Shown here piece after piece: positions 1 through 64,000 of a stretch of DNA of 64,000 nucleotides (the stretch's first letter is position 1; every line of letters starts with the position of its first letter). The notes under the pieces are model-generated. The model did no database searches and was not told the DNA's origin. It saw nothing but the letters and a program-made list of their open reading frames with translations. Origin of the DNA: Actinoplanes subtropicus. Lineage in GTDB: Bacteria; Actinomycetota; Actinomycetes; Mycobacteriales; Micromonosporaceae. The stretch lies in NCBI RefSeq assembly GCF_000721705.1, contig NZ_JOJL01000012.1:1-64000 (forward strand), given 5' to 3'. Made by a program: the position numbers and the translations under genes.

Positions 1-65
1 GACTGGCACCCACCTGCAGCTTCGTGCAGAAGTCGGCATAACGCGAACATCGTCATAATCGACAC

Positions 66-83
66 TATGCCGACGTCGGCATA
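66..83. repeat. perfect 18-bp palindrome at the broken end of a transposase
   Basis: The sequence TATGCCGAC followed directly by GTCGGCATA is a perfect inverted repeat, and a third copy of GTCGGCATA lies at 32-40. Transposase similarity starts immediately after it, at about 86, and an in-frame stop (56-58) lies upstream. The palindrome therefore marks the point where the transposase gene was cut, probably the end of another inserted element or a recombination scar. Assignment to a particular element family is not possible from this window. Confidence 0.5.
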
Positions 84-85
84 GC

Positions 86-826
86 GTCGACAACGGGTCC
101 GCGTTCGTCGATGCGTGGTTGCTGCGGGCCTGCGCCAAGCTCGGGATCAAGCTGACTCACTCCACCCCGGGTCGGCCGCAGGGCCGCGGGAAGATCGAGC
201 GGCTGTTTCGCACGGTGCGGGAGCAGTTCCTCGTCGAGGTCACCGGCGACACGGCGGTCCATGCTGCGCAGCCTGGCCGGCATCTGGTCGACGACCTGCT
301 CACCCTCAACCGGTTGTTCGCTGCCTGGGCCGAGACCGTCTACCACCGTCAGGTGCACTCCGAGACCGGGCAGGCGCCGCTGCACCGGTGGCAGACCCAC
401 TGGTCGGACCGGCCGTTACCGCTACCCGCCCCGACCGAGTTGGCCGAGGCGTTCTTGTGGGCCGAGTACCGCACGGTCACCAAAACCGCCACGGTCAGCC
501 TGCACGGCAACACCTACCAGGTCGACCCGGTCCTGGCCGGCCGTCGGGTCGAGTTGGTCTTCGACCCGTTCGACCTGACCACCATCGAGGTCCGCTCCCA
601 GGGCAAACCGATGGGCCTGGCCATCCCGCACCGCGTCAGCCGCCACTCCCATCCCAAAGCCCGACCCGAAACGCCAGCCGACCAGCCGCCTCCGGCAGCG
701 ACCGGCATCAACTACCTGCGGCTGGTCGACCAGCAGCACCAGCGGCACCTCGGCGAGCAGATCAACTACACCGCCCTGACCGACCACCCAGCTGCCGACC
801 GGCCCCAGCCCACGGACACGCTGTGA
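86..826 (+). pseudogene. 5'-truncated DDE (rve/Mu-type) transposase
   Basis: This is the C-terminal part of an integrase-core transposase. The reading frame carries VDNGSAF with the second catalytic Asp, and exactly 35 residues later the catalytic Glu in GRGKIERLF, giving the D-35-E half of a DDE site. A Mu-transposase-type beta-barrel follows (GNTYQVDPVLAGRRVEL). The first catalytic Asp and the N-terminal HTH domains are absent: an in-frame stop at 56-58 and the palindrome at 66-83 end the similarity. The 3' end overlaps the next gene by GTGA. It would not be active alone. The first possible internal start is the TTG at 119. Confidence 0.75.
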
Positions 827-1014
827 CCACCGGCATCGGTGGCCGGCCCACCATCACCGAAATCGCCGGCCTGCTGGCCTGGGCCCGAACGCTCAGCGAC
901 ACCCGCGGCGACGCCGACCCCGCCGAACGGGCCGCCTACCAGGCCGCCAAGACCACCCTGCTGGCCCGCCTCGCCCACCACAACCCGACGCCCACCCTCG
1001 AGGACCCCGCGTGA
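823..1014 (+). CDS. small IS-encoded protein between transposase and ATPase
   Basis: A 63-residue protein begins at a GTG that overlaps the transposase stop and ends in a TGA that overlaps the GTG start of the ATPase, so three genes are translationally coupled by two GTGA junctions. The sequence (TITEIAGLLAWARTL ... ERAAYQAAKTTLLARL) is helical and without a motif I recognise. Its position between a transposase and an ATPase suggests an accessory transposition or adaptor protein. That role is inferred from the operon only. Confidence 0.55.
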   Translation: MTTGIGGRPTITEIAGLLAWARTLSDTRGDADPAERAAYQAAKTTLLARLAHHNPTPTLEDPA

Positions 1015-1823
1015 TCGAGAAACTGCAAGGCTTCTACGGATTCACCCGCATGCCGTTCGGCCGCGACCTCGCCCCCGGCATGCTGCACCGCCACGCCGCT
1101 CACGGCGAAGCCGTCGCCCGGATCACCTGGTGCATCACCGAACACCGCATCGGCGTGATCACCGGCGAGGTCGGCGCCGGGAAAACCGTCGCCATCCGCG
1201 CCGCGCTCGCCGCCCTCGACGCCACCCGGCACACCATCGTCTACCTGCCCAACCCCACCATCGGCGTCCGCGGCATCCACCACCAGATCGTCCAAGCCCT
1301 CGGCGGCCAGCCTCGGGTCCACCACGCCACCCTGCTCCCGCAAGCCGCCGACGCCCTCGCCACCGAACACGCCGAACGCGGACGCATCCCCGTCCTGATC
1401 CTCGACGAGGCCCACCTACTCGACCACCCGCAACTGGAATCCATCCGCATGCTCACCAACCACGACATGGACAGCCGCAGCCCGTTCGCCTGCCTGCTGG
1501 TCGGGCAACCCACCCTCCGACGGCGCATAAAACTCGGCGTCCTGGCCGCCCTCGACCAGCGCATCGGACTGCGCTACACCATGCCACCCATGACCGACCA
1601 GGAAACCAGCAGCTACCTGCGCCACCACCTCGCCCTGGCCGGCCGCTCCGACACCCTGTTCTCCGACGACGCCACCGCACTGATCCACCAAACCAGCCGC
1701 GGCTACCCCCGCGCCGTCAACAACCTCGCCGTCCAAGCCCTCATCGCCGCCTACACCGCCGACAAAACCATCGTCGATGAATCCTCCACCCGCGCCGCCG
1801 TCGCCGAAGTCACGGCAGACTGA
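1011..1823 (+). CDS. ExeA/TniB-like AAA ATPase of an insertion element
   Basis: This 270-residue AAA ATPase begins at a GTG overlapping the previous stop. It has Walker A GEVGAGKT (about residues 45-52), Walker B LILDEAHLL with the DEAH glutamate (about 128-136), and a C-terminal GYPRAVNNLAVQAL sensor-2-like segment typical of the ExeA/GspA group. Such ATPases accompany DDE transposases and help target or regulate transposition. The gene looks intact although its transposase is truncated. A strong terminator hairpin follows 25 bases after the stop. Confidence 0.8.
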   Translation: MIEKLQGFYGFTRMPFGRDLAPGMLHRHAAHGEAVARITWCITEHRIGVITGEVGAGKTVAIRAALAALDATRHTIVYLPNPTIGVRGIHHQIVQALGGQPRVHHATLLPQAADALATEHAERGRIPVLILDEAHLLDHPQLESIRMLTNHDMDSRSPFACLLVGQPTLRRRIKLGVLAALDQRIGLRYTMPPMTDQETSSYLRHHLALAGRSDTLFSDDATALIHQTSRGYPRAVNNLAVQALIAAYTADKTIVDESSTRAAVAEVTAD

Positions 1824-1848
1824 ACACCACACACGCACCCTGAACACC

Positions 1849-1882
1849 AAGACCCCGCCCGGCACCCAGCCGGCGGGGTCTT
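1849..1882 (+). terminator. rho-independent-type hairpin after the IS operon
   Basis: AAGACCCCGCC (1849-1859) and GGCGGGGTCTT (1872-1882) form a perfect 11-bp stem around a 12-nt loop, ending in T residues. It lies just after the ATPase stop. Confidence 0.75.
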
Positions 1883-1898
1883 CTCACACCACCACGTC

Positions 1899-1940
1899 CT
1901 CATCCTCAACGCCGCGTTCGTGCTCATTCTCAACGCCGCG
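1899..1940. repeat. two direct repeats at the probable right end of the element
   Basis: CTCATCCTCAACGCCGCG (1899-1916) and CTCATTCTCAACGCCGCG (1923-1940) are 17/18 identical and spaced 24 bp apart. Repeated short sites near a terminus are typical transposase-binding sites of elements that use a DDE transposase plus an AAA ATPase, so these probably mark the right end. Confidence 0.5.
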
Positions 1941-2681
1941 CAACAGGCGACGAACAGCACGGCGTGGTTCAAGCGCACCGGACGGATCCTCATGACGCGC
2001 GCTCCTCTCGACTACTGCATTGCTCGCTTCGGGGCGGTGATGCCGCCTGAGCGAGCTTTGCGGGCTAGACCAGGCCGAGTGCTGCATGAACCTCAGCTGG
2101 CCGTAGGTGAGTTATTTCTCGTTCATCACACGTGTTGTGCCAAATGCTGACAGTGGCCATTTGTTGGCGGCGCACTTCTTGCCGTTAGGTGGGAGGAAGC
2201 CGCCTTTGCCGTGCGGCATGGATTGGTGAAACGTGCTGGTGAGGACGCTTGTCACCGCAGTGCGGTGCCCGAGGCTATCCGCATTGGGTCGTTGACGACG
2301 CGGGTGTGGGGGCGAAGGCGAACGGGAACTTGAGGTCCTCGATGTGAAGGGCTCACGTGACCATCGGTGTAGTACTGGTCGGGCCAGTGAGCGCGCATGT
2401 TCTCCGACTGACTGTCTTGGATCCGGTCCCTCTGCTGGTCGGAGGACAACGAAATCCACACTCGTCGAAGGTCTCCGGGTTGTGTCGCTCTCGATCTGTG
2501 TGGTGCGTGTAACGGGTAGCTCCGCGATGGGCCGGTCTCGGCCAGGTTGCCCAACAGCGCGGGCGTGACCGGTGCGAATGCCAGGTCGCCTGCGGCTCCA
2601 GCGAGGTATGCAGGGGTGGCCTGGGCCGAAAGCCGGGCCCGCTGAATGTCTGCGGTGGCGAGCGGCGGCCTGGATCGCCGT
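1941..2681. other. gene-free stretch downstream of the IS
   Basis: About 740 bases with no reading frame that I can support. Open frames on the minus strand (for example 2112-2459) show no domain, no convincing ribosome-binding site and no similarity I recognise. The composition is slightly lower in GC near 2100-2200, consistent with decayed DNA next to the element. Confidence 0.4.
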
Positions 2682-3812
2682 CTACCGGCCCGGATGCAGG
2701 CCGAGCACGCCGGGGCTGGGCGGGCCTTGCACCTCGCCGAAGTAGAGGCTGAAGGTCTGCCGCCAGCGTTCGGCCTCGGCGCGGTCGGCCATGAAGGCCG
2801 GGAAGCCGTCGAGGTGGGCGTTGGGGTATTCCCAGATCGGCCGGAGTCCACCTTGGGGCTGGACGTCGGTGCGCACCGCCCAGCCGTCGAAGGAGGCCTG
2901 CTGTACGGGGACGGACAGCGACCAGTTCAGGTAGAGCTTCGCGGCGGCGGGGTGTTTGGCCCCGGCCAGGATCGCCGCCCGGTGGCCCCAGGCCATGAAC
3001 GGGTGGCCGTCGGGGATGACCCACTTCACGCCGGGCGCGACCGGGCCGGTCAGCGAGCCGATGCCGCCGATGCCGACCTTCTTCTGCTTGCTGGCGACGG
3101 CCACGATCGGGGTGGGTGTCCCGCGGCCGAACTGGATGTCCTGCGCGGCCAGGCGCGCGACCCAGTCCCAGCCGTACGTCTGGGCGTACAGCTTGTAGAG
3201 GTAGAGGATGGCGTCGTCGTCGTTCGGGTAGGAGGACGCGATCGTGCCTTTCCACCGCGGGTCGGCCAGGTCCCGCGGGGTGGCGGGCCCGGCGTTGCCG
3301 AGGCTGTCGTCGTACATGTAGCTGAAGGCGACGACGGCGATGCCGACCCAGGCGCCGTCGGGGTCGCGGAAGGCGGGGTACAGCTCGGAGAAGCCGGCTG
3401 GTTTGTACGGCTGGAGCACGCCTAGGCTCTTCCATCGGGTGAAGTCCTGCAGGGTCTGCAGCTGGACCAGGTCGGGGACGAGGGTGCCGGTGGCGAGCTG
3501 GTTGTCGATGCGTACGTCGTGGAATTTGCTGTAGTCGACGACCATGGTGAGCTTGATGTCCGGGAACTGGGCGAGGAACGCTTGCTTGGTGGCGTCCTGC
3601 TGGGTCGGTGTGTCGCCGCCGGCGTAGATGACGAGTTCGCCGCCTTCGCGGAGGGCGTCGGCGTACAGCTGGCCGAGCGACTTGCGCTCCTCCGCCACCG
3701 GGCGGCCGAGGCGAGCGGCCGAGGCGCTGCCGGGGATGGCGGCGCCGAGCGCGGCCGCCCCGAGCACTGTGCCGGCCGCGCCGAGCGCCTGTCGCCTGCT
3801 GAGTGTGGTCAT
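2682..3812 (-). CDS. Tat-exported ABC-type periplasmic binding protein (Fe3+/AfuA-like)
   Basis: This 376-residue extracellular solute-binding protein begins with a Tat signal peptide (LSRRQALGAAG at residues 4-14, then a hydrophobic stretch and AASA-type cleavage region near 33). The mature part has the fold-defining segments of the bacterial iron(III)/2-aminoethylphosphonate binding-protein class (ELVIYAGGDTPTQQDATKQA, DLVQLQTLQDFTRW, DPRWKGTIASSYPNDDDA). An AAAGGA ribosome-binding site precedes the ATG. No permease or ATPase gene is adjacent, so it is an orphan binding protein here. The ligand cannot be assigned; a metal complex or a small organic acid is possible. Confidence 0.75.
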   Translation of the reverse strand: MTTLSRRQALGAAGTVLGAAALGAAIPGSASAARLGRPVAEERKSLGQLYADALREGGELVIYAGGDTPTQQDATKQAFLAQFPDIKLTMVVDYSKFHDVRIDNQLATGTLVPDLVQLQTLQDFTRWKSLGVLQPYKPAGFSELYPAFRDPDGAWVGIAVVAFSYMYDDSLGNAGPATPRDLADPRWKGTIASSYPNDDDAILYLYKLYAQTYGWDWVARLAAQDIQFGRGTPTPIVAVASKQKKVGIGGIGSLTGPVAPGVKWVIPDGHPFMAWGHRAAILAGAKHPAAAKLYLNWSLSVPVQQASFDGWAVRTDVQPQGGLRPIWEYPNAHLDGFPAFMADRAEAERWRQTFSLYFGEVQGPPSPGVLGLHPGR

Positions 3813-4012
3813 GGCTGGAGTCCTTTCCGCCGAGGTGATTGGTTGTTCCTACAAGCAACTATCACGCTAGGGCATTGTAGTTGAATGATCAATTGTTGGC
3901 CGCGCCACATCTGCGGCCGGGGTGCCGTATCGTCGGCAGGATGGAGAAGGAGCGTCTCGCCGCTGCCGGCGCCGGGTGCCCGCTCTCCGCCGTGGCTCGC
4001 CTCCCGCGGCCG

Positions 4013-4052
4013 GAGAGCCTGCAACCACCTGCGAGAGCCTGCAACCACCTGC
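4013..4052. repeat. 20-bp tandem duplication
   Basis: The 20-mer GAGAGCCTGCAACCACCTGC occurs twice head to tail (4013-4032, 4033-4052) with no mismatch, immediately upstream of the broken XRE gene. It looks like a recent slippage event in non-coding DNA. Confidence 0.7.
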
Positions 4053-4059
4053 GCCGGAA

Positions 4060-4326
4060 GTGCAAAAAAGTGCACTACTTGAGGATGACCTGGCGTCACC
4101 GGCGGCGGCGATCGGAGCCGGGTCCGGCTGGCTCGGCAGGCGCGCCGGTGGACCCCGGACCGGCTGGCGAAGGCCATAGGGGTGAGCCGCCGGATCCTGG
4201 TCGAGGTCGAGTACGGCACCACCAACCCCAGTGTGGGCACCTTGCGGAAAACTCGGCGACGCCCTCGGAGTCGGCCTACTGGCGTTGGCCGAAACACTCC
4301 AGCACGCGCCCGGTAGGTCCCCGCCG
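4060..4326 (+). pseudogene. XRE/HTH-type regulator broken by two frameshifts
   Basis: Translating across frames reconstructs a classical XRE helix-turn-helix. From the GTG at 4060 it reads VQKSALLEDDLASPAAAIGA. A shift at about 4119 then gives RVRLARQARRWTPDRLAKA, followed by IGVSRRILVEVEYGTTNPSV. A second shift in the AAAA run at 4248-4251 gives KLGDALGVGLLALAE. The two shifts restore the original frame, and the unshifted frame has a stop at 4180-4182. The cupin half often attached to such regulators is not recognisable downstream. This is a decayed gene unless the two indels are sequencing errors. Confidence 0.65.
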
Positions 4327-4447
4327 CCGCCCCTGCGCGGCGCCGCAAGCGGCGAGGCCGGTGAACGTGGAATACCGGTCGATGGCGCATCAATTCCTCG
4401 AAGGTGCGAAAGCGCGTCACTCTGCTCGAAGCCGATCAGCGACTGGG

Positions 4448-5104
4448 TCATCGACGCCGCCATCGGTGCCCGGTGGTGATGCTGGTGCAGGCCATCCAGC
4501 GGGGCCCGCAACTTCGAATAAAGCCGACAGCCGTCAACCGCTGCGGGGCGTCATGACGGGCGGGGTGACGGGCCCCTCGCGCGGCGGCGCGGAACGCGAG
4601 CGGGGTGGTCCCGGTGCGCTGGTGGAAGTATTTGCTGAAGTAGGTGGCGCTGGTGAAGCCGAGCCGGGCGGCGATCTGCGCGGCTGTGTGGTCGCTGTGG
4701 GCGAGCAGCCTGCGGGCTTCCAGGATCACGCGGCGGTCGATGAACTCCTTGGCGTTCACGCCGGCGGCGGCCTGCGCGGCCCGGGATAGGGTCCGGGCGG
4801 AGTAGCCGAGGGTACGGGCGTAGTCCTGCAGCCGGCGGGTGCGGGTGAAGTCGCGTTCGACGGCGTCGCGCAGGCGCAGGAACGTGTCGTTCGGATCGGG
4901 GGCCGCGCTGCCGTGTGCGGCGCCGAGGTGGGCCAGACGCAGCACCAGCACGGCGAGCAGGTGCCGCAGCACGGCCTGGTGGATTTCCAGCGGCAGCGAC
5001 CCGGGGTCGGCGCAGACGCGGGCGAGGTGCTCGGCGGCGTCGGTGAGCCGCTGCTGCTCGTCGCCGCCGGATTCGTGCAGGACCGGGGCGTGCGGGTCGT
5101 CCAA
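4448..5104 (-). pseudogene. AraC-family regulator lacking its N-terminal domain
   Basis: The frame encodes a clear double-HTH AraC DNA-binding domain: TRRLQDYARTLGYSARTLSR for the first HTH, then TAAQIAARLGFTSATYFSKY and the family signature FHQRTGTTPLAFRAAARG. About 90 residues precede it, where full AraC proteins carry a cupin sensor of 150 or more residues. Upstream the frame runs only to a stop near 5137, and the best start is a TTG without a clear ribosome-binding site. The loss of the sensor half coincides with the beginning of the transposon remnant, so I read it as truncated by insertion. A short constitutive regulator remains possible. Confidence 0.6.
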
Positions 5105-5137
5105 TCGTGCGGCGGTGCCGGTGTCCCGGGAGTGTCA

Positions 5138-5411
5138 AGTTAACGGCTGGTCTCGGTTAGCGCCGATTCTCACATCCGGAGTTCGCCCCTAGTTTGATCT
5201 TGTTTGAGGGGTGGACTGGGTGCGGGATGACGGTGTCCCCGGCCGGATGGTGGGGCCGCTTCGCTGCCTGCTGGGCCATGATCGTTTTGGTGTGAGAGTG
5301 GTGGTGGTTGATGGCTGCCGGGATCGCGGGTTACCGCGGGCCTGAATGTCGTTGCCTGGCATGGCCCGGTCACTCGAATCGGGGTTATCCGGTATGGGGT
5401 GATAGACGTAT
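5138..5411. other. non-coding flank of the second transposon remnant
   Basis: About 270 bases between the broken AraC gene and the transposase with no supported gene. It probably contains the left end of the element, but I could not match a terminal inverted repeat to the right side near 6690. Confidence 0.35.
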
Positions 5412-6668
5412 TTGACGGTGTCTTGTGATGCTGGGTGGGTGGAACAGGCAGCGAATCCGGCCCCGGCCCGCGCGGGTGGCGAGTTCTTCGGGCAGCCTGT
5501 TCTGCCCGCTCACCGCAGATACGAGGCGTTACGGGCCTACTTGTGGGAAGGGGTCAGCGCGGCGGAGGTGGCCGCACGGTTCGGCTACACCGAGGCGAGT
5601 GTGGTGTCGCTGGCGCGGGACTTCCGGGCCGGTGAACGGGACTTCTTCGCTCAGGCGCGTCCGGGGCCGAGATCAGCGCCGGCCAAGCAGGCCGCTCGGG
5701 GCCGGATCATCGAGCTGCGACTGGCGGGGCACTCGGTGGCCGAGATCGCCGTGGTGCTGCGCGCCGAAGGTATCGGGCTCAACCGTACCGGGATCGGTGA
5801 GATCCTGGCCGAAGGGCTGCCCCGGCTGTGGCCCCGCCCGCACGCGGCGCGGGGCCTGCCCCGGCGGGAGAACCTGACCCGTACCCGGGTCATCGACTTC
5901 AACGCGTGGCCGGCGCAGAACTCGTCCCGGCTGGCCGGGCTGCTGCTGACGCTGCCCGACCTGGTCGCCCTGGACCTGCCCGCCCTGGTCGCCGCGGCCG
6001 GCTACCCCGGCACCCGGGTCATCCCCGCGGTCGGCTACCTGCTGTCGTTGCTGGCGCTGAAGCTGACCACCGTTCGCCGGGTCTCCCACGTGGACGATCT
6101 GGCCGCGGACCCGGGCGCGGCGCTGTTCGCCGGCCTGACCACGCTGCCCAAGGCCACCGCGCTGACCACCTACTCCTACCGGCTGCAACACCGCAAGCAG
6201 ACCGCGCTACTGGCCGCGCTCGGATCGGCCATGACCCGCACCGGACTGGCCGCCGGCGACGAGTTCAACCTCGACTTCCACGCCGTCATGCACTGGGGCG
6301 ACGACCCCGCCCTGGAGAAGCACTACGTGCCCCGCCGATCCCAGCGCACCCGCAGCGTGCTCACCTTCTTCGCCGAGGACCAAGCCACCCACACCCTGGT
6401 CTACGCCAACGCGGACCTGTCGAAAGCCACCCAAAACCAGGAGGTCATCGCGTTCTGCGACCACTGGAAAACCGTCACCGGCCGCGACCCGGCCCTGCTG
6501 GTCTTCGACTCCCGCCTGACCACCCAGGCCCAACTGGCCACACTGGACGCCCGCGGTGTCCGGTTCCTCACCCTGCGCGGACGCACCCCTCATCCACAGC
6601 GTCGCTCAACAGGCGCCGGGACTGTTCCCGAACGAGGTGGACTGGTCCTGGTTCGCGGTGTCGCGTGA
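5412..6668 (+). pseudogene. C-terminally truncated DDE transposase with N-terminal HTH
   Basis: The N-terminal region holds HTH segments (EALRAYLWEGVSAAEVAARF and GRIIELRLAGHSVAEIAVVL). It is followed by an RNase-H-like core with probable catalytic Asp residues in FNLDFHAVMHWGDD and LLVFDSRLTT. Similarity runs to VRFLTLRGRTP (about 6588). After that the frame enters unrelated sequence and stops at 6668, so the last third, including the final catalytic acid, is missing. The start is a TTG at 5412 or a GTG at 5418. It belongs to a group common in actinobacteria as transposase-like HTH proteins. It should be inactive. Confidence 0.65.
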
Positions 6669-6690
6669 CGTCCGCCCCCGCGGCTTCTGA
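6589..6690 (+). pseudogene. C-terminal scrap of a transposase-type ORF
   Basis: At the point where the preceding transposase loses its frame, a different frame opens and encodes about 33 residues ending VDWSWFAVSRDVRPRGF with a TGA at 6688-6690. It looks like the tail of the same or a related transposase joined after an internal deletion. It abuts the stop codon of the next gene (6695), so it defines the left boundary of the catabolic island. Confidence 0.35.
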
Positions 6691-6694
6691 TTAA

Positions 6695-8650
6695 TTAGAG
6701 TGCGATTCTTTCCGCAACCGTTCGGATGAAGGGCGGCCGTCGCCCCGTCTTGTTGACCGCGGGCTCGAGCATGTTGCGCTCGAAGAAGTGGATGAGCTCT
6801 GCACGTGCGCTCAGTGGCAGCACGCCCGCGACGTACTGGTCAGGTCGGACGATGACGATCGCCCCCGCGCGGCTGAGCTCTCTGTCGCGGAAGATGTCGC
6901 GACCGTGACCCGCGGCGAATATCTGATTCGTGTCGTGCAGACCGTAGGGAAACTTGACCGGTCGGAATGCATGCGGTACCTCGCCCGGGTCAAACTCCGT
7001 GTAGTCCTGCTGGTAGATCACCTTTGTGTCGAACACGGCGTCGTCGTCCACGTCGATCGGGGTGTATCTCACTCGCGGGGAAGCGGGGTCGTCGGACCAC
7101 CAGTTCGCGAAGTCGGCGGTTGGCGTGCCGGACAGGGTGGGGGCGGCCTCGTCGGCGAAGACATAGATGCGCCACCGCCCGTCGGCGTCGTGGAAGTGTC
7201 CGATGTGCCGCCACCGGTTGTCCGCCCGGCGGATCGCCTCGGCGGACTTGAACCGTTTCCCCACGGGGTATCCGGGGGCGAGTGCCTGGTGTTGCGTATC
7301 GAGGGTGATCATGGATTCGGTGTATCGAGTCATGAACCCGGCGGGGAATTCCATCGTGGCGACGTAGTACCGCTCCAGTTCGGTCGGGTCTTCCCAGGCG
7401 TCCACCGGGCGAGCCATCATTTCTGCCCACTCCTTGTCGAAGTCGATGAGGTTCTGGGCAACGACTTTCCGCTCGGCCGCGTAGGTGGACAGCAGCGATG
7501 CGGGGGCGCGGCCCTCGAGAACGGCGGCGAGCTTCCAGCCGAGGTTGAAGCCGTCCTGGATCGAGACGTTCATGCCCTGGCCGGCCTTCGCCGAATGGGT
7601 GTGGCAGGCGTCGCCCATGATGAAGGCGTGTGGAGCCACCCTTCCCTCGAGGTGGGCGGGGACGTCGTCGAACCCGTCGGTGATGCGATGGGCCACCTCA
7701 TAGACGGACCACCAGGTTACGGCCCGGACGTCGAGTGAGTACGGGAAGAGAATCCGGTTCGCCGTGTCGATCATCGTTTCGATGGACGTTGCCCTGACTG
7801 ATCCCGCGTCGTTCGCGTCGACTGCACCCAGATCGACGTAGAAGCGCGACAGGTACCCGCCCTCGCGAGGTATGAGAAGGAGGTTTCCCCCCTCGTGCGA
7901 CTGGATGGAGCACTTGACCTGGAAGTCGGGGAAGTCGGTGTTCGCCATGACGTCCATCACGCCCCAGGCGTGCATTGCGGCTTCGCCGTGCAGGCGGTGG
8001 CCGAGGGACTCGCGGACGGCGCTGCGGGCGCCGTCGCCGCCGATGAGGTACTTGGACCGCACAGTGCGCTCCTCGCCCGCCCGCGGTCCCGCGGTGTGGC
8101 GCAGGCGAGACGTCACCGGGTATTCGGCGCTCGGGTCGATCTTGCAGTCCACGAACTCCACGCCGTAGTCGGGCTCGACACGACCCGGAGCGCGGACTGC
8201 GTCCCGGAGGAAGTAGTCGAGGATCCGTGATTGGTTGACGTAGATGTGCGGGAACTCGCTGATCCCGGTGGCGTCGTCAGGTACGCGCGAAACACGCACG
8301 ATCTTTGACGGGTCTGTCGGCGCTGGCTTCCAGAAACACATCTCGACGTTCCGGTAGGCCTCGTCGACAACCTCGTTCGCGAAGCCGAAGGCCCGGAAGG
8401 TCTCCACGGAACGAGCCTGGATCCCGTCCGCCTGCCCGACCTCGAGGCGGCCAGGTCGTCGCTCGATCGTCCGGACGTTGATCGACGGGAACCGGGAGAG
8501 TTGCGCCGTCACGACGGCGGCCGCCGGTCCCGTGCCGACGATGAGGACGTCCATCTCCTCGGGGAGGTCCCCGGGCCGGTTCATGCCGTACCCGGCGGCC
8601 GGCTTGATCCGGGGATCATTCGCCTCATAGCCACGGACGTGGATCTGCAT
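6695..8650 (-). CDS. FAD-dependent aromatic hydroxylase (phenol hydroxylase / 3-hydroxybenzoate 4-monooxygenase type)
   Basis: This 651-residue flavoprotein should hydroxylate a phenolic ring with NAD(P)H and O2. The FAD-binding segment is DVLIVGTGPAAAVVT (about residues 34-48), followed by ERRPGRLEVGQADGIQARSV, characteristic of the MobA/phenol-hydroxylase group. The FAD ribityl motif GDACHTHSAKAGQGMNVSIQ lies near residue 345, and a C-terminal thioredoxin-like dimerisation domain brings it to the usual length of about 640. I chose the ATG at 8650 because GAGGAG precedes it; an in-frame start further upstream (8809) would run through the operator. It is divergent from the thiolase operon, and a regulon element lies at 8709-8727. 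Substrate unknown. Confidence 0.85.
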   Translation of the reverse strand: MQIHVRGYEANDPRIKPAAGYGMNRPGDLPEEMDVLIVGTGPAAAVVTAQLSRFPSINVRTIERRPGRLEVGQADGIQARSVETFRAFGFANEVVDEAYRNVEMCFWKPAPTDPSKIVRVSRVPDDATGISEFPHIYVNQSRILDYFLRDAVRAPGRVEPDYGVEFVDCKIDPSAEYPVTSRLRHTAGPRAGEERTVRSKYLIGGDGARSAVRESLGHRLHGEAAMHAWGVMDVMANTDFPDFQVKCSIQSHEGGNLLLIPREGGYLSRFYVDLGAVDANDAGSVRATSIETMIDTANRILFPYSLDVRAVTWWSVYEVAHRITDGFDDVPAHLEGRVAPHAFIMGDACHTHSAKAGQGMNVSIQDGFNLGWKLAAVLEGRAPASLLSTYAAERKVVAQNLIDFDKEWAEMMARPVDAWEDPTELERYYVATMEFPAGFMTRYTESMITLDTQHQALAPGYPVGKRFKSAEAIRRADNRWRHIGHFHDADGRWRIYVFADEAAPTLSGTPTADFANWWSDDPASPRVRYTPIDVDDDAVFDTKVIYQQDYTEFDPGEVPHAFRPVKFPYGLHDTNQIFAAGHGRDIFRDRELSRAGAIVIVRPDQYVAGVLPLSARAELIHFFERNMLEPAVNKTGRRPPFIRTVAERIAL

Positions 8651-8708
8651 GGGACGACTCCTCGATCTTGTCTCCATCGTCGAGATCCTGGAAATAGTAT
8701 TCGATACT

Positions 8709-8727
8709 AAACGGATCGTATCGTTAG
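8709..8727 (+). promoter_or_regulatory. regulon element ACGnnnCGTATCG, copy 1
   Basis: ACGGATCGTATCGTTAG starts at 8711, about 60 bases upstream of the hydroxylase start on the opposite strand. It is identical over 13 bases to copy 2 and matches the other copies listed in this island. Confidence 0.6.
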
Positions 8728-8921
8728 GATGGGGCTGCGGCAAGGGAGCGACCTGCGGGTTGTCGCTTCCCGTTCTGCTCGACCCCGCGTACGACCTCGC
8801 TGTCATCACCTTGCTCGGCGGCTACGACGGGGAGGTGGGCCGTCGCCCTGGGTGCGAGCGGCGTGGGCTGCAGTGTCGGCGAATCGGCATCCGGGCGACG
8901 GTAAGTGCCCTCCGCCCCGGA

Positions 8922-8940
8922 AAAGCGATACGATCCGTCC
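8922..8940 (-). promoter_or_regulatory. regulon element ACGnnnCGTATCG, copy 2
   Basis: Read on the minus strand the site is ACGGATCGTATCGCTTT. It lies 40 bases upstream of the thiolase start. The 238 bases between copies 1 and 2 contain no gene. Confidence 0.6.
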
Positions 8941-8977
8941 CGTACGTGTTCTCGGGCCTGCCTCAGAAGGAGAGACA

Positions 8978-10198
8978 GTGAGCAAGCAACTCGCCCCCAA
9001 CGACGCGGTCGTGGTGGCCTATCGGCGCACGCCGTTCGGCCGGGCCCGGAAGGGGTCCTTCCGCGCCGAGCGGCCGGAGGACCTGACGCTTGTGGCACTA
9101 CAAGGCGCGCTGGCCGACGTACCGGCGCTCCGGGCCGACATGCTCGACGACTTCTACCTCGGTACCGCCGTTCCCGAGGGCGCCCAGGGGGACAACGCGG
9201 CCCGCCGCGTCGCGGTGTACGGCGGTTACGACGGGCTCCCCGGCGCGAGCGTGAACCGATTCTGCGCCTCCTCGCTCCAGGCGGTGGCTGCGGCCGCTCG
9301 CGCGGTGCGTGCTGGGGATGGAGACGCGTTCGTCGCGGGTGGGATGGAATCGACGTCGAGCACGCCTCCGAACCCGACGAACCGCTACCCGGGTTCCGAG
9401 CAGTCGGCCGCTCGAGCGGACGCACTCTTCGCGGCGTCCGCGCCGTGGACCGACCCGCGCGAGGAGGGGCTGCTCCCGGACGTCTACATCGCTATGGGCA
9501 AGACCGCCGAGTTCGTCGCCGGTCTGACCGGCACCACGCGCCAGGACCAGGACGCGTGGGCCTTGCGGTCCCAGCAGCGCACGGCCGCGGCGATCGGACG
9601 CGGCTTCTTCGACGGGGAGATCGTGCCGGTCACGACCACCGATGGACGGGTGGTCGAGACCGACGACGGCCCGCGCGCCGACACCACGGCAGAAGGGCTT
9701 GCCGCATTGCGGCCTGCCTTCCGCCCAGACGGCACGGTCACAGCCGGCAACGCCAGTCCACTCAACGACGGCGCCTCAGCCATGGTCGTGATGAGCGCAG
9801 CCAAGGCCATGGCTCTCGGTCTCCCGCCGCTTGCGCGGATCCTCGGGGCGGGTGCCAGCGCCCTCTCGCCGGAGATCATGGGTCTCGGCCCGGTCGAGGC
9901 CAGCCGCAGGCTGCTCGGCCGCCTGGGCTTGAGCACGGTGGACTTGGATCTTGTCGAGCTCAACGAGGCGTTTGCCGCCCAGGTCGTCCCCGCGGTCCGT
10001 GAGCTGGGGCTCGATCCGGCGAAGGTGAACGCCAACGGCGGCGCGATCGCCATCGGGCACCCGTTCGGCGCGACCGGGGTCCGGCTTGTCGGGACACTCA
10101 TCCGTGCCCTTCGGGAACGTGACGGAACGCTGGGGCTGGCAACCCTGTGCGTCGGCGGAGGGCAGGGAATGGCATTGGTAGTGGAGCGGATCTCATGA
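8978..10198 (+). CDS. thiolase (acetyl-CoA acyltransferase)
   Basis: This 406-residue thiolase cleaves beta-ketoacyl-CoA or condenses acyl-CoA units. The acylated cysteine is in NRFCASSLQA (Cys96). The other family signatures are NEAFA, GHPFGATG (catalytic His) and the C-terminal CVGGGQG (second Cys). The GTG at 8978 is preceded by GAAGGAGAG. The stop overlaps the ATG of the thioesterase (ATGA), so the two are coupled. In this island it may complete degradation of a side chain or an acyl-CoA ring-fission product. Confidence 0.9.
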   Translation: MSKQLAPNDAVVVAYRRTPFGRARKGSFRAERPEDLTLVALQGALADVPALRADMLDDFYLGTAVPEGAQGDNAARRVAVYGGYDGLPGASVNRFCASSLQAVAAAARAVRAGDGDAFVAGGMESTSSTPPNPTNRYPGSEQSAARADALFAASAPWTDPREEGLLPDVYIAMGKTAEFVAGLTGTTRQDQDAWALRSQQRTAAAIGRGFFDGEIVPVTTTDGRVVETDDGPRADTTAEGLAALRPAFRPDGTVTAGNASPLNDGASAMVVMSAAKAMALGLPPLARILGAGASALSPEIMGLGPVEASRRLLGRLGLSTVDLDLVELNEAFAAQVVPAVRELGLDPAKVNANGGAIAIGHPFGATGVRLVGTLIRALRERDGTLGLATLCVGGGQGMALVVERIS

Positions 10199-10623
10199 GG
10201 CCCGACGACCGGCCCACCGGCCGGCACATCGACCCGGTCATCAAGGAACTGATGCTCGGCGAGTCGTCGCTCGAGTGGTTCGGCTTCGAGATCCTCGAGG
10301 CTACCGGCGGTTCTGCGACGGTGACGCTTGTCGCTCGTGACGGGCAGCTCAACGGGGCGGGTGTCGTGCATGGCGGCATCGTCTTCGCGCTCGCCGACCA
10401 AGCCTTCGCCGCGGCTGCGCTGACCGTGCTCGGCGCCGCCGTGACCGGTGATGCCGCGATCCAGTACCTCGCGCCCTCCGGTGGTGAGTCGGTTCTGACG
10501 GCACAGGCGCGTACGTCGTACTGCGACGGACGCCGTGCTGTGATCGACGTCGACGTCGTCGCCGACGACCGGATCGTGGCGTTGTATCGCGGCACCGCCC
10601 GGGCGGTTCGCAGGCCTCGGTGA
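10195..10623 (+). CDS. PaaI-type hotdog-fold thioesterase
   Basis: This 142-residue hotdog protein has the PaaI signature GAGVVHGGIVFALADQAFA (about residues 60-78), in which HGG and the following Asp form the active site. It should hydrolyse phenylacetyl-CoA-like or other dead-end acyl-CoA thioesters and recycle CoA during aromatic breakdown. Translation is coupled to the thiolase by a 4-base overlap. A terminator hairpin follows. Confidence 0.85.
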   Translation: MRPDDRPTGRHIDPVIKELMLGESSLEWFGFEILEATGGSATVTLVARDGQLNGAGVVHGGIVFALADQAFAAAALTVLGAAVTGDAAIQYLAPSGGESVLTAQARTSYCDGRRAVIDVDVVADDRIVALYRGTARAVRRPR

Positions 10624-10629
10624 CGGTAA

Positions 10630-10658
10630 GCCGGCCGGAGCGCCCGTTCCCGGCCGGC
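10630..10658. terminator. hairpin between convergent genes
   Basis: GCCGGCCGG (10630-10638) pairs with CCGGCCGGC (10650-10658), flanked by AA on the left and CTT on the right. It sits between the ends of the thioesterase and the aldolase-like gene and can serve both directions. Confidence 0.65.
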
Positions 10659-10669
10659 CTTCATTCTCG

Positions 10670-11689
10670 CTAGGCCTTGATGCGACCCTTGACGAACTCA
10701 CTGTCGGGAAGGTCGGTCACCGGTAGTCCGGACGCGACCAGCGCCGCACGCGCCTGCTTCATCAGCCGGTCAGGGATGCGGGGAGCCGGTGCGCGGAGTG
10801 CTCCGCCGTTGAACCCGGCCAGCCATTCCTGGTACTTCCACCCCGTCCGGTTGATGACCGTGGTGCCGATCGCCGATCCCGTGAGGATGGCCGTGTTGGC
10901 GGCACGCGCCGGCGCGACCTGCCACCACAGCTCCATCGCCTCCTCGAACCTTCCGCTGCGTGCGAGGCTGAAGGCCTTCGGGAAGTAGTCGCTCATCCAG
11001 TTGGTGTTGCTGGTCCCGGAGAACTGGAAGTCCAGCACGGACATGAGCGGGATCGTCTCGCCCTCGATGGGGCAGGAGATGACGACCTCGTCCCGGAAGT
11101 GGTGGTACATCTCCATGACCCCGGGGATGCCCGGATTTCCCTGCTCGGCCTTGACGGCCACGATGTTCGGGATCGTGTCGAGCACGTGGCGCACCCACCG
11201 CACGGGCATCCCGGCGTTGTCGATTCGCTCGAATCCCCAGGCGGGCAGCCCGAAGAGCATGACACCGAGAGGGGTCGAGTCGGCGAGTGCTTTGGTGTAG
11301 TCGTAGACCTCTTCGAGGGTGGTCGGCCAGAACGCGGTCGGGTAGGAGAGCAGCACGCTGTCGGCGCCGGCCTTCTCAGCGAGCCGCAGGGCGGCGATGT
11401 TCTCCTCGAGCGTGTTGAACGCGGCGTGGAAGAAGAGCTGGAAGTCCGGTCCGGCAGCTTCGCGGGCAACGGCGGTGACCCGCGCGTTCTCCTCGGGGGA
11501 GATCGCCACCTCGGCCACGAGCAGGGTCCCGGAGAAGCCGAGCTCCCTGAGCTTGTGGATGTCGTGACGGATCGCGTTCTCGTTGATACCCGCGAAATCC
11601 GGGGTGTAGGACGGTATCGTCACCGCGATGGCACCCTGCCAGTGCTGCCTGGCCCAGGCGCGCGCCTCGTTCTTAGTGTAGTCGACCAT
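10670..11689 (-). CDS. dihydrodipicolinate synthase / N-acetylneuraminate lyase superfamily aldolase
   Basis: This 339-residue (beta/alpha)8 class I aldolase has the Schiff-base lysine in NIVAVKAEQGNPG (about residue 180) and the tyrosine-bearing segment SVLLSYPTAFWPT. Members of this family split or hydrate alpha-keto acids and include hydratase-aldolases of aromatic catabolism, so pyruvate release from a ring-fission product is plausible. The long N-terminal TKNEARAWARQHWQGA segment differs from DapA proper. A GGGAG site precedes the ATG. It is 9 bases downstream of the ornithine-cyclodeaminase-like gene and presumably co-transcribed. Exact substrate unknown. Confidence 0.8.
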   Translation of the reverse strand: MVDYTKNEARAWARQHWQGAIAVTIPSYTPDFAGINENAIRHDIHKLRELGFSGTLLVAEVAISPEENARVTAVAREAAGPDFQLFFHAAFNTLEENIAALRLAEKAGADSVLLSYPTAFWPTTLEEVYDYTKALADSTPLGVMLFGLPAWGFERIDNAGMPVRWVRHVLDTIPNIVAVKAEQGNPGIPGVMEMYHHFRDEVVISCPIEGETIPLMSVLDFQFSGTSNTNWMSDYFPKAFSLARSGRFEEAMELWWQVAPARAANTAILTGSAIGTTVINRTGWKYQEWLAGFNGGALRAPAPRIPDRLMKQARAALVASGLPVTDLPDSEFVKGRIKA

Positions 11690-11698
11690 GCTGACTCC

Positions 11699-12712
11699 CT
11701 ACTTCCGAGTGGTGACGATGCCGGCCGGCAGTTGGATCCCGACCCCGCGTTCGCGGGCGAGGTTCACGAGAGCCTCGGCGACGACGATGTCCTGGAGCCC
11801 GCAGCCCGTGGACTTGTAGATGCGGATCCCTCGGTCGACGTCCACAGTGATGTCGCCCAGAAGAACCGAGTTGAGCGAGACGGTGAGCCGGTCGACGTCG
11901 ATGCCGGCGGCCCGGGCGGCGATCATGTCGCCGCTGCCGTGGACCACCTCGTCGACCCCGTCCGCCACCACGACGCCGGCTCGGGCGATCAGGTCGGCCG
12001 GAAGCTCGCGCTGTGCCGGCGTGGTGGACCCGATCGAGACGACGGTCGCGGTGTCCGCCACCCAGTCCGCCTCGATCGTCGGGGACTCATCGCGGGAGCG
12101 GGCGGCGCACAGCACGAGATCGGCTCCCCGCGCAGCGGCCTCCGCCGAGTCGACCGCCGCCACCGGGACGCCGAGGCCAGAGGTGAAGCGCTCCGCGAAA
12201 GCGAGCCGATTCGCCGGCGTCGGGCTGAAGACCCGCACCGAGGCGAAGGACGCGACCAGGGACAGCGCCGAGGTGTGCGACTGGGCCTCGAAGCCGGAGC
12301 CGATGACGCCGACCTGAAGAGGCCGCCGCGGTGTGATCGCCTCCGTGCCGACGGCCGTGGTGGCCGCGGTGCGCAGGCCCGTCACACGGTTGCCGTCCAC
12401 GAGCGCGACGAGTTCTGCCGTGTCCTTGTCGAACAGCGAGATGAGGTAGCTGACGCGCAGCCCGTCGGCAAAGGAACCGTTGATGGACTTCGCGCCGAAC
12501 AGCTGTCCGGTCGGGGGCGCCGAGGGCATCACGCGCATCCACTCCCTCCCGCCGTTTGCGAAGATCCTTCCCGGGTTGCGCTTGTCGTCCACGCCGGTGC
12601 GGTAGGCGGCGCGGATCACCGCGATGGCGCTCGGCAGGTCCGACAGCGTCTCCACGTCGCTGTCGGTGAGGAACAGGGGGAGCCGGGTCGGCGGCTCGGC
12701 TTCAGCGCTCAT
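11699..12712 (-). CDS. ornithine cyclodeaminase / mu-crystallin family NAD(P)-dependent enzyme
   Basis: This 337-residue protein has the family layout: a substrate half (NPGRIFANGGREWMRVMPSA, GAKSINGSFA), then a Rossmann motif VGVIGSGFEAQSHTSAL (near residue 125) and the C-terminal dimerisation segment. Relatives are ornithine cyclodeaminases, ketimine reductases and N-alkyl amino acid dehydrogenases; ornithine metabolism makes no sense here. The conserved Lys-containing GAKSING fits ketimine or imine chemistry. The start is the ATG with GGAGGAGAG upstream. It is divergent from the dehydrogenase gene, with a regulon element between them. Confidence 0.8.
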   Translation of the reverse strand: MSAEAEPPTRLPLFLTDSDVETLSDLPSAIAVIRAAYRTGVDDKRNPGRIFANGGREWMRVMPSAPPTGQLFGAKSINGSFADGLRVSYLISLFDKDTAELVALVDGNRVTGLRTAATTAVGTEAITPRRPLQVGVIGSGFEAQSHTSALSLVASFASVRVFSPTPANRLAFAERFTSGLGVPVAAVDSAEAAARGADLVLCAARSRDESPTIEADWVADTATVVSIGSTTPAQRELPADLIARAGVVVADGVDEVVHGSGDMIAARAAGIDVDRLTVSLNSVLLGDITVDVDRGIRIYKSTGCGLQDIVVAEALVNLARERGVGIQLPAGIVTTRK

Positions 12713-12758
12713 CGGTCTCTCCTCCGCGGCCTCACGGCCACCGACCTCATCGTAGACG

Positions 12759-12777
12759 AGACGTACCGTACCGCATG
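12759..12777 (+). promoter_or_regulatory. regulon element ACGnnnCGTATCG, copy 3
   Basis: ACGTACCGTACCGCATG starts at 12761 and is the least conserved copy. It is centred between two divergent starts (12712 minus, 12822 plus), about 50 bases from each. Confidence 0.5.
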
Positions 12778-12821
12778 TGCCTAGACTGCGGTCGGATGAT
12801 GTCGCGCTAAGGAGAGAAGTC

Positions 12822-14198
12822 GTGGCGATCGCAACCGTGAACCCGTCGACCGGGAAGACCGAGATGGTCATCGAGGCACACACGCCGGCACAGGTGCAGG
12901 AACGGATCGGCGAGGCGGCTGCCGCGGCCAAGGCGCTGTGCCGGACCACGTACGCCCAGCGGGCCGGTTGGATGCGCGCCGCCGCCGATCTGCTCGACGA
13001 CGAGTCCGCCAACCTCGGCCGGCTCATCACGGTCGAGATGGGCAAGCCCCTCGCCCAGGCGATCGCCGAGGTGGCGAAGTCCGCCAGGGCGATGCGTTTC
13101 TACGCGGACAACGCCGAGAGCTTCCTGGCTGACGTGCCGCTCGAGGACCCGGCCGAGGTGGGCGCCTCCAGGGCCTGGACCCGCTACGAGCCGCTGGGCG
13201 TCGTGCTGGCCGTCATGCCGTGGAACTACCCGCTGTGGCAGGTCATCCGGTTCGCGGCCCCGGCGCTCATGGCCGGCAACGCCGGCCTCCTGAAGCATGC
13301 CTCGAACGTCCCGCAGGCGGCGATCTTCCTCGACACGCTCTTTGAGCGGGCAGGTTTCCCGAAGGGCTCCTTCCGCACCCTGCTCATCGGCGGCGCTGAG
13401 GTGGGTGCTGTGATCGCGGACCCGCGGGTCAAGGCCGTGACGCTCACCGGTTCGGAGCCCGCGGGTCGCTCCGTCGCCGCGATCGCGGGGGACCACATCA
13501 AAAAGACCGTGCTGGAACTCGGAGGCAGCGACCCGTTCATCGTCCTGCCGTCGGCGGACATCCAGCAGGCCGCCGCCACCGCCGTGCGTGCGCGAATCAA
13601 CAACAACGGACAGTCCTGTATCGCCGGCAAGCGGTTCATCGTCCACGCCGAGGTCTACGACGCCTTCGCGGCGGAGTTCGCCAGGCGGATGTCCGAGCTG
13701 AGGGTCGGCGATCCCCTGCTGCCGGGCACGGAGGTCGGGCCGCTCGCAACCGAGTCGGGACGCCGGGAGCTCATCGAGCTCGTCGAGGACGCCCAGGCCA
13801 AGGGCGCCACCATCCTCGCCGGCGGCACCGTGCCCGACGGGGACGGCTGGTTCTACCCGCCGACCGTCATCGCAGACCTGCCCTGCGACGCCCGGCTCGT
13901 CCAGGAAGAGGCCTTCGGGCCGGTCGCCTGCCTCTATCGCGCGCACGACAACGAGCACGCGTTGCGCCTCGCGAACCAGACGACCTTCGGCCTCTCGAGC
14001 GCCGTCTGGACGAACGACCCGCAGGAGCAGGACTACTTCATCGCCCACCTCGAGGCAGGCGCCGTCTTCGTGAACGGAATGACCGTCTCGTACCAGGAAC
14101 TCCCGTTCGGCGGGATCAAGCGCTCCGGTTTCGGTCGTGAGCTGGCCGCCGTGGGGCAGCGCGAGTTCTGCAACCTGAAGACCGTCTGGGCGGTGTAG
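12822..14198 (+). CDS. succinate-semialdehyde dehydrogenase-type aldehyde dehydrogenase
   Basis: This 458-residue aldehyde dehydrogenase oxidises a semialdehyde to an acid with NAD(P)+. Catalytic Glu232 is in LELGGSD and Cys266 in NNGQSCIAGKRF. The MPWNYPLWQV motif and C-terminal ELPFGGIKRSGFGRE match the GabD2-like short group. The GTG start is preceded by AAGGAGAG. Homoprotocatechuate breakdown by HpaI releases succinic semialdehyde, and no other candidate for its oxidation is present in the window. Assignment to that role is inference supported by the shared promoter element. Confidence 0.85.
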   Translation: MAIATVNPSTGKTEMVIEAHTPAQVQERIGEAAAAAKALCRTTYAQRAGWMRAAADLLDDESANLGRLITVEMGKPLAQAIAEVAKSARAMRFYADNAESFLADVPLEDPAEVGASRAWTRYEPLGVVLAVMPWNYPLWQVIRFAAPALMAGNAGLLKHASNVPQAAIFLDTLFERAGFPKGSFRTLLIGGAEVGAVIADPRVKAVTLTGSEPAGRSVAAIAGDHIKKTVLELGGSDPFIVLPSADIQQAAATAVRARINNNGQSCIAGKRFIVHAEVYDAFAAEFARRMSELRVGDPLLPGTEVGPLATESGRRELIELVEDAQAKGATILAGGTVPDGDGWFYPPTVIADLPCDARLVQEEAFGPVACLYRAHDNEHALRLANQTTFGLSSAVWTNDPQEQDYFIAHLEAGAVFVNGMTVSYQELPFGGIKRSGFGRELAAVGQREFCNLKTVWAV

Positions 14199-14344
14199 GC
14201 CCGGCCTGGCCAGCACGGCGATGGGCTCCGGCCGCCGTACTGAACAGGATGTCTCCTTGGCGCCCGGTGGACAGACTTCCGGACCGAAGTTGCCCCGGAG
14301 CGGAGGGTCGCCAAGAGGTGTGGCGCGCGTTACGATTCGGCAAC

Positions 14345-14361
14345 CGATACGATACGTATAG
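14345..14361 (-). promoter_or_regulatory. regulon element ACGnnnCGTATCG, copy 4
   Basis: Minus-strand reading ACGTATCGTATCGGTTG; the plus strand contains the perfect dyad ACGATACGT at 14349-14357. It lies only 20 bases before the start codon of the next gene, a position suited to repression or to a very short leader. Confidence 0.65.
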
Positions 14362-14378
14362 AACATGAAGGAGTGCCG

Positions 14379-15884
14379 ATGGCCTACGACGCGGACGTCA
14401 TCGTCATTGGGGCCGGACCCGTCGGGACCGTGGCTCTGGCCCTGCTCGGTCGCCTCGGTGTCGCTGCCATCGGCCTCGAGAAGGATGTCGAGATGTGGAC
14501 CACCGCCCGCGCGGTCCATTTCGATGGAGAGACCTTCCGTACGCTCCAGGCGCTCGGTATCGCCGACGAGGTCCGGGCGGTCACGATCCCGATGAAGGAC
14601 GTGGACATCGTCAACACCGACGGGGAGGTCCTCGTCCACGCGGAGACCCACGAGATCGGTGGCCAGGGCTGGAACGAGCACATCAGCTTCCACCAGCCCG
14701 ATGTCGAGGCTCTCGTCCGCCGGGTTGTCGAGTCGGCCCCCGGAATCAGCCTGCGGAGGGGCGTGACGGTCACCGAGGTCCGCAACGTTGAAGGCGGTGT
14801 CGAAGTCGCCACCGAGGACGACGGCGGTGCGCGGAGCGTCCTGACGGCGCGGTGGGCGATCGCCGCCGACGGCGCACGGGGCCAGTTCCGCCGAGCCTTG
14901 GGCATCGAGACCGATAAGTACGGCGAGGACGAGCAGTGGCTCGTCGTCGACGGCCATCTCGTCGGAGCACCCGGTTACCAGACCGACATGATCCAATTCG
15001 CGAGCTATTTGCGACCTGCGCTGTGGCTGCGCCTGCCAGGCACCCGCGTCCGCATGGAGTTCATGCTCGTCCCGGGTGACGACCCTGACCACGTCGCCAC
15101 TCCGGAAGCCGTCGAGCTGATGAGCGCCGGGATCCTCCCGCGGGACAAGTTCACGCCCGACCGCCAGGCGATCTACACGTTCCGCGGCCGGATCGCGCAG
15201 CGTTGGCGGGACGGAAACATTTTCATCGCCGGTGACGCGGCTCATCAGGCGCCGCCGCTGTTCGGCCAGGGCCTGTGCGCCGGCCTCCGTGACGTCGCGA
15301 ACCTTGTCTGGAAGCTGGATCTGGTGAGGCGCGGGCTGGCTGGCGACGAGCTCCTCGACACGTACGAAAGCGAGCGTAAGCCCCATGCGACCTACTGGGT
15401 CGAGGTGGCCGCCAACCAGGCAGTCGCCATCCAGACCCTCGATCCCCACCTCGCCCAGGGGCGGGACGAGTTCATGAAGGCCCACCCGGAGGCGTCAGCG
15501 GTGCCGATCCCGCCGTCGCTGGGCCCCGGCCTGCACGACGGAGATCGGGACGGCCGTGCCGGAAGGCTAAGCATTCAGCCGATCCGGTCCGACGGCACGC
15601 GTCTCGACGATGAGGTCGGGCCCCGCTTCGTCGTCGCCGCCGAAAGATCCCTCTACGAGCAACTGCCGGACGAGGTGAAGGCGGTGCTCGACGAGGACAG
15701 CGACACCGTCACGCTGCTCGAACCGGTCGACGCCGGTGTGCTGCTGGCCTCGGTTGACGCCCAAGCCGTCGTGATCAGGCCCGACCACTACATCCTCGGC
15801 TGCGCCGACACCGTTGCCGACCTGGAGGGACTGGTCCGCCGGATCCCGTCCATCGCGCACCTGAGCGCACCCCTGCACCGCTGA
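14379..15884 (+). CDS. MhpA-type FAD-dependent hydroxylase
   Basis: This 501-residue class A flavin monooxygenase resembles 3-(3-hydroxyphenyl)propionate and resorcinol hydroxylases. The FAD motif is DVIVIGAGPVGTVALALLG (residues 6-24), the middle motif is WAIAADGARGQFRRALG, and the ribityl motif is GNIFIAGDAAHQAPPLFGQG (about 275-294). The C-terminal thioredoxin-like domain ends the protein. AAGGAG precedes the ATG by five bases. It is the first gene of a tight operon with a ring-cleavage dioxygenase, an FAH hydrolase and a binding-protein-like gene, so it probably makes the catechol-type substrate for that dioxygenase. Confidence 0.85.
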   Translation: MAYDADVIVIGAGPVGTVALALLGRLGVAAIGLEKDVEMWTTARAVHFDGETFRTLQALGIADEVRAVTIPMKDVDIVNTDGEVLVHAETHEIGGQGWNEHISFHQPDVEALVRRVVESAPGISLRRGVTVTEVRNVEGGVEVATEDDGGARSVLTARWAIAADGARGQFRRALGIETDKYGEDEQWLVVDGHLVGAPGYQTDMIQFASYLRPALWLRLPGTRVRMEFMLVPGDDPDHVATPEAVELMSAGILPRDKFTPDRQAIYTFRGRIAQRWRDGNIFIAGDAAHQAPPLFGQGLCAGLRDVANLVWKLDLVRRGLAGDELLDTYESERKPHATYWVEVAANQAVAIQTLDPHLAQGRDEFMKAHPEASAVPIPPSLGPGLHDGDRDGRAGRLSIQPIRSDGTRLDDEVGPRFVVAAERSLYEQLPDEVKAVLDEDSDTVTLLEPVDAGVLLASVDAQAVVIRPDHYILGCADTVADLEGLVRRIPSIAHLSAPLHR

Positions 15885-15904
15885 GCCCGGAGAAGGAGAA
15901 CCCG

Positions 15905-16846
15905 GTGGCCTTCAGCCCCATTACACATATCCGTCACTTCGACATCGCTGTGCCCGACTTCGATCAGCAGATCGAGTTCTACAAAAACCATTGGGGGCTG
16001 ACGGTCCAGCACGACGACGGCGACGTCGTCTACTTCGCCGCCGAGGGCTCGCCGGAGCAGTACATCACCCGCGTGCGCAGGTCGGCCGACAAGCGCCTCG
16101 ACCTGGTCGCCTTCGGGGCCGCCAACCGGGAGGCCGTCGACACCCTCGGGCGGGATCTCGCCGCCGCGGGGGTTCAGCTGGTCTTCGAACCGAAGGATCT
16201 GTCGACGCTCGGCGGCGGCTACGGCTTCCGCTTCTTCGACCTCGAGGGGCGCACGATCGAGGTCTCGACGGAGGTCGAAGCACGTCAGCACCGCAAGATC
16301 GAGCCGCGGGAGGCGATCCCGGTACGGCTCTCCCACGTGGTACTGAATTCCAGGCAGCCCGAGAGCATGCGCGCCTGGTACCAGAAGCACCTGGGGTTCC
16401 GCCTCTCGGACACCCTCCACCACCCGCAGGCTGGCGACCTCTTCTACTTCTTGCGATGCAGCCCGCAGCATCACTCGATCGCCATTGCCCGGGGGCCGCA
16501 CGCGTCGCTCCAGCACGCCTCCTTCGAGCTGCGGAGCATCGACGACTACATGTTCGGCAGCGGCCGGATCATTCGCGCCGGCTACCGGAAGATCTGGGGC
16601 CCGGGTCGTCACCGCGCCGGGGACAACACGTTCACGTACTTCATCGACCCCAACGGCAACACGATGGAGATGACCACCGACCTGGAAATCCTCGACGAGG
16701 ACGCGTGGCACCCGCACATCTACGACGTGCGGGAGCCCGCGACCAGTGATCTCTGGGGTACGGGCGGCGACATGAACGAGTTCATCACCAAGGAGATGTT
16801 CAACGATTCGGACAACGCCCACCTCTTCGTCGCGCCGCCGGTCTGA
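15905..16846 (+). CDS. extradiol ring-cleavage dioxygenase (vicinal oxygen chelate, type I)
   Basis: This 313-residue two-domain VOC protein starts at a GTG with AAGGAGAA upstream. The metal site is in the C-terminal half: His in VRLSHVVLN (about 143), His in LQHASFEL (about 203) and Glu in NGNTMEMTTD (about 258). The last 50 residues, including HPHIYDVREPATSDLWG, are longer than in classic catechol 2,3-dioxygenases. It should cleave a substituted catechol next to the hydroxyl pair. Its substrate differs from that of HpaD at 25125-26204, because the two share only the fold. Confidence 0.85.
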   Translation: MAFSPITHIRHFDIAVPDFDQQIEFYKNHWGLTVQHDDGDVVYFAAEGSPEQYITRVRRSADKRLDLVAFGAANREAVDTLGRDLAAAGVQLVFEPKDLSTLGGGYGFRFFDLEGRTIEVSTEVEARQHRKIEPREAIPVRLSHVVLNSRQPESMRAWYQKHLGFRLSDTLHHPQAGDLFYFLRCSPQHHSIAIARGPHASLQHASFELRSIDDYMFGSGRIIRAGYRKIWGPGRHRAGDNTFTYFIDPNGNTMEMTTDLEILDEDAWHPHIYDVREPATSDLWGTGGDMNEFITKEMFNDSDNAHLFVAPPV

Positions 16847-16849
16847 GAC

Positions 16850-17869
16850 ATGGACAGCTTCGCGATCGGCACCTTCGAGGTCGACGGTGCCCGTTTCCCC
16901 GCACTCGTACATGGGGACGACGTCCACGACATCCGCGCCGTCCTCCCGGAGGTGCGACGGACCGGTGACCTCTTCGAGGCCTGGGAGGCGAACCTGGATG
17001 TGCTCGCCTCGTTTCTGGCCGAGAGCCCTGCCGCCCCACACACTCTCAGCCGGCGGCTGGATTCGGGACGGCTCCACGTCCTGCCCCCCGTCGACCCGGT
17101 CGGCCCGATCCTCGCTGCCGGCGTCAACTACCGGGAGCACATCATCCAGATGGCGGTCGCCCACAAGCTCGGCAACGAGGGCGCGTCCGACGAGCAGCTC
17201 CGTGCGGACGCCGCGGCCGAGATCGACGAGCGCGTCGCCGCGGGTGATCCGTACGTCTGGACGGGAATCCCGTCCGCCGTCTCCGGTGCCTATGACGCGG
17301 TCCGCCTGCCCGACTTCGGCGGGGACGTCGACTGGGAGGCGGAACTCGGCGTCGTCATCGGCCGGTCGGCACATCGGGTCCGGGTCGAGGACGCCCTCGA
17401 CGTCGTCGCCGGCTACACGATCGTCAACGACGTCTCGGCGCGATCGCTGATCCCCCGGCCCGACGTCGCCAACATCGGCACCGACTGGTTCCGTGCCAAG
17501 AACCAGCCGACATTCTTCCCGACTGGACCCTTCCTTGTCCCGGCGCGTTTCGTGCCCGATCCGATGCGGCTTCGCATCCAGCTCCGCCTGAACGGCCGGC
17601 TCATGCAGGACTCCTCCACCTCCAACATGGCTTTCGGGGTGCGAGAACTTATCTCGTATATCTCCTCCGTCGCCGTACTGAACCCCGGGGACGTCATCAG
17701 CACCGGGTCGCCTGCCGGAAACGGCTCGCACTGGAAGCGTTTCCTCCAGGGCGGCGACGTCATCGAGATCACGATCGAAGGCCTCGGCGTGCAGCGGACC
17801 CCGGTCATCGCCCCGACCGGGGAGCAGCCGCCGTGGCAGGCCTCGCGCGCCTCGAGGACTCGCCGGTGA
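16850..17869 (+). CDS. fumarylacetoacetate hydrolase family protein
   Basis: This 339-residue FAH-family enzyme starts three bases after the dioxygenase stop. The metal-binding E-x-E is in VDWEAELGVVIG (about residue 165), with the usual ILAAGVNYREH upstream and DVISTGSPAGNG near the C terminus. Such proteins hydrolyse C-C bonds of 2-hydroxy-6-oxo or acylpyruvate ring-fission products, or hydrate or decarboxylate them. Given the preceding extradiol dioxygenase, it likely acts on that product. An insertion around residues 95-150 (HKLGNEGASDEQLRADAAAE) is longer than in single-domain FAH hydrolases. Confidence 0.85.
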   Translation: MDSFAIGTFEVDGARFPALVHGDDVHDIRAVLPEVRRTGDLFEAWEANLDVLASFLAESPAAPHTLSRRLDSGRLHVLPPVDPVGPILAAGVNYREHIIQMAVAHKLGNEGASDEQLRADAAAEIDERVAAGDPYVWTGIPSAVSGAYDAVRLPDFGGDVDWEAELGVVIGRSAHRVRVEDALDVVAGYTIVNDVSARSLIPRPDVANIGTDWFRAKNQPTFFPTGPFLVPARFVPDPMRLRIQLRLNGRLMQDSSTSNMAFGVRELISYISSVAVLNPGDVISTGSPAGNGSHWKRFLQGGDVIEITIEGLGVQRTPVIAPTGEQPPWQASRASRTRR

Positions 17870-18573
17870 CGCTGCGCATGTCCTACTTCGTCCCTCCGGC
17901 TCCGCTTGTCGAGGCCCGGGCCCGCGGAGCGCTCGACGGTTTCGACCTGGAGGAGGTCCGTACGTCGGGTAGCCCCGCGCAACTGGCGGGCCTGCTGGAC
18001 GGCACTCTCGACCTGGTCGTGACCGCCATCGACAACCTCTTCGAATGGGTCCGGGCGGGAGCCGATGTGCGGCTGGTCGGGCAGGTGGAGCGGACGACCC
18101 GGCTCGGTGTCTTCGCCGACGAGAGCGTGGAGTATCTGACCGGGCTGTCCGGTCAGCCGTTCGCGGTCGATGCGTTCACGAACGGTTTCGCTCTCGTCGC
18201 CCGGCGCCTGCTTGCCGAAGCCGGAGTCGAGGTGCGGTGGATCGAGGTCGGCGGAGTCGCGGAGCGGCTCGATGGGCTTCTGTCCGGCGCGGTGACCGCG
18301 ACGTTGCTCGGGCCGCCGTTCGACGGCCAGGCTCGGCGGGCGGGTAAGCGGGAGATCCTCACCGTTCAGCAGGCTTTCCCGGCGTTTCCCGGTCAGGGCC
18401 TCGTCGCCCGCACCGACCTGCTGGGTAACCCCGAGTTGGACGACCTGCTCGACGGCCTCGGCGCGGCCGGTCTCCTTCCCGTTGATCCCCAGGGTCTCGC
18501 CGTCCTGACCGACATTCGCGACTCACTCGGTCTGCTGCCGCCTGGGGTCGTGCTCGGCGATCTGGTCGCGTAA
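17866..18573 (+). CDS. cytoplasmic NMT1/THI5-like periplasmic-binding-fold protein
   Basis: A 235-residue protein whose sequence (RTSGSPAQLAGLLDGTLDLV, IDNLFEWVRAGADVRLVGQVE, GQPFAVDAFTNGFALVARRLL) follows the SsuA/TauA/THI5 type II binding-protein fold. It has no signal peptide or lipobox and is shorter than transporter-associated members. The GTG overlaps the FAH stop (GTGA), and no transporter gene is adjacent in this operon. The same fold is used by enzymes such as 4,5-dihydroxyphthalate decarboxylase and THI5, so an intracellular enzyme or ligand-sensor role is possible. I cannot assign a reaction. Confidence 0.65.
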   Translation: MTLRMSYFVPPAPLVEARARGALDGFDLEEVRTSGSPAQLAGLLDGTLDLVVTAIDNLFEWVRAGADVRLVGQVERTTRLGVFADESVEYLTGLSGQPFAVDAFTNGFALVARRLLAEAGVEVRWIEVGGVAERLDGLLSGAVTATLLGPPFDGQARRAGKREILTVQQAFPAFPGQGLVARTDLLGNPELDDLLDGLGAAGLLPVDPQGLAVLTDIRDSLGLLPPGVVLGDLVA

Positions 18574-18636
18574 ACCCCGCACGGCAAGCCCTCCGCGCCA
18601 CGCCGTCCCGCCCCAACGCCGTCCAGGAGGAGTGCC

Positions 18637-19965
18637 ATGTCGTCCCGCACCGCCGCCGAGATCCTCGGCACACCGCTGACGATCAACAAGCTCACCCTGA
18701 AAAACCGGATCATCCTCGGGCCGATGGCAGTGCTGCGGCCCACGTCCGATGGCCGCCCCAGTGACCAGTCGATCGCCTTCCTCAGCCGTCGTGCGGCCGG
18801 CGGCGTCGGCGCGGTCATCGTGGGCGGCTCCGTCGCGACCGCGCGCGCTTTCCGGGAGTCGCCCTTCGCGCCGAACATCCGCTACGACGACGACATGTTC
18901 GTCCCCGGCCTCAGGAGGCTCGTCGACGCGGTGCACGCCGCCGCCCCGGACGTCGCGATCTTCGCGCAGCTCTTTCCGTCGTTCGGCAGGATGGGCGTGC
19001 CGCGAGACGGCCACGAGATCGTCTCCGCCTCTCCTAAGCGTGTCGATATGGGCGCCCACGGGCTCCCCGACAACGTCTACCTGCCGGGGGGCCAGGCCAC
19101 ACCGCTACCGAACGAGGCCGGCGTCGATGAGATCAAGGAGTTGGAGCAGGCGGTCGTCGACGCCGCACGGCGAGCCAAGGCCGCCGGCTTCGACGGCATC
19201 GAGATCGCGGCACACATGTGCTACTTCTACTCCTCGTTCCTCTCGCCGCTGTCCAACTTCCGGACCGACGAATACGGCGGATCGGTGGAGAACCGCGCCC
19301 GAGCCCTACGCGACACCGTCGCGGCGGTCCGTCAGGAGATCGGCCCGGACCTGGCGCTCGGCCTGCGGCTCAGCGCCAACGACCACGCGCCCAGCGGGCA
19401 GGGACCGGAAGGCTTCGCGGCCGTCACGGCGGAGATCGCCCGGGCGGGCCTTGACTTCGTCGCCCTCACCGACGGCAACTACGAGTCCATGAGGGACAAC
19501 GTGCCTCGCGAGTCCGGGAAGATGCTTCGCGAGGGCGAGCCCCAAGCCTTCCGTGACTCGCTAGGACCCAGTGTGGCGCTGTTCTTGAGTAGCACGCCTG
19601 ACCCGGATCAGGCGGCCGCCGCGATCGCCGACGGCATCGTGGACGCGACGATGCTGGCTCGCCAGATGCTCGCGGACCCCGACTACGCGACCAAGGTGCT
19701 CGAGGGCCGTTCCACCGAGATCGTGTGGTGCGACCACGCCAACTCCTGCATGCGGCGGCTGATCCTTCAAGTGGCGGTGCAATGCCACAAGAACCCCGAG
19801 ATGGGGCACGAGCACCCGTCGGCCAAAGGCTCCAACCCCGCCCAGAACCTGGTCATCTGGGCCGCCGGAAACCGGGCGCTCATGAGGACGGCTGACAAGG
19901 CCATCCGCGCCAGCCGACGGCTGCGCCGTAGTGGGCCGGCGGCCGTGCGTACGGGCGAGCGCTGA
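18637..19965 (+). CDS. old yellow enzyme-family NADH:flavin oxidoreductase
   Basis: This 442-residue protein has the FMN-barrel layout of the OYE family: LTLKNRIILGPM at the N terminus, GFDGIEIAAHMCYFYSSFLS (usually HGAHGYL) and LSNFRTDEYGGSVENRARAL. An AGGAGGAG site precedes the ATG. The C-terminal segment WCDHANSCMRRLILQVAVQC keeps three cysteines in irregular spacing where iron-sulfur OYE members have C-x2-C-x3-C-x11-C, so a 4Fe-4S cluster is doubtful. It probably reduces an activated C=C bond of a pathway intermediate. It is 63 bases downstream of the preceding gene, so it is probably the last gene of the operon. Confidence 0.8.
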   Translation: MSSRTAAEILGTPLTINKLTLKNRIILGPMAVLRPTSDGRPSDQSIAFLSRRAAGGVGAVIVGGSVATARAFRESPFAPNIRYDDDMFVPGLRRLVDAVHAAAPDVAIFAQLFPSFGRMGVPRDGHEIVSASPKRVDMGAHGLPDNVYLPGGQATPLPNEAGVDEIKELEQAVVDAARRAKAAGFDGIEIAAHMCYFYSSFLSPLSNFRTDEYGGSVENRARALRDTVAAVRQEIGPDLALGLRLSANDHAPSGQGPEGFAAVTAEIARAGLDFVALTDGNYESMRDNVPRESGKMLREGEPQAFRDSLGPSVALFLSSTPDPDQAAAAIADGIVDATMLARQMLADPDYATKVLEGRSTEIVWCDHANSCMRRLILQVAVQCHKNPEMGHEHPSAKGSNPAQNLVIWAAGNRALMRTADKAIRASRRLRRSGPAAVRTGER

Positions 19966-20043
19966 GCGGGCGCTTCGCGACGTCCTGACGAGACCGTCGC
20001 GCGTTCCTGGTCCGGCCGTCGCCGGGTGCTCCCACATTAGGTA

Positions 20044-20064
20044 CTAGACGTTTCGTACAGGATG
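20044..20064 (+). promoter_or_regulatory. regulon element ACGnnnCGTATCG, copy 5
   Basis: ACGTTTCGTACAGGATG starts at 20048, and the 15 bases ACTAGACGTTTCGTA are identical to copy 8 near 37323. It is about 60 bases upstream of the binding-protein start, so it marks the importer operon as a separate transcription unit. Confidence 0.6.
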
Positions 20065-20119
20065 TGGTTACCTCCTCGCGTGACCCGAGTCACGGTCGTT
20101 CAAATCTGACGGGAGAGTC

Positions 20120-21382
20120 ATGTTCAGCAAATCAGCTCCCCTGCACCGCCGCCTCGGCCGTGGACGTGCACTGCTGGCCGGGGTGGGCAGCGTCGCCCTC
20201 GCGCTCGCCCTCGCCGCCTGCGGCACCGGTGGCTCGTCAACCTCGGCCAAGGGCACGACGGACGTGGCCGCGCCGGCTGCCGGGCAGTGCGGCTCCGTTC
20301 CGGTTCAGGCGCCGCAGGACCCCGGTGGTGTTCTTGCGGCCCTGCCCAAGGAGATCCAGGCCAACTACAACCTCTTCGGCACGCCCGTCGTAGCCAGCGC
20401 CTGGGCGGGTTGGAAGCCGAAGCATGACGCGCCGTACACGGTCGGCATCCTCTGGCAGCCTCCGCTCAACCCCTTCGTCACGAGCACGCACGACGCTCTC
20501 ACGAAGGCGCTCAAGGACTCGGGCAAGGTCAACGTCATCGCTGACCTCGCACCCCAGGGCCCGACGGACGTTCCGGGAAGCTTGCAGCAGTTCGGCCAGA
20601 TCGTGGCGAAGAAGCCGGACCTGATCATCGCCTTCCCGCTCGCCCCCGAGCCCTTCGTGAAGCCGATCAGCGAAGCGGGCGCCGCAGGCATCCCCGTCGT
20701 CACGGCGTGGAGCTCCGTGCCGTCGGAGTACGCGGTGAGCGTCGCTGCGAACACCGCGTTGTCCAGCGCCAAGCAGGCAGCCCAAGTCCTGACGGCGATG
20801 GGCGGGAAGGGCAGCGTGCTCCAGATCCACGGCATCCCGGGTATCACGAGCGACAACAACACCTTCGCCGGATTCAAGGCCGCGCTGAGCCTCTGCCCGG
20901 ATGTGAAGGTCGCGGGTGAGGTCACCGGCAACTTCTCCAGCGCGGCCGCCAAGGCGGCGACGCTGCAGTTCCTCTCCACGCACCCGGCCGGCGTCGGCGG
21001 GGTGTTCCAGAGCGGCGTCATGACCCCAGGCGTCGTCCAGGCCTTCGAGCAGCTCGGCAAGCCGGTGCCGCCGATCGCCGACGTCGGCTCCACGCAGGGC
21101 AGCCTCGCCTACTTCGCCAAGAACCAGAAGGCGCTCGTGGCCGGCGTGTCGACCCCCGACGAGGCGATCGGGCAGGCGCCCGCCCGAGTCGCGCTCCGCA
21201 TCCTCGCCGGGAACGGTCCGAAGGTGAACCAGATCATCACGCTGCAGAAGCCGATCACGCGCGACAACCTCGGCGACGTCGTGCAGCCGGGCTGGGACCC
21301 GGCCAGCGCCGCGGATGCCTGGATCCCCGGAGACCAGCTGTTCACGGATGGTGAACTCGACAGCTACTTCGGTGCGAAGTGA
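20120..21382 (+). CDS. ribose-type ABC transporter substrate-binding lipoprotein
   Basis: This 420-residue protein has a type II signal peptide with lipobox LALAAC (about residues 29-34), so it is a membrane-anchored lipoprotein. The mature part shows the periplasmic-binding-protein type I fold of the RbsB class (YTVGILWQPPLNPFVTSTHDAL, KPDLIIAFPLAPEPFVKPIS, GIPVVTAWSS). It overlaps the ATPase gene by GTGA and heads a complete importer. RbsB-type importers in catabolic islands can carry non-sugar ligands. Here the neighbours suggest an aromatic or glycosylated substrate, which is inference. Confidence 0.85.
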   Translation: MFSKSAPLHRRLGRGRALLAGVGSVALALALAACGTGGSSTSAKGTTDVAAPAAGQCGSVPVQAPQDPGGVLAALPKEIQANYNLFGTPVVASAWAGWKPKHDAPYTVGILWQPPLNPFVTSTHDALTKALKDSGKVNVIADLAPQGPTDVPGSLQQFGQIVAKKPDLIIAFPLAPEPFVKPISEAGAAGIPVVTAWSSVPSEYAVSVAANTALSSAKQAAQVLTAMGGKGSVLQIHGIPGITSDNNTFAGFKAALSLCPDVKVAGEVTGNFSSAAAKAATLQFLSTHPAGVGGVFQSGVMTPGVVQAFEQLGKPVPPIADVGSTQGSLAYFAKNQKALVAGVSTPDEAIGQAPARVALRILAGNGPKVNQIITLQKPITRDNLGDVVQPGWDPASAADAWIPGDQLFTDGELDSYFGAK

Positions 21383-22944
21383 CCCAGCCCGACGGGACAG
21401 CGCGCGTCGTCGTCCGCGACGTCACCAAGACGTTCGGCGCGACGCGCGCACTCGCCGGCGCGGACCTGGAGATCCGCGCCGGCGAGGTGCACACGGTCAT
21501 GGGCGAGAACGGCAGCGGCAAGTCCTCCCTGGCCAAGATCCTCTCCGGCGTTCACCGCCCGGACAGCGGCCAGGTGTACATCGACGGCTGCGCGGCCACC
21601 TCGCTGCGGTCTCCGGCCCGGTCGCACGGACTGGGCATCTCGACGGTGTTCCAGGAAGTCCTGACCCTGCCGGGTCAGACGATCCTGGAGAACATCTGGA
21701 TCGGTGCGAAACGGTCCGCGCTGAGCGCCTTGGAGCGCCGGGAGCGAGCCGCCGGGACCCTGACCGCGCTTCTCGGCGAGCAGGTCGACGTCGACGCGCC
21801 CATCGAGGCCCTGTCCCTGTCCGGACGCCAAGCCGCGTGCATCACGCGTTCGCTGGTCCAGGGCCCGTCCCTGCTGGTCCTCGACGAGTCGACCTCGGCT
21901 CTCGACATCGCCACCCGCGACCGGCTGTTCGGCCTGGTCCGCGACCTGACCTCGGGCGGCGGCAGCGTGCTGTTCATCTCCCACCGCATGGACGAGGTCT
22001 TCCAGATCAGTGACGTGATCACCGTGCTCCGGGGAGGACGAACGGTCGCCGCCCGCCTGGACGCCAGCGCCACGAACCCCGGCGAGTTGGTGAAGCTGAT
22101 GTCGGGTGTCGATGCCGACGTCACCCGACGAGTCAGCCGTTCGTCCGCCGAGCCCGTCCTGCGTGTCGACCAGGTCAGCGTGGACGGCTCGAACGAGCCG
22201 CTATCGGTGACGCTGCGAGCGGGCGAAGTGCTCGGACTGGCTGGCCTGGAAGGCCAAGGGCAGGACGCGTTCCTCAAGGCCCTGCGCGGCGTCGCCGTCA
22301 ACGGCAACGTCATCCGCCACATCGAGGGTGCCGACCAGGTCGTCGACGGCCCGGCGCGAGCCCGTGCCCTGGGCATCGGCTACGTGCCGCGCGAGCGTCG
22401 ACGCGAGGGCATCTTCGAGCCCCTGTCCGTCATGGAGAACTTCGGCCTCCCCACGCAGAGCCGGGACACGCGAGCCGGCGTGATCAGGTCTCGACGCACA
22501 CTGGAGCGGCTCAAGCGGCTGGCCGCGCCGTTACGTGTGAAGATGGGCCACGCGGGTGATCTCATCACGACGCTTTCGGGCGGCAACCAGCAGAAGGTCG
22601 TCCTGGCCCGCACCCTGGCGGACGCACCCCAGGTGCTCCTCCTGAACGACCCGACGCGCGGCATCGACCAGAACGCCAAGCACGACGTCTACGCGACACT
22701 CGACGACCTCGCCTCCCGCGGCGTGGCGATCGTCGTCCTGTCCAGCGAGGTCGACGAACTGGTGCACCTGGCCGATCGGGTCCTCGTCTTCAAAGACGGG
22801 CGCGTCAGCGCGCTCCTGCAAGGAGACGAGGTCACTCGCTCGGCGATCGTCGCGGCCTACTTCGGAAGCCGCCCTTCCGAGCCGGCCACGGCGCCGAGCG
22901 GGAAGGAGACGCGCGATGTCAACCACGCACCTTCCGCCGACTGA
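21379..22944 (+). CDS. double-domain ABC ATPase of a ribose-type importer
   Basis: This 521-residue RbsA-like protein has two nucleotide-binding domains. The first has Walker A GENGSGKSS (about residues 40-48), a degenerate signature LSGRQ, and Walker B LLVLDESTSALD. The second has the usual altered P-loop GLEGQGQD and a canonical LSGGNQQKVVLARTL followed by LLLNDPTRGID. This asymmetry is normal for the family. The start GTG overlaps the binding-protein stop, and the 3' end overlaps the first permease by 29 bases. Confidence 0.9.
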   Translation: MTQPDGTARVVVRDVTKTFGATRALAGADLEIRAGEVHTVMGENGSGKSSLAKILSGVHRPDSGQVYIDGCAATSLRSPARSHGLGISTVFQEVLTLPGQTILENIWIGAKRSALSALERRERAAGTLTALLGEQVDVDAPIEALSLSGRQAACITRSLVQGPSLLVLDESTSALDIATRDRLFGLVRDLTSGGGSVLFISHRMDEVFQISDVITVLRGGRTVAARLDASATNPGELVKLMSGVDADVTRRVSRSSAEPVLRVDQVSVDGSNEPLSVTLRAGEVLGLAGLEGQGQDAFLKALRGVAVNGNVIRHIEGADQVVDGPARARALGIGYVPRERRREGIFEPLSVMENFGLPTQSRDTRAGVIRSRRTLERLKRLAAPLRVKMGHAGDLITTLSGGNQQKVVLARTLADAPQVLLLNDPTRGIDQNAKHDVYATLDDLASRGVAIVVLSSEVDELVHLADRVLVFKDGRVSALLQGDEVTRSAIVAAYFGSRPSEPATAPSGKETRDVNHAPSAD

Positions 22945-23929
22945 CGTGACGTCCGGGAAGCCCGGCGGCCGGCGGTACGGCTTCCGCCGGTCATTCCTCC
23001 GGCAGCCCTGGACCTTCTCGGCGATCCTGGTAGCCGGCCTCCTGGCGGCGAACCTCCTGGCCGAGCACTCGATCCTGGCTCCGCGGTACTGGCCGTCGCT
23101 GCTCGGCAACCTCGCGCCGTTCGTCCTGGTCGCTTTCGCCTCCACGCTGCCGATCCTGGGCGGCGGGGGTGGCATCGACATCTCCGTCGGCCCGCAAGCG
23201 ACACTCACGAACTGCTTGCTGTGCGCCGTCCTCTTCCCGCACGGTCTCGGTTCCCCGTGGGTCTCGATCCCGCTGCTGCTCCTCGTCGGCGCCGCGGTCG
23301 GTGTGGTGAACGGCCTGCTGGTGGCGTTCGGCCGGCTGCAACCTGTGATCGTCACCCTGGCGACTTTCTTCGTCGTCAGCGGGCTTGCCCTTCGGGTCTC
23401 GCCCGGCCCCGCCGGGCTGGCGAGTGGGAATTGGACCGAGTCCGTGGCCGGCAGGATCGGCATCCTTCCCGGCGGCCTCGTCACCATCGGCGTCGTCGCG
23501 CTCGCCTGGTTCGGTCTCAGCCGCACTCGTGTCCTGCGCACGCTCTACGCCGTGGGCGCCGACGACGTCGCCGCGTTCTCCGCGGGTGTCAATGTCAACG
23601 CCTTCCGGATCGGGGCGTATGTCGCCTCGGGGGTCCTGGCCACGGTGGCCGGTATCGCGCTGACCGGCGTCATCCAGACCTCGCAGCCGGCGCTCGCACC
23701 GACCTATTCGCTGGTCGCGCTCGCGGCGGTCTCCCTCGGAGGCACGTCACTGCTGGGCGGCCGGGGAGGCCTGATGGGCTCCTTCTTCGGCGCGGTTGCC
23801 ATCTTCCTGCTGCAGGACCTGCTGGCTGCGACGGGCGTTCCGACGAGTTACGTCCAGCTGGCGTACGGCCTCCTCCTTGTCGCCGGTGTGGTGCTGTCGG
23901 GCCTGACTTCGCGAGCAAAGGTGAGTTAG
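22916..23929 (+). CDS. ribose-type ABC permease, subunit 1
   Basis: This 337-residue integral membrane protein has about nine or ten hydrophobic segments and the RbsC-family loop LPILGGGGGIDISVG that contacts the ATPase partner. The TLYAVGADDVAAFSAGVNVN segment is typical of sugar permeases (usually AIGGNxxAARLSGI). The ATG lies 29 bases inside the ATPase gene. It pairs with the second permease as a heterodimer. Confidence 0.88.
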   Translation: MSTTHLPPTDVTSGKPGGRRYGFRRSFLRQPWTFSAILVAGLLAANLLAEHSILAPRYWPSLLGNLAPFVLVAFASTLPILGGGGGIDISVGPQATLTNCLLCAVLFPHGLGSPWVSIPLLLLVGAAVGVVNGLLVAFGRLQPVIVTLATFFVVSGLALRVSPGPAGLASGNWTESVAGRIGILPGGLVTIGVVALAWFGLSRTRVLRTLYAVGADDVAAFSAGVNVNAFRIGAYVASGVLATVAGIALTGVIQTSQPALAPTYSLVALAAVSLGGTSLLGGRGGLMGSFFGAVAIFLLQDLLAATGVPTSYVQLAYGLLLVAGVVLSGLTSRAKVS

Positions 23930-23933
23930 CGAC

Positions 23934-24971
23934 ATGACAGATCTCGTATCGTCCACCGTGACGCCACCGACCGCGGCGTCGGGCCGGGAGCCGAACGCGG
24001 GCCGGCTGGCCCGGCCCGCGGCGCTGGTCCGGCGTTTCCCGATCATCCAGATGGTCGTGCTGGTCGCCGTCTACGCGTGGGGTTCGGTCCGCCTGGAGGG
24101 CTTCTCCTCTGCCTCGTCCCTCCGCGCGATGTCGGTGCTCGCCGCGCTGCTCGCGCTTGCCTCTCTCGGGCAGACTCTGGTCATCCTGATCGGCGGCCTC
24201 GACCTCGCCGTACCGGGCTACATCACGGTCGGTGCGGTGGCGGCAGCGCAGCTCGGCGGGGACAGGCACTGGCCGCTGTGGCTGGTGTGCGCCTTCACCG
24301 TTGCCGTTTGCGGGCTCGCCGGCGCCGCCATCGGCGCGATCTGTCACCTCCTGCGGGTCCAATCGCTCGTGGTGAGCCTGGGCATGTCGTCCGTGCTCAT
24401 CGGCGGGGTTGTCGTCGCGACGAACGCCACCACCCTGGGGATACCACCGGCGAGCCTTTCCTCGTTGTCCGCGGTCATGAGCACGACCTTCGGGATTCCG
24501 GCGCCTCCGGTCGTCGTGGTGACGATCGGCCTTGTGGCCGCGACGTGGCTGTTCCTCTCCCACACGGTCACCGGGCGCCGGCTGTACGCGACCGGGGCCA
24601 ATCCCCTTGCCGCGGAGGAGATCCTCATCCCCACCGGGCGGATCCGGATCGGCGTGTTCGCGTTCGGGGCCGCGTTCACCGGCCTCGTGGGCATCCTGAT
24701 CGCCGGCTTCTCCAGCGGGGCCAGCGTGTCGACGGGCGATCCGTACTTCTACTCGGGCCTGGCTGCGGTCCTCGTCGGTGGGACCGCGCTGGGGGCCGCG
24801 CAGGGCGATTTCCTCCGCACCGTGCTCGGAGCGCTGACCCTCACCGGCCTCACGACCATTCTCAGCGGCGCGGGTTTGGGGGAGGGCGACACCAGGATCC
24901 TGTACGGAGTCGCCATCATCCTCGTCGTTCTCGCCTACGGTCGGGGCCGCCGGCTCCGCGATCGCCTCTGA
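23934..24971 (+). CDS. ribose-type ABC permease, subunit 2
   Basis: This 345-residue RbsC-like permease begins four bases after subunit 1. The family loop is TLVILIGGLDLAVPGYITVG (about residues 80-99), and LYATGANPLAAEEILIPTGR corresponds to the conserved coupling segment. The operon ends here, and a strong bidirectional hairpin follows before the convergent hpa operon. Confidence 0.88.
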   Translation: MTDLVSSTVTPPTAASGREPNAGRLARPAALVRRFPIIQMVVLVAVYAWGSVRLEGFSSASSLRAMSVLAALLALASLGQTLVILIGGLDLAVPGYITVGAVAAAQLGGDRHWPLWLVCAFTVAVCGLAGAAIGAICHLLRVQSLVVSLGMSSVLIGGVVVATNATTLGIPPASLSSLSAVMSTTFGIPAPPVVVVTIGLVAATWLFLSHTVTGRRLYATGANPLAAEEILIPTGRIRIGVFAFGAAFTGLVGILIAGFSSGASVSTGDPYFYSGLAAVLVGGTALGAAQGDFLRTVLGALTLTGLTTILSGAGLGEGDTRILYGVAIILVVLAYGRGRRLRDRL

Positions 24972-25056
24972 GCGACGTACGGCCAGGTCAGTCTGCGTAC
25001 GAGACGACAAGGACCTACGCCGCCAGGACGCGCCCGTGCGGTCTGCTCGGCAGGCG

Positions 25057-25090
25057 GGAGGGGTGTCTGACGCCGGTCAGCCACCCCTCC
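25057..25090. terminator. two-part hairpin between convergent operons
   Basis: GGAGGGGTG (25057-25065) pairs with CACCCCTCC (25082-25090). Inside it CTGAC pairs with GTCAG around a GCCG tetraloop, with one unpaired base on each side. It lies between the importer operon (ends 24971) and hpaD (ends 25125). Confidence 0.7.
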
Positions 25091-25124
25091 GGCGCCGGAG
25101 TGTCCGGCGTGCCCGGGGGCCGGT

Positions 25125-26204
25125 TCAGAGCTGGTTGCCCAGCTTGAAGCCGTGCTGGGTGTCGCCCTCGCGGGTGTAGGAGAAACCATCGGCGCCGACG
25201 GTGACGGCCATCTCGGAGTCGTCGGTGCGCTCGACGAGCGGCTGCAGGTTGCCGTCGAGGTCGAGCACCCGGGAGGCCTCGGTGTACCAGGACGGCACGA
25301 CCTGGTTGCCCCACCAGTCGCGGCGCTGGTTGTCGTGGACGTCCCACGTCACGAGCGGGTTGTCAGGATCGCCGGTCCAGTAGTCCTGGGTGTAGATCTC
25401 CACCCGATGTCCGTCCGGGTCGCGAAGGTAGAGGTAAAAGGCGTTGGAGACGCCGTGGCGGCCGGGACCACGCTCGATCACGTCCGAGATCCGCAGGGCG
25501 CCCAGCTTGTCGCAGATCGCCAGGATGTTGTGCTTCTCGTGGGTAGCGAAGGCGACGTGGTGCATCCGAGGGCCGTCGCCGCCGGTCATCGCGGTGTCGT
25601 GGACGGTGGGTTTGCGGCGCATCCAGGCGGCGAAGACGGTTCCTTCGGCGTCCTCGATGTCCTCGGTCACCCGGAAGCCCAGACCCGCCATGAACTTCAT
25701 GGCCCGCGGAACGTCCGGCGTCACCTGGTTGAAGTGGTCGAGCCGCACCAGCGTGCCCGGTGTGTGCAGGTCGTACCGCCAGGCAAGACGCTCGACCTTC
25801 TCGATGTCGTAGAAGTACTCGACGGGGAAGCCGAGCGGATCCACCACGCGGAGGGAGTCGCCGATCCCCTTCACGAAGCCGTCGGACTTGCGGCGGGTTT
25901 CGCAGCCGATGCCTCGGTAGTACGCCTCGGCCTTGTCCAACTCCTCGGGGCTGCGGAGGCGGTAGGAGAACACGGCGACAGCGGGCTCCGGACCCTGCCG
26001 CAGCACGAGGTTGTGGTGGATGAACTCCTCCATCGACCGCAGGTAGAACGCGTCCTCTGTCTCCGCGCTGACGACGAGTCCGAGCACGTCGACGTAGAAC
26101 TTCTTCGACGCCGCGAGGTCGGTCACGACGAGTTCCATGTAGGCGCACCGGACGATGTCGAACGGTGGCTCAGGAAGTGGCGAGGGGTGGGTGACGACGG
26201 GCAT
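25125..26204 (-). CDS. hpaD: homoprotocatechuate 2,3-dioxygenase
   Basis: This 359-residue extradiol dioxygenase opens the ring of 3,4-dihydroxyphenylacetate. The metal ligands are His157 (VRLDHFN), His216 (RMHHVAF) and Glu269 (HRVEIYTQDYW). His202 (TVHDTA) and Tyr259 (FYLYL) occupy the second-sphere positions. These numbers are each two higher than those of the well-studied Brevibacterium fuscum enzyme (155, 214, 267, 200, 257), so the protein is collinear with it. AAGGAG precedes the ATG. It is the last gene of the operon, 12 bases after hpaE. Members use Fe(II) or Mn(II), and sequence alone does not settle which. Confidence 0.93.
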   Translation of the reverse strand: MPVVTHPSPLPEPPFDIVRCAYMELVVTDLAASKKFYVDVLGLVVSAETEDAFYLRSMEEFIHHNLVLRQGPEPAVAVFSYRLRSPEELDKAEAYYRGIGCETRRKSDGFVKGIGDSLRVVDPLGFPVEYFYDIEKVERLAWRYDLHTPGTLVRLDHFNQVTPDVPRAMKFMAGLGFRVTEDIEDAEGTVFAAWMRRKPTVHDTAMTGGDGPRMHHVAFATHEKHNILAICDKLGALRISDVIERGPGRHGVSNAFYLYLRDPDGHRVEIYTQDYWTGDPDNPLVTWDVHDNQRRDWWGNQVVPSWYTEASRVLDLDGNLQPLVERTDDSEMAVTVGADGFSYTREGDTQHGFKLGNQL

Positions 26205-26216
26205 GTCTCGGCTCCT

Positions 26217-27755
26217 TTACTTGTCGGTGCGGAAGGACGTGGCGGCCCCGGGCCCCCTGCCGAAGCGTGGGGAGTGGGAGTCGTCGAGGGTGATATGGAC
26301 GGCCTGGCTGTCGCTGTAGAAATCGATGGAGCGGTAGCCGCCCTCGTGACCCAGTCCGGAGGCCTTCACGCCGCCGAACGGGGTGCGCAGGTCGCGGACG
26401 TTGTTGGAGTTGAGCCAGACCATCCCGGCATCGACGTCGTGGGCGAAGTTGTGCGCGCGGCGCAGATCATTGGTCCAGATGTAGGCGGCCAGGCCGTACT
26501 TGACGCCGTTCGCGAGAGTAAGTGCCTCCTCCTCGCTGTCGAAGGGGGTGATCGCGACGACCGGTCCAAAGATCTCTTCCTGAAAGATGCGGGCGTCGGG
26601 CTTTACGTCGGCAAAGACGGTGGGGGCGACGTAGTTGCCATGGGCCAGCTCGGGAGGAAGGCCGGCCGGCCGGCCACCGCCGGCGATCAGGCGGGCCTCG
26701 CGCTTGCCGATCTCGACGTAGCTCATCACCTTGTCGTAGTGCTCGGGGTGAACCAGAGCGCCGACCTCGGTGCGGGGGTCACCCGGGTCGCCCACGACGA
26801 CGTTTCTCGCGCGCTCGGCGTAGGCCGTGACGAAGTCGTCGTAGACGGCGCGCTCGACCAGGATGCGGCTGCCCGCGGTGCAGCGCTCGCCGTTGAGGGA
26901 GAAGACACCGAAGACGGTGGCGTCGAGCGCCGCCTCGAGGTCGGCATCGGCGAAGACGATGGCCGGGGACTTGCCGCCCAGCTCCATGGAGAGGCCTTTG
27001 AGGAAGGGAGCGGCGTTGCCGAAGATGATCTGTCCGGTGCGGCTCTCCCCGGTGAAGGAGATCAGCGGTACGTCGGGATGCTTCACGAGGGCGTCGCCGG
27101 CGGTCTCGCCGAGACCGTTGACCAGGTTGAAGACGCCGTCCGGAACGCCGGCTTCGCGGAAGATCCCGGCCCACAGCGAGGCCGACAGCGGGGTGAACTC
27201 CGCCGGCTTGAGCACGACGGTGTTGCCGGTGGCCAGTGCCGGGGCGAGTTTCCACGATTCGAGCATGAACGGGGTGTTCCACGGCGTGATGAGGCCGGCG
27301 ACGCCCTTGGGTTTGCGGTTGACGTAGTTCACCTGTCTGCCGGGCACCTTGTAGGCGTCGTCGGCCTGGCCGACCACAAGGTCGGCGAAGAAGCGGAAGT
27401 TTTCCGCCGCGCGCTGCGCCTGACCAAGGGCTTGGGTGATCGGCAGCCCGGTGTCCCAGGTCTCCAACCGGGCCAGGCGTTGGTCCTGACTTTCGACCAG
27501 ATCCGCGATCCGGTGCAGGATCCGCGAGCGCCGCCGGGGGAGCATCCTCGGCCACGAACCGTCGGCGAAGGCGCGTTTGGCGGCAGCGACGGCGAGGTCG
27601 ATGTCGGTCCGCTTGCCTGACGCCGCCGAGATATAGACCTCGTTCGTCGTCGGGTTGAGGACGTCGAATGTCTCCCCGTCGATGCTGTCGACGAACCTGC
27701 CGTCGATGAAGTGCTGGAGGCGGGCCGGAAGGTGATCCGGGACCTGTTGGGGCAT
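26217..27755 (-). CDS. hpaE: 5-carboxymethyl-2-hydroxymuconate semialdehyde dehydrogenase
   Basis: This 512-residue aldehyde dehydrogenase oxidises the ring-fission semialdehyde made by HpaD. Catalytic Glu is in MELGGKSPAIVF (about residue 266) and Cys in NGERCTAGSRIL (about 300). The ITPWNTPFMLESWK and C-terminal LRTPFGGVKASGLGHEGGY motifs match HpaE. I chose the ATG at 27755, preceded by AGGAG; the open frame continues upstream into the GntR gene but without a start signal. It is separated from GntR by 40 bases. Confidence 0.92.
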   Translation of the reverse strand: MPQQVPDHLPARLQHFIDGRFVDSIDGETFDVLNPTTNEVYISAASGKRTDIDLAVAAAKRAFADGSWPRMLPRRRSRILHRIADLVESQDQRLARLETWDTGLPITQALGQAQRAAENFRFFADLVVGQADDAYKVPGRQVNYVNRKPKGVAGLITPWNTPFMLESWKLAPALATGNTVVLKPAEFTPLSASLWAGIFREAGVPDGVFNLVNGLGETAGDALVKHPDVPLISFTGESRTGQIIFGNAAPFLKGLSMELGGKSPAIVFADADLEAALDATVFGVFSLNGERCTAGSRILVERAVYDDFVTAYAERARNVVVGDPGDPRTEVGALVHPEHYDKVMSYVEIGKREARLIAGGGRPAGLPPELAHGNYVAPTVFADVKPDARIFQEEIFGPVVAITPFDSEEEALTLANGVKYGLAAYIWTNDLRRAHNFAHDVDAGMVWLNSNNVRDLRTPFGGVKASGLGHEGGYRSIDFYSDSQAVHITLDDSHSPRFGRGPGAATSFRTDK

Positions 27756-27795
27756 GGCAGTCTCCTGGTGACGTCGATTCGGGGGTGGCCGGTGG

Positions 27796-28470
27796 CTACG
27801 CGGGGCGGGCGGCCGCTGTGTGATGGTGCTGTTCTTGGTAGGCGAGAACCGCCTCCAGGGTGTTGGTGCGGTGCCCCCGGGCGGCGACCTCGACCTCGAG
27901 CGGTGAGGCGCCCGACTCGAGGAGGACAAGAAGCGCCTCGTGTTCCCGCACGGACTGGCGTGCCCGTCCGGGCACGAACCCGAAGACCGAGTCGCGCAGC
28001 AGCGTGAGTCGCTTCCATCCGCGGTGGACCAGGTCCAGGACGTGCGGGTTGGGGCAGAGCTCGAAGAGCGCGGTGTGGAAGTCGCGGTTCAGCTCGGTGA
28101 TGCGACGGGGGTCGAAGTCGGTGACCGCGGCGCTGAGCTCCTTGTTGATCGCTCTGGCCCGCCGGATGCGGTCAGCGTCGATCAGGCCGACGGAGAGTGC
28201 GATCGCGGCGCCCTCCAGGACCGCGAGGGTCTGCATGGTGTAGCGGTACTCCTGCTCGTGCATGAAGGCGACCTGCGCGCCGACGTTGCGCTCGAACGTG
28301 ACCAGTTGCTCTGCCTCGAGGAGCCGCACCGCTTCGCGTACCGGCACGGTGCTGGTCTGGATCTCCTTGGCGATGACGTCGAGGACCAGGCGGTAGCCGG
28401 GGGAGAAACGGCCGTCCTCGATGCGGTCCTTGATGAAGCGGTAGGCCCGCTCGGTCTTGCTTTCCGTCAT
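27796..28470 (-). CDS. GntR-family regulator with FCD domain
   Basis: This 224-residue FadR-type regulator has an N-terminal winged helix (YRFIKDRIEDGRFSPGYRL, STVPVREAVRLLEAEQLVTF) and a C-terminal all-helical FCD ligand domain with the metal-binding residues Asp and His spread through LNRDFHTALFELC and VREHEALL. Its ATG overlaps the stop of the FAH-RraA gene (ATGA), so it is translated with the enzymes it probably controls. It is one of two candidates, with the TetR at 36625, to bind the ACGnnnCGTATCG elements. Confidence 0.85.
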   Translation of the reverse strand: MTESKTERAYRFIKDRIEDGRFSPGYRLVLDVIAKEIQTSTVPVREAVRLLEAEQLVTFERNVGAQVAFMHEQEYRYTMQTLAVLEGAAIALSVGLIDADRIRRARAINKELSAAVTDFDPRRITELNRDFHTALFELCPNPHVLDLVHRGWKRLTLLRDSVFGFVPGRARQSVREHEALLVLLESGASPLEVEVAARGHRTNTLEAVLAYQEQHHHTAAARPA

Positions 28471-29921
28471 GGCTGCACCTCGCTCCAGGCCTGATAGCGC
28501 TCACGCCAGGTGCCGGTGGGCGGGAACAGCCCGTCGACGGGCTGCCCCTCGGCGACACGCTGGGAAACCCACGCGTCCTGCCTCTCCTGCTCGAGGGCCG
28601 CTGCGGCGATCTCCCCGACCAGATGCTGCGGGATCACGACCACGCCGTCGTCATCCCCGACGATCACGTCGCCGGGTTGTACGGTCGTGCCGCCGCAGGT
28701 GATCGTGCCATCGACCTCCCAGGGGACATGGCGGCGGCCGAGGACCGACGGGTGGGCTCCCTGAACGAAAGCCGGGATGCCGATCGCGGCGACCGCGGCG
28801 GCGTCTCGTGCTGGTCCGTCGCTGACGATTCCCGCGGCCCCGAGGGTCTTGGCGCGCAGCGCGAGGATGTCGCCGACGGTTCCCGCGGATGCGTCACCAC
28901 GAGCCTCGATGACCAGCACCTCGCCGGACTTCAGAGAATCGAATGCGCGTTTCTGGGCGTTGTAGCCGCCGCCGTGGGACTCGAAGAGGTCGGGGCGGTG
29001 GGCGACGAACCGGAGGGTACGGGCAGTCCCGACCAGCTTCGTGCCTGGAGCGAGGGGGCGGACGCCGTCCACGGAGCTGTGGGAGTAGCCCCGCCTGCGC
29101 AACTCGGCACTGACGGTCGCGACCGCACACCGGCGTAGGGCGTCACGCGCCTGCTCGCTGAGCGAGCCCTTGGCGGGCACGGTGATGCCGGCGGACTCGG
29201 CGTCCCCCCAGGCCTCTATCCGCTGGATGTCGTCGACGACCGGCTGGGCGCTGTAGGGCGGCAGCGGCGTGGTGCCTTCGACCACGCGGGTGACGAGCCG
29301 GCCGCTGGAGGGCGCGCCGGGAGCCGAGGGCGCGTCGACCTCGACCTCGACGACGTCGCCCGGTACGGCGACCGAGGACCCTGCCGGTGTTCCGGTGAGG
29401 ATCACGTCACCGGGCTGCAGAGTGATGAGCTGAGAGAGGTCGGCCACCAGCACCCCGAACGGGAAGACGAGATCAGCGGTGGTGTCCTCCTGGACGAGGC
29501 GACCGTTCAGCCAGGTCCGCACACGCAGTGCGGTCGGATCGATGGCCGCCGCGGCGATGACTCGCGGGCCCAGCGGGGTGAATCCGTCGCCTCCCTTGTT
29601 GCGAAGATTGGCTCCCTTGTCGGCCGTGCGCAGGTCGTAGACGCCCCAGTCGTTGGCCGCGGTGACGCCGGAGACGGCGGCCCAGCCCTCTTCGGGCGTG
29701 ACGCGCCGGGTGCGCCGGCCGATGACGAGGGCGACCTCGCCCTCGTAGGCCAGCAGTTCGGTGCCCAGAGGCCGTTCGATGACGTCGCCGCTGGCGGACA
29801 CGGACGAGGTCGGCTTGACGAAGTAGGACGGGTAGGCGGGTTTGCGGCCTCGCTGGGCGATGCGGGAGGGGTAGTTCAGGTGCAGCGCGATGACCTTCCC
29901 CGGAGGCTCCAGAGCGCTCAC
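28467..29921 (-). CDS. fused FAH-domain and RraA-domain enzyme (HpaG-like)
   Basis: This 484-residue protein carries two different domains. Residues 1 to about 220 are an FAH fold with the metal motif YEGEVALVIGR (Glu60, Glu62), AANDWGVYDLR and GDVILTGTPAGSS, as in the decarboxylase/isomerase HpaG. Residues about 255 to 460 are an RraA/MenG-like fold with the signature GIVSDGPARDAAA and GGTTVQPGDVIVGDDDGVVV, the metal-binding site of HMG/CHA aldolases and oxaloacetate decarboxylases. Classical HpaG is two FAH repeats, so this replaces one repeat with an unrelated fold. The GTG start overlaps hpaI (GTGA). It probably performs the decarboxylation of 5-oxopent-3-ene-1,2,5-tricarboxylate. Confidence 0.85.
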   Translation of the reverse strand: MSALEPPGKVIALHLNYPSRIAQRGRKPAYPSYFVKPTSSVSASGDVIERPLGTELLAYEGEVALVIGRRTRRVTPEEGWAAVSGVTAANDWGVYDLRTADKGANLRNKGGDGFTPLGPRVIAAAAIDPTALRVRTWLNGRLVQEDTTADLVFPFGVLVADLSQLITLQPGDVILTGTPAGSSVAVPGDVVEVEVDAPSAPGAPSSGRLVTRVVEGTTPLPPYSAQPVVDDIQRIEAWGDAESAGITVPAKGSLSEQARDALRRCAVATVSAELRRRGYSHSSVDGVRPLAPGTKLVGTARTLRFVAHRPDLFESHGGGYNAQKRAFDSLKSGEVLVIEARGDASAGTVGDILALRAKTLGAAGIVSDGPARDAAAVAAIGIPAFVQGAHPSVLGRRHVPWEVDGTITCGGTTVQPGDVIVGDDDGVVVIPQHLVGEIAAAALEQERQDAWVSQRVAEGQPVDGLFPPTGTWRERYQAWSEVQP

Positions 29922-30706
29922 GGCATCTCCTTGATGTAGTCAGCAGCGAGTTTCTCGCTGCCTCGGGCGAGCAACTGGACGTCGGCGCCGACGAGGATGA
30001 AGTCGGCGCCGGCGGCCAGGTAGCGCCGCGCGAGTGTGGGGGCGAAGGCGTTGACGCCGACGGGGGTGTGCGCGCGGCGGCCGGCCGCGATGCACCGCAG
30101 CACGCTGTCGACGACGTCGGGGTGGTCCTGCTGGCCGAGCATGCCCATCGAGGCGGCCAGGTCGGAGGGGCCGACGAAGATGCCGTCGATGCCGGGCGTC
30201 CGGGCGATGGCGTCGACGTTCGCGACCGCCGTGGCGCTCTCGATCTGGACGTAGACCGACAGCGTGTCGCGCGCCGTCGCGAGGTAGCCGTCCACCCGGT
30301 TCCATCGGGAGGCCCGGGCCAGGGCGCTTCCGACGCCGCGGATTCCCTCGGGTGGGTAGGACGTCGCCCGGGCCACCTCCGCCGCCTGCTCGGGCGTATC
30401 GACCATCGGTACGAGGAGGTTCTGGACGCCCAGGTCGAGGTACTGCTTGATGGTCACGGCGTCCGCGACCGGAGGCCGGACGATGGGCGTCGCCGGGAGC
30501 CCGTGCACCGCCTGGAGCTGGGCCAGGATGGACTCCAGGCCGTTGGGGCTGTGCTCGGCGTCGACGAGCACCCAGTCCACGCCGCTACCGGCACAGATCT
30601 CCGCGACGAGCGGGCTGCCGCTGCAGACCCAGATGCCGACGAGAGGGCGGTCGGTCGCGGCGAGCGCCTGCCGGAAGGTCGGGTCGAGGCTCAAGCGAAG
30701 CGGCAC
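29918..30706 (-). CDS. hpaI: 4-hydroxy-2-oxoheptanedioate aldolase
   Basis: This 262-residue class II aldolase of the HpcH/HpaI family splits 4-hydroxy-2-oxoheptanedioate into pyruvate and succinic semialdehyde. The catalytic base is in LVDAEHSPNG (His52), with the arginine in PIVRPP, the metal Glu in VYVQIESATAVANVD and Asp in FVGPSDLAASMG. Its start overlaps the end of the hydratase gene by 16 bases and its stop overlaps the fusion gene. Length and motif order agree with HpaI. Confidence 0.92.
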   Translation of the reverse strand: MPLRLSLDPTFRQALAATDRPLVGIWVCSGSPLVAEICAGSGVDWVLVDAEHSPNGLESILAQLQAVHGLPATPIVRPPVADAVTIKQYLDLGVQNLLVPMVDTPEQAAEVARATSYPPEGIRGVGSALARASRWNRVDGYLATARDTLSVYVQIESATAVANVDAIARTPGIDGIFVGPSDLAASMGMLGQQDHPDVVDSVLRCIAAGRRAHTPVGVNAFAPTLARRYLAAGADFILVGADVQLLARGSEKLAADYIKEMP

Positions 30707-31476
30707 GTGATCGCCCCCAGCGTTCCGTAGTCAGCGTGGACGGTGTCGCCGCGCTCGACCCACATCGGACGGGTGAAGGAGCCGGCCAGAATGATGTCGC
30801 CGGCCCGGAGGCTGGTCTGATGGTGCTGGAGTTTGTTCGCCAGCCAGGCCACGCCGCTCGCGGGGTGATTGAGCACTCCCGCGGCGACGCCGGTCTCCTC
30901 GATGGTCTGGTTGCGATAGAGCAGGGCGCCCACCCAGCGCAGGTCGACCGCGTCGACGGCGACGGGGCGACCGCCCAGGACCATCGCGCCCATGGCGGCG
31001 TTGTCACTGATCGTGTCGACTATCGTTCTGCCGCTCAGCTCGATGTGCGAGTTGAGGATCTCCAGCGCAGGGACGACGTATCTGGTCGCCGACAGAACGT
31101 CGAAGACCGTGCAGTGCGGGACGTCGAGCGGTTGGTCGAGGACGAATGCGAGCTCAACCTCGACCCGTACGTTGGAGTAGTTGGCGAAGGGCACGACGGC
31201 GCCGTTCTCGAACACCATGTCGTCGAAGATCACGCCGTAGTCGGGCTCGGTGATGCCGGTCGCGGCCTGCATCACCCTCGACGTCAGACCGATCTTGCGG
31301 CCCACGACCCGATGCCCGGCGTCGGCTCGACGCCGGGCCCAGAGCGCCTGGACGGCGTAGGCGTCCTCGACCGTCATGCCGGGGTAGCGAGCGGTCAGCA
31401 GCGGAACGACCGAGCGCGTTCGGTCCGCCTCGAGCAACTCGTCGGCGATGCTCTCGATCTGGGAGGGTCCGAGCAT
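30691..31476 (-). CDS. hpaH: 2-oxohept-4-ene-1,7-dioate hydratase
   Basis: This 261-residue protein of the MhpD/HpaH hydratase family (FAH superfamily) has the metal-binding E-x-E in NVRVEVELAFVL (about residue 107) and the N-terminal AYAVQALWARRRADAGHRVVG typical of the group. It adds water to the enol acid before HpaI cleaves it. It lies three bases after the NRAMP gene and overlaps hpaI, consistent with one transcript. Confidence 0.9.
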   Translation of the reverse strand: MLGPSQIESIADELLEADRTRSVVPLLTARYPGMTVEDAYAVQALWARRRADAGHRVVGRKIGLTSRVMQAATGITEPDYGVIFDDMVFENGAVVPFANYSNVRVEVELAFVLDQPLDVPHCTVFDVLSATRYVVPALEILNSHIELSGRTIVDTISDNAAMGAMVLGGRPVAVDAVDLRWVGALLYRNQTIEETGVAAGVLNHPASGVAWLANKLQHHQTSLRAGDIILAGSFTRPMWVERGDTVHADYGTLGAITCRFA

Positions 31477-31479
31477 GGG

Positions 31480-32757
31480 TTATCCCTTCAGCGTCAGGAC
31501 GAGCAGGAGGAGGTTGAGAGTGACGATCCCTAGGGCGACGACCGTTCCGGCGATGCGAAGGGCGGCTCGGTTGGCGAAGGAGCCCATCACCTCGCGGTCT
31601 GCCGTCAGGCGGATGAGGGGTATCAATGCCAGCGGAATGCCGATGGACAGGACGACCTGGCTCAGCACCAAGGCCCGAGAGGGGTCGACGCCGGTGGCGA
31701 GCACAACCAGGGCGGGGATGATCGTCACGACCCGTCGGGTGATGACAGGCACGCTGACCTTCAGCAGGCCCGCCATGATCTCGGACCCGGCATAGCCGCC
31801 GAGCGTCGTCGACGCCAGACCGGACGCCAACAGGCCCACCGCGAACACCAGGCCGACGCCCGCGCCGATATGGGCGGTCATCGCGCTCGCGGCCCCTTGG
31901 AGGGTATCCGTATCCCCGATGCCTCGCAGGGCCGCGGCGGCCAGCAGAAGCATGGCGAGGTTGACGCTCCCGGCCACAGCGAGAGCGGACCCGACGTCCC
32001 AGCGAGTCGCCCTGAGCAGCTTGTCGGCCAGCCCCGAGGGTACGGGGACGCCGGGTGCGCAGTGGCGGTCACGCGCGAGGCTGGAGTGCGCGTAGATCGC
32101 GTGCGGCATCACGGTGGCACCGACGACCGCGGCAGCGAGGAGCACCGAATCGGTCCCCGAGAAGCGCGGTGCCACACCACCCAGCGCGCCGAGCCAGTCG
32201 ACGTGGCTGACCGCCAGGCCCGAGGTGAAACCGATCACGATGACGGCCAGCATGCCGATGAGCACAGCTTCGAACGTCCGCTGCCGGCGGCGCGATTGAA
32301 GCGCCAGCATCCCGAAGGAGACGGCACCGACGATCAGCCCTCCCAGGACAAGAGGGAGGCCGAACAGGATCCGCAGAGCCAGGGCGCCGCCGATCACCTC
32401 GGCCACCTCGGTCGCGACGATGGTCACTTCGGCCTGGGCCCAGTACAGCAGCCGCCAGCGGCCGGACAGGCGCGCCCGCATCTGCTCGGGGAGGCTGCGG
32501 CCAGTGACGATCCCGAGCTTGGCGGACAGGTACTGCGCAACCACGGCGGCGATATTCGCCAGCAGCAGCACCCATACGAGCAAGAAGCCGTACCGGGCAC
32601 CGGCGGTCAGGTTCGTCGCGACATTCCCAGGGTCCACGTACGCGATCGACGCGACGAACGCGGGCCCCATCAGCCGGACCAAGTGTCCACCGTTGAACGA
32701 CCGGCCGCGTTTCTCTGTCGGCCAAGCAGTCGCCTGGACCTCTTCCTGAACCGTCAT
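31480..32757 (-). CDS. NRAMP-family Mn2+/Fe2+ importer
   Basis: This 425-residue protein has about eleven membrane segments. The first metal-binding helix carries DPGN (residues 42-45) and the sixth carries ATVMPHAIYAHS (Met217, His219), where Met selects soft divalent transition metals. A GGAGGG-rich leader precedes the ATG. It is the first gene of the hpa operon, with only three bases before hpaH, an unusual place for a metal importer. The operon ends in a mononuclear Fe or Mn dioxygenase and contains FAH-type enzymes that need Mg or Mn, so supplying the cofactor is the likely reason. Confidence 0.88.
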   Translation of the reverse strand: MTVQEEVQATAWPTEKRGRSFNGGHLVRLMGPAFVASIAYVDPGNVATNLTAGARYGFLLVWVLLLANIAAVVAQYLSAKLGIVTGRSLPEQMRARLSGRWRLLYWAQAEVTIVATEVAEVIGGALALRILFGLPLVLGGLIVGAVSFGMLALQSRRRQRTFEAVLIGMLAVIVIGFTSGLAVSHVDWLGALGGVAPRFSGTDSVLLAAAVVGATVMPHAIYAHSSLARDRHCAPGVPVPSGLADKLLRATRWDVGSALAVAGSVNLAMLLLAAAALRGIGDTDTLQGAASAMTAHIGAGVGLVFAVGLLASGLASTTLGGYAGSEIMAGLLKVSVPVITRRVVTIIPALVVLATGVDPSRALVLSQVVLSIGIPLALIPLIRLTADREVMGSFANRAALRIAGTVVALGIVTLNLLLLVLTLKG

Positions 32758-32811
32758 GGTGGCCCTCCCTCCTGGTCCGGTTCTCGTATATGAAATCGTA
32801 GATGCGGTTCA

Positions 32812-32830
32812 GAACGTAGCGTATCGAATG
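32812..32830 (+). promoter_or_regulatory. regulon element ACGnnnCGTATCG, copy 6
   Basis: ACGTAGCGTATCGAATG starts at 32814, about 55 bases upstream of the NRAMP start. It is one of two copies in this 151-base divergent promoter region. Confidence 0.6.
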
Positions 32831-32851
32831 AGATCCGGGAAGAGTGACTAG

Positions 32852-32868
32852 GAACCGATACGGGCCGT
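32852..32868 (-). promoter_or_regulatory. regulon element ACGnnnCGTATCG, copy 7
   Basis: Minus-strand reading ACGGCCCGTATCGGTTC; it sits about 40 bases before the FAH start at 32909. With copy 6 it gives one element per divergent operon. Confidence 0.6.
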
Positions 32869-32908
32869 ACCGTATAGTGTGGCCAGGTCAACCGAAAGGG
32901 AGTCACCC

Positions 32909-33916
32909 ATGAAGTTGGGACGGATCGAGGTCCAAGGCCCGGACGGCGCCGAGCCCCGGGTCGTGGCGGCGGAGCCGGAGAACGCAAGGGTCATCGACCT
33001 GAAGAAGGCGTACGCCCTCGCGCTTCAGAAGGGCGGCGCCACGGTCGAGGGGTCACGGCACCTCGCCCACGCGACCTTCCGTGACCTCACTCAGGGCATC
33101 TCGACCGGCGACTTCTTCCTCCAGGCGGCGCACGAGGCGCTCAAGGCAGCTGACGACGCCTCCTTGCCGATCGCAGAGGTCACCTGGAAGGCCGCGATCA
33201 AGCCGCCGGTGATCCGGGACAGCCTGACTTTCAACGGGCACATCAAGAATTTCTTCGGCAACGTCATGAAGTCCGTCCCGACGCGGGCCGTCTACGAGCG
33301 GCCGGGGTTCTTCAAGGGCTCGACGGCGACGATCTACGGAACGAACGAGACGATCCCGTACCCCGACATCACCGAACAGCTCGACTACGAGCTCGAGATC
33401 GGCTTCATCATCGGCAAGCCGGGCCGGAACGTCACGCCGGAGGACGCGTTCCGGCACGTCTTCGGTATCACGATCTTCAACGACTGGTCCCTGCGCGACG
33501 TGCAGGTGCTGGAGAGCCCGATCGGCATGGGGGCGCAGCACTCGAAGGACTTCGCCTACGGGATCGGCCCCTGGATCGTCACCCTCGACGAGATCCCGTC
33601 GGTCATCGGTCTCACCGGCCAGGTGCGCGTCAACGGCGCGGTCTGGTCCGATACCAAGGTCGAGGATTTCATCTGGAAGCCGGAGGAAACCGTCTCGTAC
33701 GTCTCGCAGTTCGACGGCCTCCAGCCCGGCGACCTCATCGGCTCCGGCACCATGGCGTTCGGCGCGGGCGTCGAGCTGAGAAAGTTCCTGCAGCCCGGCG
33801 ATGTGCTCGAGCTCGAGCTGGAGCGCGTCGGGATCCTTCGCAACCCCATCTCGGCCAGCAAGGAGTCCGCGTCCTGGTGGCCGACCCCGCAGCCGTTCCC
33901 CTTCGAGGAGGCCTGA
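32909..33916 (+). CDS. fumarylacetoacetate hydrolase family protein
   Basis: This 335-residue FAH-superfamily enzyme has the metal motif LDYELEIGFIIGK (about residues 160-172) and FNDWSLRDVQ. The C terminus carries GDLIGSGTMAFGAG, as in fumarylpyruvate and acylpyruvate hydrolases. AAGGGAG precedes the ATG. It is the first gene of an operon with a cupin protein and an acyl-CoA synthetase, divergent from the hpa operon. It is the third FAH-type protein of the island and probably hydrolyses a different diketo acid, perhaps giving acetoacetate, because a ligase for that acid follows. That last point is inference. Confidence 0.85.
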   Translation: MKLGRIEVQGPDGAEPRVVAAEPENARVIDLKKAYALALQKGGATVEGSRHLAHATFRDLTQGISTGDFFLQAAHEALKAADDASLPIAEVTWKAAIKPPVIRDSLTFNGHIKNFFGNVMKSVPTRAVYERPGFFKGSTATIYGTNETIPYPDITEQLDYELEIGFIIGKPGRNVTPEDAFRHVFGITIFNDWSLRDVQVLESPIGMGAQHSKDFAYGIGPWIVTLDEIPSVIGLTGQVRVNGAVWSDTKVEDFIWKPEETVSYVSQFDGLQPGDLIGSGTMAFGAGVELRKFLQPGDVLELELERVGILRNPISASKESASWWPTPQPFPFEEA

Positions 33917-33918
33917 GC

Positions 33919-34539
33919 ATGTCGTCGATCATGCCCCGCCCGCCGGTCCGGCGCGTTGTCACGGGCCACGATGACCGAGGCCGAGCGGTCATCCTCTCCG
34001 ACGGGCCGGCGCCCAACACGTTCCGCTCCGCCGCCATCGCCGGATTCGGTGCATCCGTCGCCTGGTTTACGGCCTCTCCGCAGATCGACATGGTCACGCA
34101 CGATGACAGCGCACCCGCCGAATCCATCGAGAACATCGGTTTCCCGACGCCCGGCCAGACGGTCTTCCGTGTCGCCGACTTCCCGCCGGACGCCAGCTAC
34201 CCGAAGAACGCGGGGGACACGATCTTCGATGAGATCGACGGCCACGAGGAGCGGGTGACGAGCGACGACGGCGCCGACCAGAAGCATTTCTGGTTCCACC
34301 GAACCGACTCGCTCGACTACGCGATCGTCCTCGACGGCGAGATCACTCTGATCGTCGACGAGGGTGAGGTGACGTTGAAGGCCGGCGACGTGGCGGTTCA
34401 GCGCGCCACAGCCCACGCCTGGTCGAACCGCACGGACAGGATCGCCCGGGTCGCCTTCGTCCTGATCGGTACCGAGCCGATCAGTCCGGCCGAGATCGCC
34501 GCCCAGCGCACGGGGGCGCAGGCCTCCTCGCCGGCGTGA
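33919..34539 (+). CDS. cupin-domain protein
   Basis: This 206-residue protein starts just after the FAH stop. The C-terminal half is a cupin (HFWFHRTDSLDYAIVLDGEI, then ITLIVDEGEVTLKAGDVAVQ and ATAHAWSNR). The N-terminal 90 residues (VVTGHDDRGRAVILSDGPAP) are conserved in a group of cupins found in aromatic gene clusters. Only some metal-binding His/Glu positions of motif 1 are kept, so catalysis is uncertain. Isomerase, dioxygenase or ligand-binding roles are all possible. It overlaps the next gene by GTGA. Confidence 0.75.
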   Translation: MSSIMPRPPVRRVVTGHDDRGRAVILSDGPAPNTFRSAAIAGFGASVAWFTASPQIDMVTHDDSAPAESIENIGFPTPGQTVFRVADFPPDASYPKNAGDTIFDEIDGHEERVTSDDGADQKHFWFHRTDSLDYAIVLDGEITLIVDEGEVTLKAGDVAVQRATAHAWSNRTDRIARVAFVLIGTEPISPAEIAAQRTGAQASSPA

Positions 34540-36521
34540 TCGTCGACGACTTCGCGGCCGACGGCGACATCATCTGGCGGCCGTCGGCGGAGACGATCGA
34601 GAGCGCCCAGACGGAGCGGTTCGCCGCCTTCGTACGAGAGCGCGGCCAGCACCTCCGGCCTGGCTACGAGGGACTCTGGCGCTGGACCGTCGACGAGCCG
34701 GACGCGTTCTGGGCCGCGTTCGCAGAGTGGGCGGGCATCCGCCTCGGCGGGGCGCCGGGGCCGGTGACCAACGGCGCCGGGATGCCCGGAACCCGTTGGT
34801 TCCCCGGGCGGACGGTCAACTTCGCACGCCACCTGCTTGCGGGACGCGCGGGCGCCGCGATCGTCGCGGTCTCCGAGGACGGGGCAACCGAGGAGTGGTC
34901 GTTCGACCGCCTGCGCGGCGAGGTCGGGGCCCTGGCCGCGCACCTGCGCTCTCTCGGAGTGACGCCCGGGGATCGCGTCGTCGCGGTGCTCCCCAACATC
35001 CCGGAGGCCATGGTCGGGCTGCTCGCCGCCGCCTCCATCGGAGCGGTGTGGTCGGTGTGCGCGCCGGAGTTCGGGCCCGGTGCGATCGTCTCGCGGTTCC
35101 AGCAACTGCGTCCGAAGATCGTCATCGCCGCTCCGGGCTACCGGCTCGGCGGCAAGGAACGTGACCGCCGGCCCGAGATCGCTGACGTGCTTGCACAACT
35201 GCCCGGCGTGGTTGAGGTCATCTGGGTCAGCCACCGCGCCGCGACGCCTTGTCCCGACCAGGCGGGCGTTGCGGCCGTGGACTGGTCCGAGGCCGTGGGC
35301 TCCTGGCGGGAGCCGGACTTCGTCGACGTGGAGTTCAGCCACCCGCTGTGGGTGCTGTTCTCCTCGGGCACCACCGGTATCCCGAAGGGAATCGTCCACG
35401 GCCACGGCGGAGCGCTGTTCGAGGAGCTACAGATGCTCTATTTCGGCGGCGACCTGCGCCCCGGCGACCGTTACCTCAGCGTCGCCTCGACGAGTTGGGT
35501 CGTCTGGAACTCGCTCGTCTCGTCGATCGGCGTCGGCGCCACGCCGGTGTTGCTCGACGGCAACCCCACCTACCCGTCGCTGGACCGGGTGTGGGAGGTG
35601 ACGGCCGCCACCCGGGCTGCCGTGCTCGGCGTCGGCGCCGGCTTCCTCCACGCCTGCGGCAAGTCGGAACTCGTCCCCCAGGCGGACCATGACCTCTCGT
35701 CGCTGCGGGAGATCCAGGTCACCGGCTCCCCGCTGTCCGTCGACGGCTTCAGGTGGGTTTACCGGAACGTTGGGGACGTCTGGCTGGTCTCGATGAGCGG
35801 CGGGACGGACATCGCCGGCTGCTTCGTCGGCGGAGCACCCACCGAGCCTGTGCGGGTCGGCTACATCCAGGCGCCGGCGCTCGGCGTCAAGGTCGAGTCA
35901 TGGGACGACAAAGGGAGGCCCACGCCCGGGACGGGCGAACTCGTCGTCACCGCGCCGATGCCTTCCATGCCGCTCTACTTCTGGAACGACGAGGACGGGG
36001 CCAGGTACGCGGCGAGCTACTTCGAGACGTATCCAGGCGTATGGCGGCATGGTGACTTCATCACGATCTCGGACAAGGGCATCCAGATCCTGGGGCGGTC
36101 CGACTCCACGTTGAATCGCAACGGCATACGCCTGGGATCCGCGGACATCTACGCCGTCGTCGAGTCGCTCCCCGAGGTGGCCGAGGCGATGGTCGTCGGT
36201 GCCGAGATGGGGCCGGAGGCCTATTACATGCCGCTGTTCATCCAGCTCAGCCCGGGTACCGACCACGAGAGCGCGCGGGCGGCGGTGGAGAAGGCGATCC
36301 GGTCAAACCTCTCGGTCCGGTACCTTCCCGACGACCTGGTCGTCATGCCGGCGGTGCCGCACACGAAGACCGGCAAGAAGCTCGAAGTGCCTGTCAAGCG
36401 ACTCCTGCAAGGCGCGGCCCTCGCCGATGTGGTGGACCTCGACGCCGTCGACGACCCCGCGCTCCTGCAGAAGTACGCCGCTTTCGCCGCCGCTGCGGCA
36501 AGGGCTCGCGCAAGGGGCTGA
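34536..36521 (+). CDS. aacS: acetoacetyl-CoA synthetase
   Basis: This 661-residue ANL-superfamily ligase activates acetoacetate or a close beta-keto acid to the CoA thioester. The N-terminal cap contains YEGLWRWTVDEPDAFWAAFA. The AMP-binding motif is VLFSSGTTGIPKGIVHGHGG, the middle region has STSWVVWNSLVSSIG, and the C-terminal hinge and catalytic Lys are in PHTKTGKKLEVPVKRLLQG. Length fits AacS (about 650). The GTG overlaps the cupin stop. With the thiolase at 8978-10198 it would route acetoacetate to acetyl-CoA. Confidence 0.9.
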   Translation: MIVDDFAADGDIIWRPSAETIESAQTERFAAFVRERGQHLRPGYEGLWRWTVDEPDAFWAAFAEWAGIRLGGAPGPVTNGAGMPGTRWFPGRTVNFARHLLAGRAGAAIVAVSEDGATEEWSFDRLRGEVGALAAHLRSLGVTPGDRVVAVLPNIPEAMVGLLAAASIGAVWSVCAPEFGPGAIVSRFQQLRPKIVIAAPGYRLGGKERDRRPEIADVLAQLPGVVEVIWVSHRAATPCPDQAGVAAVDWSEAVGSWREPDFVDVEFSHPLWVLFSSGTTGIPKGIVHGHGGALFEELQMLYFGGDLRPGDRYLSVASTSWVVWNSLVSSIGVGATPVLLDGNPTYPSLDRVWEVTAATRAAVLGVGAGFLHACGKSELVPQADHDLSSLREIQVTGSPLSVDGFRWVYRNVGDVWLVSMSGGTDIAGCFVGGAPTEPVRVGYIQAPALGVKVESWDDKGRPTPGTGELVVTAPMPSMPLYFWNDEDGARYAASYFETYPGVWRHGDFITISDKGIQILGRSDSTLNRNGIRLGSADIYAVVESLPEVAEAMVVGAEMGPEAYYMPLFIQLSPGTDHESARAAVEKAIRSNLSVRYLPDDLVVMPAVPHTKTGKKLEVPVKRLLQGAALADVVDLDAVDDPALLQKYAAFAAAAARARARG

Positions 36522-36624
36522 CGCGTTTCGTTCGGGAACGTTTCGCCCGGGTTCCCCATGTACGCGGGTCGGAAACTCCGGAGATCCAGGAGCCCTGGCT
36601 TCGTGTCGGACCGGAAGAATCCCT

Positions 36625-37215
36625 ATGCTTCTGGCTGTGGCAGTCAGGAGCGAACAAAGTCGCCAGGCAATCCTGGACGCAACGATGAAGCTGCTCGACG
36701 AGCGCGAACCCGGGTCGATGTCCCTCCAGCAGTTATCGATCGAACGGATCGCCCGGGAAGCCGGCGTCAGCAAGACCACGATCTACCGGTGGTGGCCGAA
36801 TAAGGCTGCCGTGGTAATCGACACGTTCCTCGAGAACCACATCCTTGCCACGCCGCTGCGTGAGGACCTACCCGCGGTTGACGCCCTCCGCGAGCACATC
36901 CTGGCCCTCGCAGCCCTCTACGGCGGCCACGAGGGTCGTTTGATGGCCCAGCTCATCGCCGAGGCGCAGTACGACCCGCCGACGCTCGAGGAGTTCAAGA
37001 AGCACTTCTGGCGCCCGCGTCGCGAACTGGTGAATCGTCTGATCGAGCGGGCAATGTCCGAGGGTTCCATCCGGAGCGACCGTCACCCGGACCAGATTGC
37101 CGAGCGCGTGTACGCGCCGATCTATTTCAAGCTGCTCTTCCAGGAGGGCTCGTTCGACGCTGAATCCATGGCGGCCGGCTTCGATCTTGCCCTTGAAGGC
37201 ATCGCGAAGCAGTGA
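36625..37215 (+). CDS. TetR-family regulator
   Basis: This 196-residue regulator has an N-terminal HTH (LSIERIAREAGVSKTTIYRWWPNKAAVVID) and a C-terminal ligand domain of the TetR_C_16/AcrR type (GHEGRLMAQLIAEAQYDPPTL, FWRPRRELVNRLIERAM). The ATG has a GGAAGA leader; a GTG 12 bases downstream is an alternative start. It follows aacS by 100 bases and precedes ridA. It is the second candidate for the factor binding the island's shared element, because it is the only other regulator inside the region where the elements occur. Confidence 0.85.
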   Translation: MLLAVAVRSEQSRQAILDATMKLLDEREPGSMSLQQLSIERIAREAGVSKTTIYRWWPNKAAVVIDTFLENHILATPLREDLPAVDALREHILALAALYGGHEGRLMAQLIAEAQYDPPTLEEFKKHFWRPRRELVNRLIERAMSEGSIRSDRHPDQIAERVYAPIYFKLLFQEGSFDAESMAAGFDLALEGIAKQ

Positions 37216-37322
37216 CACTCCGGACGCGTTGAGCTCGTGCTTCGTCTTCTGCGCAGATTCTCGTGCCCTGGCTCGACCAGCGCCGGCCCAGTTACGGCAG
37301 CGAGCCGAAGCAGGCATTCGAC

Positions 37323-37344
37323 ACTAGACGTTTCGTATCGGTTC
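37323..37344 (+). promoter_or_regulatory. regulon element ACGnnnCGTATCG, copy 8
   Basis: ACGTTTCGTATCGGTTC starts at 37328 inside ACTAGACGTTTCGTA, the 15 bases shared with copy 5. It is about 80 bases upstream of ridA and is the last copy toward the right edge of the island. Confidence 0.6.
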
Positions 37345-37419
37345 GCCTAGCATTCGATGGGAGCGCTTGAGGTCTGGTGAGCGGATGGGCGTGGCGATGC
37401 GACCATGGAGGAGACCGAA

Positions 37420-37827
37420 GTGGGTGCACATGGGCCGGGCCGGATAAGCGTCCACATTCCCGGCTTCACACACGCCAACCCCATCCCCGCGGCCAGCATG
37501 ATCGGGCCCTTCCTGTGCTCAGGAGCGATCACCGGCCGCGATCCCGCGACCGGCGAAATGCCAGCGAGCCCAGACAACCAGTGCGCGAACGTGTTCGTCC
37601 ATGTCCGCGCGCTGCTCGAAGCGGCAGGCGGCACAACGGACGACATCCTCAAGATGACCTTCCACCTCGCCGACCGGAACGACCGAGACGCGCTCAACCG
37701 TGAATGGCTCGCGATGTTCCCCGACCCCGCGAGCCGTCCCGCGCGCCAATCGCTCGCCGCCCGGCTGGATGGTGCGGCGCTCATCCACTGCGATCTACTG
37801 GCCGTCGTCCAGGCATCGCCGAGATGA
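37420..37827 (+). CDS. RidA/YjgF-family imine or enamine deaminase
   Basis: This 135-residue protein has the RidA fold: PGFTHANPIPAASMIGPFLC, then SGAITGRDPATGEMP and QCANVFVHVRALLEAAGG. The C-terminal arginine in SRPARQSLAARL corresponds to the substrate-binding Arg of RidA. I chose the GTG because GGAGGAG (37407-37413) sits six bases before it and overlaps the upstream ATG at 37405. Relatives hydrolyse 2-aminoacrylate or act as deaminases in 2-aminomuconate and similar pathways. In this island it suggests an imine intermediate. Confidence 0.85.
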   Translation: MGAHGPGRISVHIPGFTHANPIPAASMIGPFLCSGAITGRDPATGEMPASPDNQCANVFVHVRALLEAAGGTTDDILKMTFHLADRNDRDALNREWLAMFPDPASRPARQSLAARLDGAALIHCDLLAVVQASPR

Positions 37828-37897
37828 CGCAACGGCTTGCCGCCCACCTGGCGCTCCGCGCCATGACCCGATTCTTGCCCGTCCCGTGGCGGTCGGC

Positions 37898-38185
37898 TCA
37901 AGCGCCCGGCTGAGATTGATGTGCAGCCTTCGGACCGAGAGGGTCCAGGAATGACTGCAGGGCTACAACGCTGGCGCCGGTGGTGTGTCGGCCGTCGTGG
38001 GTTCCGGTGACGGAGGCGCTGGCTTCAAGGACGCCGCCGTGTTCCTTGGTTCTTCGCTGTCGCGGTGACCTCGAGGTGCCGGCGATCAGCCGGGTGAGAG
38101 GCTCGTGACGACTGTGACGTAGCACGAGCCGGTGGCGTACCTCGGCCGCGTACTCGAGGCGTTGCTCTGCGGGGGCAGCCGTCAT
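37898..38185 (-). CDS. small hypothetical protein coupled to the TetR gene
   Basis: A 95-residue frame starts at an ATG that overlaps the TetR stop (ATGA) and runs MTAAPAEQRLEYAAEVRHRL onward. It is basic and shows no domain that I recognise. The only support is the coupling overlap and the lack of any better frame in this 350-base gap. It may be spurious. Confidence 0.3.
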   Translation of the reverse strand: MTAAPAEQRLEYAAEVRHRLVLRHSRHEPLTRLIAGTSRSPRQRRTKEHGGVLEASASVTGTHDGRHTTGASVVALQSFLDPLGPKAAHQSQPGA

Positions 38186-38808
38186 TCGGGCGGGCGACTC
38201 GGGCTTGGGTCGGGCGCGGGTAGGCCGGCCTGGAGCCGCGTCAGGGAGTCGTGGATCAGGTCGGCCAGAGCGGCGTCGGTCGTCGGCCGCGCCCAGTGCG
38301 TGATCGAGGTGCTTATCGCAGTGATGGCGGCGCCGGCGAGCAGGTTGGCGTAGGTGTCGGTGCGCGGGTCGGTGCCGGTGCGCTCGGCGATCACCTCGGC
38401 CAGGGAAACCCGGCTGCGGTCGAGCACCAGCAGGTTCTCGGCCAGCAGCGTGGGGTTCGCCACGATTGCCCGCATCAGCGTGGCGAATTCGGTTCGGTTG
38501 CCGGCGATCTCGGTGACGGCTTGGGGTAGGACCCGCAGCAGACCGTCCCAGATCGGCTCCCCGGCCGGGCGGGCCCGGAGCCGGGCGGCCAGCGTCAGCT
38601 GCTGCTGGGCCAACTCGTCGAGGATCGCCTCCTCCCGGTTGCGGAAGTGGTAGCGGAACGTGCGCGGCGCCATGTCGGCCGCCGCCGCGACGCTCTCCGG
38701 GGTGACCGCGTCCAAGCCCTGTTCCAGCATCATCGACCACGCCGTACGGCTGAGTGCCGCCCGCGTCGCCGCCTTCTTGCGCTCCCGCAGGCCGGGCTCC
38801 GATGTCAT
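38182..38808 (-). CDS. TetR-family regulator of the glycosidase operon
   Basis: This 208-residue regulator has the HTH SVAAAADMAPRTFRYHFRNREEAILDEL, whose RTFRYHF recognition helix is typical of the actinobacterial TetR group. The C-terminal domain is TetR_C_17-like (EIAGNRTEFATLMRAIVANP). The ATG at 38808 follows a GAGGGTAGAGG stretch. It is divergent from the GH1 operon, and a perfect 14-bp palindrome lies between the starts. Repression of the glycosidase operon and of itself is likely. Confidence 0.85.
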   Translation of the reverse strand: MTSEPGLRERKKAATRAALSRTAWSMMLEQGLDAVTPESVAAAADMAPRTFRYHFRNREEAILDELAQQQLTLAARLRARPAGEPIWDGLLRVLPQAVTEIAGNRTEFATLMRAIVANPTLLAENLLVLDRSRVSLAEVIAERTGTDPRTDTYANLLAGAAITAISTSITHWARPTTDAALADLIHDSLTRLQAGLPAPDPSPSRPPE

Positions 38809-38837
38809 GCCTCTACCCTCCAATTTCGCTGCCAATA

Positions 38838-38851
38838 TTGCAAGCTTGCAA
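38838..38851. promoter_or_regulatory. perfect palindrome between divergent TetR and GH1 genes
   Basis: TTGCAAGCTTGCAA is a perfect 14-bp dyad, and CAATATTG (38833-38840), another dyad, overlaps its left edge. The AT-rich composition in a GC-rich intergenic region suits a TetR operator overlapping the promoters. Confidence 0.6.
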
Positions 38852-38917
38852 ATTTTGCAGTTATTGTGGCCGGGCGTCGCACGGCACGCCCATCCATCCG
38901 CATGACGGAGGACCATC

Positions 38918-40120
38918 ATGACCACGTTTCCCGTCGGTTTTCTCTGGGGTGCGGCGACGGCGCCGCACCAGGTCGAGGGCAACAACCTCAACAGCGACTT
39001 CTGGCAGGCGGAGAGCGCCGTGCCGGGCATGGAGCGCAGCGGCGACGCCTGCGACAGCTATCACCGGTACGCCGAGGACATGCGCCTGCTGGCCGAGGCC
39101 GGCCTGAACTCCTACCGGTTCGGCATCGAGTGGGCGCGCGTCGAACCCGAGCCGGGCCTGGTCTCCCGGGCCGAGCTGGCGCACTACCGGCGCATGATCG
39201 ACACGGCGCTGGGGCTCGGCCTGACGCCGGTCGTCACGCTGCACCATTTCACCAACCCGCGCTGGTTCGCCGCCGAGGGCGGCTGGACGGGCGGGCGGGC
39301 GGTCGACCGGTTCCGCTCGTACGCCGAGACGGTGACCACCATCCTGGACGGGGTGCCCTGGGTCTGCACCATGAACGAGCCCAACATGCTCGCCCTGATG
39401 ACCATGATGGCCCGCTTGGCCGCCGATCCGGAGCGGCAGAAGCAGTGGCAGAGCCCGACGCTGGAGGACAAGGACGGCCGGGCGCCGCTGCCCGACCCCG
39501 ACCCGGGCATCGGGCGCCGCCTGGTCGAGGCCCACCACGCGGTCCGGGAGATCGTCCGGGAGCGGACCGGCGCCGCGGTCGGCTGGAGCATCGCGAGCCA
39601 GGCGCTGATCGCCCGCCCCGGTGGCGAGGAGAAACTGAAGGAGCTCCAGTACGTACGGGAGGACCTGTACCTGGACGGCGCGAAGGGCGACGACTTCGTC
39701 GGGGTGCAGTCCTACTCCAGCCAGTGGGTCACGGCGGAGGGCATCGAGGCACACCCGCCGCACCCGGACAACACGCTCGTCGGCACGGCGTACCGGCCCG
39801 ATGCCCTCGGCCTGGCCGTGCGGCACACGTGGGAGGCGACCGGCGGCATCCCGATCATGGTCACCGAGAACGGCATCGCGACCGCGGACGACGAGCGGCG
39901 CGTCGCCTACACCTCGGTGGCGCTGGAGCACCTGGCGGCGGCCGTCGCCGACGGCGTCGACGTGCGCGGCTACCAGCACTGGAGCCTGCTGGACAACTAC
40001 GAGTGGGGGCACTGGCGGCCGACGTTCGGGCTGATCGCGGTGGATCGCGAGACGTTCGTGCGGACGCCGAAGCCGAGCCTCGCCTGGCTGGGCGGCGTCG
40101 CCCGGCGGAACGGACTGTGA
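38918..40120 (+). CDS. GH1 family beta-glycosidase
   Basis: This 400-residue glycoside hydrolase family 1 protein is cytoplasmic (no signal peptide). The N-terminal signature is FLWGAATAPHQVEG, the acid/base is Glu154 in CTMNEPNM and the nucleophile is Glu317 in MVTENGIA. The C-terminal HWSLLDNYEWGHWRPTFGL matches the aglycone-site region. It is shorter than typical members (440-480), lacking part of the loops between strands 4 and 6. It should remove beta-glucosyl or related units. Its stop overlaps the ATG of the glucuronidase gene (TGATG). Confidence 0.9.
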   Translation: MTTFPVGFLWGAATAPHQVEGNNLNSDFWQAESAVPGMERSGDACDSYHRYAEDMRLLAEAGLNSYRFGIEWARVEPEPGLVSRAELAHYRRMIDTALGLGLTPVVTLHHFTNPRWFAAEGGWTGGRAVDRFRSYAETVTTILDGVPWVCTMNEPNMLALMTMMARLAADPERQKQWQSPTLEDKDGRAPLPDPDPGIGRRLVEAHHAVREIVRERTGAAVGWSIASQALIARPGGEEKLKELQYVREDLYLDGAKGDDFVGVQSYSSQWVTAEGIEAHPPHPDNTLVGTAYRPDALGLAVRHTWEATGGIPIMVTENGIATADDERRVAYTSVALEHLAAAVADGVDVRGYQHWSLLDNYEWGHWRPTFGLIAVDRETFVRTPKPSLAWLGGVARRNGL

Positions 40121-41862
40121 TGCTGAGGCCCCGACCCACCGCGACCCGCGAGCAGCTGAACCTCGACGGCCTCTGGCGCTTCTCGCTCGACTACGCCGGG
40201 GGTCCGCTCGACGGGACCCTCGAGGCCGCCGTGCCGGCCAGCTACAACGACCTGTTCACCGATCCGGCGATCCGCGACCACGTCGGCTGGGTCTGGTACC
40301 AGCGCACCGTCCGGGTTCCCCGGGGCTGGGCCGGCGAGCGCGTCTTCGTCCGCGTCGACGCCGCCACCCACCGGGGCCGGGTCTACGTCGACGACATCGC
40401 GGTCGCCGAGCACGCCGGCGGCTACACGCCGTTCGAGGCCGACGTCACCGACCTGGTCCGCGCGGGCGAGGAGTTCCGGCTGACCATCGGGGTGAACAAC
40501 GAGCTCACCGAGGTCACCATCCCGCCGGGCACGGTCACCATGGGCCAGGACGGCCGCCCGAGGCAGAGCTACCAGCACGATTTCTACAACTACGCCGGGT
40601 TGCACCGCTCGGTCTGGCTGCACAGCGTGCCCGAGGTGCACATCACCGACGTCACGGTGGTCACGGCCCTGGACGGCACGGTTTCCTACGAGGTGGCGAC
40701 CAGTGCCGACGCCGAGGTGCGGGTGCGCGTGCTCGACGACACCGGGGCGCAGGTCGCCGTGGGGGAGAACGGTGTCGCCAAGATCGACGATCCGATCTGG
40801 TGGCGGCCCGGCGCGGGTTACCTGTACACGCTGGTCGCCGAGATCGACGGGCGGGACGTCTACGAGCAGCCCTTCGGGGTGCGCACCGTCGAGGTCCGCG
40901 GCGCCGAGTTCCTGATCAACGGGGAGCCGTTCTACTTCACCGGCTTCGGCAAGCACGAGGACACCCCGGTCCGGGGCAAGGGGCACGACGACGCCTATCT
41001 GGTGCACGACTTCCAGCTGATGAACTGGATCGGGGCCAACTCGTTCCGCACTTCGCACTACCCGTATGCGGAGGAGGTTCTGGATTTCGCCGACCGGCAC
41101 GGCATCGTGGTCATCGACGAGACCGCCGCGGTCGGGCTGAACCTGGCGATCGTCTCCGGCCTGACCGGTGCGCCGCCGCGGCCGACCTTCTCCCCGGAGA
41201 CCTTCGGCGACGAGACGCGGGCCGCGCACGCGCGGGCCGTCACCGAGCTGATCGCCCGGGACAAGAACCATCCCAGCGTCGTCATGTGGAGCCTGGCCAA
41301 CGAGCCGGCGTCGAACGAGGACGGCGCCCGCGAGTACTTCCAGCCGCTGGTGGAGCTGGCCCGCACGCTGGACCCGACGCGGCCGCTGACCTACTCCGTG
41401 GTCATGTTCGCCACCTTCCAGAACGACAAGATCGCCGACCTGTTCGACGTGCTGTCGATCAACCGCTACTACGGCTGGTACGTCGCCGCCGGCGACCTCG
41501 CCGCCGCCGAGCAGTACCTGGAGGGCGACCTGCGCGGCTGGGTCGCGACGTTCGGCAAGCCGGTGATGATGTCCGAGTACGGCGCGGACACCATGCCCGG
41601 CCTGCACGCGGTGTGGGACACGCCGTGGACCGAGGAGTACCAGGCCGCCTACCTGGCGATGAACCACCGCGTCTTCGACCGGATCGACGAGTTCGTCGGC
41701 GAGCACGTCTGGAATTTCGCCGACTTCCAGACCTCGCACGGCATCCACCGGGTCGACGGCAACCGCAAGGGCGTCTTCACCCGCGACCGCCGGCCCAAGG
41801 CCGCGGCTCAGGAGCTGCGCCGCCGCTGGCGCGGGCTCGACGGTGGCAAGCCCAGCCGCTGA
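40120..41862 (+). CDS. GH2 beta-glucuronidase, copy 1
   Basis: This 580-residue intracellular GH2 enzyme has three domains: jelly roll (1-170), immunoglobulin-like (170-265) and a TIM barrel. The acid/base is Glu395 (SLANEPAS) and the nucleophile Glu486 (SEYGAD), 91 residues apart as in E. coli GUS. The N-x-K motif that recognises the glucuronate carboxylate is present (Asn548 and Lys550 in DGNRKGVFTRDRRPKAA). It is coupled to GH1. A long inverted repeat follows its stop. Confidence 0.92.
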   Translation: MLRPRPTATREQLNLDGLWRFSLDYAGGPLDGTLEAAVPASYNDLFTDPAIRDHVGWVWYQRTVRVPRGWAGERVFVRVDAATHRGRVYVDDIAVAEHAGGYTPFEADVTDLVRAGEEFRLTIGVNNELTEVTIPPGTVTMGQDGRPRQSYQHDFYNYAGLHRSVWLHSVPEVHITDVTVVTALDGTVSYEVATSADAEVRVRVLDDTGAQVAVGENGVAKIDDPIWWRPGAGYLYTLVAEIDGRDVYEQPFGVRTVEVRGAEFLINGEPFYFTGFGKHEDTPVRGKGHDDAYLVHDFQLMNWIGANSFRTSHYPYAEEVLDFADRHGIVVIDETAAVGLNLAIVSGLTGAPPRPTFSPETFGDETRAAHARAVTELIARDKNHPSVVMWSLANEPASNEDGAREYFQPLVELARTLDPTRPLTYSVVMFATFQNDKIADLFDVLSINRYYGWYVAAGDLAAAEQYLEGDLRGWVATFGKPVMMSEYGADTMPGLHAVWDTPWTEEYQAAYLAMNHRVFDRIDEFVGEHVWNFADFQTSHGIHRVDGNRKGVFTRDRRPKAAAQELRRRWRGLDGGKPSR

Positions 41863-41866
41863 ACCG

Positions 41867-41905
41867 CCGGCGGCGCGGTTCCCGGCCCCCCGACCGCGCC
41901 GCCGG
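41867..41905. terminator. 13-bp perfect hairpin between GUS copy 1 and SDR
   Basis: CCGGCGGCGCGGT (41867-41879) pairs perfectly with ACCGCGCCGCCGG (41893-41905) around a 13-nt loop. There is no T-run, and the SDR ribosome-binding site follows. It may act as a partial terminator or as an mRNA stabiliser that lowers expression of the downstream genes relative to the glycosidases. Confidence 0.5.
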
Positions 41906-41930
41906 TTCCCCCTGCAGAAGGAGATCTCTT

Positions 41931-42734
41931 ATGTCCACCGCTGATGTAGCGGGCAGATCCCTGGCCGAGCTGACCGCCCTGACCGGCCGGCGCGCCGTCG
42001 TCACCGGCGGCGGCCGAGGACTGGGCCGAGCGATCGCCGCGCGCCTGGCCGAGGCCGGCGCCGACCTGGTGATCGGCGACCTCGACGAAGGGCTCGCCGG
42101 GGTCGTCGCCGAAGACCTGGCGAGCCGCCACGGCGTACGGGCGATCGGCGCCGCCATGGACGTCGCCGACAGCGCCTCCGTCGCCGCGGTGGCGGAGCGT
42201 GCCGTCACCGATCTCGGCGGCTTGGAGATCTGGGTGAACAACGCCGGCGTCTTCCCGAGCGTCCCCCTGCTCGACCTGACCGACGAGACCTGGGACCGGG
42301 TCTTCGCGGTGAACGCCCGCGGTGTGTTCGCCGGCACGCGGGAGGCGGCCCGCCGGATGCGGGGCGGCGGGGTCATCGTGAACATCGTCTCCACCGCCGG
42401 TTTCCGCGGCAGCGCGCCGGGCCTGGCCGCGTACGTCGGCTCGAAGCACGCCGTCCGCGGCATCACCCGCGAGATGGCCCTCGAGCTCGCCCCGCTGGGC
42501 ATCCGGGTACTCGGCGTCGCACCGAGCTTCGTTCCCACCGAAGGCACCATGGCCGCGGCCGCCGAGGCGGGCGTGCCGGCCGGCGACGTACCGACGCCGC
42601 TCATGCTGACCGGCCCGGTCGGCCGGGTCGGCGTCCCGGACGACATCGCGCGCGTGGTCCTGTTCTGCGCGTCGGACCTGTCGACCTTCATGACCGGCAG
42701 CACGCTGCTCGCCGACGGCGGCGACACCGCCTGA
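41931..42734 (+). CDS. short-chain dehydrogenase/reductase
   Basis: This 267-residue classical SDR has the cofactor motif VVTGGGRGLGRAIA (about residues 23-36), an NNAG motif (WVNNAGVFPS), catalytic Ser in IVSTAGFRG and the Tyr/Lys pair in YVGSKHAV. AAGGAGA precedes the ATG. Sitting between a glucuronidase and a sugar porter, it probably oxidises a released sugar or uronate, or reduces an aglycone carbonyl. Which one cannot be told from sequence. Confidence 0.85.
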   Translation: MSTADVAGRSLAELTALTGRRAVVTGGGRGLGRAIAARLAEAGADLVIGDLDEGLAGVVAEDLASRHGVRAIGAAMDVADSASVAAVAERAVTDLGGLEIWVNNAGVFPSVPLLDLTDETWDRVFAVNARGVFAGTREAARRMRGGGVIVNIVSTAGFRGSAPGLAAYVGSKHAVRGITREMALELAPLGIRVLGVAPSFVPTEGTMAAAAEAGVPAGDVPTPLMLTGPVGRVGVPDDIARVVLFCASDLSTFMTGSTLLADGGDTA

Positions 42735-42752
42735 CTGAAGAAGGAGGCCCTC

Positions 42753-44030
42753 GTGGCCGAAGTCAGCCTCGAACCGGCGGTCCTCTCGACCCCGCCGCTG
42801 CGGCGGGTCACCCGGAGCCACGTCGCCCTGCTGATGGCCGCCAGCTTCGGCGGCTCCATCGCGTTGCTGGTCCCCCTGACGTACGCGCTCGCGCTACGCA
42901 TCTCCGAGCTCGCGCCGGACAACGAGGAGGTTCTGGGGTACGTCACCGGCACCGCGCAGCTGATCTATCTCGCGTTGAGCCCGCTCATCGGCATGTGGAG
43001 CGACCGAACCCGGTCGCGGTTCGGCCGGCGCGGGACGTTCATGCTGGCCGGCGCGGCCCTCGGCCTGGTCGCCCTGCTCCTGGTCGCCGCCGCGCCGACG
43101 ATCCCGTTGATCGGCCTCGGCTGGGTGTTCGGCATGATCGGCTGGGCGACCGCCGGCGGGGCCGTGCAGACCCTGCAGGCCGACATCGTGCCCGAGGAGC
43201 AGCGCGGCCGGGTGTCGGCCCTCACCAGCCTCGCCACCCAGATCGGCCCGGTGGTCGGCATCGGCATCGCGTATGTGGTCTCGTCGAGCACGCTCCTGGT
43301 CTTCCTGGTGCCCGGGGCGATCGGCGCCGTGCTCCTGGTGCTCCTGCCGATTCTGCGGCCTGAGGCCGGCTCCCGCGAATTCGTGCCCGCCACCCGGATG
43401 GGCGCGAAGGAACTGTTCGCCGGCTTCGTCTTCGATCCGCGGAAGCACCCGGACTTCGGCTGGAACTGGCTTGGCCGCTTCGTCTTCTTCCTGGGCCTGT
43501 ATCTCAACACGACCTTCGGCACGTTCTTCTACGCCCAGCGGCTCGACCTGCCCGTGCGGGAGGTCGCCGGGGTGGTCGCCTCGATCGGGATCCTGGGTGT
43601 GCTCGCGGCCGCCGTGGGAGCCATCGCCGGCGGTTTCCTCTCCGACAAACTCCGCCGCCGCCGGCTGTTCTCGTTCATCGGCGCGGCGCTGTTTGTCGCC
43701 GGCGCCTGCGTCGACGCCTTCGCTCACTCGCTGCCGCGGCTCATCGTCGGCACGGTGCTGATGCAGCTCGCCATCGCCGTCTTCGCCGCGGTCGACCAGG
43801 CGATCGTCTTCGCCATCCTGCCTGACCGCACGCAGGCCGGGCGGTACATGGCCGTCGTCGCGTTCGCTCAGAAGATCCCCAGCGCGGTCGCCCCGCTCAT
43901 CGCCCCGCTGATCATCACGATCGGCGCGGCCGGCGCCGAGAAGAACTACACCCTGCTCTACCTGTCCGGGGCCGTGCTGGCCCTGTGCGGCGGCCTGATC
44001 GTCCTGTGCAAAGTCAAGTCGGTGCGGTGA
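42753..44030 (+). CDS. MFS sugar/glycoside transporter
   Basis: This 425-residue membrane protein has twelve predicted segments. The first loop motif is LIGMWSDRTRSRFGRRGTF, resembling the GPH/melibiose and sucrose-porter branch, and the middle loop repeats the pattern in GGFLSDKLRRRRLF. The GTG has AAGGAGG upstream. It is flanked by glycosidase genes at 18 and 5 bases, so it is likely the importer for the glycoside or glucuronide processed by this operon. Confidence 0.85.
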   Translation: MAEVSLEPAVLSTPPLRRVTRSHVALLMAASFGGSIALLVPLTYALALRISELAPDNEEVLGYVTGTAQLIYLALSPLIGMWSDRTRSRFGRRGTFMLAGAALGLVALLLVAAAPTIPLIGLGWVFGMIGWATAGGAVQTLQADIVPEEQRGRVSALTSLATQIGPVVGIGIAYVVSSSTLLVFLVPGAIGAVLLVLLPILRPEAGSREFVPATRMGAKELFAGFVFDPRKHPDFGWNWLGRFVFFLGLYLNTTFGTFFYAQRLDLPVREVAGVVASIGILGVLAAAVGAIAGGFLSDKLRRRRLFSFIGAALFVAGACVDAFAHSLPRLIVGTVLMQLAIAVFAAVDQAIVFAILPDRTQAGRYMAVVAFAQKIPSAVAPLIAPLIITIGAAGAEKNYTLLYLSGAVLALCGGLIVLCKVKSVR

Positions 44031-44035
44031 TCTGA

Positions 44036-46693
44036 ATGAGCCCTTCCCCCTACGACCTGCGGATCGACAGCGGCGGAGACCAGTTCGCCGTCTCCGGGCC
44101 GGCGCCTCGGCTGTCCTGGAAGCTGCCGCCCGGCAGCGGGCGCCAGACCGCGTACGAGCTGGCCGCCACCGTCGACGGCGAGGCCCGGTCGGCGACCCGC
44201 CGGGGCGACCCGGACCACCTTTACGTGTCCTGGCCGTGGACGCCGCTGAGCAGCGGTCAACGCGTGACGTGGCGAGTCCGGGTCACCGACCCCGGCGGCG
44301 TCGCGTCGGACTGGTCGCCGTGGAGCACCTTCGAGACGGGCCTGCTCGACGGGGACTGGCAGGCCCGCTGGATCTCGCCGGTCGAGACCACCGATCCGGG
44401 CTACGGGAAACGGCCTGCACACACCCTGGCGACGGCGTTCGAGGCGACGGGCGAGGTCGTCTCCGCCCGGCTGTATGCGACCGCGCTCGGTGTCTACGAG
44501 GCGTTCGTCAACGGTGAGCGGGCCGGCTCCGCCGAGCTGTCGCCTGGTTCGACCTCGTACGACCGTACGCTCTACGCGCAGGCGTCCGACGTGACCGCCG
44601 CCGTCCGGCCGGGGCTCAATCGGCTGGCGATCCTGCTGTCCGACGGCTGGTACCGCGGCCAGGTCGGCGCGTTCCGGCGGCCCGCCGGCTGGGGCACGGA
44701 ACTCGGCGCGCGGGCGGAGCTGCACCTGGCGTACCGGGACGGCTCCCGCCAGGTGGTGTGCACCGACCGGGGCTGGACCAGCGCGGGATCGGCGATCACC
44801 CGGGCGGATCTGATGGACGGGCAGACGGTCGACTTCTTCGCCGGCCCGGGCGCCCAGCGGCCGGTGCTGGTGGATCGGGTCACCGCGCCGCCGGTCGAGT
44901 GGTCCCCGGCGCCGCCGGTACGGGTCGTGGAGACCCGTCCTGCCGTGTCGGTCGACAAGGTCGGGGACGGCGCCTGGGTGGCGGACTTCGGGCAGAACGC
45001 CTCCGGGTGGGTGACGCTGACCGACCTCGGCCCGGCCGGAACCCGCACTGTGATCGACTACGGCGAGTACGTCGGCGCCGACGGTGATCTGTCGACCGCG
45101 CACCTGGACACGCACGGCGCTCCGGGCGAGGCGCCGATCAGTTTCATGCAGCGGGACGAGGTCGTCTCCGCCGGCGGCGAGGAGACGTTCGAGCCGAGGC
45201 ACACGGTGCACGGCTTCCGGTACGCCCGGATCCGGCGCGACGGCGCGCCGCTGGACGCGGCGAGCCTGGCGATGCGGGTCGTGCAGACCGATCTGCGGCG
45301 CACCGGCAGGTTCGCGTGCAGCGACGACGACCTCACCAGGCTGCACGAGATCGCCGAGTGGAGCTTCCGGGGCAATGCGGTGGACGTCCCGACCGACTGC
45401 CCGACCCGGGAACGCCTGGCCTGGACCGGTGACTATCAGATCTTCGTGCCGACCGCGACGCGGCTCTACGACGTGCTCGGCTTCAGCCGCAAGTGGCTGC
45501 GCTCGGTCCGCGACGACCAGCTGCCCGACGGCCGGATCACGAACTTCTCGCCTGACGGGCGCCGCATCAAGCTCCACCTCGACGATCAGTTCGCCGCGAT
45601 GACCGGATCCGCCGGGTGGGGCGACGCGATCGTGGCGGTTCCGTGGGAGCTCTACGAGTCGTACGGGGACCGGCAGGTGCTCGCCGAGAACTGGGCGGCG
45701 ATGGTCCGCTGGGTGCAATGGGCGCTCGGCGCGGCCGCCACGGCCCGGCACCCGTCCCGCGTGGAACGCTCGGCCGAGCCTCGGCCGCACGAGCGCTACC
45801 TCTGGGACGGCACGTTCCACTGGGGAGAGTGGGCGGAGCCGAAGCCGCGCGCCGCCGACGGGACGCTCATCGATCCGATCAAGACCAACCCGATGGCCTG
45901 GTTCCTGGCCGACAAGGGCGAGGTGGGTACGGCCTACCTCTACCGCTCGACGGCCACGCTCGCCCGCGTCGCGCGGTTGCTCGGCCACACGGACGACGCC
46001 GCCCGGTATGCCGAGACCGCGGACCGCGTCCGCGCGGCGTGGCAGACCGAGTTCCTCGGGGCCGACGGACGGACGAGCGGCGACACGCAGGCAAGCTACG
46101 TGCGCGCACTGTCCTTCGGCCTCGTCCCCGACGACCTGCGGGTGGCCGCCGCGGAGCGGTTGGCCGAGCTGGTCCGCGCCGCCGGCACGCACCTCACGAC
46201 CGGCTTCCTGTCGACCGGTGACCTGCTGCCCGTGCTCGCCGACACCGGGCACACCGATCTCGCGTACGAGCTGCTCCTTCAGCGCACCGCGCCGTCCTGG
46301 CTCACCATGCTCGAACGCGGCGCTACGACGATCTGGGAGGACTGGGAGGGCATCGACGCGAACGGCACGGCCCACGACTCGCTGAACCACTACAGCAAGG
46401 GCGCCGTGATCCGCTTCCTGCACACCCACACCCTCGGGCTGCGGCAGGCGCCCGGCTCGGCCGGCTGGCAGTCGTTCGTGGTCGCCCCCGTCCTTCATCC
46501 GTCGCTCACCTGGGCGGCCGGCACCCACGAGACCCCGCACGGCACGATCCGCGTGTCCTGGCAAACGGACGGCCGCGAGCTGCGCCTCGCGGTCGACGTG
46601 CCGCCGGCCACGACCGCGAGCATCGTGTTCCCCGACGGCACCACCGAAACCGTCAGGGGCGGCACCTTCAACACCGCCCGGCGGCTCAGCTGA
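44036..46693 (+). CDS. GH78 alpha-L-rhamnosidase
   Basis: This 885-residue protein follows the GH78 order: an N-terminal beta-sandwich, the Bac_rhamnosid N domain (ALGVYEAFVNGERAGSAELS, then PGSTSYDRTLYAQASDV), an (alpha/alpha)6 barrel with the signature DVPTDCPTRERLAWTGDYQI, and a C-terminal beta domain (HYSKGAVIRFLHTHTLGLR). There is no signal peptide, so it works inside the cell. It should remove terminal alpha-rhamnose from plant glycosides such as flavonoid or saponin rutinosides and neohesperidosides. It ends in an 8-base convergent overlap with a TetR gene. Confidence 0.9.
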   Translation: MSPSPYDLRIDSGGDQFAVSGPAPRLSWKLPPGSGRQTAYELAATVDGEARSATRRGDPDHLYVSWPWTPLSSGQRVTWRVRVTDPGGVASDWSPWSTFETGLLDGDWQARWISPVETTDPGYGKRPAHTLATAFEATGEVVSARLYATALGVYEAFVNGERAGSAELSPGSTSYDRTLYAQASDVTAAVRPGLNRLAILLSDGWYRGQVGAFRRPAGWGTELGARAELHLAYRDGSRQVVCTDRGWTSAGSAITRADLMDGQTVDFFAGPGAQRPVLVDRVTAPPVEWSPAPPVRVVETRPAVSVDKVGDGAWVADFGQNASGWVTLTDLGPAGTRTVIDYGEYVGADGDLSTAHLDTHGAPGEAPISFMQRDEVVSAGGEETFEPRHTVHGFRYARIRRDGAPLDAASLAMRVVQTDLRRTGRFACSDDDLTRLHEIAEWSFRGNAVDVPTDCPTRERLAWTGDYQIFVPTATRLYDVLGFSRKWLRSVRDDQLPDGRITNFSPDGRRIKLHLDDQFAAMTGSAGWGDAIVAVPWELYESYGDRQVLAENWAAMVRWVQWALGAAATARHPSRVERSAEPRPHERYLWDGTFHWGEWAEPKPRAADGTLIDPIKTNPMAWFLADKGEVGTAYLYRSTATLARVARLLGHTDDAARYAETADRVRAAWQTEFLGADGRTSGDTQASYVRALSFGLVPDDLRVAAAERLAELVRAAGTHLTTGFLSTGDLLPVLADTGHTDLAYELLLQRTAPSWLTMLERGATTIWEDWEGIDANGTAHDSLNHYSKGAVIRFLHTHTLGLRQAPGSAGWQSFVVAPVLHPSLTWAAGTHETPHGTIRVSWQTDGRELRLAVDVPPATTASIVFPDGTTETVRGGTFNTARRLS

Positions 46694-47342
46694 GACCGCG
46701 CGCCGCGATCACCATGGCGTCGCGGACGGTCGCGCGGAGGCCGTCCGGGTCGGCCTCGGCCGGCTCGGTGGTGAACGCGTAGTGCTCCATCGCAGCCCGG
46801 AGTGCGCCGTTGAAAGCGGCGGCGTACACCCGGATGGCCAGATCGGGGGCGGGCAGGCCGGCGCGGCCGGCGAGCGCGTCGGCGATGACCGGCTCGGCGT
46901 CGTCGACCGAGTGGATCCACACCAGCCGCAGGCCGGGCTCCGTGCGAGTCAGCCGCACTAGATCGAGCAGGGCTGGGATGTCGGCGCCCATCCGGTCGGC
47001 GGCGATCGCGTCCGCGGTCTGCCGCACCATGGCCTCGAACAGCTCGTCGGCGTCACCCCCGGGGCGCCACCGGCGCAGCGCCTCCGCCGTGACCGCGAGC
47101 GGCTCGGACAGCAGCGGCATGACGCAGTGTTCCTTGTTGGGGAAGTGCCGCCACAGGCTGCGCACGGAGATCCCGACCGCGGCGGCGATCTCCTCCGCCG
47201 AGGTTGCGGCCACGCCCTTGGCCAGGAACAGCCGCACCGCCTGCCGGGCGATCTCGCGCCGGATCGCCGCCTTCTGCTGCTCGGTCTGCGGTGGCCGGCC
47301 CGCCTGCCGGCCGGTTGCCACCCGTTGCCCGCCGCCCGACAC
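46686..47342 (-). CDS. TetR-family regulator
   Basis: This 218-residue regulator has the HTH segments TSAEEIAAAVGISVRSLWRHFPNKE and a C-terminal MftR/TetR_C-like domain (DIPALLDLVRLTRTEPGLRL). A glycine/arginine-rich N-terminal tail precedes it. It is divergent from the oxidoreductase-glucuronidase pair and overlaps GH78 by 8 bases at its 3' end. No clear palindrome was found in its 98-base promoter region. Confidence 0.85.
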   Translation of the reverse strand: MSGGGQRVATGRQAGRPPQTEQQKAAIRREIARQAVRLFLAKGVAATSAEEIAAAVGISVRSLWRHFPNKEHCVMPLLSEPLAVTAEALRRWRPGGDADELFEAMVRQTADAIAADRMGADIPALLDLVRLTRTEPGLRLVWIHSVDDAEPVIADALAGRAGLPAPDLAIRVYAAAFNGALRAAMEHYAFTTEPAEADPDGLRATVRDAMVIAARGLS

Positions 47343-47440
47343 CCAAGCCTCCCGCCCATCGGTCCGTCCGGCCCCATCCTAGGCCGTACCTGCGGGAAGT
47401 TTCTGTCAATCGAATGCCAAAATTTAGAGGAGGGGCTCAC

Positions 47441-48457
47441 ATGCCCGTACGCTGGGCTGTCGTCGGCACCGGAGCGATCTCGCAACGCTTCGTGCCCGAC
47501 CTGCGCTCGATGCCCGGCGCGGAGGTCGTCGCGGTGTTCGGCCGGTCCGGGTCCCGTGCGTTCGCCGCCGAGCACGGCATCGCGGCCGCGTTCGACGACT
47601 ATCCCGCGCTGCTCGCCGATCCGGTGATCGACGCCGTCTATCTCGCGACCCCGTTCGGGACGCACCGCCGCATGGCCCGCGCCGCCCTGGAGGCCGGCAA
47701 GCACGTTCTCGTCGAGAAACCCATGGCACGGACCGCCGCCGAGGTGGCCGACCTGTTCGCTCTCGCGGCCGAGCGCGGACAGTTCCTCATGGAGGCGATG
47801 TGGATGAAGTTCAACCCAGGATTCCGGGACGTGTTGCGGGTCATCGCCGAGGGGCTGATCGGCGAGCCGCGCAGCATCCGCGCCGGGTTCGGTGTTCCCT
47901 TCCCGGGCGATCGGGCCGGCAGCCGGTGGGATCCGGAGCGTGGCGGCAGCACCCTGCTCGACCAGGGCATCTACCCGGTGACCCTGGCGCATGCCGTGTT
48001 CGGGCCGCCCGCTGCCGTGCACGCTTCCGGGATGGTGGAACCGAACGGCGTCGACGTGGCCGAGCACATCACGCTCGACTACGCGGGCGGCGGGTTCGCG
48101 CACCTGGCGGCCTCGATGGTCGAGTTTGTGGAGCCGTCGGCGGCGATCAGCGGCACCCACGGGTGGGTCGGCATCCCGCCGATGTTCTGGGCCACCACGT
48201 CGTACACGCTGCACGCCGGCTCGCGAGAGGCGTTGTTCGGCAACCCGCCGCGCACCGAGCTTCCGCAGGAGGGCAACGGCTTCGTGCCGATGCTGCGCGC
48301 GGCCGGCGAGGCCATCGAGCGGGGATGGGTGCAGCACCCCGAGCACAACGCGGCCACGACGATCGAGGTCTTCCGCACGCTCGACGCCATTCGCACGCAG
48401 CTGACAGGCAATTTACGGCAACCGCTTGCCAAGCCAGCGGCGATCAAGGTCCAGTGA
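47441..48457 (+). CDS. Gfo/Idh/MocA-family sugar oxidoreductase
   Basis: This 338-residue NAD(P)-dependent enzyme has the Rossmann motif VRWAVVGTGAISQRF (residues 3-17), the family EKP motif in HVLVEKPMART (Lys catalytic), and the C-terminal beta-sheet domain (RWDPERGGSTLLDQGIYPV). GAGGAGGGG precedes the ATG by five bases. It is immediately upstream of the second glucuronidase, so oxidation of a glucuronate- or glucose-derived sugar is likely. Confidence 0.88.
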   Translation: MPVRWAVVGTGAISQRFVPDLRSMPGAEVVAVFGRSGSRAFAAEHGIAAAFDDYPALLADPVIDAVYLATPFGTHRRMARAALEAGKHVLVEKPMARTAAEVADLFALAAERGQFLMEAMWMKFNPGFRDVLRVIAEGLIGEPRSIRAGFGVPFPGDRAGSRWDPERGGSTLLDQGIYPVTLAHAVFGPPAAVHASGMVEPNGVDVAEHITLDYAGGGFAHLAASMVEFVEPSAAISGTHGWVGIPPMFWATTSYTLHAGSREALFGNPPRTELPQEGNGFVPMLRAAGEAIERGWVQHPEHNAATTIEVFRTLDAIRTQLTGNLRQPLAKPAAIKVQ

Positions 48458-48461
48458 TCAC

Positions 48462-50240
48462 ATGCTTCGTCCTCAGGAAAGCGTCACCCGCGAGCGTAGG
48501 AGCCTGAACGGTCTGTGGACCTTCCGGCTGGACCCGGACGGCGCGGGCCGTGCCGAGCAGTGGTGGCGGGCCACCCTGGCCGGGGCGCGTGAGATGCCCG
48601 TGCCGGCCAGCTACAACGACATCGTTCCCGACCTCGCCTTCCGCGACCACGTCGGTGACGCCTGGTACCAGACCACGGTCCGGGTGCCGCGAGGCTGGGC
48701 CGGTCAGCGGATCGTGCTGCGCTTCGACGCGGCCACGCACCGCGCGGTGGTGTGGGTGAACGACGTTCAGGTCGCCGAGCACGAGGGCGGTTACACGCCC
48801 TTCGAGGCCGAGGTGACCGAGCTCGTCGAGCCGGGCGGCGCGGCGCGGGTGACCGTCGTGGTCAACAACGAGCTGACCTGGGCCTCGCTGCCGCCCGGCA
48901 TCCTGCGGGAGACCGCCGCGGGACGTACTCAGCAGTATTTCCACGACTTCTTCAACTATGCCGGGCTGCACCGCTCAGTCTGGCTGTACGCCACGCCGCG
49001 CACCCACGTCACCGACATCGCGGTCGACACGGAGCTGGACGGCGGCACCGGCACCGTGCGGTACACGGTCGGCCAGGTGGGCTCCGCCGCGCAGCGGATC
49101 GTCCTGCGGGACGCCGCCGGGGTCGAGGTGGCCACGTCCGAGGGCGCCGAGGGGGTGCTCACCGTGCCGGAGGTGCACCCGTGGGCGCCGGGCGACGGCT
49201 ACCTCTACGAGCTGGAAGCGAGCCTTCATGACGCGGCCGGCGTCCTTCTCGACCGCTACGCGCTGCCGGTGGGCGTGCGCACGGTGGCGGTGCACGGCAC
49301 CGAGTTCCTGATCAACGGCGAGCCGTTCTACTTCCGTGGCTTCGGCAAGCATGAGGACGCGCCGGTCCGGGGAAAGGGCCATGACGACGCGCTCATGGTG
49401 CACGACTTCGAGCTGATGGAGTGGATCGGCGCCAACTCCTTCCGCACTTCGCATTACCCGTACGCCGAGGAGGTCCTCGACTACGCCGACCGGCACGGCA
49501 TTGTCGTCATCGACGAGACCGCGGCGGTCGGGCTGAACCTGAGCGTCCTCGTCACCTACGGCCGTACCGACCTGCCACCGACCTATTCCGAGCACACCCT
49601 CGGGCCCGCGACCCAGCGCACCCACCTGCAGGCCGTACGGGAGCTGATCCGCCGCGACCGCAACCACCCGAGCGTCGTGCTGTGGTCGATCGCCAACGAG
49701 CCCGACGCCGCCGGTCCGGCGGCCCGGGACTACTTCGCGCCGCTGTTCGCCGAGGCGCGCAAGCTCGACCCGGGCCGTCCGGTCGGCTACGTCAACATGA
49801 TCGCGAACGGCCCGGACACCTGCACGCTCACCGATCTGGCCGACGTCGTCATGGTCAACCGGTATTACGGCTGGTACGCGAACAACGGCGACCTCGCGGG
49901 GGCCGAGCCGGCGCTGGAGGCCGACCTGCGGGCCTGGGCCGAGCGGCACGGCAAGCCGATCATCGTCACCGAGTACGGCGCGGACGCCGTGACCGGGCTG
50001 CACGCCGTCGTCGACACACCGTGGTCGGAGGAGTATCAGGCCCGGCTCCTGGAGATGTACCACCGAGTGTTCGACCGGGTCGACGCGGTCGTCGGCGAGC
50101 ACATCTGGAACTTCGCCGACTTCGCCACCCAGCCCGCGATCGTGCGGGTCGACGGCAACCGGAAGGGGATCTTCACCCGAGACCGCCGGCCGAAGAGCGC
50201 CGCGTTCACCGTGCGACGCCGCTGGCGGGGCGCGGAGTGA
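48462..50240 (+). CDS. uidA: GH2 beta-glucuronidase, copy 2
   Basis: This 592-residue intracellular GH2 enzyme places its catalytic residues at exactly the E. coli GUS numbers: acid/base Glu413 (SIANEPDA), nucleophile Glu504 (TEYGAD), and the carboxylate-recognising Asn566 and Lys568 ([19 protein letters not shown]). It is clearly paralogous to copy 1 throughout, including NGEPFYFRGFGKHEDAPVRG. It starts four bases after the oxidoreductase. The 3' end overlaps the convergent GH43 gene by 35 bases. The two copies probably differ in aglycone preference. Confidence 0.93.
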   Translation: MLRPQESVTRERRSLNGLWTFRLDPDGAGRAEQWWRATLAGAREMPVPASYNDIVPDLAFRDHVGDAWYQTTVRVPRGWAGQRIVLRFDAATHRAVVWVNDVQVAEHEGGYTPFEAEVTELVEPGGAARVTVVVNNELTWASLPPGILRETAAGRTQQYFHDFFNYAGLHRSVWLYATPRTHVTDIAVDTELDGGTGTVRYTVGQVGSAAQRIVLRDAAGVEVATSEGAEGVLTVPEVHPWAPGDGYLYELEASLHDAAGVLLDRYALPVGVRTVAVHGTEFLINGEPFYFRGFGKHEDAPVRGKGHDDALMVHDFELMEWIGANSFRTSHYPYAEEVLDYADRHGIVVIDETAAVGLNLSVLVTYGRTDLPPTYSEHTLGPATQRTHLQAVRELIRRDRNHPSVVLWSIANEPDAAGPAARDYFAPLFAEARKLDPGRPVGYVNMIANGPDTCTLTDLADVVMVNRYYGWYANNGDLAGAEPALEADLRAWAERHGKPIIVTEYGADAVTGLHAVVDTPWSEEYQARLLEMYHRVFDRVDAVVGEHIWNFADFATQPAIVRVDGNRKGIFTRDRRPKSAAFTVRRRWRGAE

Positions 50241-51965
50241 CCACCGGCCCCGGCGTCACCCCGTTCTCGTTGAAGGCGTCGACGGCGAACCAGTACGGTT
50301 CGCCCGCGTTCAGGGTGCGCAGGTCGAGGGACGTCTGCTCGTAAAGGAGCCAGCTGTGGTAGAGCTTGCCCGGGTGGTTGCCGTAGCGGACGTTGTAGCC
50401 GTGTGCGCCCTCGACCGACTTCCACGCGAGACGGGCGGTGCGTTCGTCGATCCGGTCCACGGCGGGCGTGACGGCGGCCGGCGGGGTGCTGTTGCCGTGG
50501 CCGAAGAGGCGCAGCCCGCTGACCGCGAAATGCCCGTCGAAAGGCAGGCGGCCCGCGGTCACCCGGACGAATCGCACCCGGCGCGGCTCGTCGAGCACGG
50601 CCAGGGCGTGCGGTGCGTCGCGGCCGGTGCCGCGGGTGTCCACGACGGTCTCCCAGCCGGTCCCGTCGGCGGAGACCTCGAGGTGGAACTCCGCGGGTTG
50701 CACGCCGGTGTAGATGCCGCGGTACTCGTAGTTGCGCTGGGCGCCGTCCGCCGGCTCGGGGGCATGCGCGGCCAGGTCATGATCTGCGACGTTGATCTGG
50801 ATGGCGTGCACCGTCCGGAGCTCGCCGAGGTCGAGCCGCAGCCAGGCGCCCGGTTCGCGGGACGCCGCCGCCCACCAGGTTCGGACGTCCTCGTTGACCG
50901 CGAGCTCGGGCGGGTGGCCGTCCAGCGTCGAGGACGCCGTAGCCGCCGCGCGGTAGGACAGCAGCATCCAACCCGGTGCCATCGTCCACGGGTCGAATCG
51001 GCCGGCCGGGACGTGCCGGGGGTAGTCGGCGAAGTTCTGGTTGCAGAACAGCACGCCGTCCTCGTCGAACCCGGCCGGGAACAGACCGATACGGCGTTCG
51101 AACTTGTGGTTGACCGAGACCCGCATGGTGGCGGCGTGCCACCAGTTGCCGTGCGCGTCCTGGAACGTGCTGCCGTGACCGGCCCCAGTGATGAAGCCGC
51201 CCGGCTTGGCGGAGAACGGGCTGTTCGCCGAGTACGCGAACGGGCCCAGTGGGGAGGTCGCGGTGTAGTAGCCGTCGGCGTAGCTGTTGTACTGCGTCCC
51301 CGGGGCCGAGTACTGCAGGTAGTAGGTGCCGTCGTGCTTGGTCATCCACGCGCCCTCGATGAAGGGCGCGTCGCCGATGTGCTCGGCGATCAGCCGCTCC
51401 ATCTCCGTACGCGGGGGTTGCTTGACGTTGTCCTCGCCGTTCTGCTCCCAGCCGTGGGTGTCGGTGTCGGATCCGAACAGCGCCACGGGCTCGCCGAGCG
51501 GCTCGAACGTATCCGGGTCGAGTGCGACGCCGTACAGCGGCTCCTTGTTCGAGCAGCCCCAGTAGAAGTAGACCGATCCGTCGTCGTCTTGGAACAGATT
51601 CGGGTCCCAGAACGGGAAGGCGCCGGGCGTCACCTCGGTGAAGTCGTCGGCGAGCGGGTCCTCGCTGCGGAAGAAGGGGCAGTTCTCCCCGTGCCGGGAG
51701 GCCGAGATATACAGGGCGCCGTTCACCTCGCGTACGTCGGGGGCGTAGTCGAACGGCGGCAGCTTCTCCGTCGGCTGGTAGGTCCAGTCGACCAGGTCCG
51801 CCGAGTGCCAGAAGCCCCGCGACATGGAGGCGAACATATAGTACTGGCCGCGGAACAGGACGACCGACGGGTCGGCCGCCTCCCGCTGGACGCCGTGCTC
51901 CAGGTCGCCCAGCCGGACCTGCTGGTAGCGGTAGGCGAGATCCAGCGGGTTGCAGATGATGCGGC

Positions 51966-51969
<4 letters not shown>
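50206..51969 (-). CDS. GH43-type glycosidase with discoidin-like and Fn3 domains
   Basis: This 587-residue protein has three parts. Residues 1 to about 330 are a five-bladed propeller with GH43 acids: Asp33 in AADPSVVLF, Asp in [12 protein letters not shown], and the general acid in [12 protein letters not shown]. Residues about 340-490 form an F5/8-type carbohydrate-binding sandwich ([37 protein letters not shown]). The last 90 residues are fibronectin type III ([20 protein letters not shown]). There is no secretion signal. Its GTG overlaps the ABC ATPase stop, so it is the last gene of the importer operon. Xylosidase or arabinosidase activity is likely. Confidence 0.85.
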
Positions 51970-52792
<823 letters not shown>

Positions 52793-52796
<4 letters not shown>

Positions 52797-54535
52797 CGAT
52801 CGGCCCCTTCGGTGATGGCCCCGGGCGGCGGGTCGGTGCGGACCGTCGTGTCGTCGAGGATCGCGTCCAGCAGAGTCCGGGTGTACTCATGCCGTGGGTC
52901 GTTCAGGACCTTCTGGACGTCGCCCGTCTCCACGATCTCGCCGCGGGACATCACCGCGATGTGGTCGCAGATGTCGGCGACGACGCCGAAGTTGTGCGTG
53001 ACGAGCAGCACCGCCATGCCGAGCTCGGCCTGCAGGTCGCGCAGCAGGTCGAGGATCTCGGCCTGGACGGTCACGTCGAGCGCGGTGGTGGGCTCGTCGG
53101 CGATGAGCAGCTTGGGGCGGCTGGCGACGGCGCCGGCGATGAGCACCCGCTGCGCCATGCCGCCGGAGAGCTGATGGGGGTACGAGTCGAAGGTGCGCGG
53201 GGGATCGGCGATGCCGCACCGTCCGAGCAGCGCCAGCACTCGGGTTCTGGCCTCCTGCTTGGAGACGCCGAGCGCGGACCGCACGCCTTCGACAAGCTGC
53301 GCGCCGACTTTGTACGAGGGGTCCAGATTGGACATCGGCTCCTGCGGGACGTACGCGATCTGCTTGCCGCGCAGGGGCCGCATCTCGCCATCGGTGAGCC
53401 CGACGAGCTCGCGGCCCTCGAACACGATGGAGCCGCGGGTGATGACGGCTTCGGCCGGCAGGACGCCGAGCACCGCGAACGCGGTCTGTGTCTTGCCCGA
53501 TCCCGACTCGCCGACGAGCCCGAGCGTCTGCCCTCGGTCGATCCGCAGCGCGGCCCCGCGCACCACCTCGCGCGACTCCCCGCCGGGCCCGGGATAGGCG
53601 ATCGTCAGGTCCCGGATCTCGAGCAGCGCCGCCGTGCCGGCCACGGGCGCAGGGCCGGTCCGTACGTCGGTGCGCTGCCCCTGGCCGACCTTCGCCGGCT
53701 TGGGCCGGGAACCCTCCAGGGTGTCGCGCAGCGCGTTGCCGAGCAGCACGAGCGACGCGGTGATCAGCCCGAGCAGCAGGCTCGGCCACAGGAACTGCGC
53801 CGGTGCGAGGTAGAGGTTCCGGAATCCGGACGAGATCATGTCGCCGAAGCTGGGGATCTCCTTCGACCCGACGCCGAGGAAGGCCAGCCCCGATTGGGTG
53901 GCGATGGCGGCGCCCATCAGGAACGCGGTGGCGATGATGATCGGCCCGCGCACGACCGACAGCACGTGCCGGCCGAGGATCCGGGTGTTGCCCAGGCCCG
54001 AGACGCGGGCGGCATCGACGTAGAGCTCGTTCTTCACGCCGAGCACGAGGTTGCGCACGATCCGGTAGATGCCCGGCGACAGCAGCACCCCGAAGATGAG
54101 CATCGTGAACCGGTAGTCGCCCCCGGTGACCGGCATCAGGATGATGAGCAGCAGCAGACCGGGGAAGGTCATGACGAGGTTGAACAGCCACTCGGTGGCG
54201 CCCCGGGTGCGCGCGCCGAAATAGCCGCCGACCAGTCCGGCGGTCACCCCGACGGCGAGCGCGACGCCCGTGCCGATCAGCGCCGAGACGGCGCTGGTGT
54301 TGATGGAGTGCAGCAGCCGCGAGAAGATGTCGCGGCCGCTCTCGTCGGCGCCGAGCAGATAGCCGGGGGTGCCGGCCGGCGCGTTGACCATGCCGAGGTC
54401 GGAGTCGTTGGGCCCGTGCTGCGCGAGGAACGGGGCCAGCAGTCCCAGCGCGACGATGACCAGGAGGATGCCGGCGGTGACGACCGCCTGCGGGTCGCGC
54501 AGGAGCCGCCGCCAGGTGCGGGTCCGGGTGCTCAA
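52793..54535 (-). CDS. fused ABC permease-ATPase (DppC-DppD)
   Basis: This 580-residue protein joins two normally separate subunits. Residues 1 to about 285 are a DppC-type permease with the [16 protein letters not shown] entry motif and the EAA-like loop [21 protein letters not shown] linker of about 20 residues leads to a DppD-type ATPase with Walker [10 protein letters not shown] (about 345), signature [13 protein letters not shown] and Walker [13 protein letters not shown]. The start is a TTG overlapping the upstream stop (TTGA). No stop or frameshift interrupts the junction, so the fusion looks genuine. Confidence 0.88.
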
Positions 54536-55473
54536 TGGAGTCTCGCCTTCGGGTTGAGCCAGCCGTTGGCCAGGTCGGTGCCGAGGTTGACGACGGTCAC
54601 GAGCAGCACACCGAAGACCGTGATGCCCATGATGACGGGGATGTCGCCCTGCAGCGACGCGTTGAATGCGTAGCTGCCGTATCCGGGCAGTGCGAAGACG
54701 TTCTCGATGATGAGCGCGCTGCCGAACATCTGGATGAATTCGAGCGACAGGACGGTCAGGGCCGGACCTGCGGCGTTGCGCAGGGCATGTCTGACCACAA
54801 TGGACGTAGTGGAGACGCCGCGGGTGCGTAACGTCCGCACGTAGTCACGCCGCAGCTCGTCGATCATGCGGCCGCGAACCTGCGCGGCCATGTTCGCGAC
54901 GCCGCCGATGACGAGCACGATCACCGGGATCGTGATGCTGTGCAGCCAGGCCGCCGGGTCGGTGCTCAGCGGCGTGTAGCCGGTCGCGGGCAGCAGTTTC
55001 GCCCGCACCGCCAGCAGGTAGACCAGCACGATCGCGATCAGCAGGCCCGGGACGATGTAGCCCACGAGCGACAGGCCCTGCGCGATACGGTCCGCGACGC
55101 CGCCACGGGTCGCCGCCCACACACCGAGGCTGATGCTCAGCAGCACCGTGATGAGCAATGCGGGCACGATGATCGACAGTGTCACGGCGAGCCGCTGGAC
55201 TACCGACGGGCCGACCGGCAGCGAGGTGTAGACCGAGGTGCCGAGGTCACCCCGCAGGAGGTGCAGCAGCCAGTCGCCGTACTGGACCAGGACAGGCCGG
55301 TCGTAGCCCATCTGTTTCGTCATGGCGGCGACCGACTCGGGGGTCGCCGACTGGCCGAGGAGGGTCCGCACGACGTCCCCGAACGACAGGCTGAGCATCA
55401 GGAAGGTTACGAGCGTTACCAATAGGGCGAGGACGAGTCCGGCGCCGATCCTCCGCAAGACATAGGCAAGCAT
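54532..55473 (-). CDS. oligopeptide-type ABC permease (DppB-like)
   Basis: This 313-residue permease has six membrane segments, the N-terminal signature LAYVLRRIGAGLVLALLVTLVT (first 20 residues are the usual DppB start), a large loop 30-95, and the coupling motif YVRTLRTRGVSTTSIVVRHALRN in its EAA-type position. It is 50 bases downstream of the binding-protein gene and overlaps the fused permease-ATPase. Confidence 0.9.
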   Translation of the reverse strand: MLAYVLRRIGAGLVLALLVTLVTFLMLSLSFGDVVRTLLGQSATPESVAAMTKQMGYDRPVLVQYGDWLLHLLRGDLGTSVYTSLPVGPSVVQRLAVTLSIIVPALLITVLLSISLGVWAATRGGVADRIAQGLSLVGYIVPGLLIAIVLVYLLAVRAKLLPATGYTPLSTDPAAWLHSITIPVIVLVIGGVANMAAQVRGRMIDELRRDYVRTLRTRGVSTTSIVVRHALRNAAGPALTVLSLEFIQMFGSALIIENVFALPGYGSYAFNASLQGDIPVIMGITVFGVLLVTVVNLGTDLANGWLNPKARLH

Positions 55474-55523
55474 GGTCGCTCCCGGTCGGACGGTGGCGGC
55501 CGCCCGGCCGCCACCGTGGCCTG

Positions 55524-57059
55524 TTACTGCTGGGCGAGGCCGAACTGCCTCGTGGTGGACAGGCCCTTGCCGTCATCGAGCATCGCGACGCCCTTGCTGG
55601 TCGCCCAGGTCGAGCCGGTGAAGACGATCGGAGCTTCGAAGGCCTGCTTGACCGCGTACGCGTTGAGCTCCTGATAGGCCGGCAGCGCCTTGTCGAAGTC
55701 GACCGTGGTGTTGATGACCTTGAGGAGCCGGTCCGTGGTGGCGTCCTGGTAGTGCTGGGGGTTCGCGTAGCCGTCGGCCGCGTAGTGCTGGGCGGCGTCG
55801 GCGGCGTCGTTGTTGAAACCGAGGATCTGGAAGGAGAGGCCGTACTGGCCGGACAGCAGCGCCGACTGGGTCTGCTGGGGCGGCACCGAGACCCAGTCGA
55901 GTCCCAGGCCGATGTCCTTGAACGCCTGGGAGATGCTGGACTCGAAGGACGTGGAGAGGAACGTGCTCGGGATCTTGAAGGTCGTGCCCGCATAGCCAGC
56001 CTCCTGCACGAGGGCCTTGCCCTTCGCCGGATCGTGCGGGTACGTGACGTCCAGGGCCGGGTCGTTGACCTTGCCGAACGGGCTGAAGATCTGGTCGGTC
56101 ACCTTGCCGTTGCCCTGAAGGATGCCCTTGAGAATGCCTTCGCGGTCGATGGCGTAGTTGATCGCCTGACGGACCCGGACGTCGCCCAGGGCCGGCCACT
56201 TCGCGCCCTTGCGGTCGAGGATGTCGAGGAACATGATCGCTTGGGCGTCGACCTTGGTGATCGTGAAGGTGCTCTTGTCGAGCTTCCCGACCAGCTGCGA
56301 GTTGACGGTCGCCGCGTTGATCTCGCCGGCCTGCAGCGCGTTGAACGACGCCGTCGGATCCGGCAACGCGCGCACCGTCACCGTGGTGAACGGGTACGCG
56401 GCGGCGTTCCAGTAGTCGTTCCGCTTCTTCAACACGTACTTGGAACCGGGCACCGTGGCGGCGGTGTCCAGGGTGTACGGCCCCGAGCCGACCGGGTCGG
56501 TCGCGGTGCGCTTGTCGGCGAGGGTCTTCGGGTCGCCGATAGCTCCCGCCCCACCGGCGAGGTTCGGCAGGAACTGCGGGTCGAAGTGCTTGAACTCGAT
56601 GAGCACGGTGCTGTCGTCGACGGCGGTCACCGACTTCACGGCCGCGAGCTTGACCTGCAGAACGCCCGGCGTGGCCATCGTGCGCTGCATCGTCGCCGCA
56701 ATGGCCTGGGCGTTGACCGGCGTGCCGGTGCTGAACGTCATGCCTTTGCGGATCTTGAGGGTCAGCTTGGTGCCGTCCCCGTTGTACTGCCAGCTCTCGG
56801 CCGCGTTGGGCTTGAGGTCGCCGGTCTTGACCTTCTTGTAGAGGAGCGTGTCGAGGATCGACCCCCACACGTACATCTGCTGGCCGTCGGCGAGCTGAGC
56901 CGGGTCCAGCGAGTTCGGGGGAGTGACGACGGCTATGGCGAGGGCGTGCGTGGCGGCGCCGGTGCTGTTCGGGGTGTCGGTCGAACATGCGCCGAGCGCG
57001 AGGGCCGTCGCCGCCGCGATGAGGGCCACTACTCGGAGGCGCGGGTATTTGTGGGGCAT
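55524..57059 (-). CDS. family 5 extracellular solute-binding lipoprotein
   Basis: This 511-residue protein begins with a lipoprotein signal (lipobox LALGAC at about residues 20-25) and has the SBP_bac_5 fold of dipeptide-type importers (ESWQYNGDGTKLTLKIRKGM, VRVRQAINYAIDREGILKGI). The ATG is preceded by AGGGAG. It is the first gene of the importer operon, divergent from the LacI gene. The operon ends in a glycosidase, so the ligand is probably an oligosaccharide or glycoside rather than a peptide, as known for several actinobacterial and thermophile members. Confidence 0.9.
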   Translation of the reverse strand: MPHKYPRLRVVALIAAATALALGACSTDTPNSTGAATHALAIAVVTPPNSLDPAQLADGQQMYVWGSILDTLLYKKVKTGDLKPNAAESWQYNGDGTKLTLKIRKGMTFSTGTPVNAQAIAATMQRTMATPGVLQVKLAAVKSVTAVDDSTVLIEFKHFDPQFLPNLAGGAGAIGDPKTLADKRTATDPVGSGPYTLDTAATVPGSKYVLKKRNDYWNAAAYPFTTVTVRALPDPTASFNALQAGEINAATVNSQLVGKLDKSTFTITKVDAQAIMFLDILDRKGAKWPALGDVRVRQAINYAIDREGILKGILQGNGKVTDQIFSPFGKVNDPALDVTYPHDPAKGKALVQEAGYAGTTFKIPSTFLSTSFESSISQAFKDIGLGLDWVSVPPQQTQSALLSGQYGLSFQILGFNNDAADAAQHYAADGYANPQHYQDATTDRLLKVINTTVDFDKALPAYQELNAYAVKQAFEAPIVFTGSTWATSKGVAMLDDGKGLSTTRQFGLAQQ

Positions 57060-57092
57060 GGAGGCTCCCTTGGAAGAACACAGGGCGTATTT

Positions 57093-57106
57093 GGCAATCG
57101 GTTGAC
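57093..57106. promoter_or_regulatory. LacI-type operator half-conserved copy
   Basis: GGCAATCGGTTGAC matches the pattern GCAAnCGnTTGC except at the penultimate base. It lies about 35 bases upstream of the binding-protein start, where a repressor would block the minus-strand promoter. Confidence 0.6.
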
Positions 57107-57187
57107 TTCGGCGATCCGCCGGCCGGTGCAGATGTCCCGCGTATGTCCCCCGTGTTGCCAGCCAGCTCAACACGTGGTCGACTTCTT

Positions 57188-57201
57188 GTCAACTGGTTGC
57201 C
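57188..57201. promoter_or_regulatory. LacI-type operator, second copy
   Basis: GTCAACTGGTTGCC shares the spacing and both half-sites with the perfect copy, with a variant left half. It is 22 bases upstream of that copy. Confidence 0.55.
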
Positions 57202-57222
57202 ATAATTAGGGAGTGTCCTGTT

Positions 57223-57236
57223 GGCAATCGGTTGCC
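57223..57236. promoter_or_regulatory. LacI-type operator, perfect copy
   Basis: GGCAATCGGTTGCC contains the perfect GCAAnCGnTTGC dyad of LacI-family sites. It lies about 60 bases upstream of the LacI start, so autoregulation is likely. Confidence 0.7.
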
Positions 57237-57293
57237 GACCTCCGGGCGCGGCATGCCACGATGAACCCACGCAGAGCACCTCGAGGGAGAACC

Positions 57294-58304
57294 GTGAAGC
57301 AGCGCGGCAACACCGACCGGAAGCCGGCCGCGACGATCTACGACATCGCCCGCCACCTAGGCCTCAGCCCCTCGACGGTTTCGCGCGCGCTCAACAAGCC
57401 CGGCCGGATCAATGCCAAGACCGAGCAGCGCGTACGGGAGGTCGCGGCGGAACTGAACTACCGGATCAACCCGATGGCTCGGGCCCTGCCCACCGGCCGG
57501 ACGAACACCCTGGGCCTGATCCTCACCGACATCACCAACCCGGTCTACTTCCCCCTCGTCCGCGGCGCCGAGCGGATCACCGCCGGGGCGGGCCACACGC
57601 TCGTGCTCGCGGAGTCCCAAGAGTCCGGCACGCTGGAGGCGGAGACGGCGCGACGGCTGCTTCCGTCCATCGACGGTCTCGTCCTGGTCGCTTCGCGCCT
57701 CGACGACGAGCAGATCCGGGAGCTCGCCGAGGTGAAACCGCTTGTGCTGGTCAACCGGGCGGTCGAAAGTCTGCCCGCGGTGGTTCCCGACGTGCTGCCC
57801 GGCATCCGCGACGCGCTCGACCACCTCGCCTCGCTCGGCCATGCCTCACTCGCGTTCCTCTCCGGGCCGAGTGCGTCGTGGATGAGCCGGCTGCGGTGGG
57901 AGACCCTGCTCGACGAGGCGCCGGCCCGCGGGATGACGATCGTCGAGATCGGACCGGGCGCGCCGACGCTCGACGGGGGCGAGCAGGGTCTGCGGCGGGT
58001 TCGGGCATCGGGCGTCACGGCGGTCGTCGCGTACAACGACCTGATGGCGATCGGCCTGCTCCGGGCCTGCCGCGCCGCAGGTGTCGAGGTGCCGTCGTCG
58101 CTGAGCATCGTCGGTTTCGACGACATCTTCGGCTCCGACTTCACCTCGCCGCCGATCACGACGATCCGGACGCCGCTCGACCTGGCCGGCGAGGAGGCGG
58201 TGCATCAGGTTTTCGCCGCTCTCGGCGACGACGACGTCCCGGCGCCGAGACGCGTCAGCGCCCAGTTCGTCGAACGGGCGTCGACGGCGGCGCCGGCGCG
58301 CTGA
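57294..58304 (+). CDS. LacI-family regulator of the ABC-GH43 operon
   Basis: This 336-residue regulator has the LacI HTH ATIYDIARHLGLSPSTVSRA, the hinge MARALPTGRTNTLGLILTDI with the minor-groove-binding region, and a periplasmic-binding-like effector domain ending VGFDDIFGSDFTSPPITTIR. GAGGGAGA precedes the GTG, so I chose it over the ATG 33 bases upstream. It is divergent from the importer and three matching operators lie in between. Confidence 0.88.
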   Translation: MKQRGNTDRKPAATIYDIARHLGLSPSTVSRALNKPGRINAKTEQRVREVAAELNYRINPMARALPTGRTNTLGLILTDITNPVYFPLVRGAERITAGAGHTLVLAESQESGTLEAETARRLLPSIDGLVLVASRLDDEQIRELAEVKPLVLVNRAVESLPAVVPDVLPGIRDALDHLASLGHASLAFLSGPSASWMSRLRWETLLDEAPARGMTIVEIGPGAPTLDGGEQGLRRVRASGVTAVVAYNDLMAIGLLRACRAAGVEVPSSLSIVGFDDIFGSDFTSPPITTIRTPLDLAGEEAVHQVFAALGDDDVPAPRRVSAQFVERASTAAPAR

Positions 58305-58322
58305 GCGGCCGGACACCTCGGT

Positions 58323-59069
58323 TCAGCGGCGCGTGCTGCCGCCGTCCGCGACGATGATCTGGCCGGTGATGAAGGCGGCGTCGTCGGAGGCGAGGAACGT
58401 CACGACACCCGAGACGTCGGCCGGCATCTGGACGCGCTTGATGTTCTGGATCCGTACGGTCTGCTCGAAGAATGCCTCGCTCGTGGTCGCCGCGGCTGTG
58501 GCTGTCCGGACCAGGCTGGCTGCGACGCCGTTGACGGTGATGTCGTGGGCGGCGAGGTTGGCGGCCAGCACGGAGGTGAATCCGTTCAGCGCGCCCTTCG
58601 CGGAGACGTAGGAGACGAAGGGTGGTGGGGGAGTCCAGTAGCTGGAAGACGTGATGTTGATGATCCGGCCCGCCCCGGACTCCTTCAGGTCTGGCAGGAA
58701 CGCCTTCGTGGCCAGGAAGGCGCCGTCGACGTTGACGGCGAAGGTGCGGCGCCATTCGTCGAGGGTCACGTGCTCGAAATCGGCCAATAGCACGACGGCC
58801 GCGTTGTTCACCAGGATGTCGGCGGCGCCCAGATCACGCCGGACACGCGCGGCGAACTCGTGGATCGCGTCCTCGTCGGTAATGTCGACCTTGTCGCCGA
58901 GGAATCGCCGGCCGGTCTCCGCGACGAGTTCCCGCGTCTCGTCGGCCGGGTTGACGTCCGCGACCGCGATGTCCGCACCCTCCGACGCGAGCCTGCGGGC
59001 AATCTCCTGCCCGATTCCGGCACTGCCCCCGGTGACGACCGCGGTCCGGCCCGCCAATCTCCCCGCCAT
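58323..59069 (-). CDS. short-chain dehydrogenase/reductase of the IclR cluster
   Basis: This 248-residue SDR has TGGSAGIGQEIA (cofactor), NNAAVV, Ser in NITSSSYWTP and the Tyr/Lys pair in YVSAKGALNG, ending VADGGSTRR. GGGGGAG precedes the ATG. The prolines PPPPF just before the active site are unusual. It is divergent from the MFS gene, and the probable IclR operator lies between them. Substrate is likely an aromatic alcohol or ketone of the same small pathway. Confidence 0.85.
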   Translation of the reverse strand: MAGRLAGRTAVVTGGSAGIGQEIARRLASEGADIAVADVNPADETRELVAETGRRFLGDKVDITDEDAIHEFAARVRRDLGAADILVNNAAVVLLADFEHVTLDEWRRTFAVNVDGAFLATKAFLPDLKESGAGRIINITSSSYWTPPPPFVSYVSAKGALNGFTSVLAANLAAHDITVNGVAASLVRTATAAATTSEAFFEQTVRIQNIKRVQMPADVSGVVTFLASDDAAFITGQIIVADGGSTRR

Positions 59070-59140
59070 AACTCCCCCTGCCTGCTCGATCGGTCCCAGG
59101 CCAGGATTTTGCGCGCCGAGCCGACGGTCGAGCGGCGGTC

Positions 59141-59157
59141 TGTTCGTCCAATGAACA
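59141..59157. promoter_or_regulatory. probable IclR operator, copy 1
   Basis: TGTTCGTCCAATGAACA is an inverted repeat of TGTTC and GAACA. It has the same half-sites and spacing as the site at 61767-61783 and sits between the divergent SDR and MFS genes. Confidence 0.7.
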
Positions 59158-59251
59158 TGCCCGTTGAGTGTGACCGGGGCCGCACCCAACGCTGTCGCTG
59201 CTCGACACCACCCATCGCGATAGCCGCGCTTCGGCGCGCAAGGAGCCGTCC

Positions 59252-60940
59252 ATGGTCAAGATCGATTCACTCGGTGCGGCGAGGGCCGAGGGCGGGAGAT
59301 ACACGCTCAACTCACGGACTCTGGCGGCGGTGGCTCTCGCCGTGTGCCTTGCCCAGATGGCCCTTTCCGTCCCCTCGCTCATCACCGGGCTGATCCAGCA
59401 AGACCTCGCGCCGTCCTCGGCCCAGCTGACCTGGATCGTCGACGCCTTCTTCCTGCCCGTCGCCGCGCTGGAGCTGGGCTTCGGCGTGTTCGGCGACCTG
59501 TTCGGCCGCAGGCGCCTGCTCGTCGGCGGCGCCGCGCTGATCGTCGTAGGCTCCGCGCTCGCCGTCCTGGTGCCCGGCGCGGGATCGTCGACCGACACCC
59601 GGGTGACGCTGTTGACCCTCGCCCAACTCCTCAACGGCATCGGCGCCGCCGCCATCTTCCCCACCAGTCTCGCCATGGTGGCGGCCGGCACCCACACCAC
59701 GGCCACCCGCGCGCGTGGCGTCGCCATCTGGGCGTCCGCGCTATCCATCGGCGGCTTCCTCGGGCCGCTGCTGGCCGGGGTCGCCGCCAAGATTCACAGC
59801 GGGTGGGCGGGGACCGCGAACTGGCGCTGGGCGTACCTCGGTGTCCTGGTCATCGCCGCGGTGAGCGCGCTGCTGTCGCGGACGCTCGCCCAGAACTCCG
59901 CCGCGCCCGAGGGACGATCCATCGACTGGCCGGGTCAGATCACCGCCGCGATCGCCCTCTTCGCCCTGCTGTACGCCGTGATCCAAGGCCCGGAGAGCGG
60001 CTGGGGGAGCCCTCGGATCATTCTGGCGTTTGTCGTCGCGAGCGTCTTCCTCGTGTTGTTCGTCGTCGCCGAGAACCGCGTGGCCGAGCCGCTGCTGCTG
60101 CTGAGCGCGTTCCGGAACCGGGCGTTCGCGATGAACTCGGTGGTCACGCTGATCGGCATGTTCGGCTTCCTCGCGATCATGTACTCGACCAGCATCCGGC
60201 TCAGCACCATCCAGGGACTCAGCCCGCTGCGCAGCTCCGTCGCGTACCTCTTCTTCGGCGGCATCGGCCTCGTGCAGCTGCCGCTGACCTCGAAGCTGCT
60301 CGAGCGCTACAACGCGCGGTGGGTCCTGTTCAGCGGCCTGGTCCTGGTCGGCGCCGGCGGGCTGTGGTTCGCCACGGTCCCGGCGAGCAACCGGGCGCTG
60401 AGCGCCATCGTCGTGCCGCTGATCCTCGTCGGCGTCGGCTCCGCGCTCGCCATCTCGGCCGTCAGCGCGGTCGCGGTCAACACGCTGCCGAACCACCTCG
60501 CCGGCATGGCGAGCGGAGCCACCAGCACCTTCCGTGACCTCGGGTTCGCCCTCGCCCCGGCGATCGTCGGCGCCGTCGCTCTGGGCCAGGCGGCGAAGGA
60601 GATCGCCCGCAACGTGGCCGGGAATCCGGGGCTGAGCAACGCGTACGCGGCCTTCCAGGCCTCCGCGGCCCAGGCGCCCCCGGCGCAGAGACCGCAGCTC
60701 GAGGCGGCAGTTCATGCCGTGGCCTCGGGGCCGCTCGGGGCCAACTCGGTGCCGGGCAGCATCACGTTGCCGAATGGGCAGGTCATGCCGTTCAACCCGA
60801 TCAAGGACGTCGCCTTCCACGCCCTCAGTCACAGCTACTCCGTTGCCTATGTGCTCGGCGGTGTGGCCGCGCTCGTCGCGGCCGCCCTCACCGTCCTGAT
60901 CGGGCGCGACGGCGGCGCCCGGAACCATCTCGACGACTGA
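59252..60940 (+). CDS. DHA2-type MFS transporter
   Basis: This 562-residue membrane protein has about fourteen hydrophobic segments, the motif A-like loop FGDLFGRRRLLVGG and the drug-proton antiporter motif C-like region ASALSIGGFLGPLLAG. A C-terminal extracytoplasmic loop (FQASAAQAPPAQRPQLEAAV) precedes the last helix. In this cluster it is more likely to import or export an aromatic acid than a drug. Direction and substrate are unknown. Confidence 0.85.
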   Translation: MVKIDSLGAARAEGGRYTLNSRTLAAVALAVCLAQMALSVPSLITGLIQQDLAPSSAQLTWIVDAFFLPVAALELGFGVFGDLFGRRRLLVGGAALIVVGSALAVLVPGAGSSTDTRVTLLTLAQLLNGIGAAAIFPTSLAMVAAGTHTTATRARGVAIWASALSIGGFLGPLLAGVAAKIHSGWAGTANWRWAYLGVLVIAAVSALLSRTLAQNSAAPEGRSIDWPGQITAAIALFALLYAVIQGPESGWGSPRIILAFVVASVFLVLFVVAENRVAEPLLLLSAFRNRAFAMNSVVTLIGMFGFLAIMYSTSIRLSTIQGLSPLRSSVAYLFFGGIGLVQLPLTSKLLERYNARWVLFSGLVLVGAGGLWFATVPASNRALSAIVVPLILVGVGSALAISAVSAVAVNTLPNHLAGMASGATSTFRDLGFALAPAIVGAVALGQAAKEIARNVAGNPGLSNAYAAFQASAAQAPPAQRPQLEAAVHAVASGPLGANSVPGSITLPNGQVMPFNPIKDVAFHALSHSYSVAYVLGGVAALVAAALTVLIGRDGGARNHLDD

Positions 60941-60966
60941 CGCGCGATGACCAGCGCCGGGAGACG

Positions 60967-61746
60967 TCACGAGGTGCGGATGGGTACGCCCGGCCGCCAG
61001 CCCAGCCGCCGGGACAGGCCCAGCCCGCTCGCGACCAGCGAGGGTACGGCCGTCTCCAGGTTGATCGAGCCGGCGGCGACCACGACGGACAGGGCCGCGA
61101 CGACTCGGCCGTGGCCGTCGACGATCCGGGTCGCCACTGACTCGGCACCCTCGCTCAGCTCCTCCCGGACGACCACCGTCCCGGTCGAGCGGCACGAAGC
61201 CAGCTCGCGGCGCAGCACGGCCGGGTCCACAATGGTCCGGGCCGTGAAGCGCCGCAGCCGGCCGGCCAGCACCTCGTCGATGAAGGCCGGACTGCTGTGG
61301 CTCAGCAGCACCTTGCCCACGCCCGAGCAGTGCAGCGGCAGGTGGCCGCCGATCTGCGAGGTCAGGCCGACGGCGTTGACGGCGGACAGCCGCTCGATGA
61401 TCACGGCTCGGTCGCCCTGGAGGACGGCGAGCTGCACGTGCTGGCGCAGGGCCGTGTACAGATCCTCCACGAACGGCTGCGCCGCGCTGCGCAGCGTCTC
61501 GGCCCGGGGAGCCAGGGTGCCGAGGCGCCACAGCGGCAGGCCGATCGCGAACCGGTTGTCGCTGGTGCGCTCCAGCGCGCCCGCCGCCACGAGGTCGAGC
61601 GTGAGGCGCCGGGCGGTGGCGTGCGGCATGCCGGTGCGCCGGACCAGGTCGGCGAGGCTCAGCTCGGTGTGGTCGGGGTCGAAGGCGAACAGCAGATCCC
61701 ACAGCCGGGAGCTGACCGAACGCCCGGGCTCGTTGGCGCGGGGCAT
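60967..61746 (-). CDS. IclR-family regulator
   Basis: This 259-residue regulator has the winged HTH LSLADLVRRTGMPHATARRLTLDLVAAGAL and the IclR effector domain (RLSAVNAVGLTSQIGGHLPL, HCSGVGKVLLSHSS, GTVVVREELSEGAESVATRI). The ATG at 61746 is taken as start; a GTG nine bases further upstream is possible. It is divergent from the monooxygenase gene. It probably binds the two TGTTC-type dyads in this cluster and responds to an aromatic intermediate. Confidence 0.88.
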   Translation of the reverse strand: MPRANEPGRSVSSRLWDLLFAFDPDHTELSLADLVRRTGMPHATARRLTLDLVAAGALERTSDNRFAIGLPLWRLGTLAPRAETLRSAAQPFVEDLYTALRQHVQLAVLQGDRAVIIERLSAVNAVGLTSQIGGHLPLHCSGVGKVLLSHSSPAFIDEVLAGRLRRFTARTIVDPAVLRRELASCRSTGTVVVREELSEGAESVATRIVDGHGRVVAALSVVVAAGSINLETAVPSLVASGLGLSRRLGWRPGVPIRTS

Positions 61747-61766
61747 GATCGACACCGTACCCCGGA

Positions 61767-61783
61767 TGTTCGTTGGATGAACA
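61767..61783. promoter_or_regulatory. probable IclR operator, copy 2
   Basis: TGTTCGTTGGATGAACA has the same outer halves and length as copy 1 at 59141-59157. It lies 21 bases upstream of the IclR start and 42 bases before the monooxygenase start, suited to controlling both. Confidence 0.7.
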
Positions 61784-61824
61784 GCATTGTTCTCACAACG
61801 ACCAGTCGTCGTCAGTCTGGGCGC

Positions 61825-63045
61825 ATGATGCGTACGGAAGACGGCCCGGAGATCGCGATTCTCGGCGGCGGCATCGGCGGCCTGGCCGCCGCGGCCTTCC
61901 TCGGCGCCAAGGGTTTCGACTGCGATGTGTACGAGCAGGCGGACGCCCTGACCGAGGTCGGCGCCGGCCTGGTGATCGCGCCCAACGCCGCCCGGCTGCT
62001 CCGGCGGCTCGGCGTGCTGGACCGGTTCGCCGGGCGGGCGGTCCGGATGGAGATCGGCTGGGAATTCCGGCGCTGGGAGAACGGCGCGGTGCTGTCCGCG
62101 GAGAACCTGGCGGAGGGGTGCCTGCGCCTGTTCGGCGAGCACACCTACACCGCGCACCGTGCCGACCTGCTGGACGCGCTGCGGTCGGCGGTCCCGGAGC
62201 GGGCGATCCATCTCGGCAAGCGCTGCGTCGACGTGGAGTTCGAAGGCGATCAGGCAGTTCTGCGTTTCGAGGACGGCGAGACGGTGCGCCCGGGGATCCT
62301 CATCGGCGCCGACGGGGTCCACTCCCGCGTGCGCGCCGCCGTCGCCGGGCCGACGGCGGGCCGGGAGTCCGGCATCTGCGCCTTCCGGGCTCTCGTACCG
62401 GCGGAGCGGTCACCAGGCTTCGCCAGGCGGCACGCCCAGACGCTGTGGATCGGGCCGGGCCACCATCTCGTGCACTATCCGGTCTCGGGCGGGGAGTATG
62501 TCAACCTGGTCGCCTTCGCGCCGGCCGGGTCGGACAGCGTCGAGTCGTGGACGGCCACCGCGACGGTCGAGGAGTTCCTCGCCGAGTTCGCCGGCTGGGA
62601 TCCGCGGCTGGTGGAGCTGATCACGGCGGCCGGCACGCCCGGGCGCTGGGCGTTGCTCGACCGCGAGCCCCTCGATCGCTGGAACCGGGGGAACGCGACC
62701 CTGCTGGGCGACGCGGCCCACCCGATGTTCCCGTTCTTCGCCCAGGGCGCGGCCCAGGCGATCGAGGACGGCGCCGTCCTGGCGCTGTGCCTGGCGGCGG
62801 ACCGGGACGACCCGATCGCGGCGCTGGGGCGCTACGAGGAGCTGCGGCGGCCCCGTACGGCACGCCTGCAGGAGGTGTCGCACGGAAGGTCGCACATCAA
62901 CCACCTCCCGGACGGTCCCGAGCAGCGGGCGCGCGACCTGGGTTACGCGCAGGCCGACCCGCTCGAGGCGAACAGCTGGATCTACGAGTACGACCCGGAG
63001 CACCTGGAGAGAGGCGGATCGAAGAATGGCAGCGGTAACCGGTAG
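61825..63045 (+). CDS. FAD-dependent aromatic monooxygenase (salicylate / 6-hydroxynicotinate hydroxylase type)
   Basis: This 406-residue class A flavin monooxygenase has IAILGGGIGGLAAAAFLGAK at the N terminus, the DG motif GILIGADGVHSRVR (about residue 155) and the GD motif NATLLGDAAHPMFPFFAQGA (about 290-309). It lacks the C-terminal thioredoxin-like domain of the other two hydroxylases in the window. Relatives carry out oxidative decarboxylation of hydroxyaryl acids. It has a weak ribosome-binding site. The next gene starts 20 bases inside its 3' end. Confidence 0.87.
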   Translation: MMRTEDGPEIAILGGGIGGLAAAAFLGAKGFDCDVYEQADALTEVGAGLVIAPNAARLLRRLGVLDRFAGRAVRMEIGWEFRRWENGAVLSAENLAEGCLRLFGEHTYTAHRADLLDALRSAVPERAIHLGKRCVDVEFEGDQAVLRFEDGETVRPGILIGADGVHSRVRAAVAGPTAGRESGICAFRALVPAERSPGFARRHAQTLWIGPGHHLVHYPVSGGEYVNLVAFAPAGSDSVESWTATATVEEFLAEFAGWDPRLVELITAAGTPGRWALLDREPLDRWNRGNATLLGDAAHPMFPFFAQGAAQAIEDGAVLALCLAADRDDPIAALGRYEELRRPRTARLQEVSHGRSHINHLPDGPEQRARDLGYAQADPLEANSWIYEYDPEHLERGGSKNGSGNR

Positions 63046-64000
63046 CGCGCTCGTCGTGCGGACCCTGCAGCGAGCCGGGGTCGAGGTGGCCTTCGGCCTG
63101 CCTGGGGCGCACATCGACAGCATTCTTCAGGACGCCCTGGACGCCAAGCTGCGGATCGTCGACGTGCGGCACGAGATGAACGCCGGGCACGCGGCCGAGG
63201 GCTACGCCCGGGTCACCGGACGTCTGGGCGTCGCCGTCGTCACGGCCGGCGGTGGCTTCACGAACGTCCTGACCTCGATCACCAACGCCTACCTGGACCG
63301 GACACCCGTCCTCTACCTCGCCGGCTCCGGCCCCCTGGAGCGGGACGACACCAACGACCAGCAGGCCGGGTTCGACCAGGTAGCGATGGCCGCCCCGGTG
63401 ACCAAGTACGCGCACCGTGTCACCCGCGCAGAGCTGATCCCCCGGCTGCTCGCCCAGGCGATCCGCACCGCCCGGTCGGAGCCCCAAGGCCCGGTACTCC
63501 TCGACATTCCCTGGGACGTCCTCCGCCAACAGGTCGACGCCGACCAGGCGGGGGAGTACCGCGTGGAGATCGACGGCACCGGCGCCGCCCCCGCCGGTGC
63601 CGTCGATCGAATCCTCGAGGCGCTGAGCGCCGCCCGGCGGCCCGTCGCGCTGGTCGGCAAGTCCTTCGTCACCGCCGAGGCACGGGCCCAGCTGCACGAG
63701 TTCGCGGCCCGCGCCGCCGTTCCCCTCCTGTCCGACTGGGAGGGCCTCGGGGCGATCGTCGGCTCCGAAGATCACGTCGGCCTGGTGCAGACCCTGGCCA
63801 CCCTGGGTGCGGACGAACGGCCCGACGTGGTCCTTCTCCTCGGGCTGCGGTTCGGCATGACCACCCAGTTCGGCACGGGGAGGTTGCTGCCGAAGAGCGC
63901 GCGGATCTTCCAGATCGACCCCGACGGACGCGAGCTCGGCCGGCTGCAGGACATCGAGCTCGGCATCCAGGCCGACCCGATCGGCACAGTCCGTGCGCTG
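63026..64000 (+). CDS. ThDP-dependent enzyme (acetolactate synthase/benzoylformate decarboxylase-like), partial
   Basis: The frame from the ATG at 63026 stays open for 325 codons to the window edge. It shows the N-terminal Pyr domain of ThDP enzymes: FGLPGAHIDSIL, the cofactor-activating Glu in VDVRHEMNAGHAAEGYARVTG and GGGFTNVLTSITNAYLDRTP. The central domain with GKSFVTAEARAQLHEFAAR follows. The ThDP-binding GDG motif would lie beyond the edge. Acetolactate synthase itself is unlikely given the context. A C-C lyase or carboligase acting on an aryl-keto acid or sugar-derived ketol is more plausible. Confidence 0.85.
   Translation, partial: MAAVTGSALVVRTLQRAGVEVAFGLPGAHIDSILQDALDAKLRIVDVRHEMNAGHAAEGYARVTGRLGVAVVTAGGGFTNVLTSITNAYLDRTPVLYLAGSGPLERDDTNDQQAGFDQVAMAAPVTKYAHRVTRAELIPRLLAQAIRTARSEPQGPVLLDIPWDVLRQQVDADQAGEYRVEIDGTGAAPAGAVDRILEALSAARRPVALVGKSFVTAEARAQLHEFAARAAVPLLSDWEGLGAIVGSEDHVGLVQTLATLGADERPDVVLLLGLRFGMTTQFGTGRLLPKSARIFQIDPDGRELGRLQDIELGIQADPIGTVRAL

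Follow-up and report, generated by a model that had tools for sequence, protein, structure and literature searches.

PhlF is the TetR-family repressor of the antibiotic-synthesis genes phlACBD in Pseudomonas. It is described as binding an inverted repeat from which it is released by DAPG/MAPG (PMC8003664), its site is given as 30 bp containing a 24-bp inverted repeat (PMC11659477), and one operator, phO, is described. SAV576, a TetR-family regulator of Streptomyces avermitilis, is likewise described as having a palindrome of the TAC...GTA type, with the consensus CCRTACRVYGTATGS, and as autoregulated (PMC3742746). On the catabolic side, the ipp cluster for 2-isopropylphenol degradation in Rhodococcus sp. 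D-6 is described as induced and as encoding a ring-cleaving dioxygenase, a fumarylacetoacetate-hydrolase-domain protein and an acetoacetyl-CoA-synthetase homologue (PMC12442392).

The window studied here (the whole stretch of DNA analysed, 64 kb from Actinoplanes subtropicus) holds an island of aromatic catabolic genes with eight short sequences at six promoter regions, which are very probably the operators of a PhlF-type (TetR_C_11) repressor encoded in the same island (Table 1). Systems of this kind are well known and the mechanism is ordinary, though its setting is new; the link between operator and regulator is unusually clean. The TetR protein of the window has the same Pfam pair as PhlF, TetR_N and PF16859 (the PhlF record P0122 carries PF16859), and the two are 34% identical over 174 aligned columns. 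The PhlF sequence used for this comparison is 95% identical to a database record bearing that name. Whereas PhlF stands among antibiotic-synthesis genes and has one described phO, the window TetR stands among degradation genes and its island has eight sites.

The window sites have the spacing TAC-n5-GTA against TAC-n3-GTA in the SAV576 consensus, and a SAV576-type site was rejected on this difference. Classical regulators of the homoprotocatechuate (hpa) operon belong to other families; in the window, where hpaD, hpaE and hpaH pass the NCBIfam cut-offs and hpaI fails its cut-off, control of the hpa operon is proposed to be exerted through a PhlF-type operator adjoining the Nramp gene. The ipp cluster, in whose description no regulator is named as far as considered here, has some protein families in common with the window, a chemical parallel only, drawn at the level of that description. 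A 4-hydroxypyridine cluster, as far as its published description goes, differs in make-up and was rejected as a pathway match.

Positions of the sites

Gene models for the island were built from open reading frames, Pfam and NCBIfam matches and ribosome-binding sites. On these models 1542 of the 31133 bases of the island (5.0%) are intergenic, and all eight cores lie wholly in this small fraction (0 coding bases). The initial annotation had listed eight copies of a motif, placing each in intergenic DNA 20-85 bases upstream of a transcription-unit start, with divergent promoters carrying one copy per direction or one shared copy. All eight coordinates and sequences were confirmed, the distance from core edge to the preferred start codon is about 21-79 bases, and among the divergent regions a pair of sites is present at 8711/8938 and at 32814/32868, a single shared one at 12761. 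Ten gaps in the island are longer than 40 bp; sites are found in six of them, each ahead of a gene start, and the four site-free gaps comprise two convergent ones, one within a same-strand block and one ahead of tetR. The exact core ACGnnnCGTATCG is present in six of the eight sites, with one mismatch at 12761 and two at 20048.

Table 1 Predicted operators and genes of the island in the window
Feature	Position	Strand	Context	Basis
Phenol 2-monooxygenase-like FAD hydroxylase	6695..8650	-		NCBIfam
Operator 1	8704..8726	+	divergent region 8651-8977; ~60 bp upstream of phenol-2-monooxygenase-like gene (6695-8650, -)	exact core; relatives' matrix 33.0
Operator 2	8923..8945	-	region 8651-8977; 39 bp upstream of thiolase start 8978 (+)	exact core; matrix 21.9
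Acyl-CoA thiolase and hotdog thioesterase	8978..10623	+		NCBIfam, Pfam
DapA-family protein and ornithine cyclodeaminase/mu-crystallin-family (OCD) protein	10670..12712	-		Pfam, NCBIfam
Operator 3	12754..12776	+	one copy for OCD-family gene (-, start 12712) and aldehyde dehydrogenase (+, start 12822)	1 mismatch; matrix 21.8
Succinate-semialdehyde-dehydrogenase-like aldehyde dehydrogenase	12822..14198	+		NCBIfam; start from ribosome-binding site
Operator 4	14342..14364	-	21 bp upstream of MhpA-like hydroxylase (start 14379, +)	exact core; matrix 32.5
MhpA-like hydroxylase, extradiol dioxygenase, FAH hydrolase, unknown gene 17833-18573, OYE-family oxidoreductase	14379..19965	+		NCBIfam, Pfam
Operator 5	20041..20063	+	59 bp upstream of ABC substrate-binding-protein gene (20120, +)	2 mismatches; matrix 26.8
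Sugar-type ABC importer (binding protein, ATPase, two permeases)	20120..24971	+		NCBIfam, Pfam
Nramp-hpaH-hpaI-hpaG-like-gntR-hpaE-hpaD block	25125..32757	-		NCBIfam
GntR/FCD regulator	27796..28470	-	inside hpa operon	Pfam
Operator 6	32807..32829	+	divergent region 32758-32909; 56 bp upstream of Nramp (32757, -), first gene of Nramp-hpaHIG-gntR-hpaED block	exact core; matrix 26.8
Operator 7	32853..32875	-	region 32758-32909; 41 bp upstream of FAH-family gene (start 32910, +)	exact core; matrix 25.7
FAH-family hydrolase, cupin, acetoacetate-CoA ligase	32910..36521	+		NCBIfam, Pfam
TetR-family regulator, proposed repressor	36625..37215	+		Pfam TetR_N and TetR_C_11
Operator 8	37321..37343	+	between tetR and RidA-family gene (+)	exact core; top matrix score 33.3
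RidA-family gene	37405..37827 (start 37405, or GTG 37420)	+		Pfam

Form of the site and its occurrence in the genome

Eighty tetR-homologue loci, the best 80 of 218, were compared, the upper part being 16 loci of public genomes with TetR identity of 48-83% (L055-L070) and the lower part 64 distant loci. Together with three stretches of one further genome, the upper 16 make up 19 close-relative stretches (349 kb), among which L057 repeats L056, L069 and L070 overlap, and L052 is without tetR. These stretches contain 32 exact cores vs. 0 for the reversed pattern, and 115 vs. 16 at one mismatch or fewer; the exact core is present in 16 of the 19 and absent in three. A matrix was trained on 30 sites from 15 of the relatives' loci, with no window DNA and with repeated 31-mers dropped (L057 and L052 were left out, and no training site came from L062 or L050); since the training sites were chosen by exact core, full independence is limited to their flanks and positions.

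Applied to the 64 kb window, this matrix gives eight matches scoring at least 20 when overlaps are collapsed, which are the eight sites, and no further place reaches 12. Ten column-permuted matrices gave 0 matches of at least 20 on the window, and a Markov control of 20 windows, with overlapping matches left uncollapsed, gave a mean of 0.5 matches of at least 12 and a best score of 20.3. The matrix has conserved flanks around the core, A-T-A at -6 to -4 and A-T at 15-16, and the site is therefore an imperfect palindrome of ~23 bp, about ATnCnAnACGnnnCGTATCGnAT. The motif had been described as a core followed by a GSWTG-like tail; the tail is the outer stretch of the right half-site, and its counterpart on the left had gone undescribed. 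In an untargeted spaced-dyad count over the relatives' loci, of which the ranking alone is usable because the numbers are inflated (L065 counted twice, both strands), ATAC-n10-GTAT ranks first and ATAC-n5-GTAT fourth. Both spacings are present within one site, so that a site may accommodate two overlapping dimers.

At two mismatches or fewer, the 13-letter core is without enrichment in the window (92 matches vs. 101.5 expected), and this loose pattern, being at chance level, was dropped as evidence; the case thus rests on exact matches, flanks and position. The 11.26 Mb genome contains 19 exact cores, six of them inside the 29-kb island, and the reversed pattern occurs seven times genome-wide. 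Outside the island, 12 of the 13 cores score below 12 on the relatives' matrix, and the remaining one (C13:57580) scores 19.0 and apparently lies within an ORF. A 20-letter pattern at three mismatches or fewer was found at 12 genome places, eight of them in the island (seven sites, as two places overlap, with 32814 missed), and its reversed control at eight places. As far as these pattern searches of the genome reach, no equally good matches are seen at random coding positions, and the concentration of the sites in the island is plain.

The probable regulator of the sites

The TetR-family assignment of the proposed repressor is given by PF00440 (39.4 bits, cut-off 24) and its place in the TetR_C_11 group by PF16859 (69.9 bits, cut-off 32). 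It is the sole match at E<=1e-20 reported in its own genome, where 10 of 85 candidates were scored, and its closest solved structure by sequence is 2fq4, a TetR-family regulator (E 1.9e-26, residues 8-178).

Sites precede orthologues of the same pathway genes in the relatives: the thiolase gene (L063, L064), the gap between the OCD-family and aldehyde dehydrogenase genes (Arthrobacter L063/L064), the MhpA-like hydroxylase gene (L063, L064, L065), the ABC substrate-binding-protein gene (L056, L058, L060, L061, L063, L064, L065) and the FAH-family gene FAH2 (L056, L058, L060, L061, L065, L067, L068, L069). There is good support for a single regulon spanning the island. The RidA-family gene has no match in the 23 relatives' stretches at E<=1e-3, and hence it is operator 8 that argues for its place in the regulon.

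The association of site and tetR extends across species. In many relatives' loci a site lies directly upstream of tetR, unlike the window, where no operator is found directly upstream of its own tetR (best score -0.5). The 64 distant loci, mostly from Proteobacteria and including seven Herbaspirillum loci that are close kin, have 21 exact cores within 400 bp of tetR (51 kb) vs. seven in the other 994 kb, perfect palindromes counting once per strand; a core is that close in 16 of these loci and in none of the other 48. Nine plasmid loci outside the training set were taken, from six of 23 records with a TetR match (H21-H26) and three of 58 with a PhlF match (H44, H48, H53). They contain 15 sites scoring at least 20, in six of the nine loci, against 0-1 for 20 permuted matrices, and the other three are without any site of at least 17. 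Plasmids of Corynebacterium occultum and Rhodococcus koreensis carry several sites at pathway genes and at tetR.

The string TIYRWW in the DNA-binding helix region is present in all 40 aligned rows, PhlF included. This helix region is also common to rows without a nearby site and is no proof of specificity.

The initial annotation knew of no named regulator with such a site, a statement that needs amending: the TetR shares its Pfam group with PhlF, a Pantoea regulator of the PhlF group has a site 55 bp upstream of its start, and a putative 30-bp phO sequence scores 31.7 on the relatives' matrix. A PhlF-type operator was taken to be of the form ATnCnAnACGnnnCGTATCG. The letters of this putative phO were found in no paper searched and had no counterpart among the plasmids searched, and a literature search for PhlF-like, PhlF-homolog, PhlF-family or PhlF-type regulators found none. 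In a midpoint-rooted tree of 40 rows, PhlF and the P. brassicacearum, Chromobacterium and Pantoea sequences form a group (100/100) without the window TetR. The Pantoea regulator joins it on a long branch, and its site, scoring 33.2, stands ahead of a tetR with neighbours other than pathway genes. The regulator of a Pseudomonas sp. XWY-1 plasmid (L154), 40% identical to PhlF, has no site of at least 17. Linkage of the window TetR to phlACBD was not found, its neighbours at 6695-37827 being catabolic genes by Pfam and NCBIfam. A PhlF orthologue was therefore rejected on both tree position and linkage; given its place outside the PhlF group, the window TetR is a protein distinct from PhlF that probably acts in a similar way.

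In the mechanism that we propose from sequence, a TetR dimer, or two overlapping dimers, would bind the ~23-bp imperfect palindrome at the six promoter regions. Bound TetR would shut off the genes for hydroxylation, ring cleavage, hydrolysis, acetoacetate activation and uptake as well as the hpa operon, and an aromatic ligand, either substrate or intermediate, would release it. The tetR gene lies on the same strand as the acetoacetate-CoA ligase gene, 103 bp downstream of its end. Because it is thus on the same strand downstream of the FAH2-cupin-acetoacetate-CoA ligase genes, it would probably regulate itself through the operators in 32758-32909, the operon structure being predicted like binding, repression and ligand release.

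Activators exist in the TetR family, and the distance from site to start codon varies (21-79 bp), as might be expected if the TetR bound the sites mainly to activate, or as a dual regulator. Against this, some sites overlap possible promoter elements, e.g. TAGACG-17-TAGCAT from 37325 (found by eye), which fits occlusion, and PhlF is described as a repressor (PMC8003664); a simple look for TAnnnT found no common -10 spacing over the eight sites. We regard a mainly activating or dual role as very unlikely.

The initial annotation had named both the TetR and the GntR/FCD protein as candidate regulators, and the TetR is the one that stands: it is likely that TetR, rather than GntR, binds the sites because these accompany tetR and pathway genes in relatives' stretches that mostly lack a GntR match. 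Regulation by GntR would agree with its being encoded within the island, inside the hpa operon, and with GntR matches in L055 and L066 (53-54%) and, weakly, L065 (27%); an FCD-domain gene is annotated in L149 as well. Yet at E<=1e-3 nothing matches GntR in 20 of the 23 stretches from relatives, though many of these 20 carry sites (the stretches span 8.5-41 kb, and a GntR may lie farther off), the sites adjoin tetR in several phyla, and in L055 no core at one mismatch or fewer is found at the hpa block that holds its GntR. With a match in three of 23 stretches at E<=1e-3, GntR was rejected as the binder on co-occurrence, and its role as regulator of the regulon appears most improbable. Co-occurrence of this kind would also be compatible with another regulator that travels together with the island.

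It is barely credible that the motif, instead of being an operator, is a promoter element or a repeat due to chance or composition: low-G+C words are conspicuous in a 69% G+C window and loose motif matches are at chance level, but good matches within 11.26 Mb cluster in the island, motif and tetR are conserved together across species and phyla, and the permuted and Markov controls fail to reproduce the sites.

Pathway and spread of the island

The gene content, with two FAD hydroxylases, an extradiol dioxygenase, FAH hydrolases, an acetoacetate-CoA ligase and a thiolase among others, is consistent with a pathway of aromatic ring cleavage that leads in part to acetoacetate. Sequence searches of the PDB with the extradiol dioxygenase, the hydroxylase, the FAH protein and the unknown gene indicated no substrate. 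On Bradyrhizobium plasmids that encode a related TetR, a gene for 3-keto-5-aminohexanoate cleavage lies next to genes of the FAH and cupin families. By analogy with PhlF, one may guess at a polyphenol as inducer or substrate.

The window TetR groups in the tree with Microbacteriaceae sequences (96/89 for five rows, 100/99 for eight rows). The host genome, at 11.26 Mb, exceeds the size expected of Microbacteriaceae. Among 298 sampled genomes of the host's order, one other has a TetR match above 50% identity, and among 394 genomes of its class, one other passed E 1e-35 with TetR. This grouping, taken with the rarity in order and class, suggests that the island was horizontally transferred, and the regulon is probably a local one that has spread horizontally.

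A wider reading would be that Actinobacteria and Bradyrhizobium recruited an ancient PhlF-type regulator/operator pair, common to several phyla, for a horizontally mobile regulon degrading acyl- or alkyl-polyphenols (of phloroglucinol, resorcinol, hydroquinone or flavonoid type) to acetoacetate. We consider this doubtful. If the polyphenol reading is true, the type of sensor that guards synthesis of a phloroglucinol antibiotic in Pseudomonas would here detect related polyphenols, of plants or microbes, as a food source.

The analysis provides a probable regulator and a precise predicted operator for an aromatic-degradation island of several actinobacterial families, the inducer of which can be searched for directly with a reporter. 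A further suggestion is that PhlF-type operators are in use well beyond Pseudomonas, which bears on the cross-talk of PhlF as a synthetic-biology part.

Putative operators around tetR and the RidA gene

In many relatives an operator lies about 40 bp upstream of tetR; the window tetR has no such upstream operator, the best score in 36522-36624 being -0.5 on the weight matrix built from the relatives' sites. Control of tetR in the window may depend on the operators of the upstream operon. An exact core stands close downstream of tetR in seven Herbaspirillum loci (L092, L116, L126, L128, L130-L132). Elsewhere in the host genome, the sole exact core outside the island that scores fairly on the matrix (19.0) is L010 (G000:C13:57580), apparently positioned within an ORF.

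For the RidA gene, which follows operator 8, no match turned up across 23 stretches from relatives, so the regulon may have gained this gene locally. Around the second TetR-family gene, which encodes an MftR-like C-terminal domain, no site with a matrix score of at least 12 was found.

Coordinates of genes in the window and in relatives' islands
Feature	Location	Remark
Gene with homologues in relatives	window 17833-18573	
tetR	window 36625-37215 (+)	
RidA gene	window 37405-37827	
Second TetR-family gene	window 38182-39030	adjoins GH1 beta-glucosidase
FAD_binding_4 oxidoreductase	L055:2272-3993	relative's island
FAD_binding_4 oxidoreductase	L059:4493-6124	relative's island
FAD_binding_4 oxidoreductase	L063:4031-5773	relative's island

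Gene content of related islands and origin of the regulator

The conserved window gene at the head of the table has homologues in several relatives' islands and gave no match to Pfam, NCBIfam or PDB at the limits used. The FAD_binding_4 protein of L055 had no match in the window (tblastn, E<=1e-3). Bradyrhizobium plasmids (L149 and L153) carry a related TetR with operators, FAH and cupin genes, accompanied by a 3-keto-5-aminohexanoate cleavage gene.

In the tree, the window TetR clusters with Microbacteriaceae sequences. Since this grouping is found despite a host genome of 11.26 Mb, and close matches are rare among the sampled genomes of the host's order, horizontal transfer is suggested.
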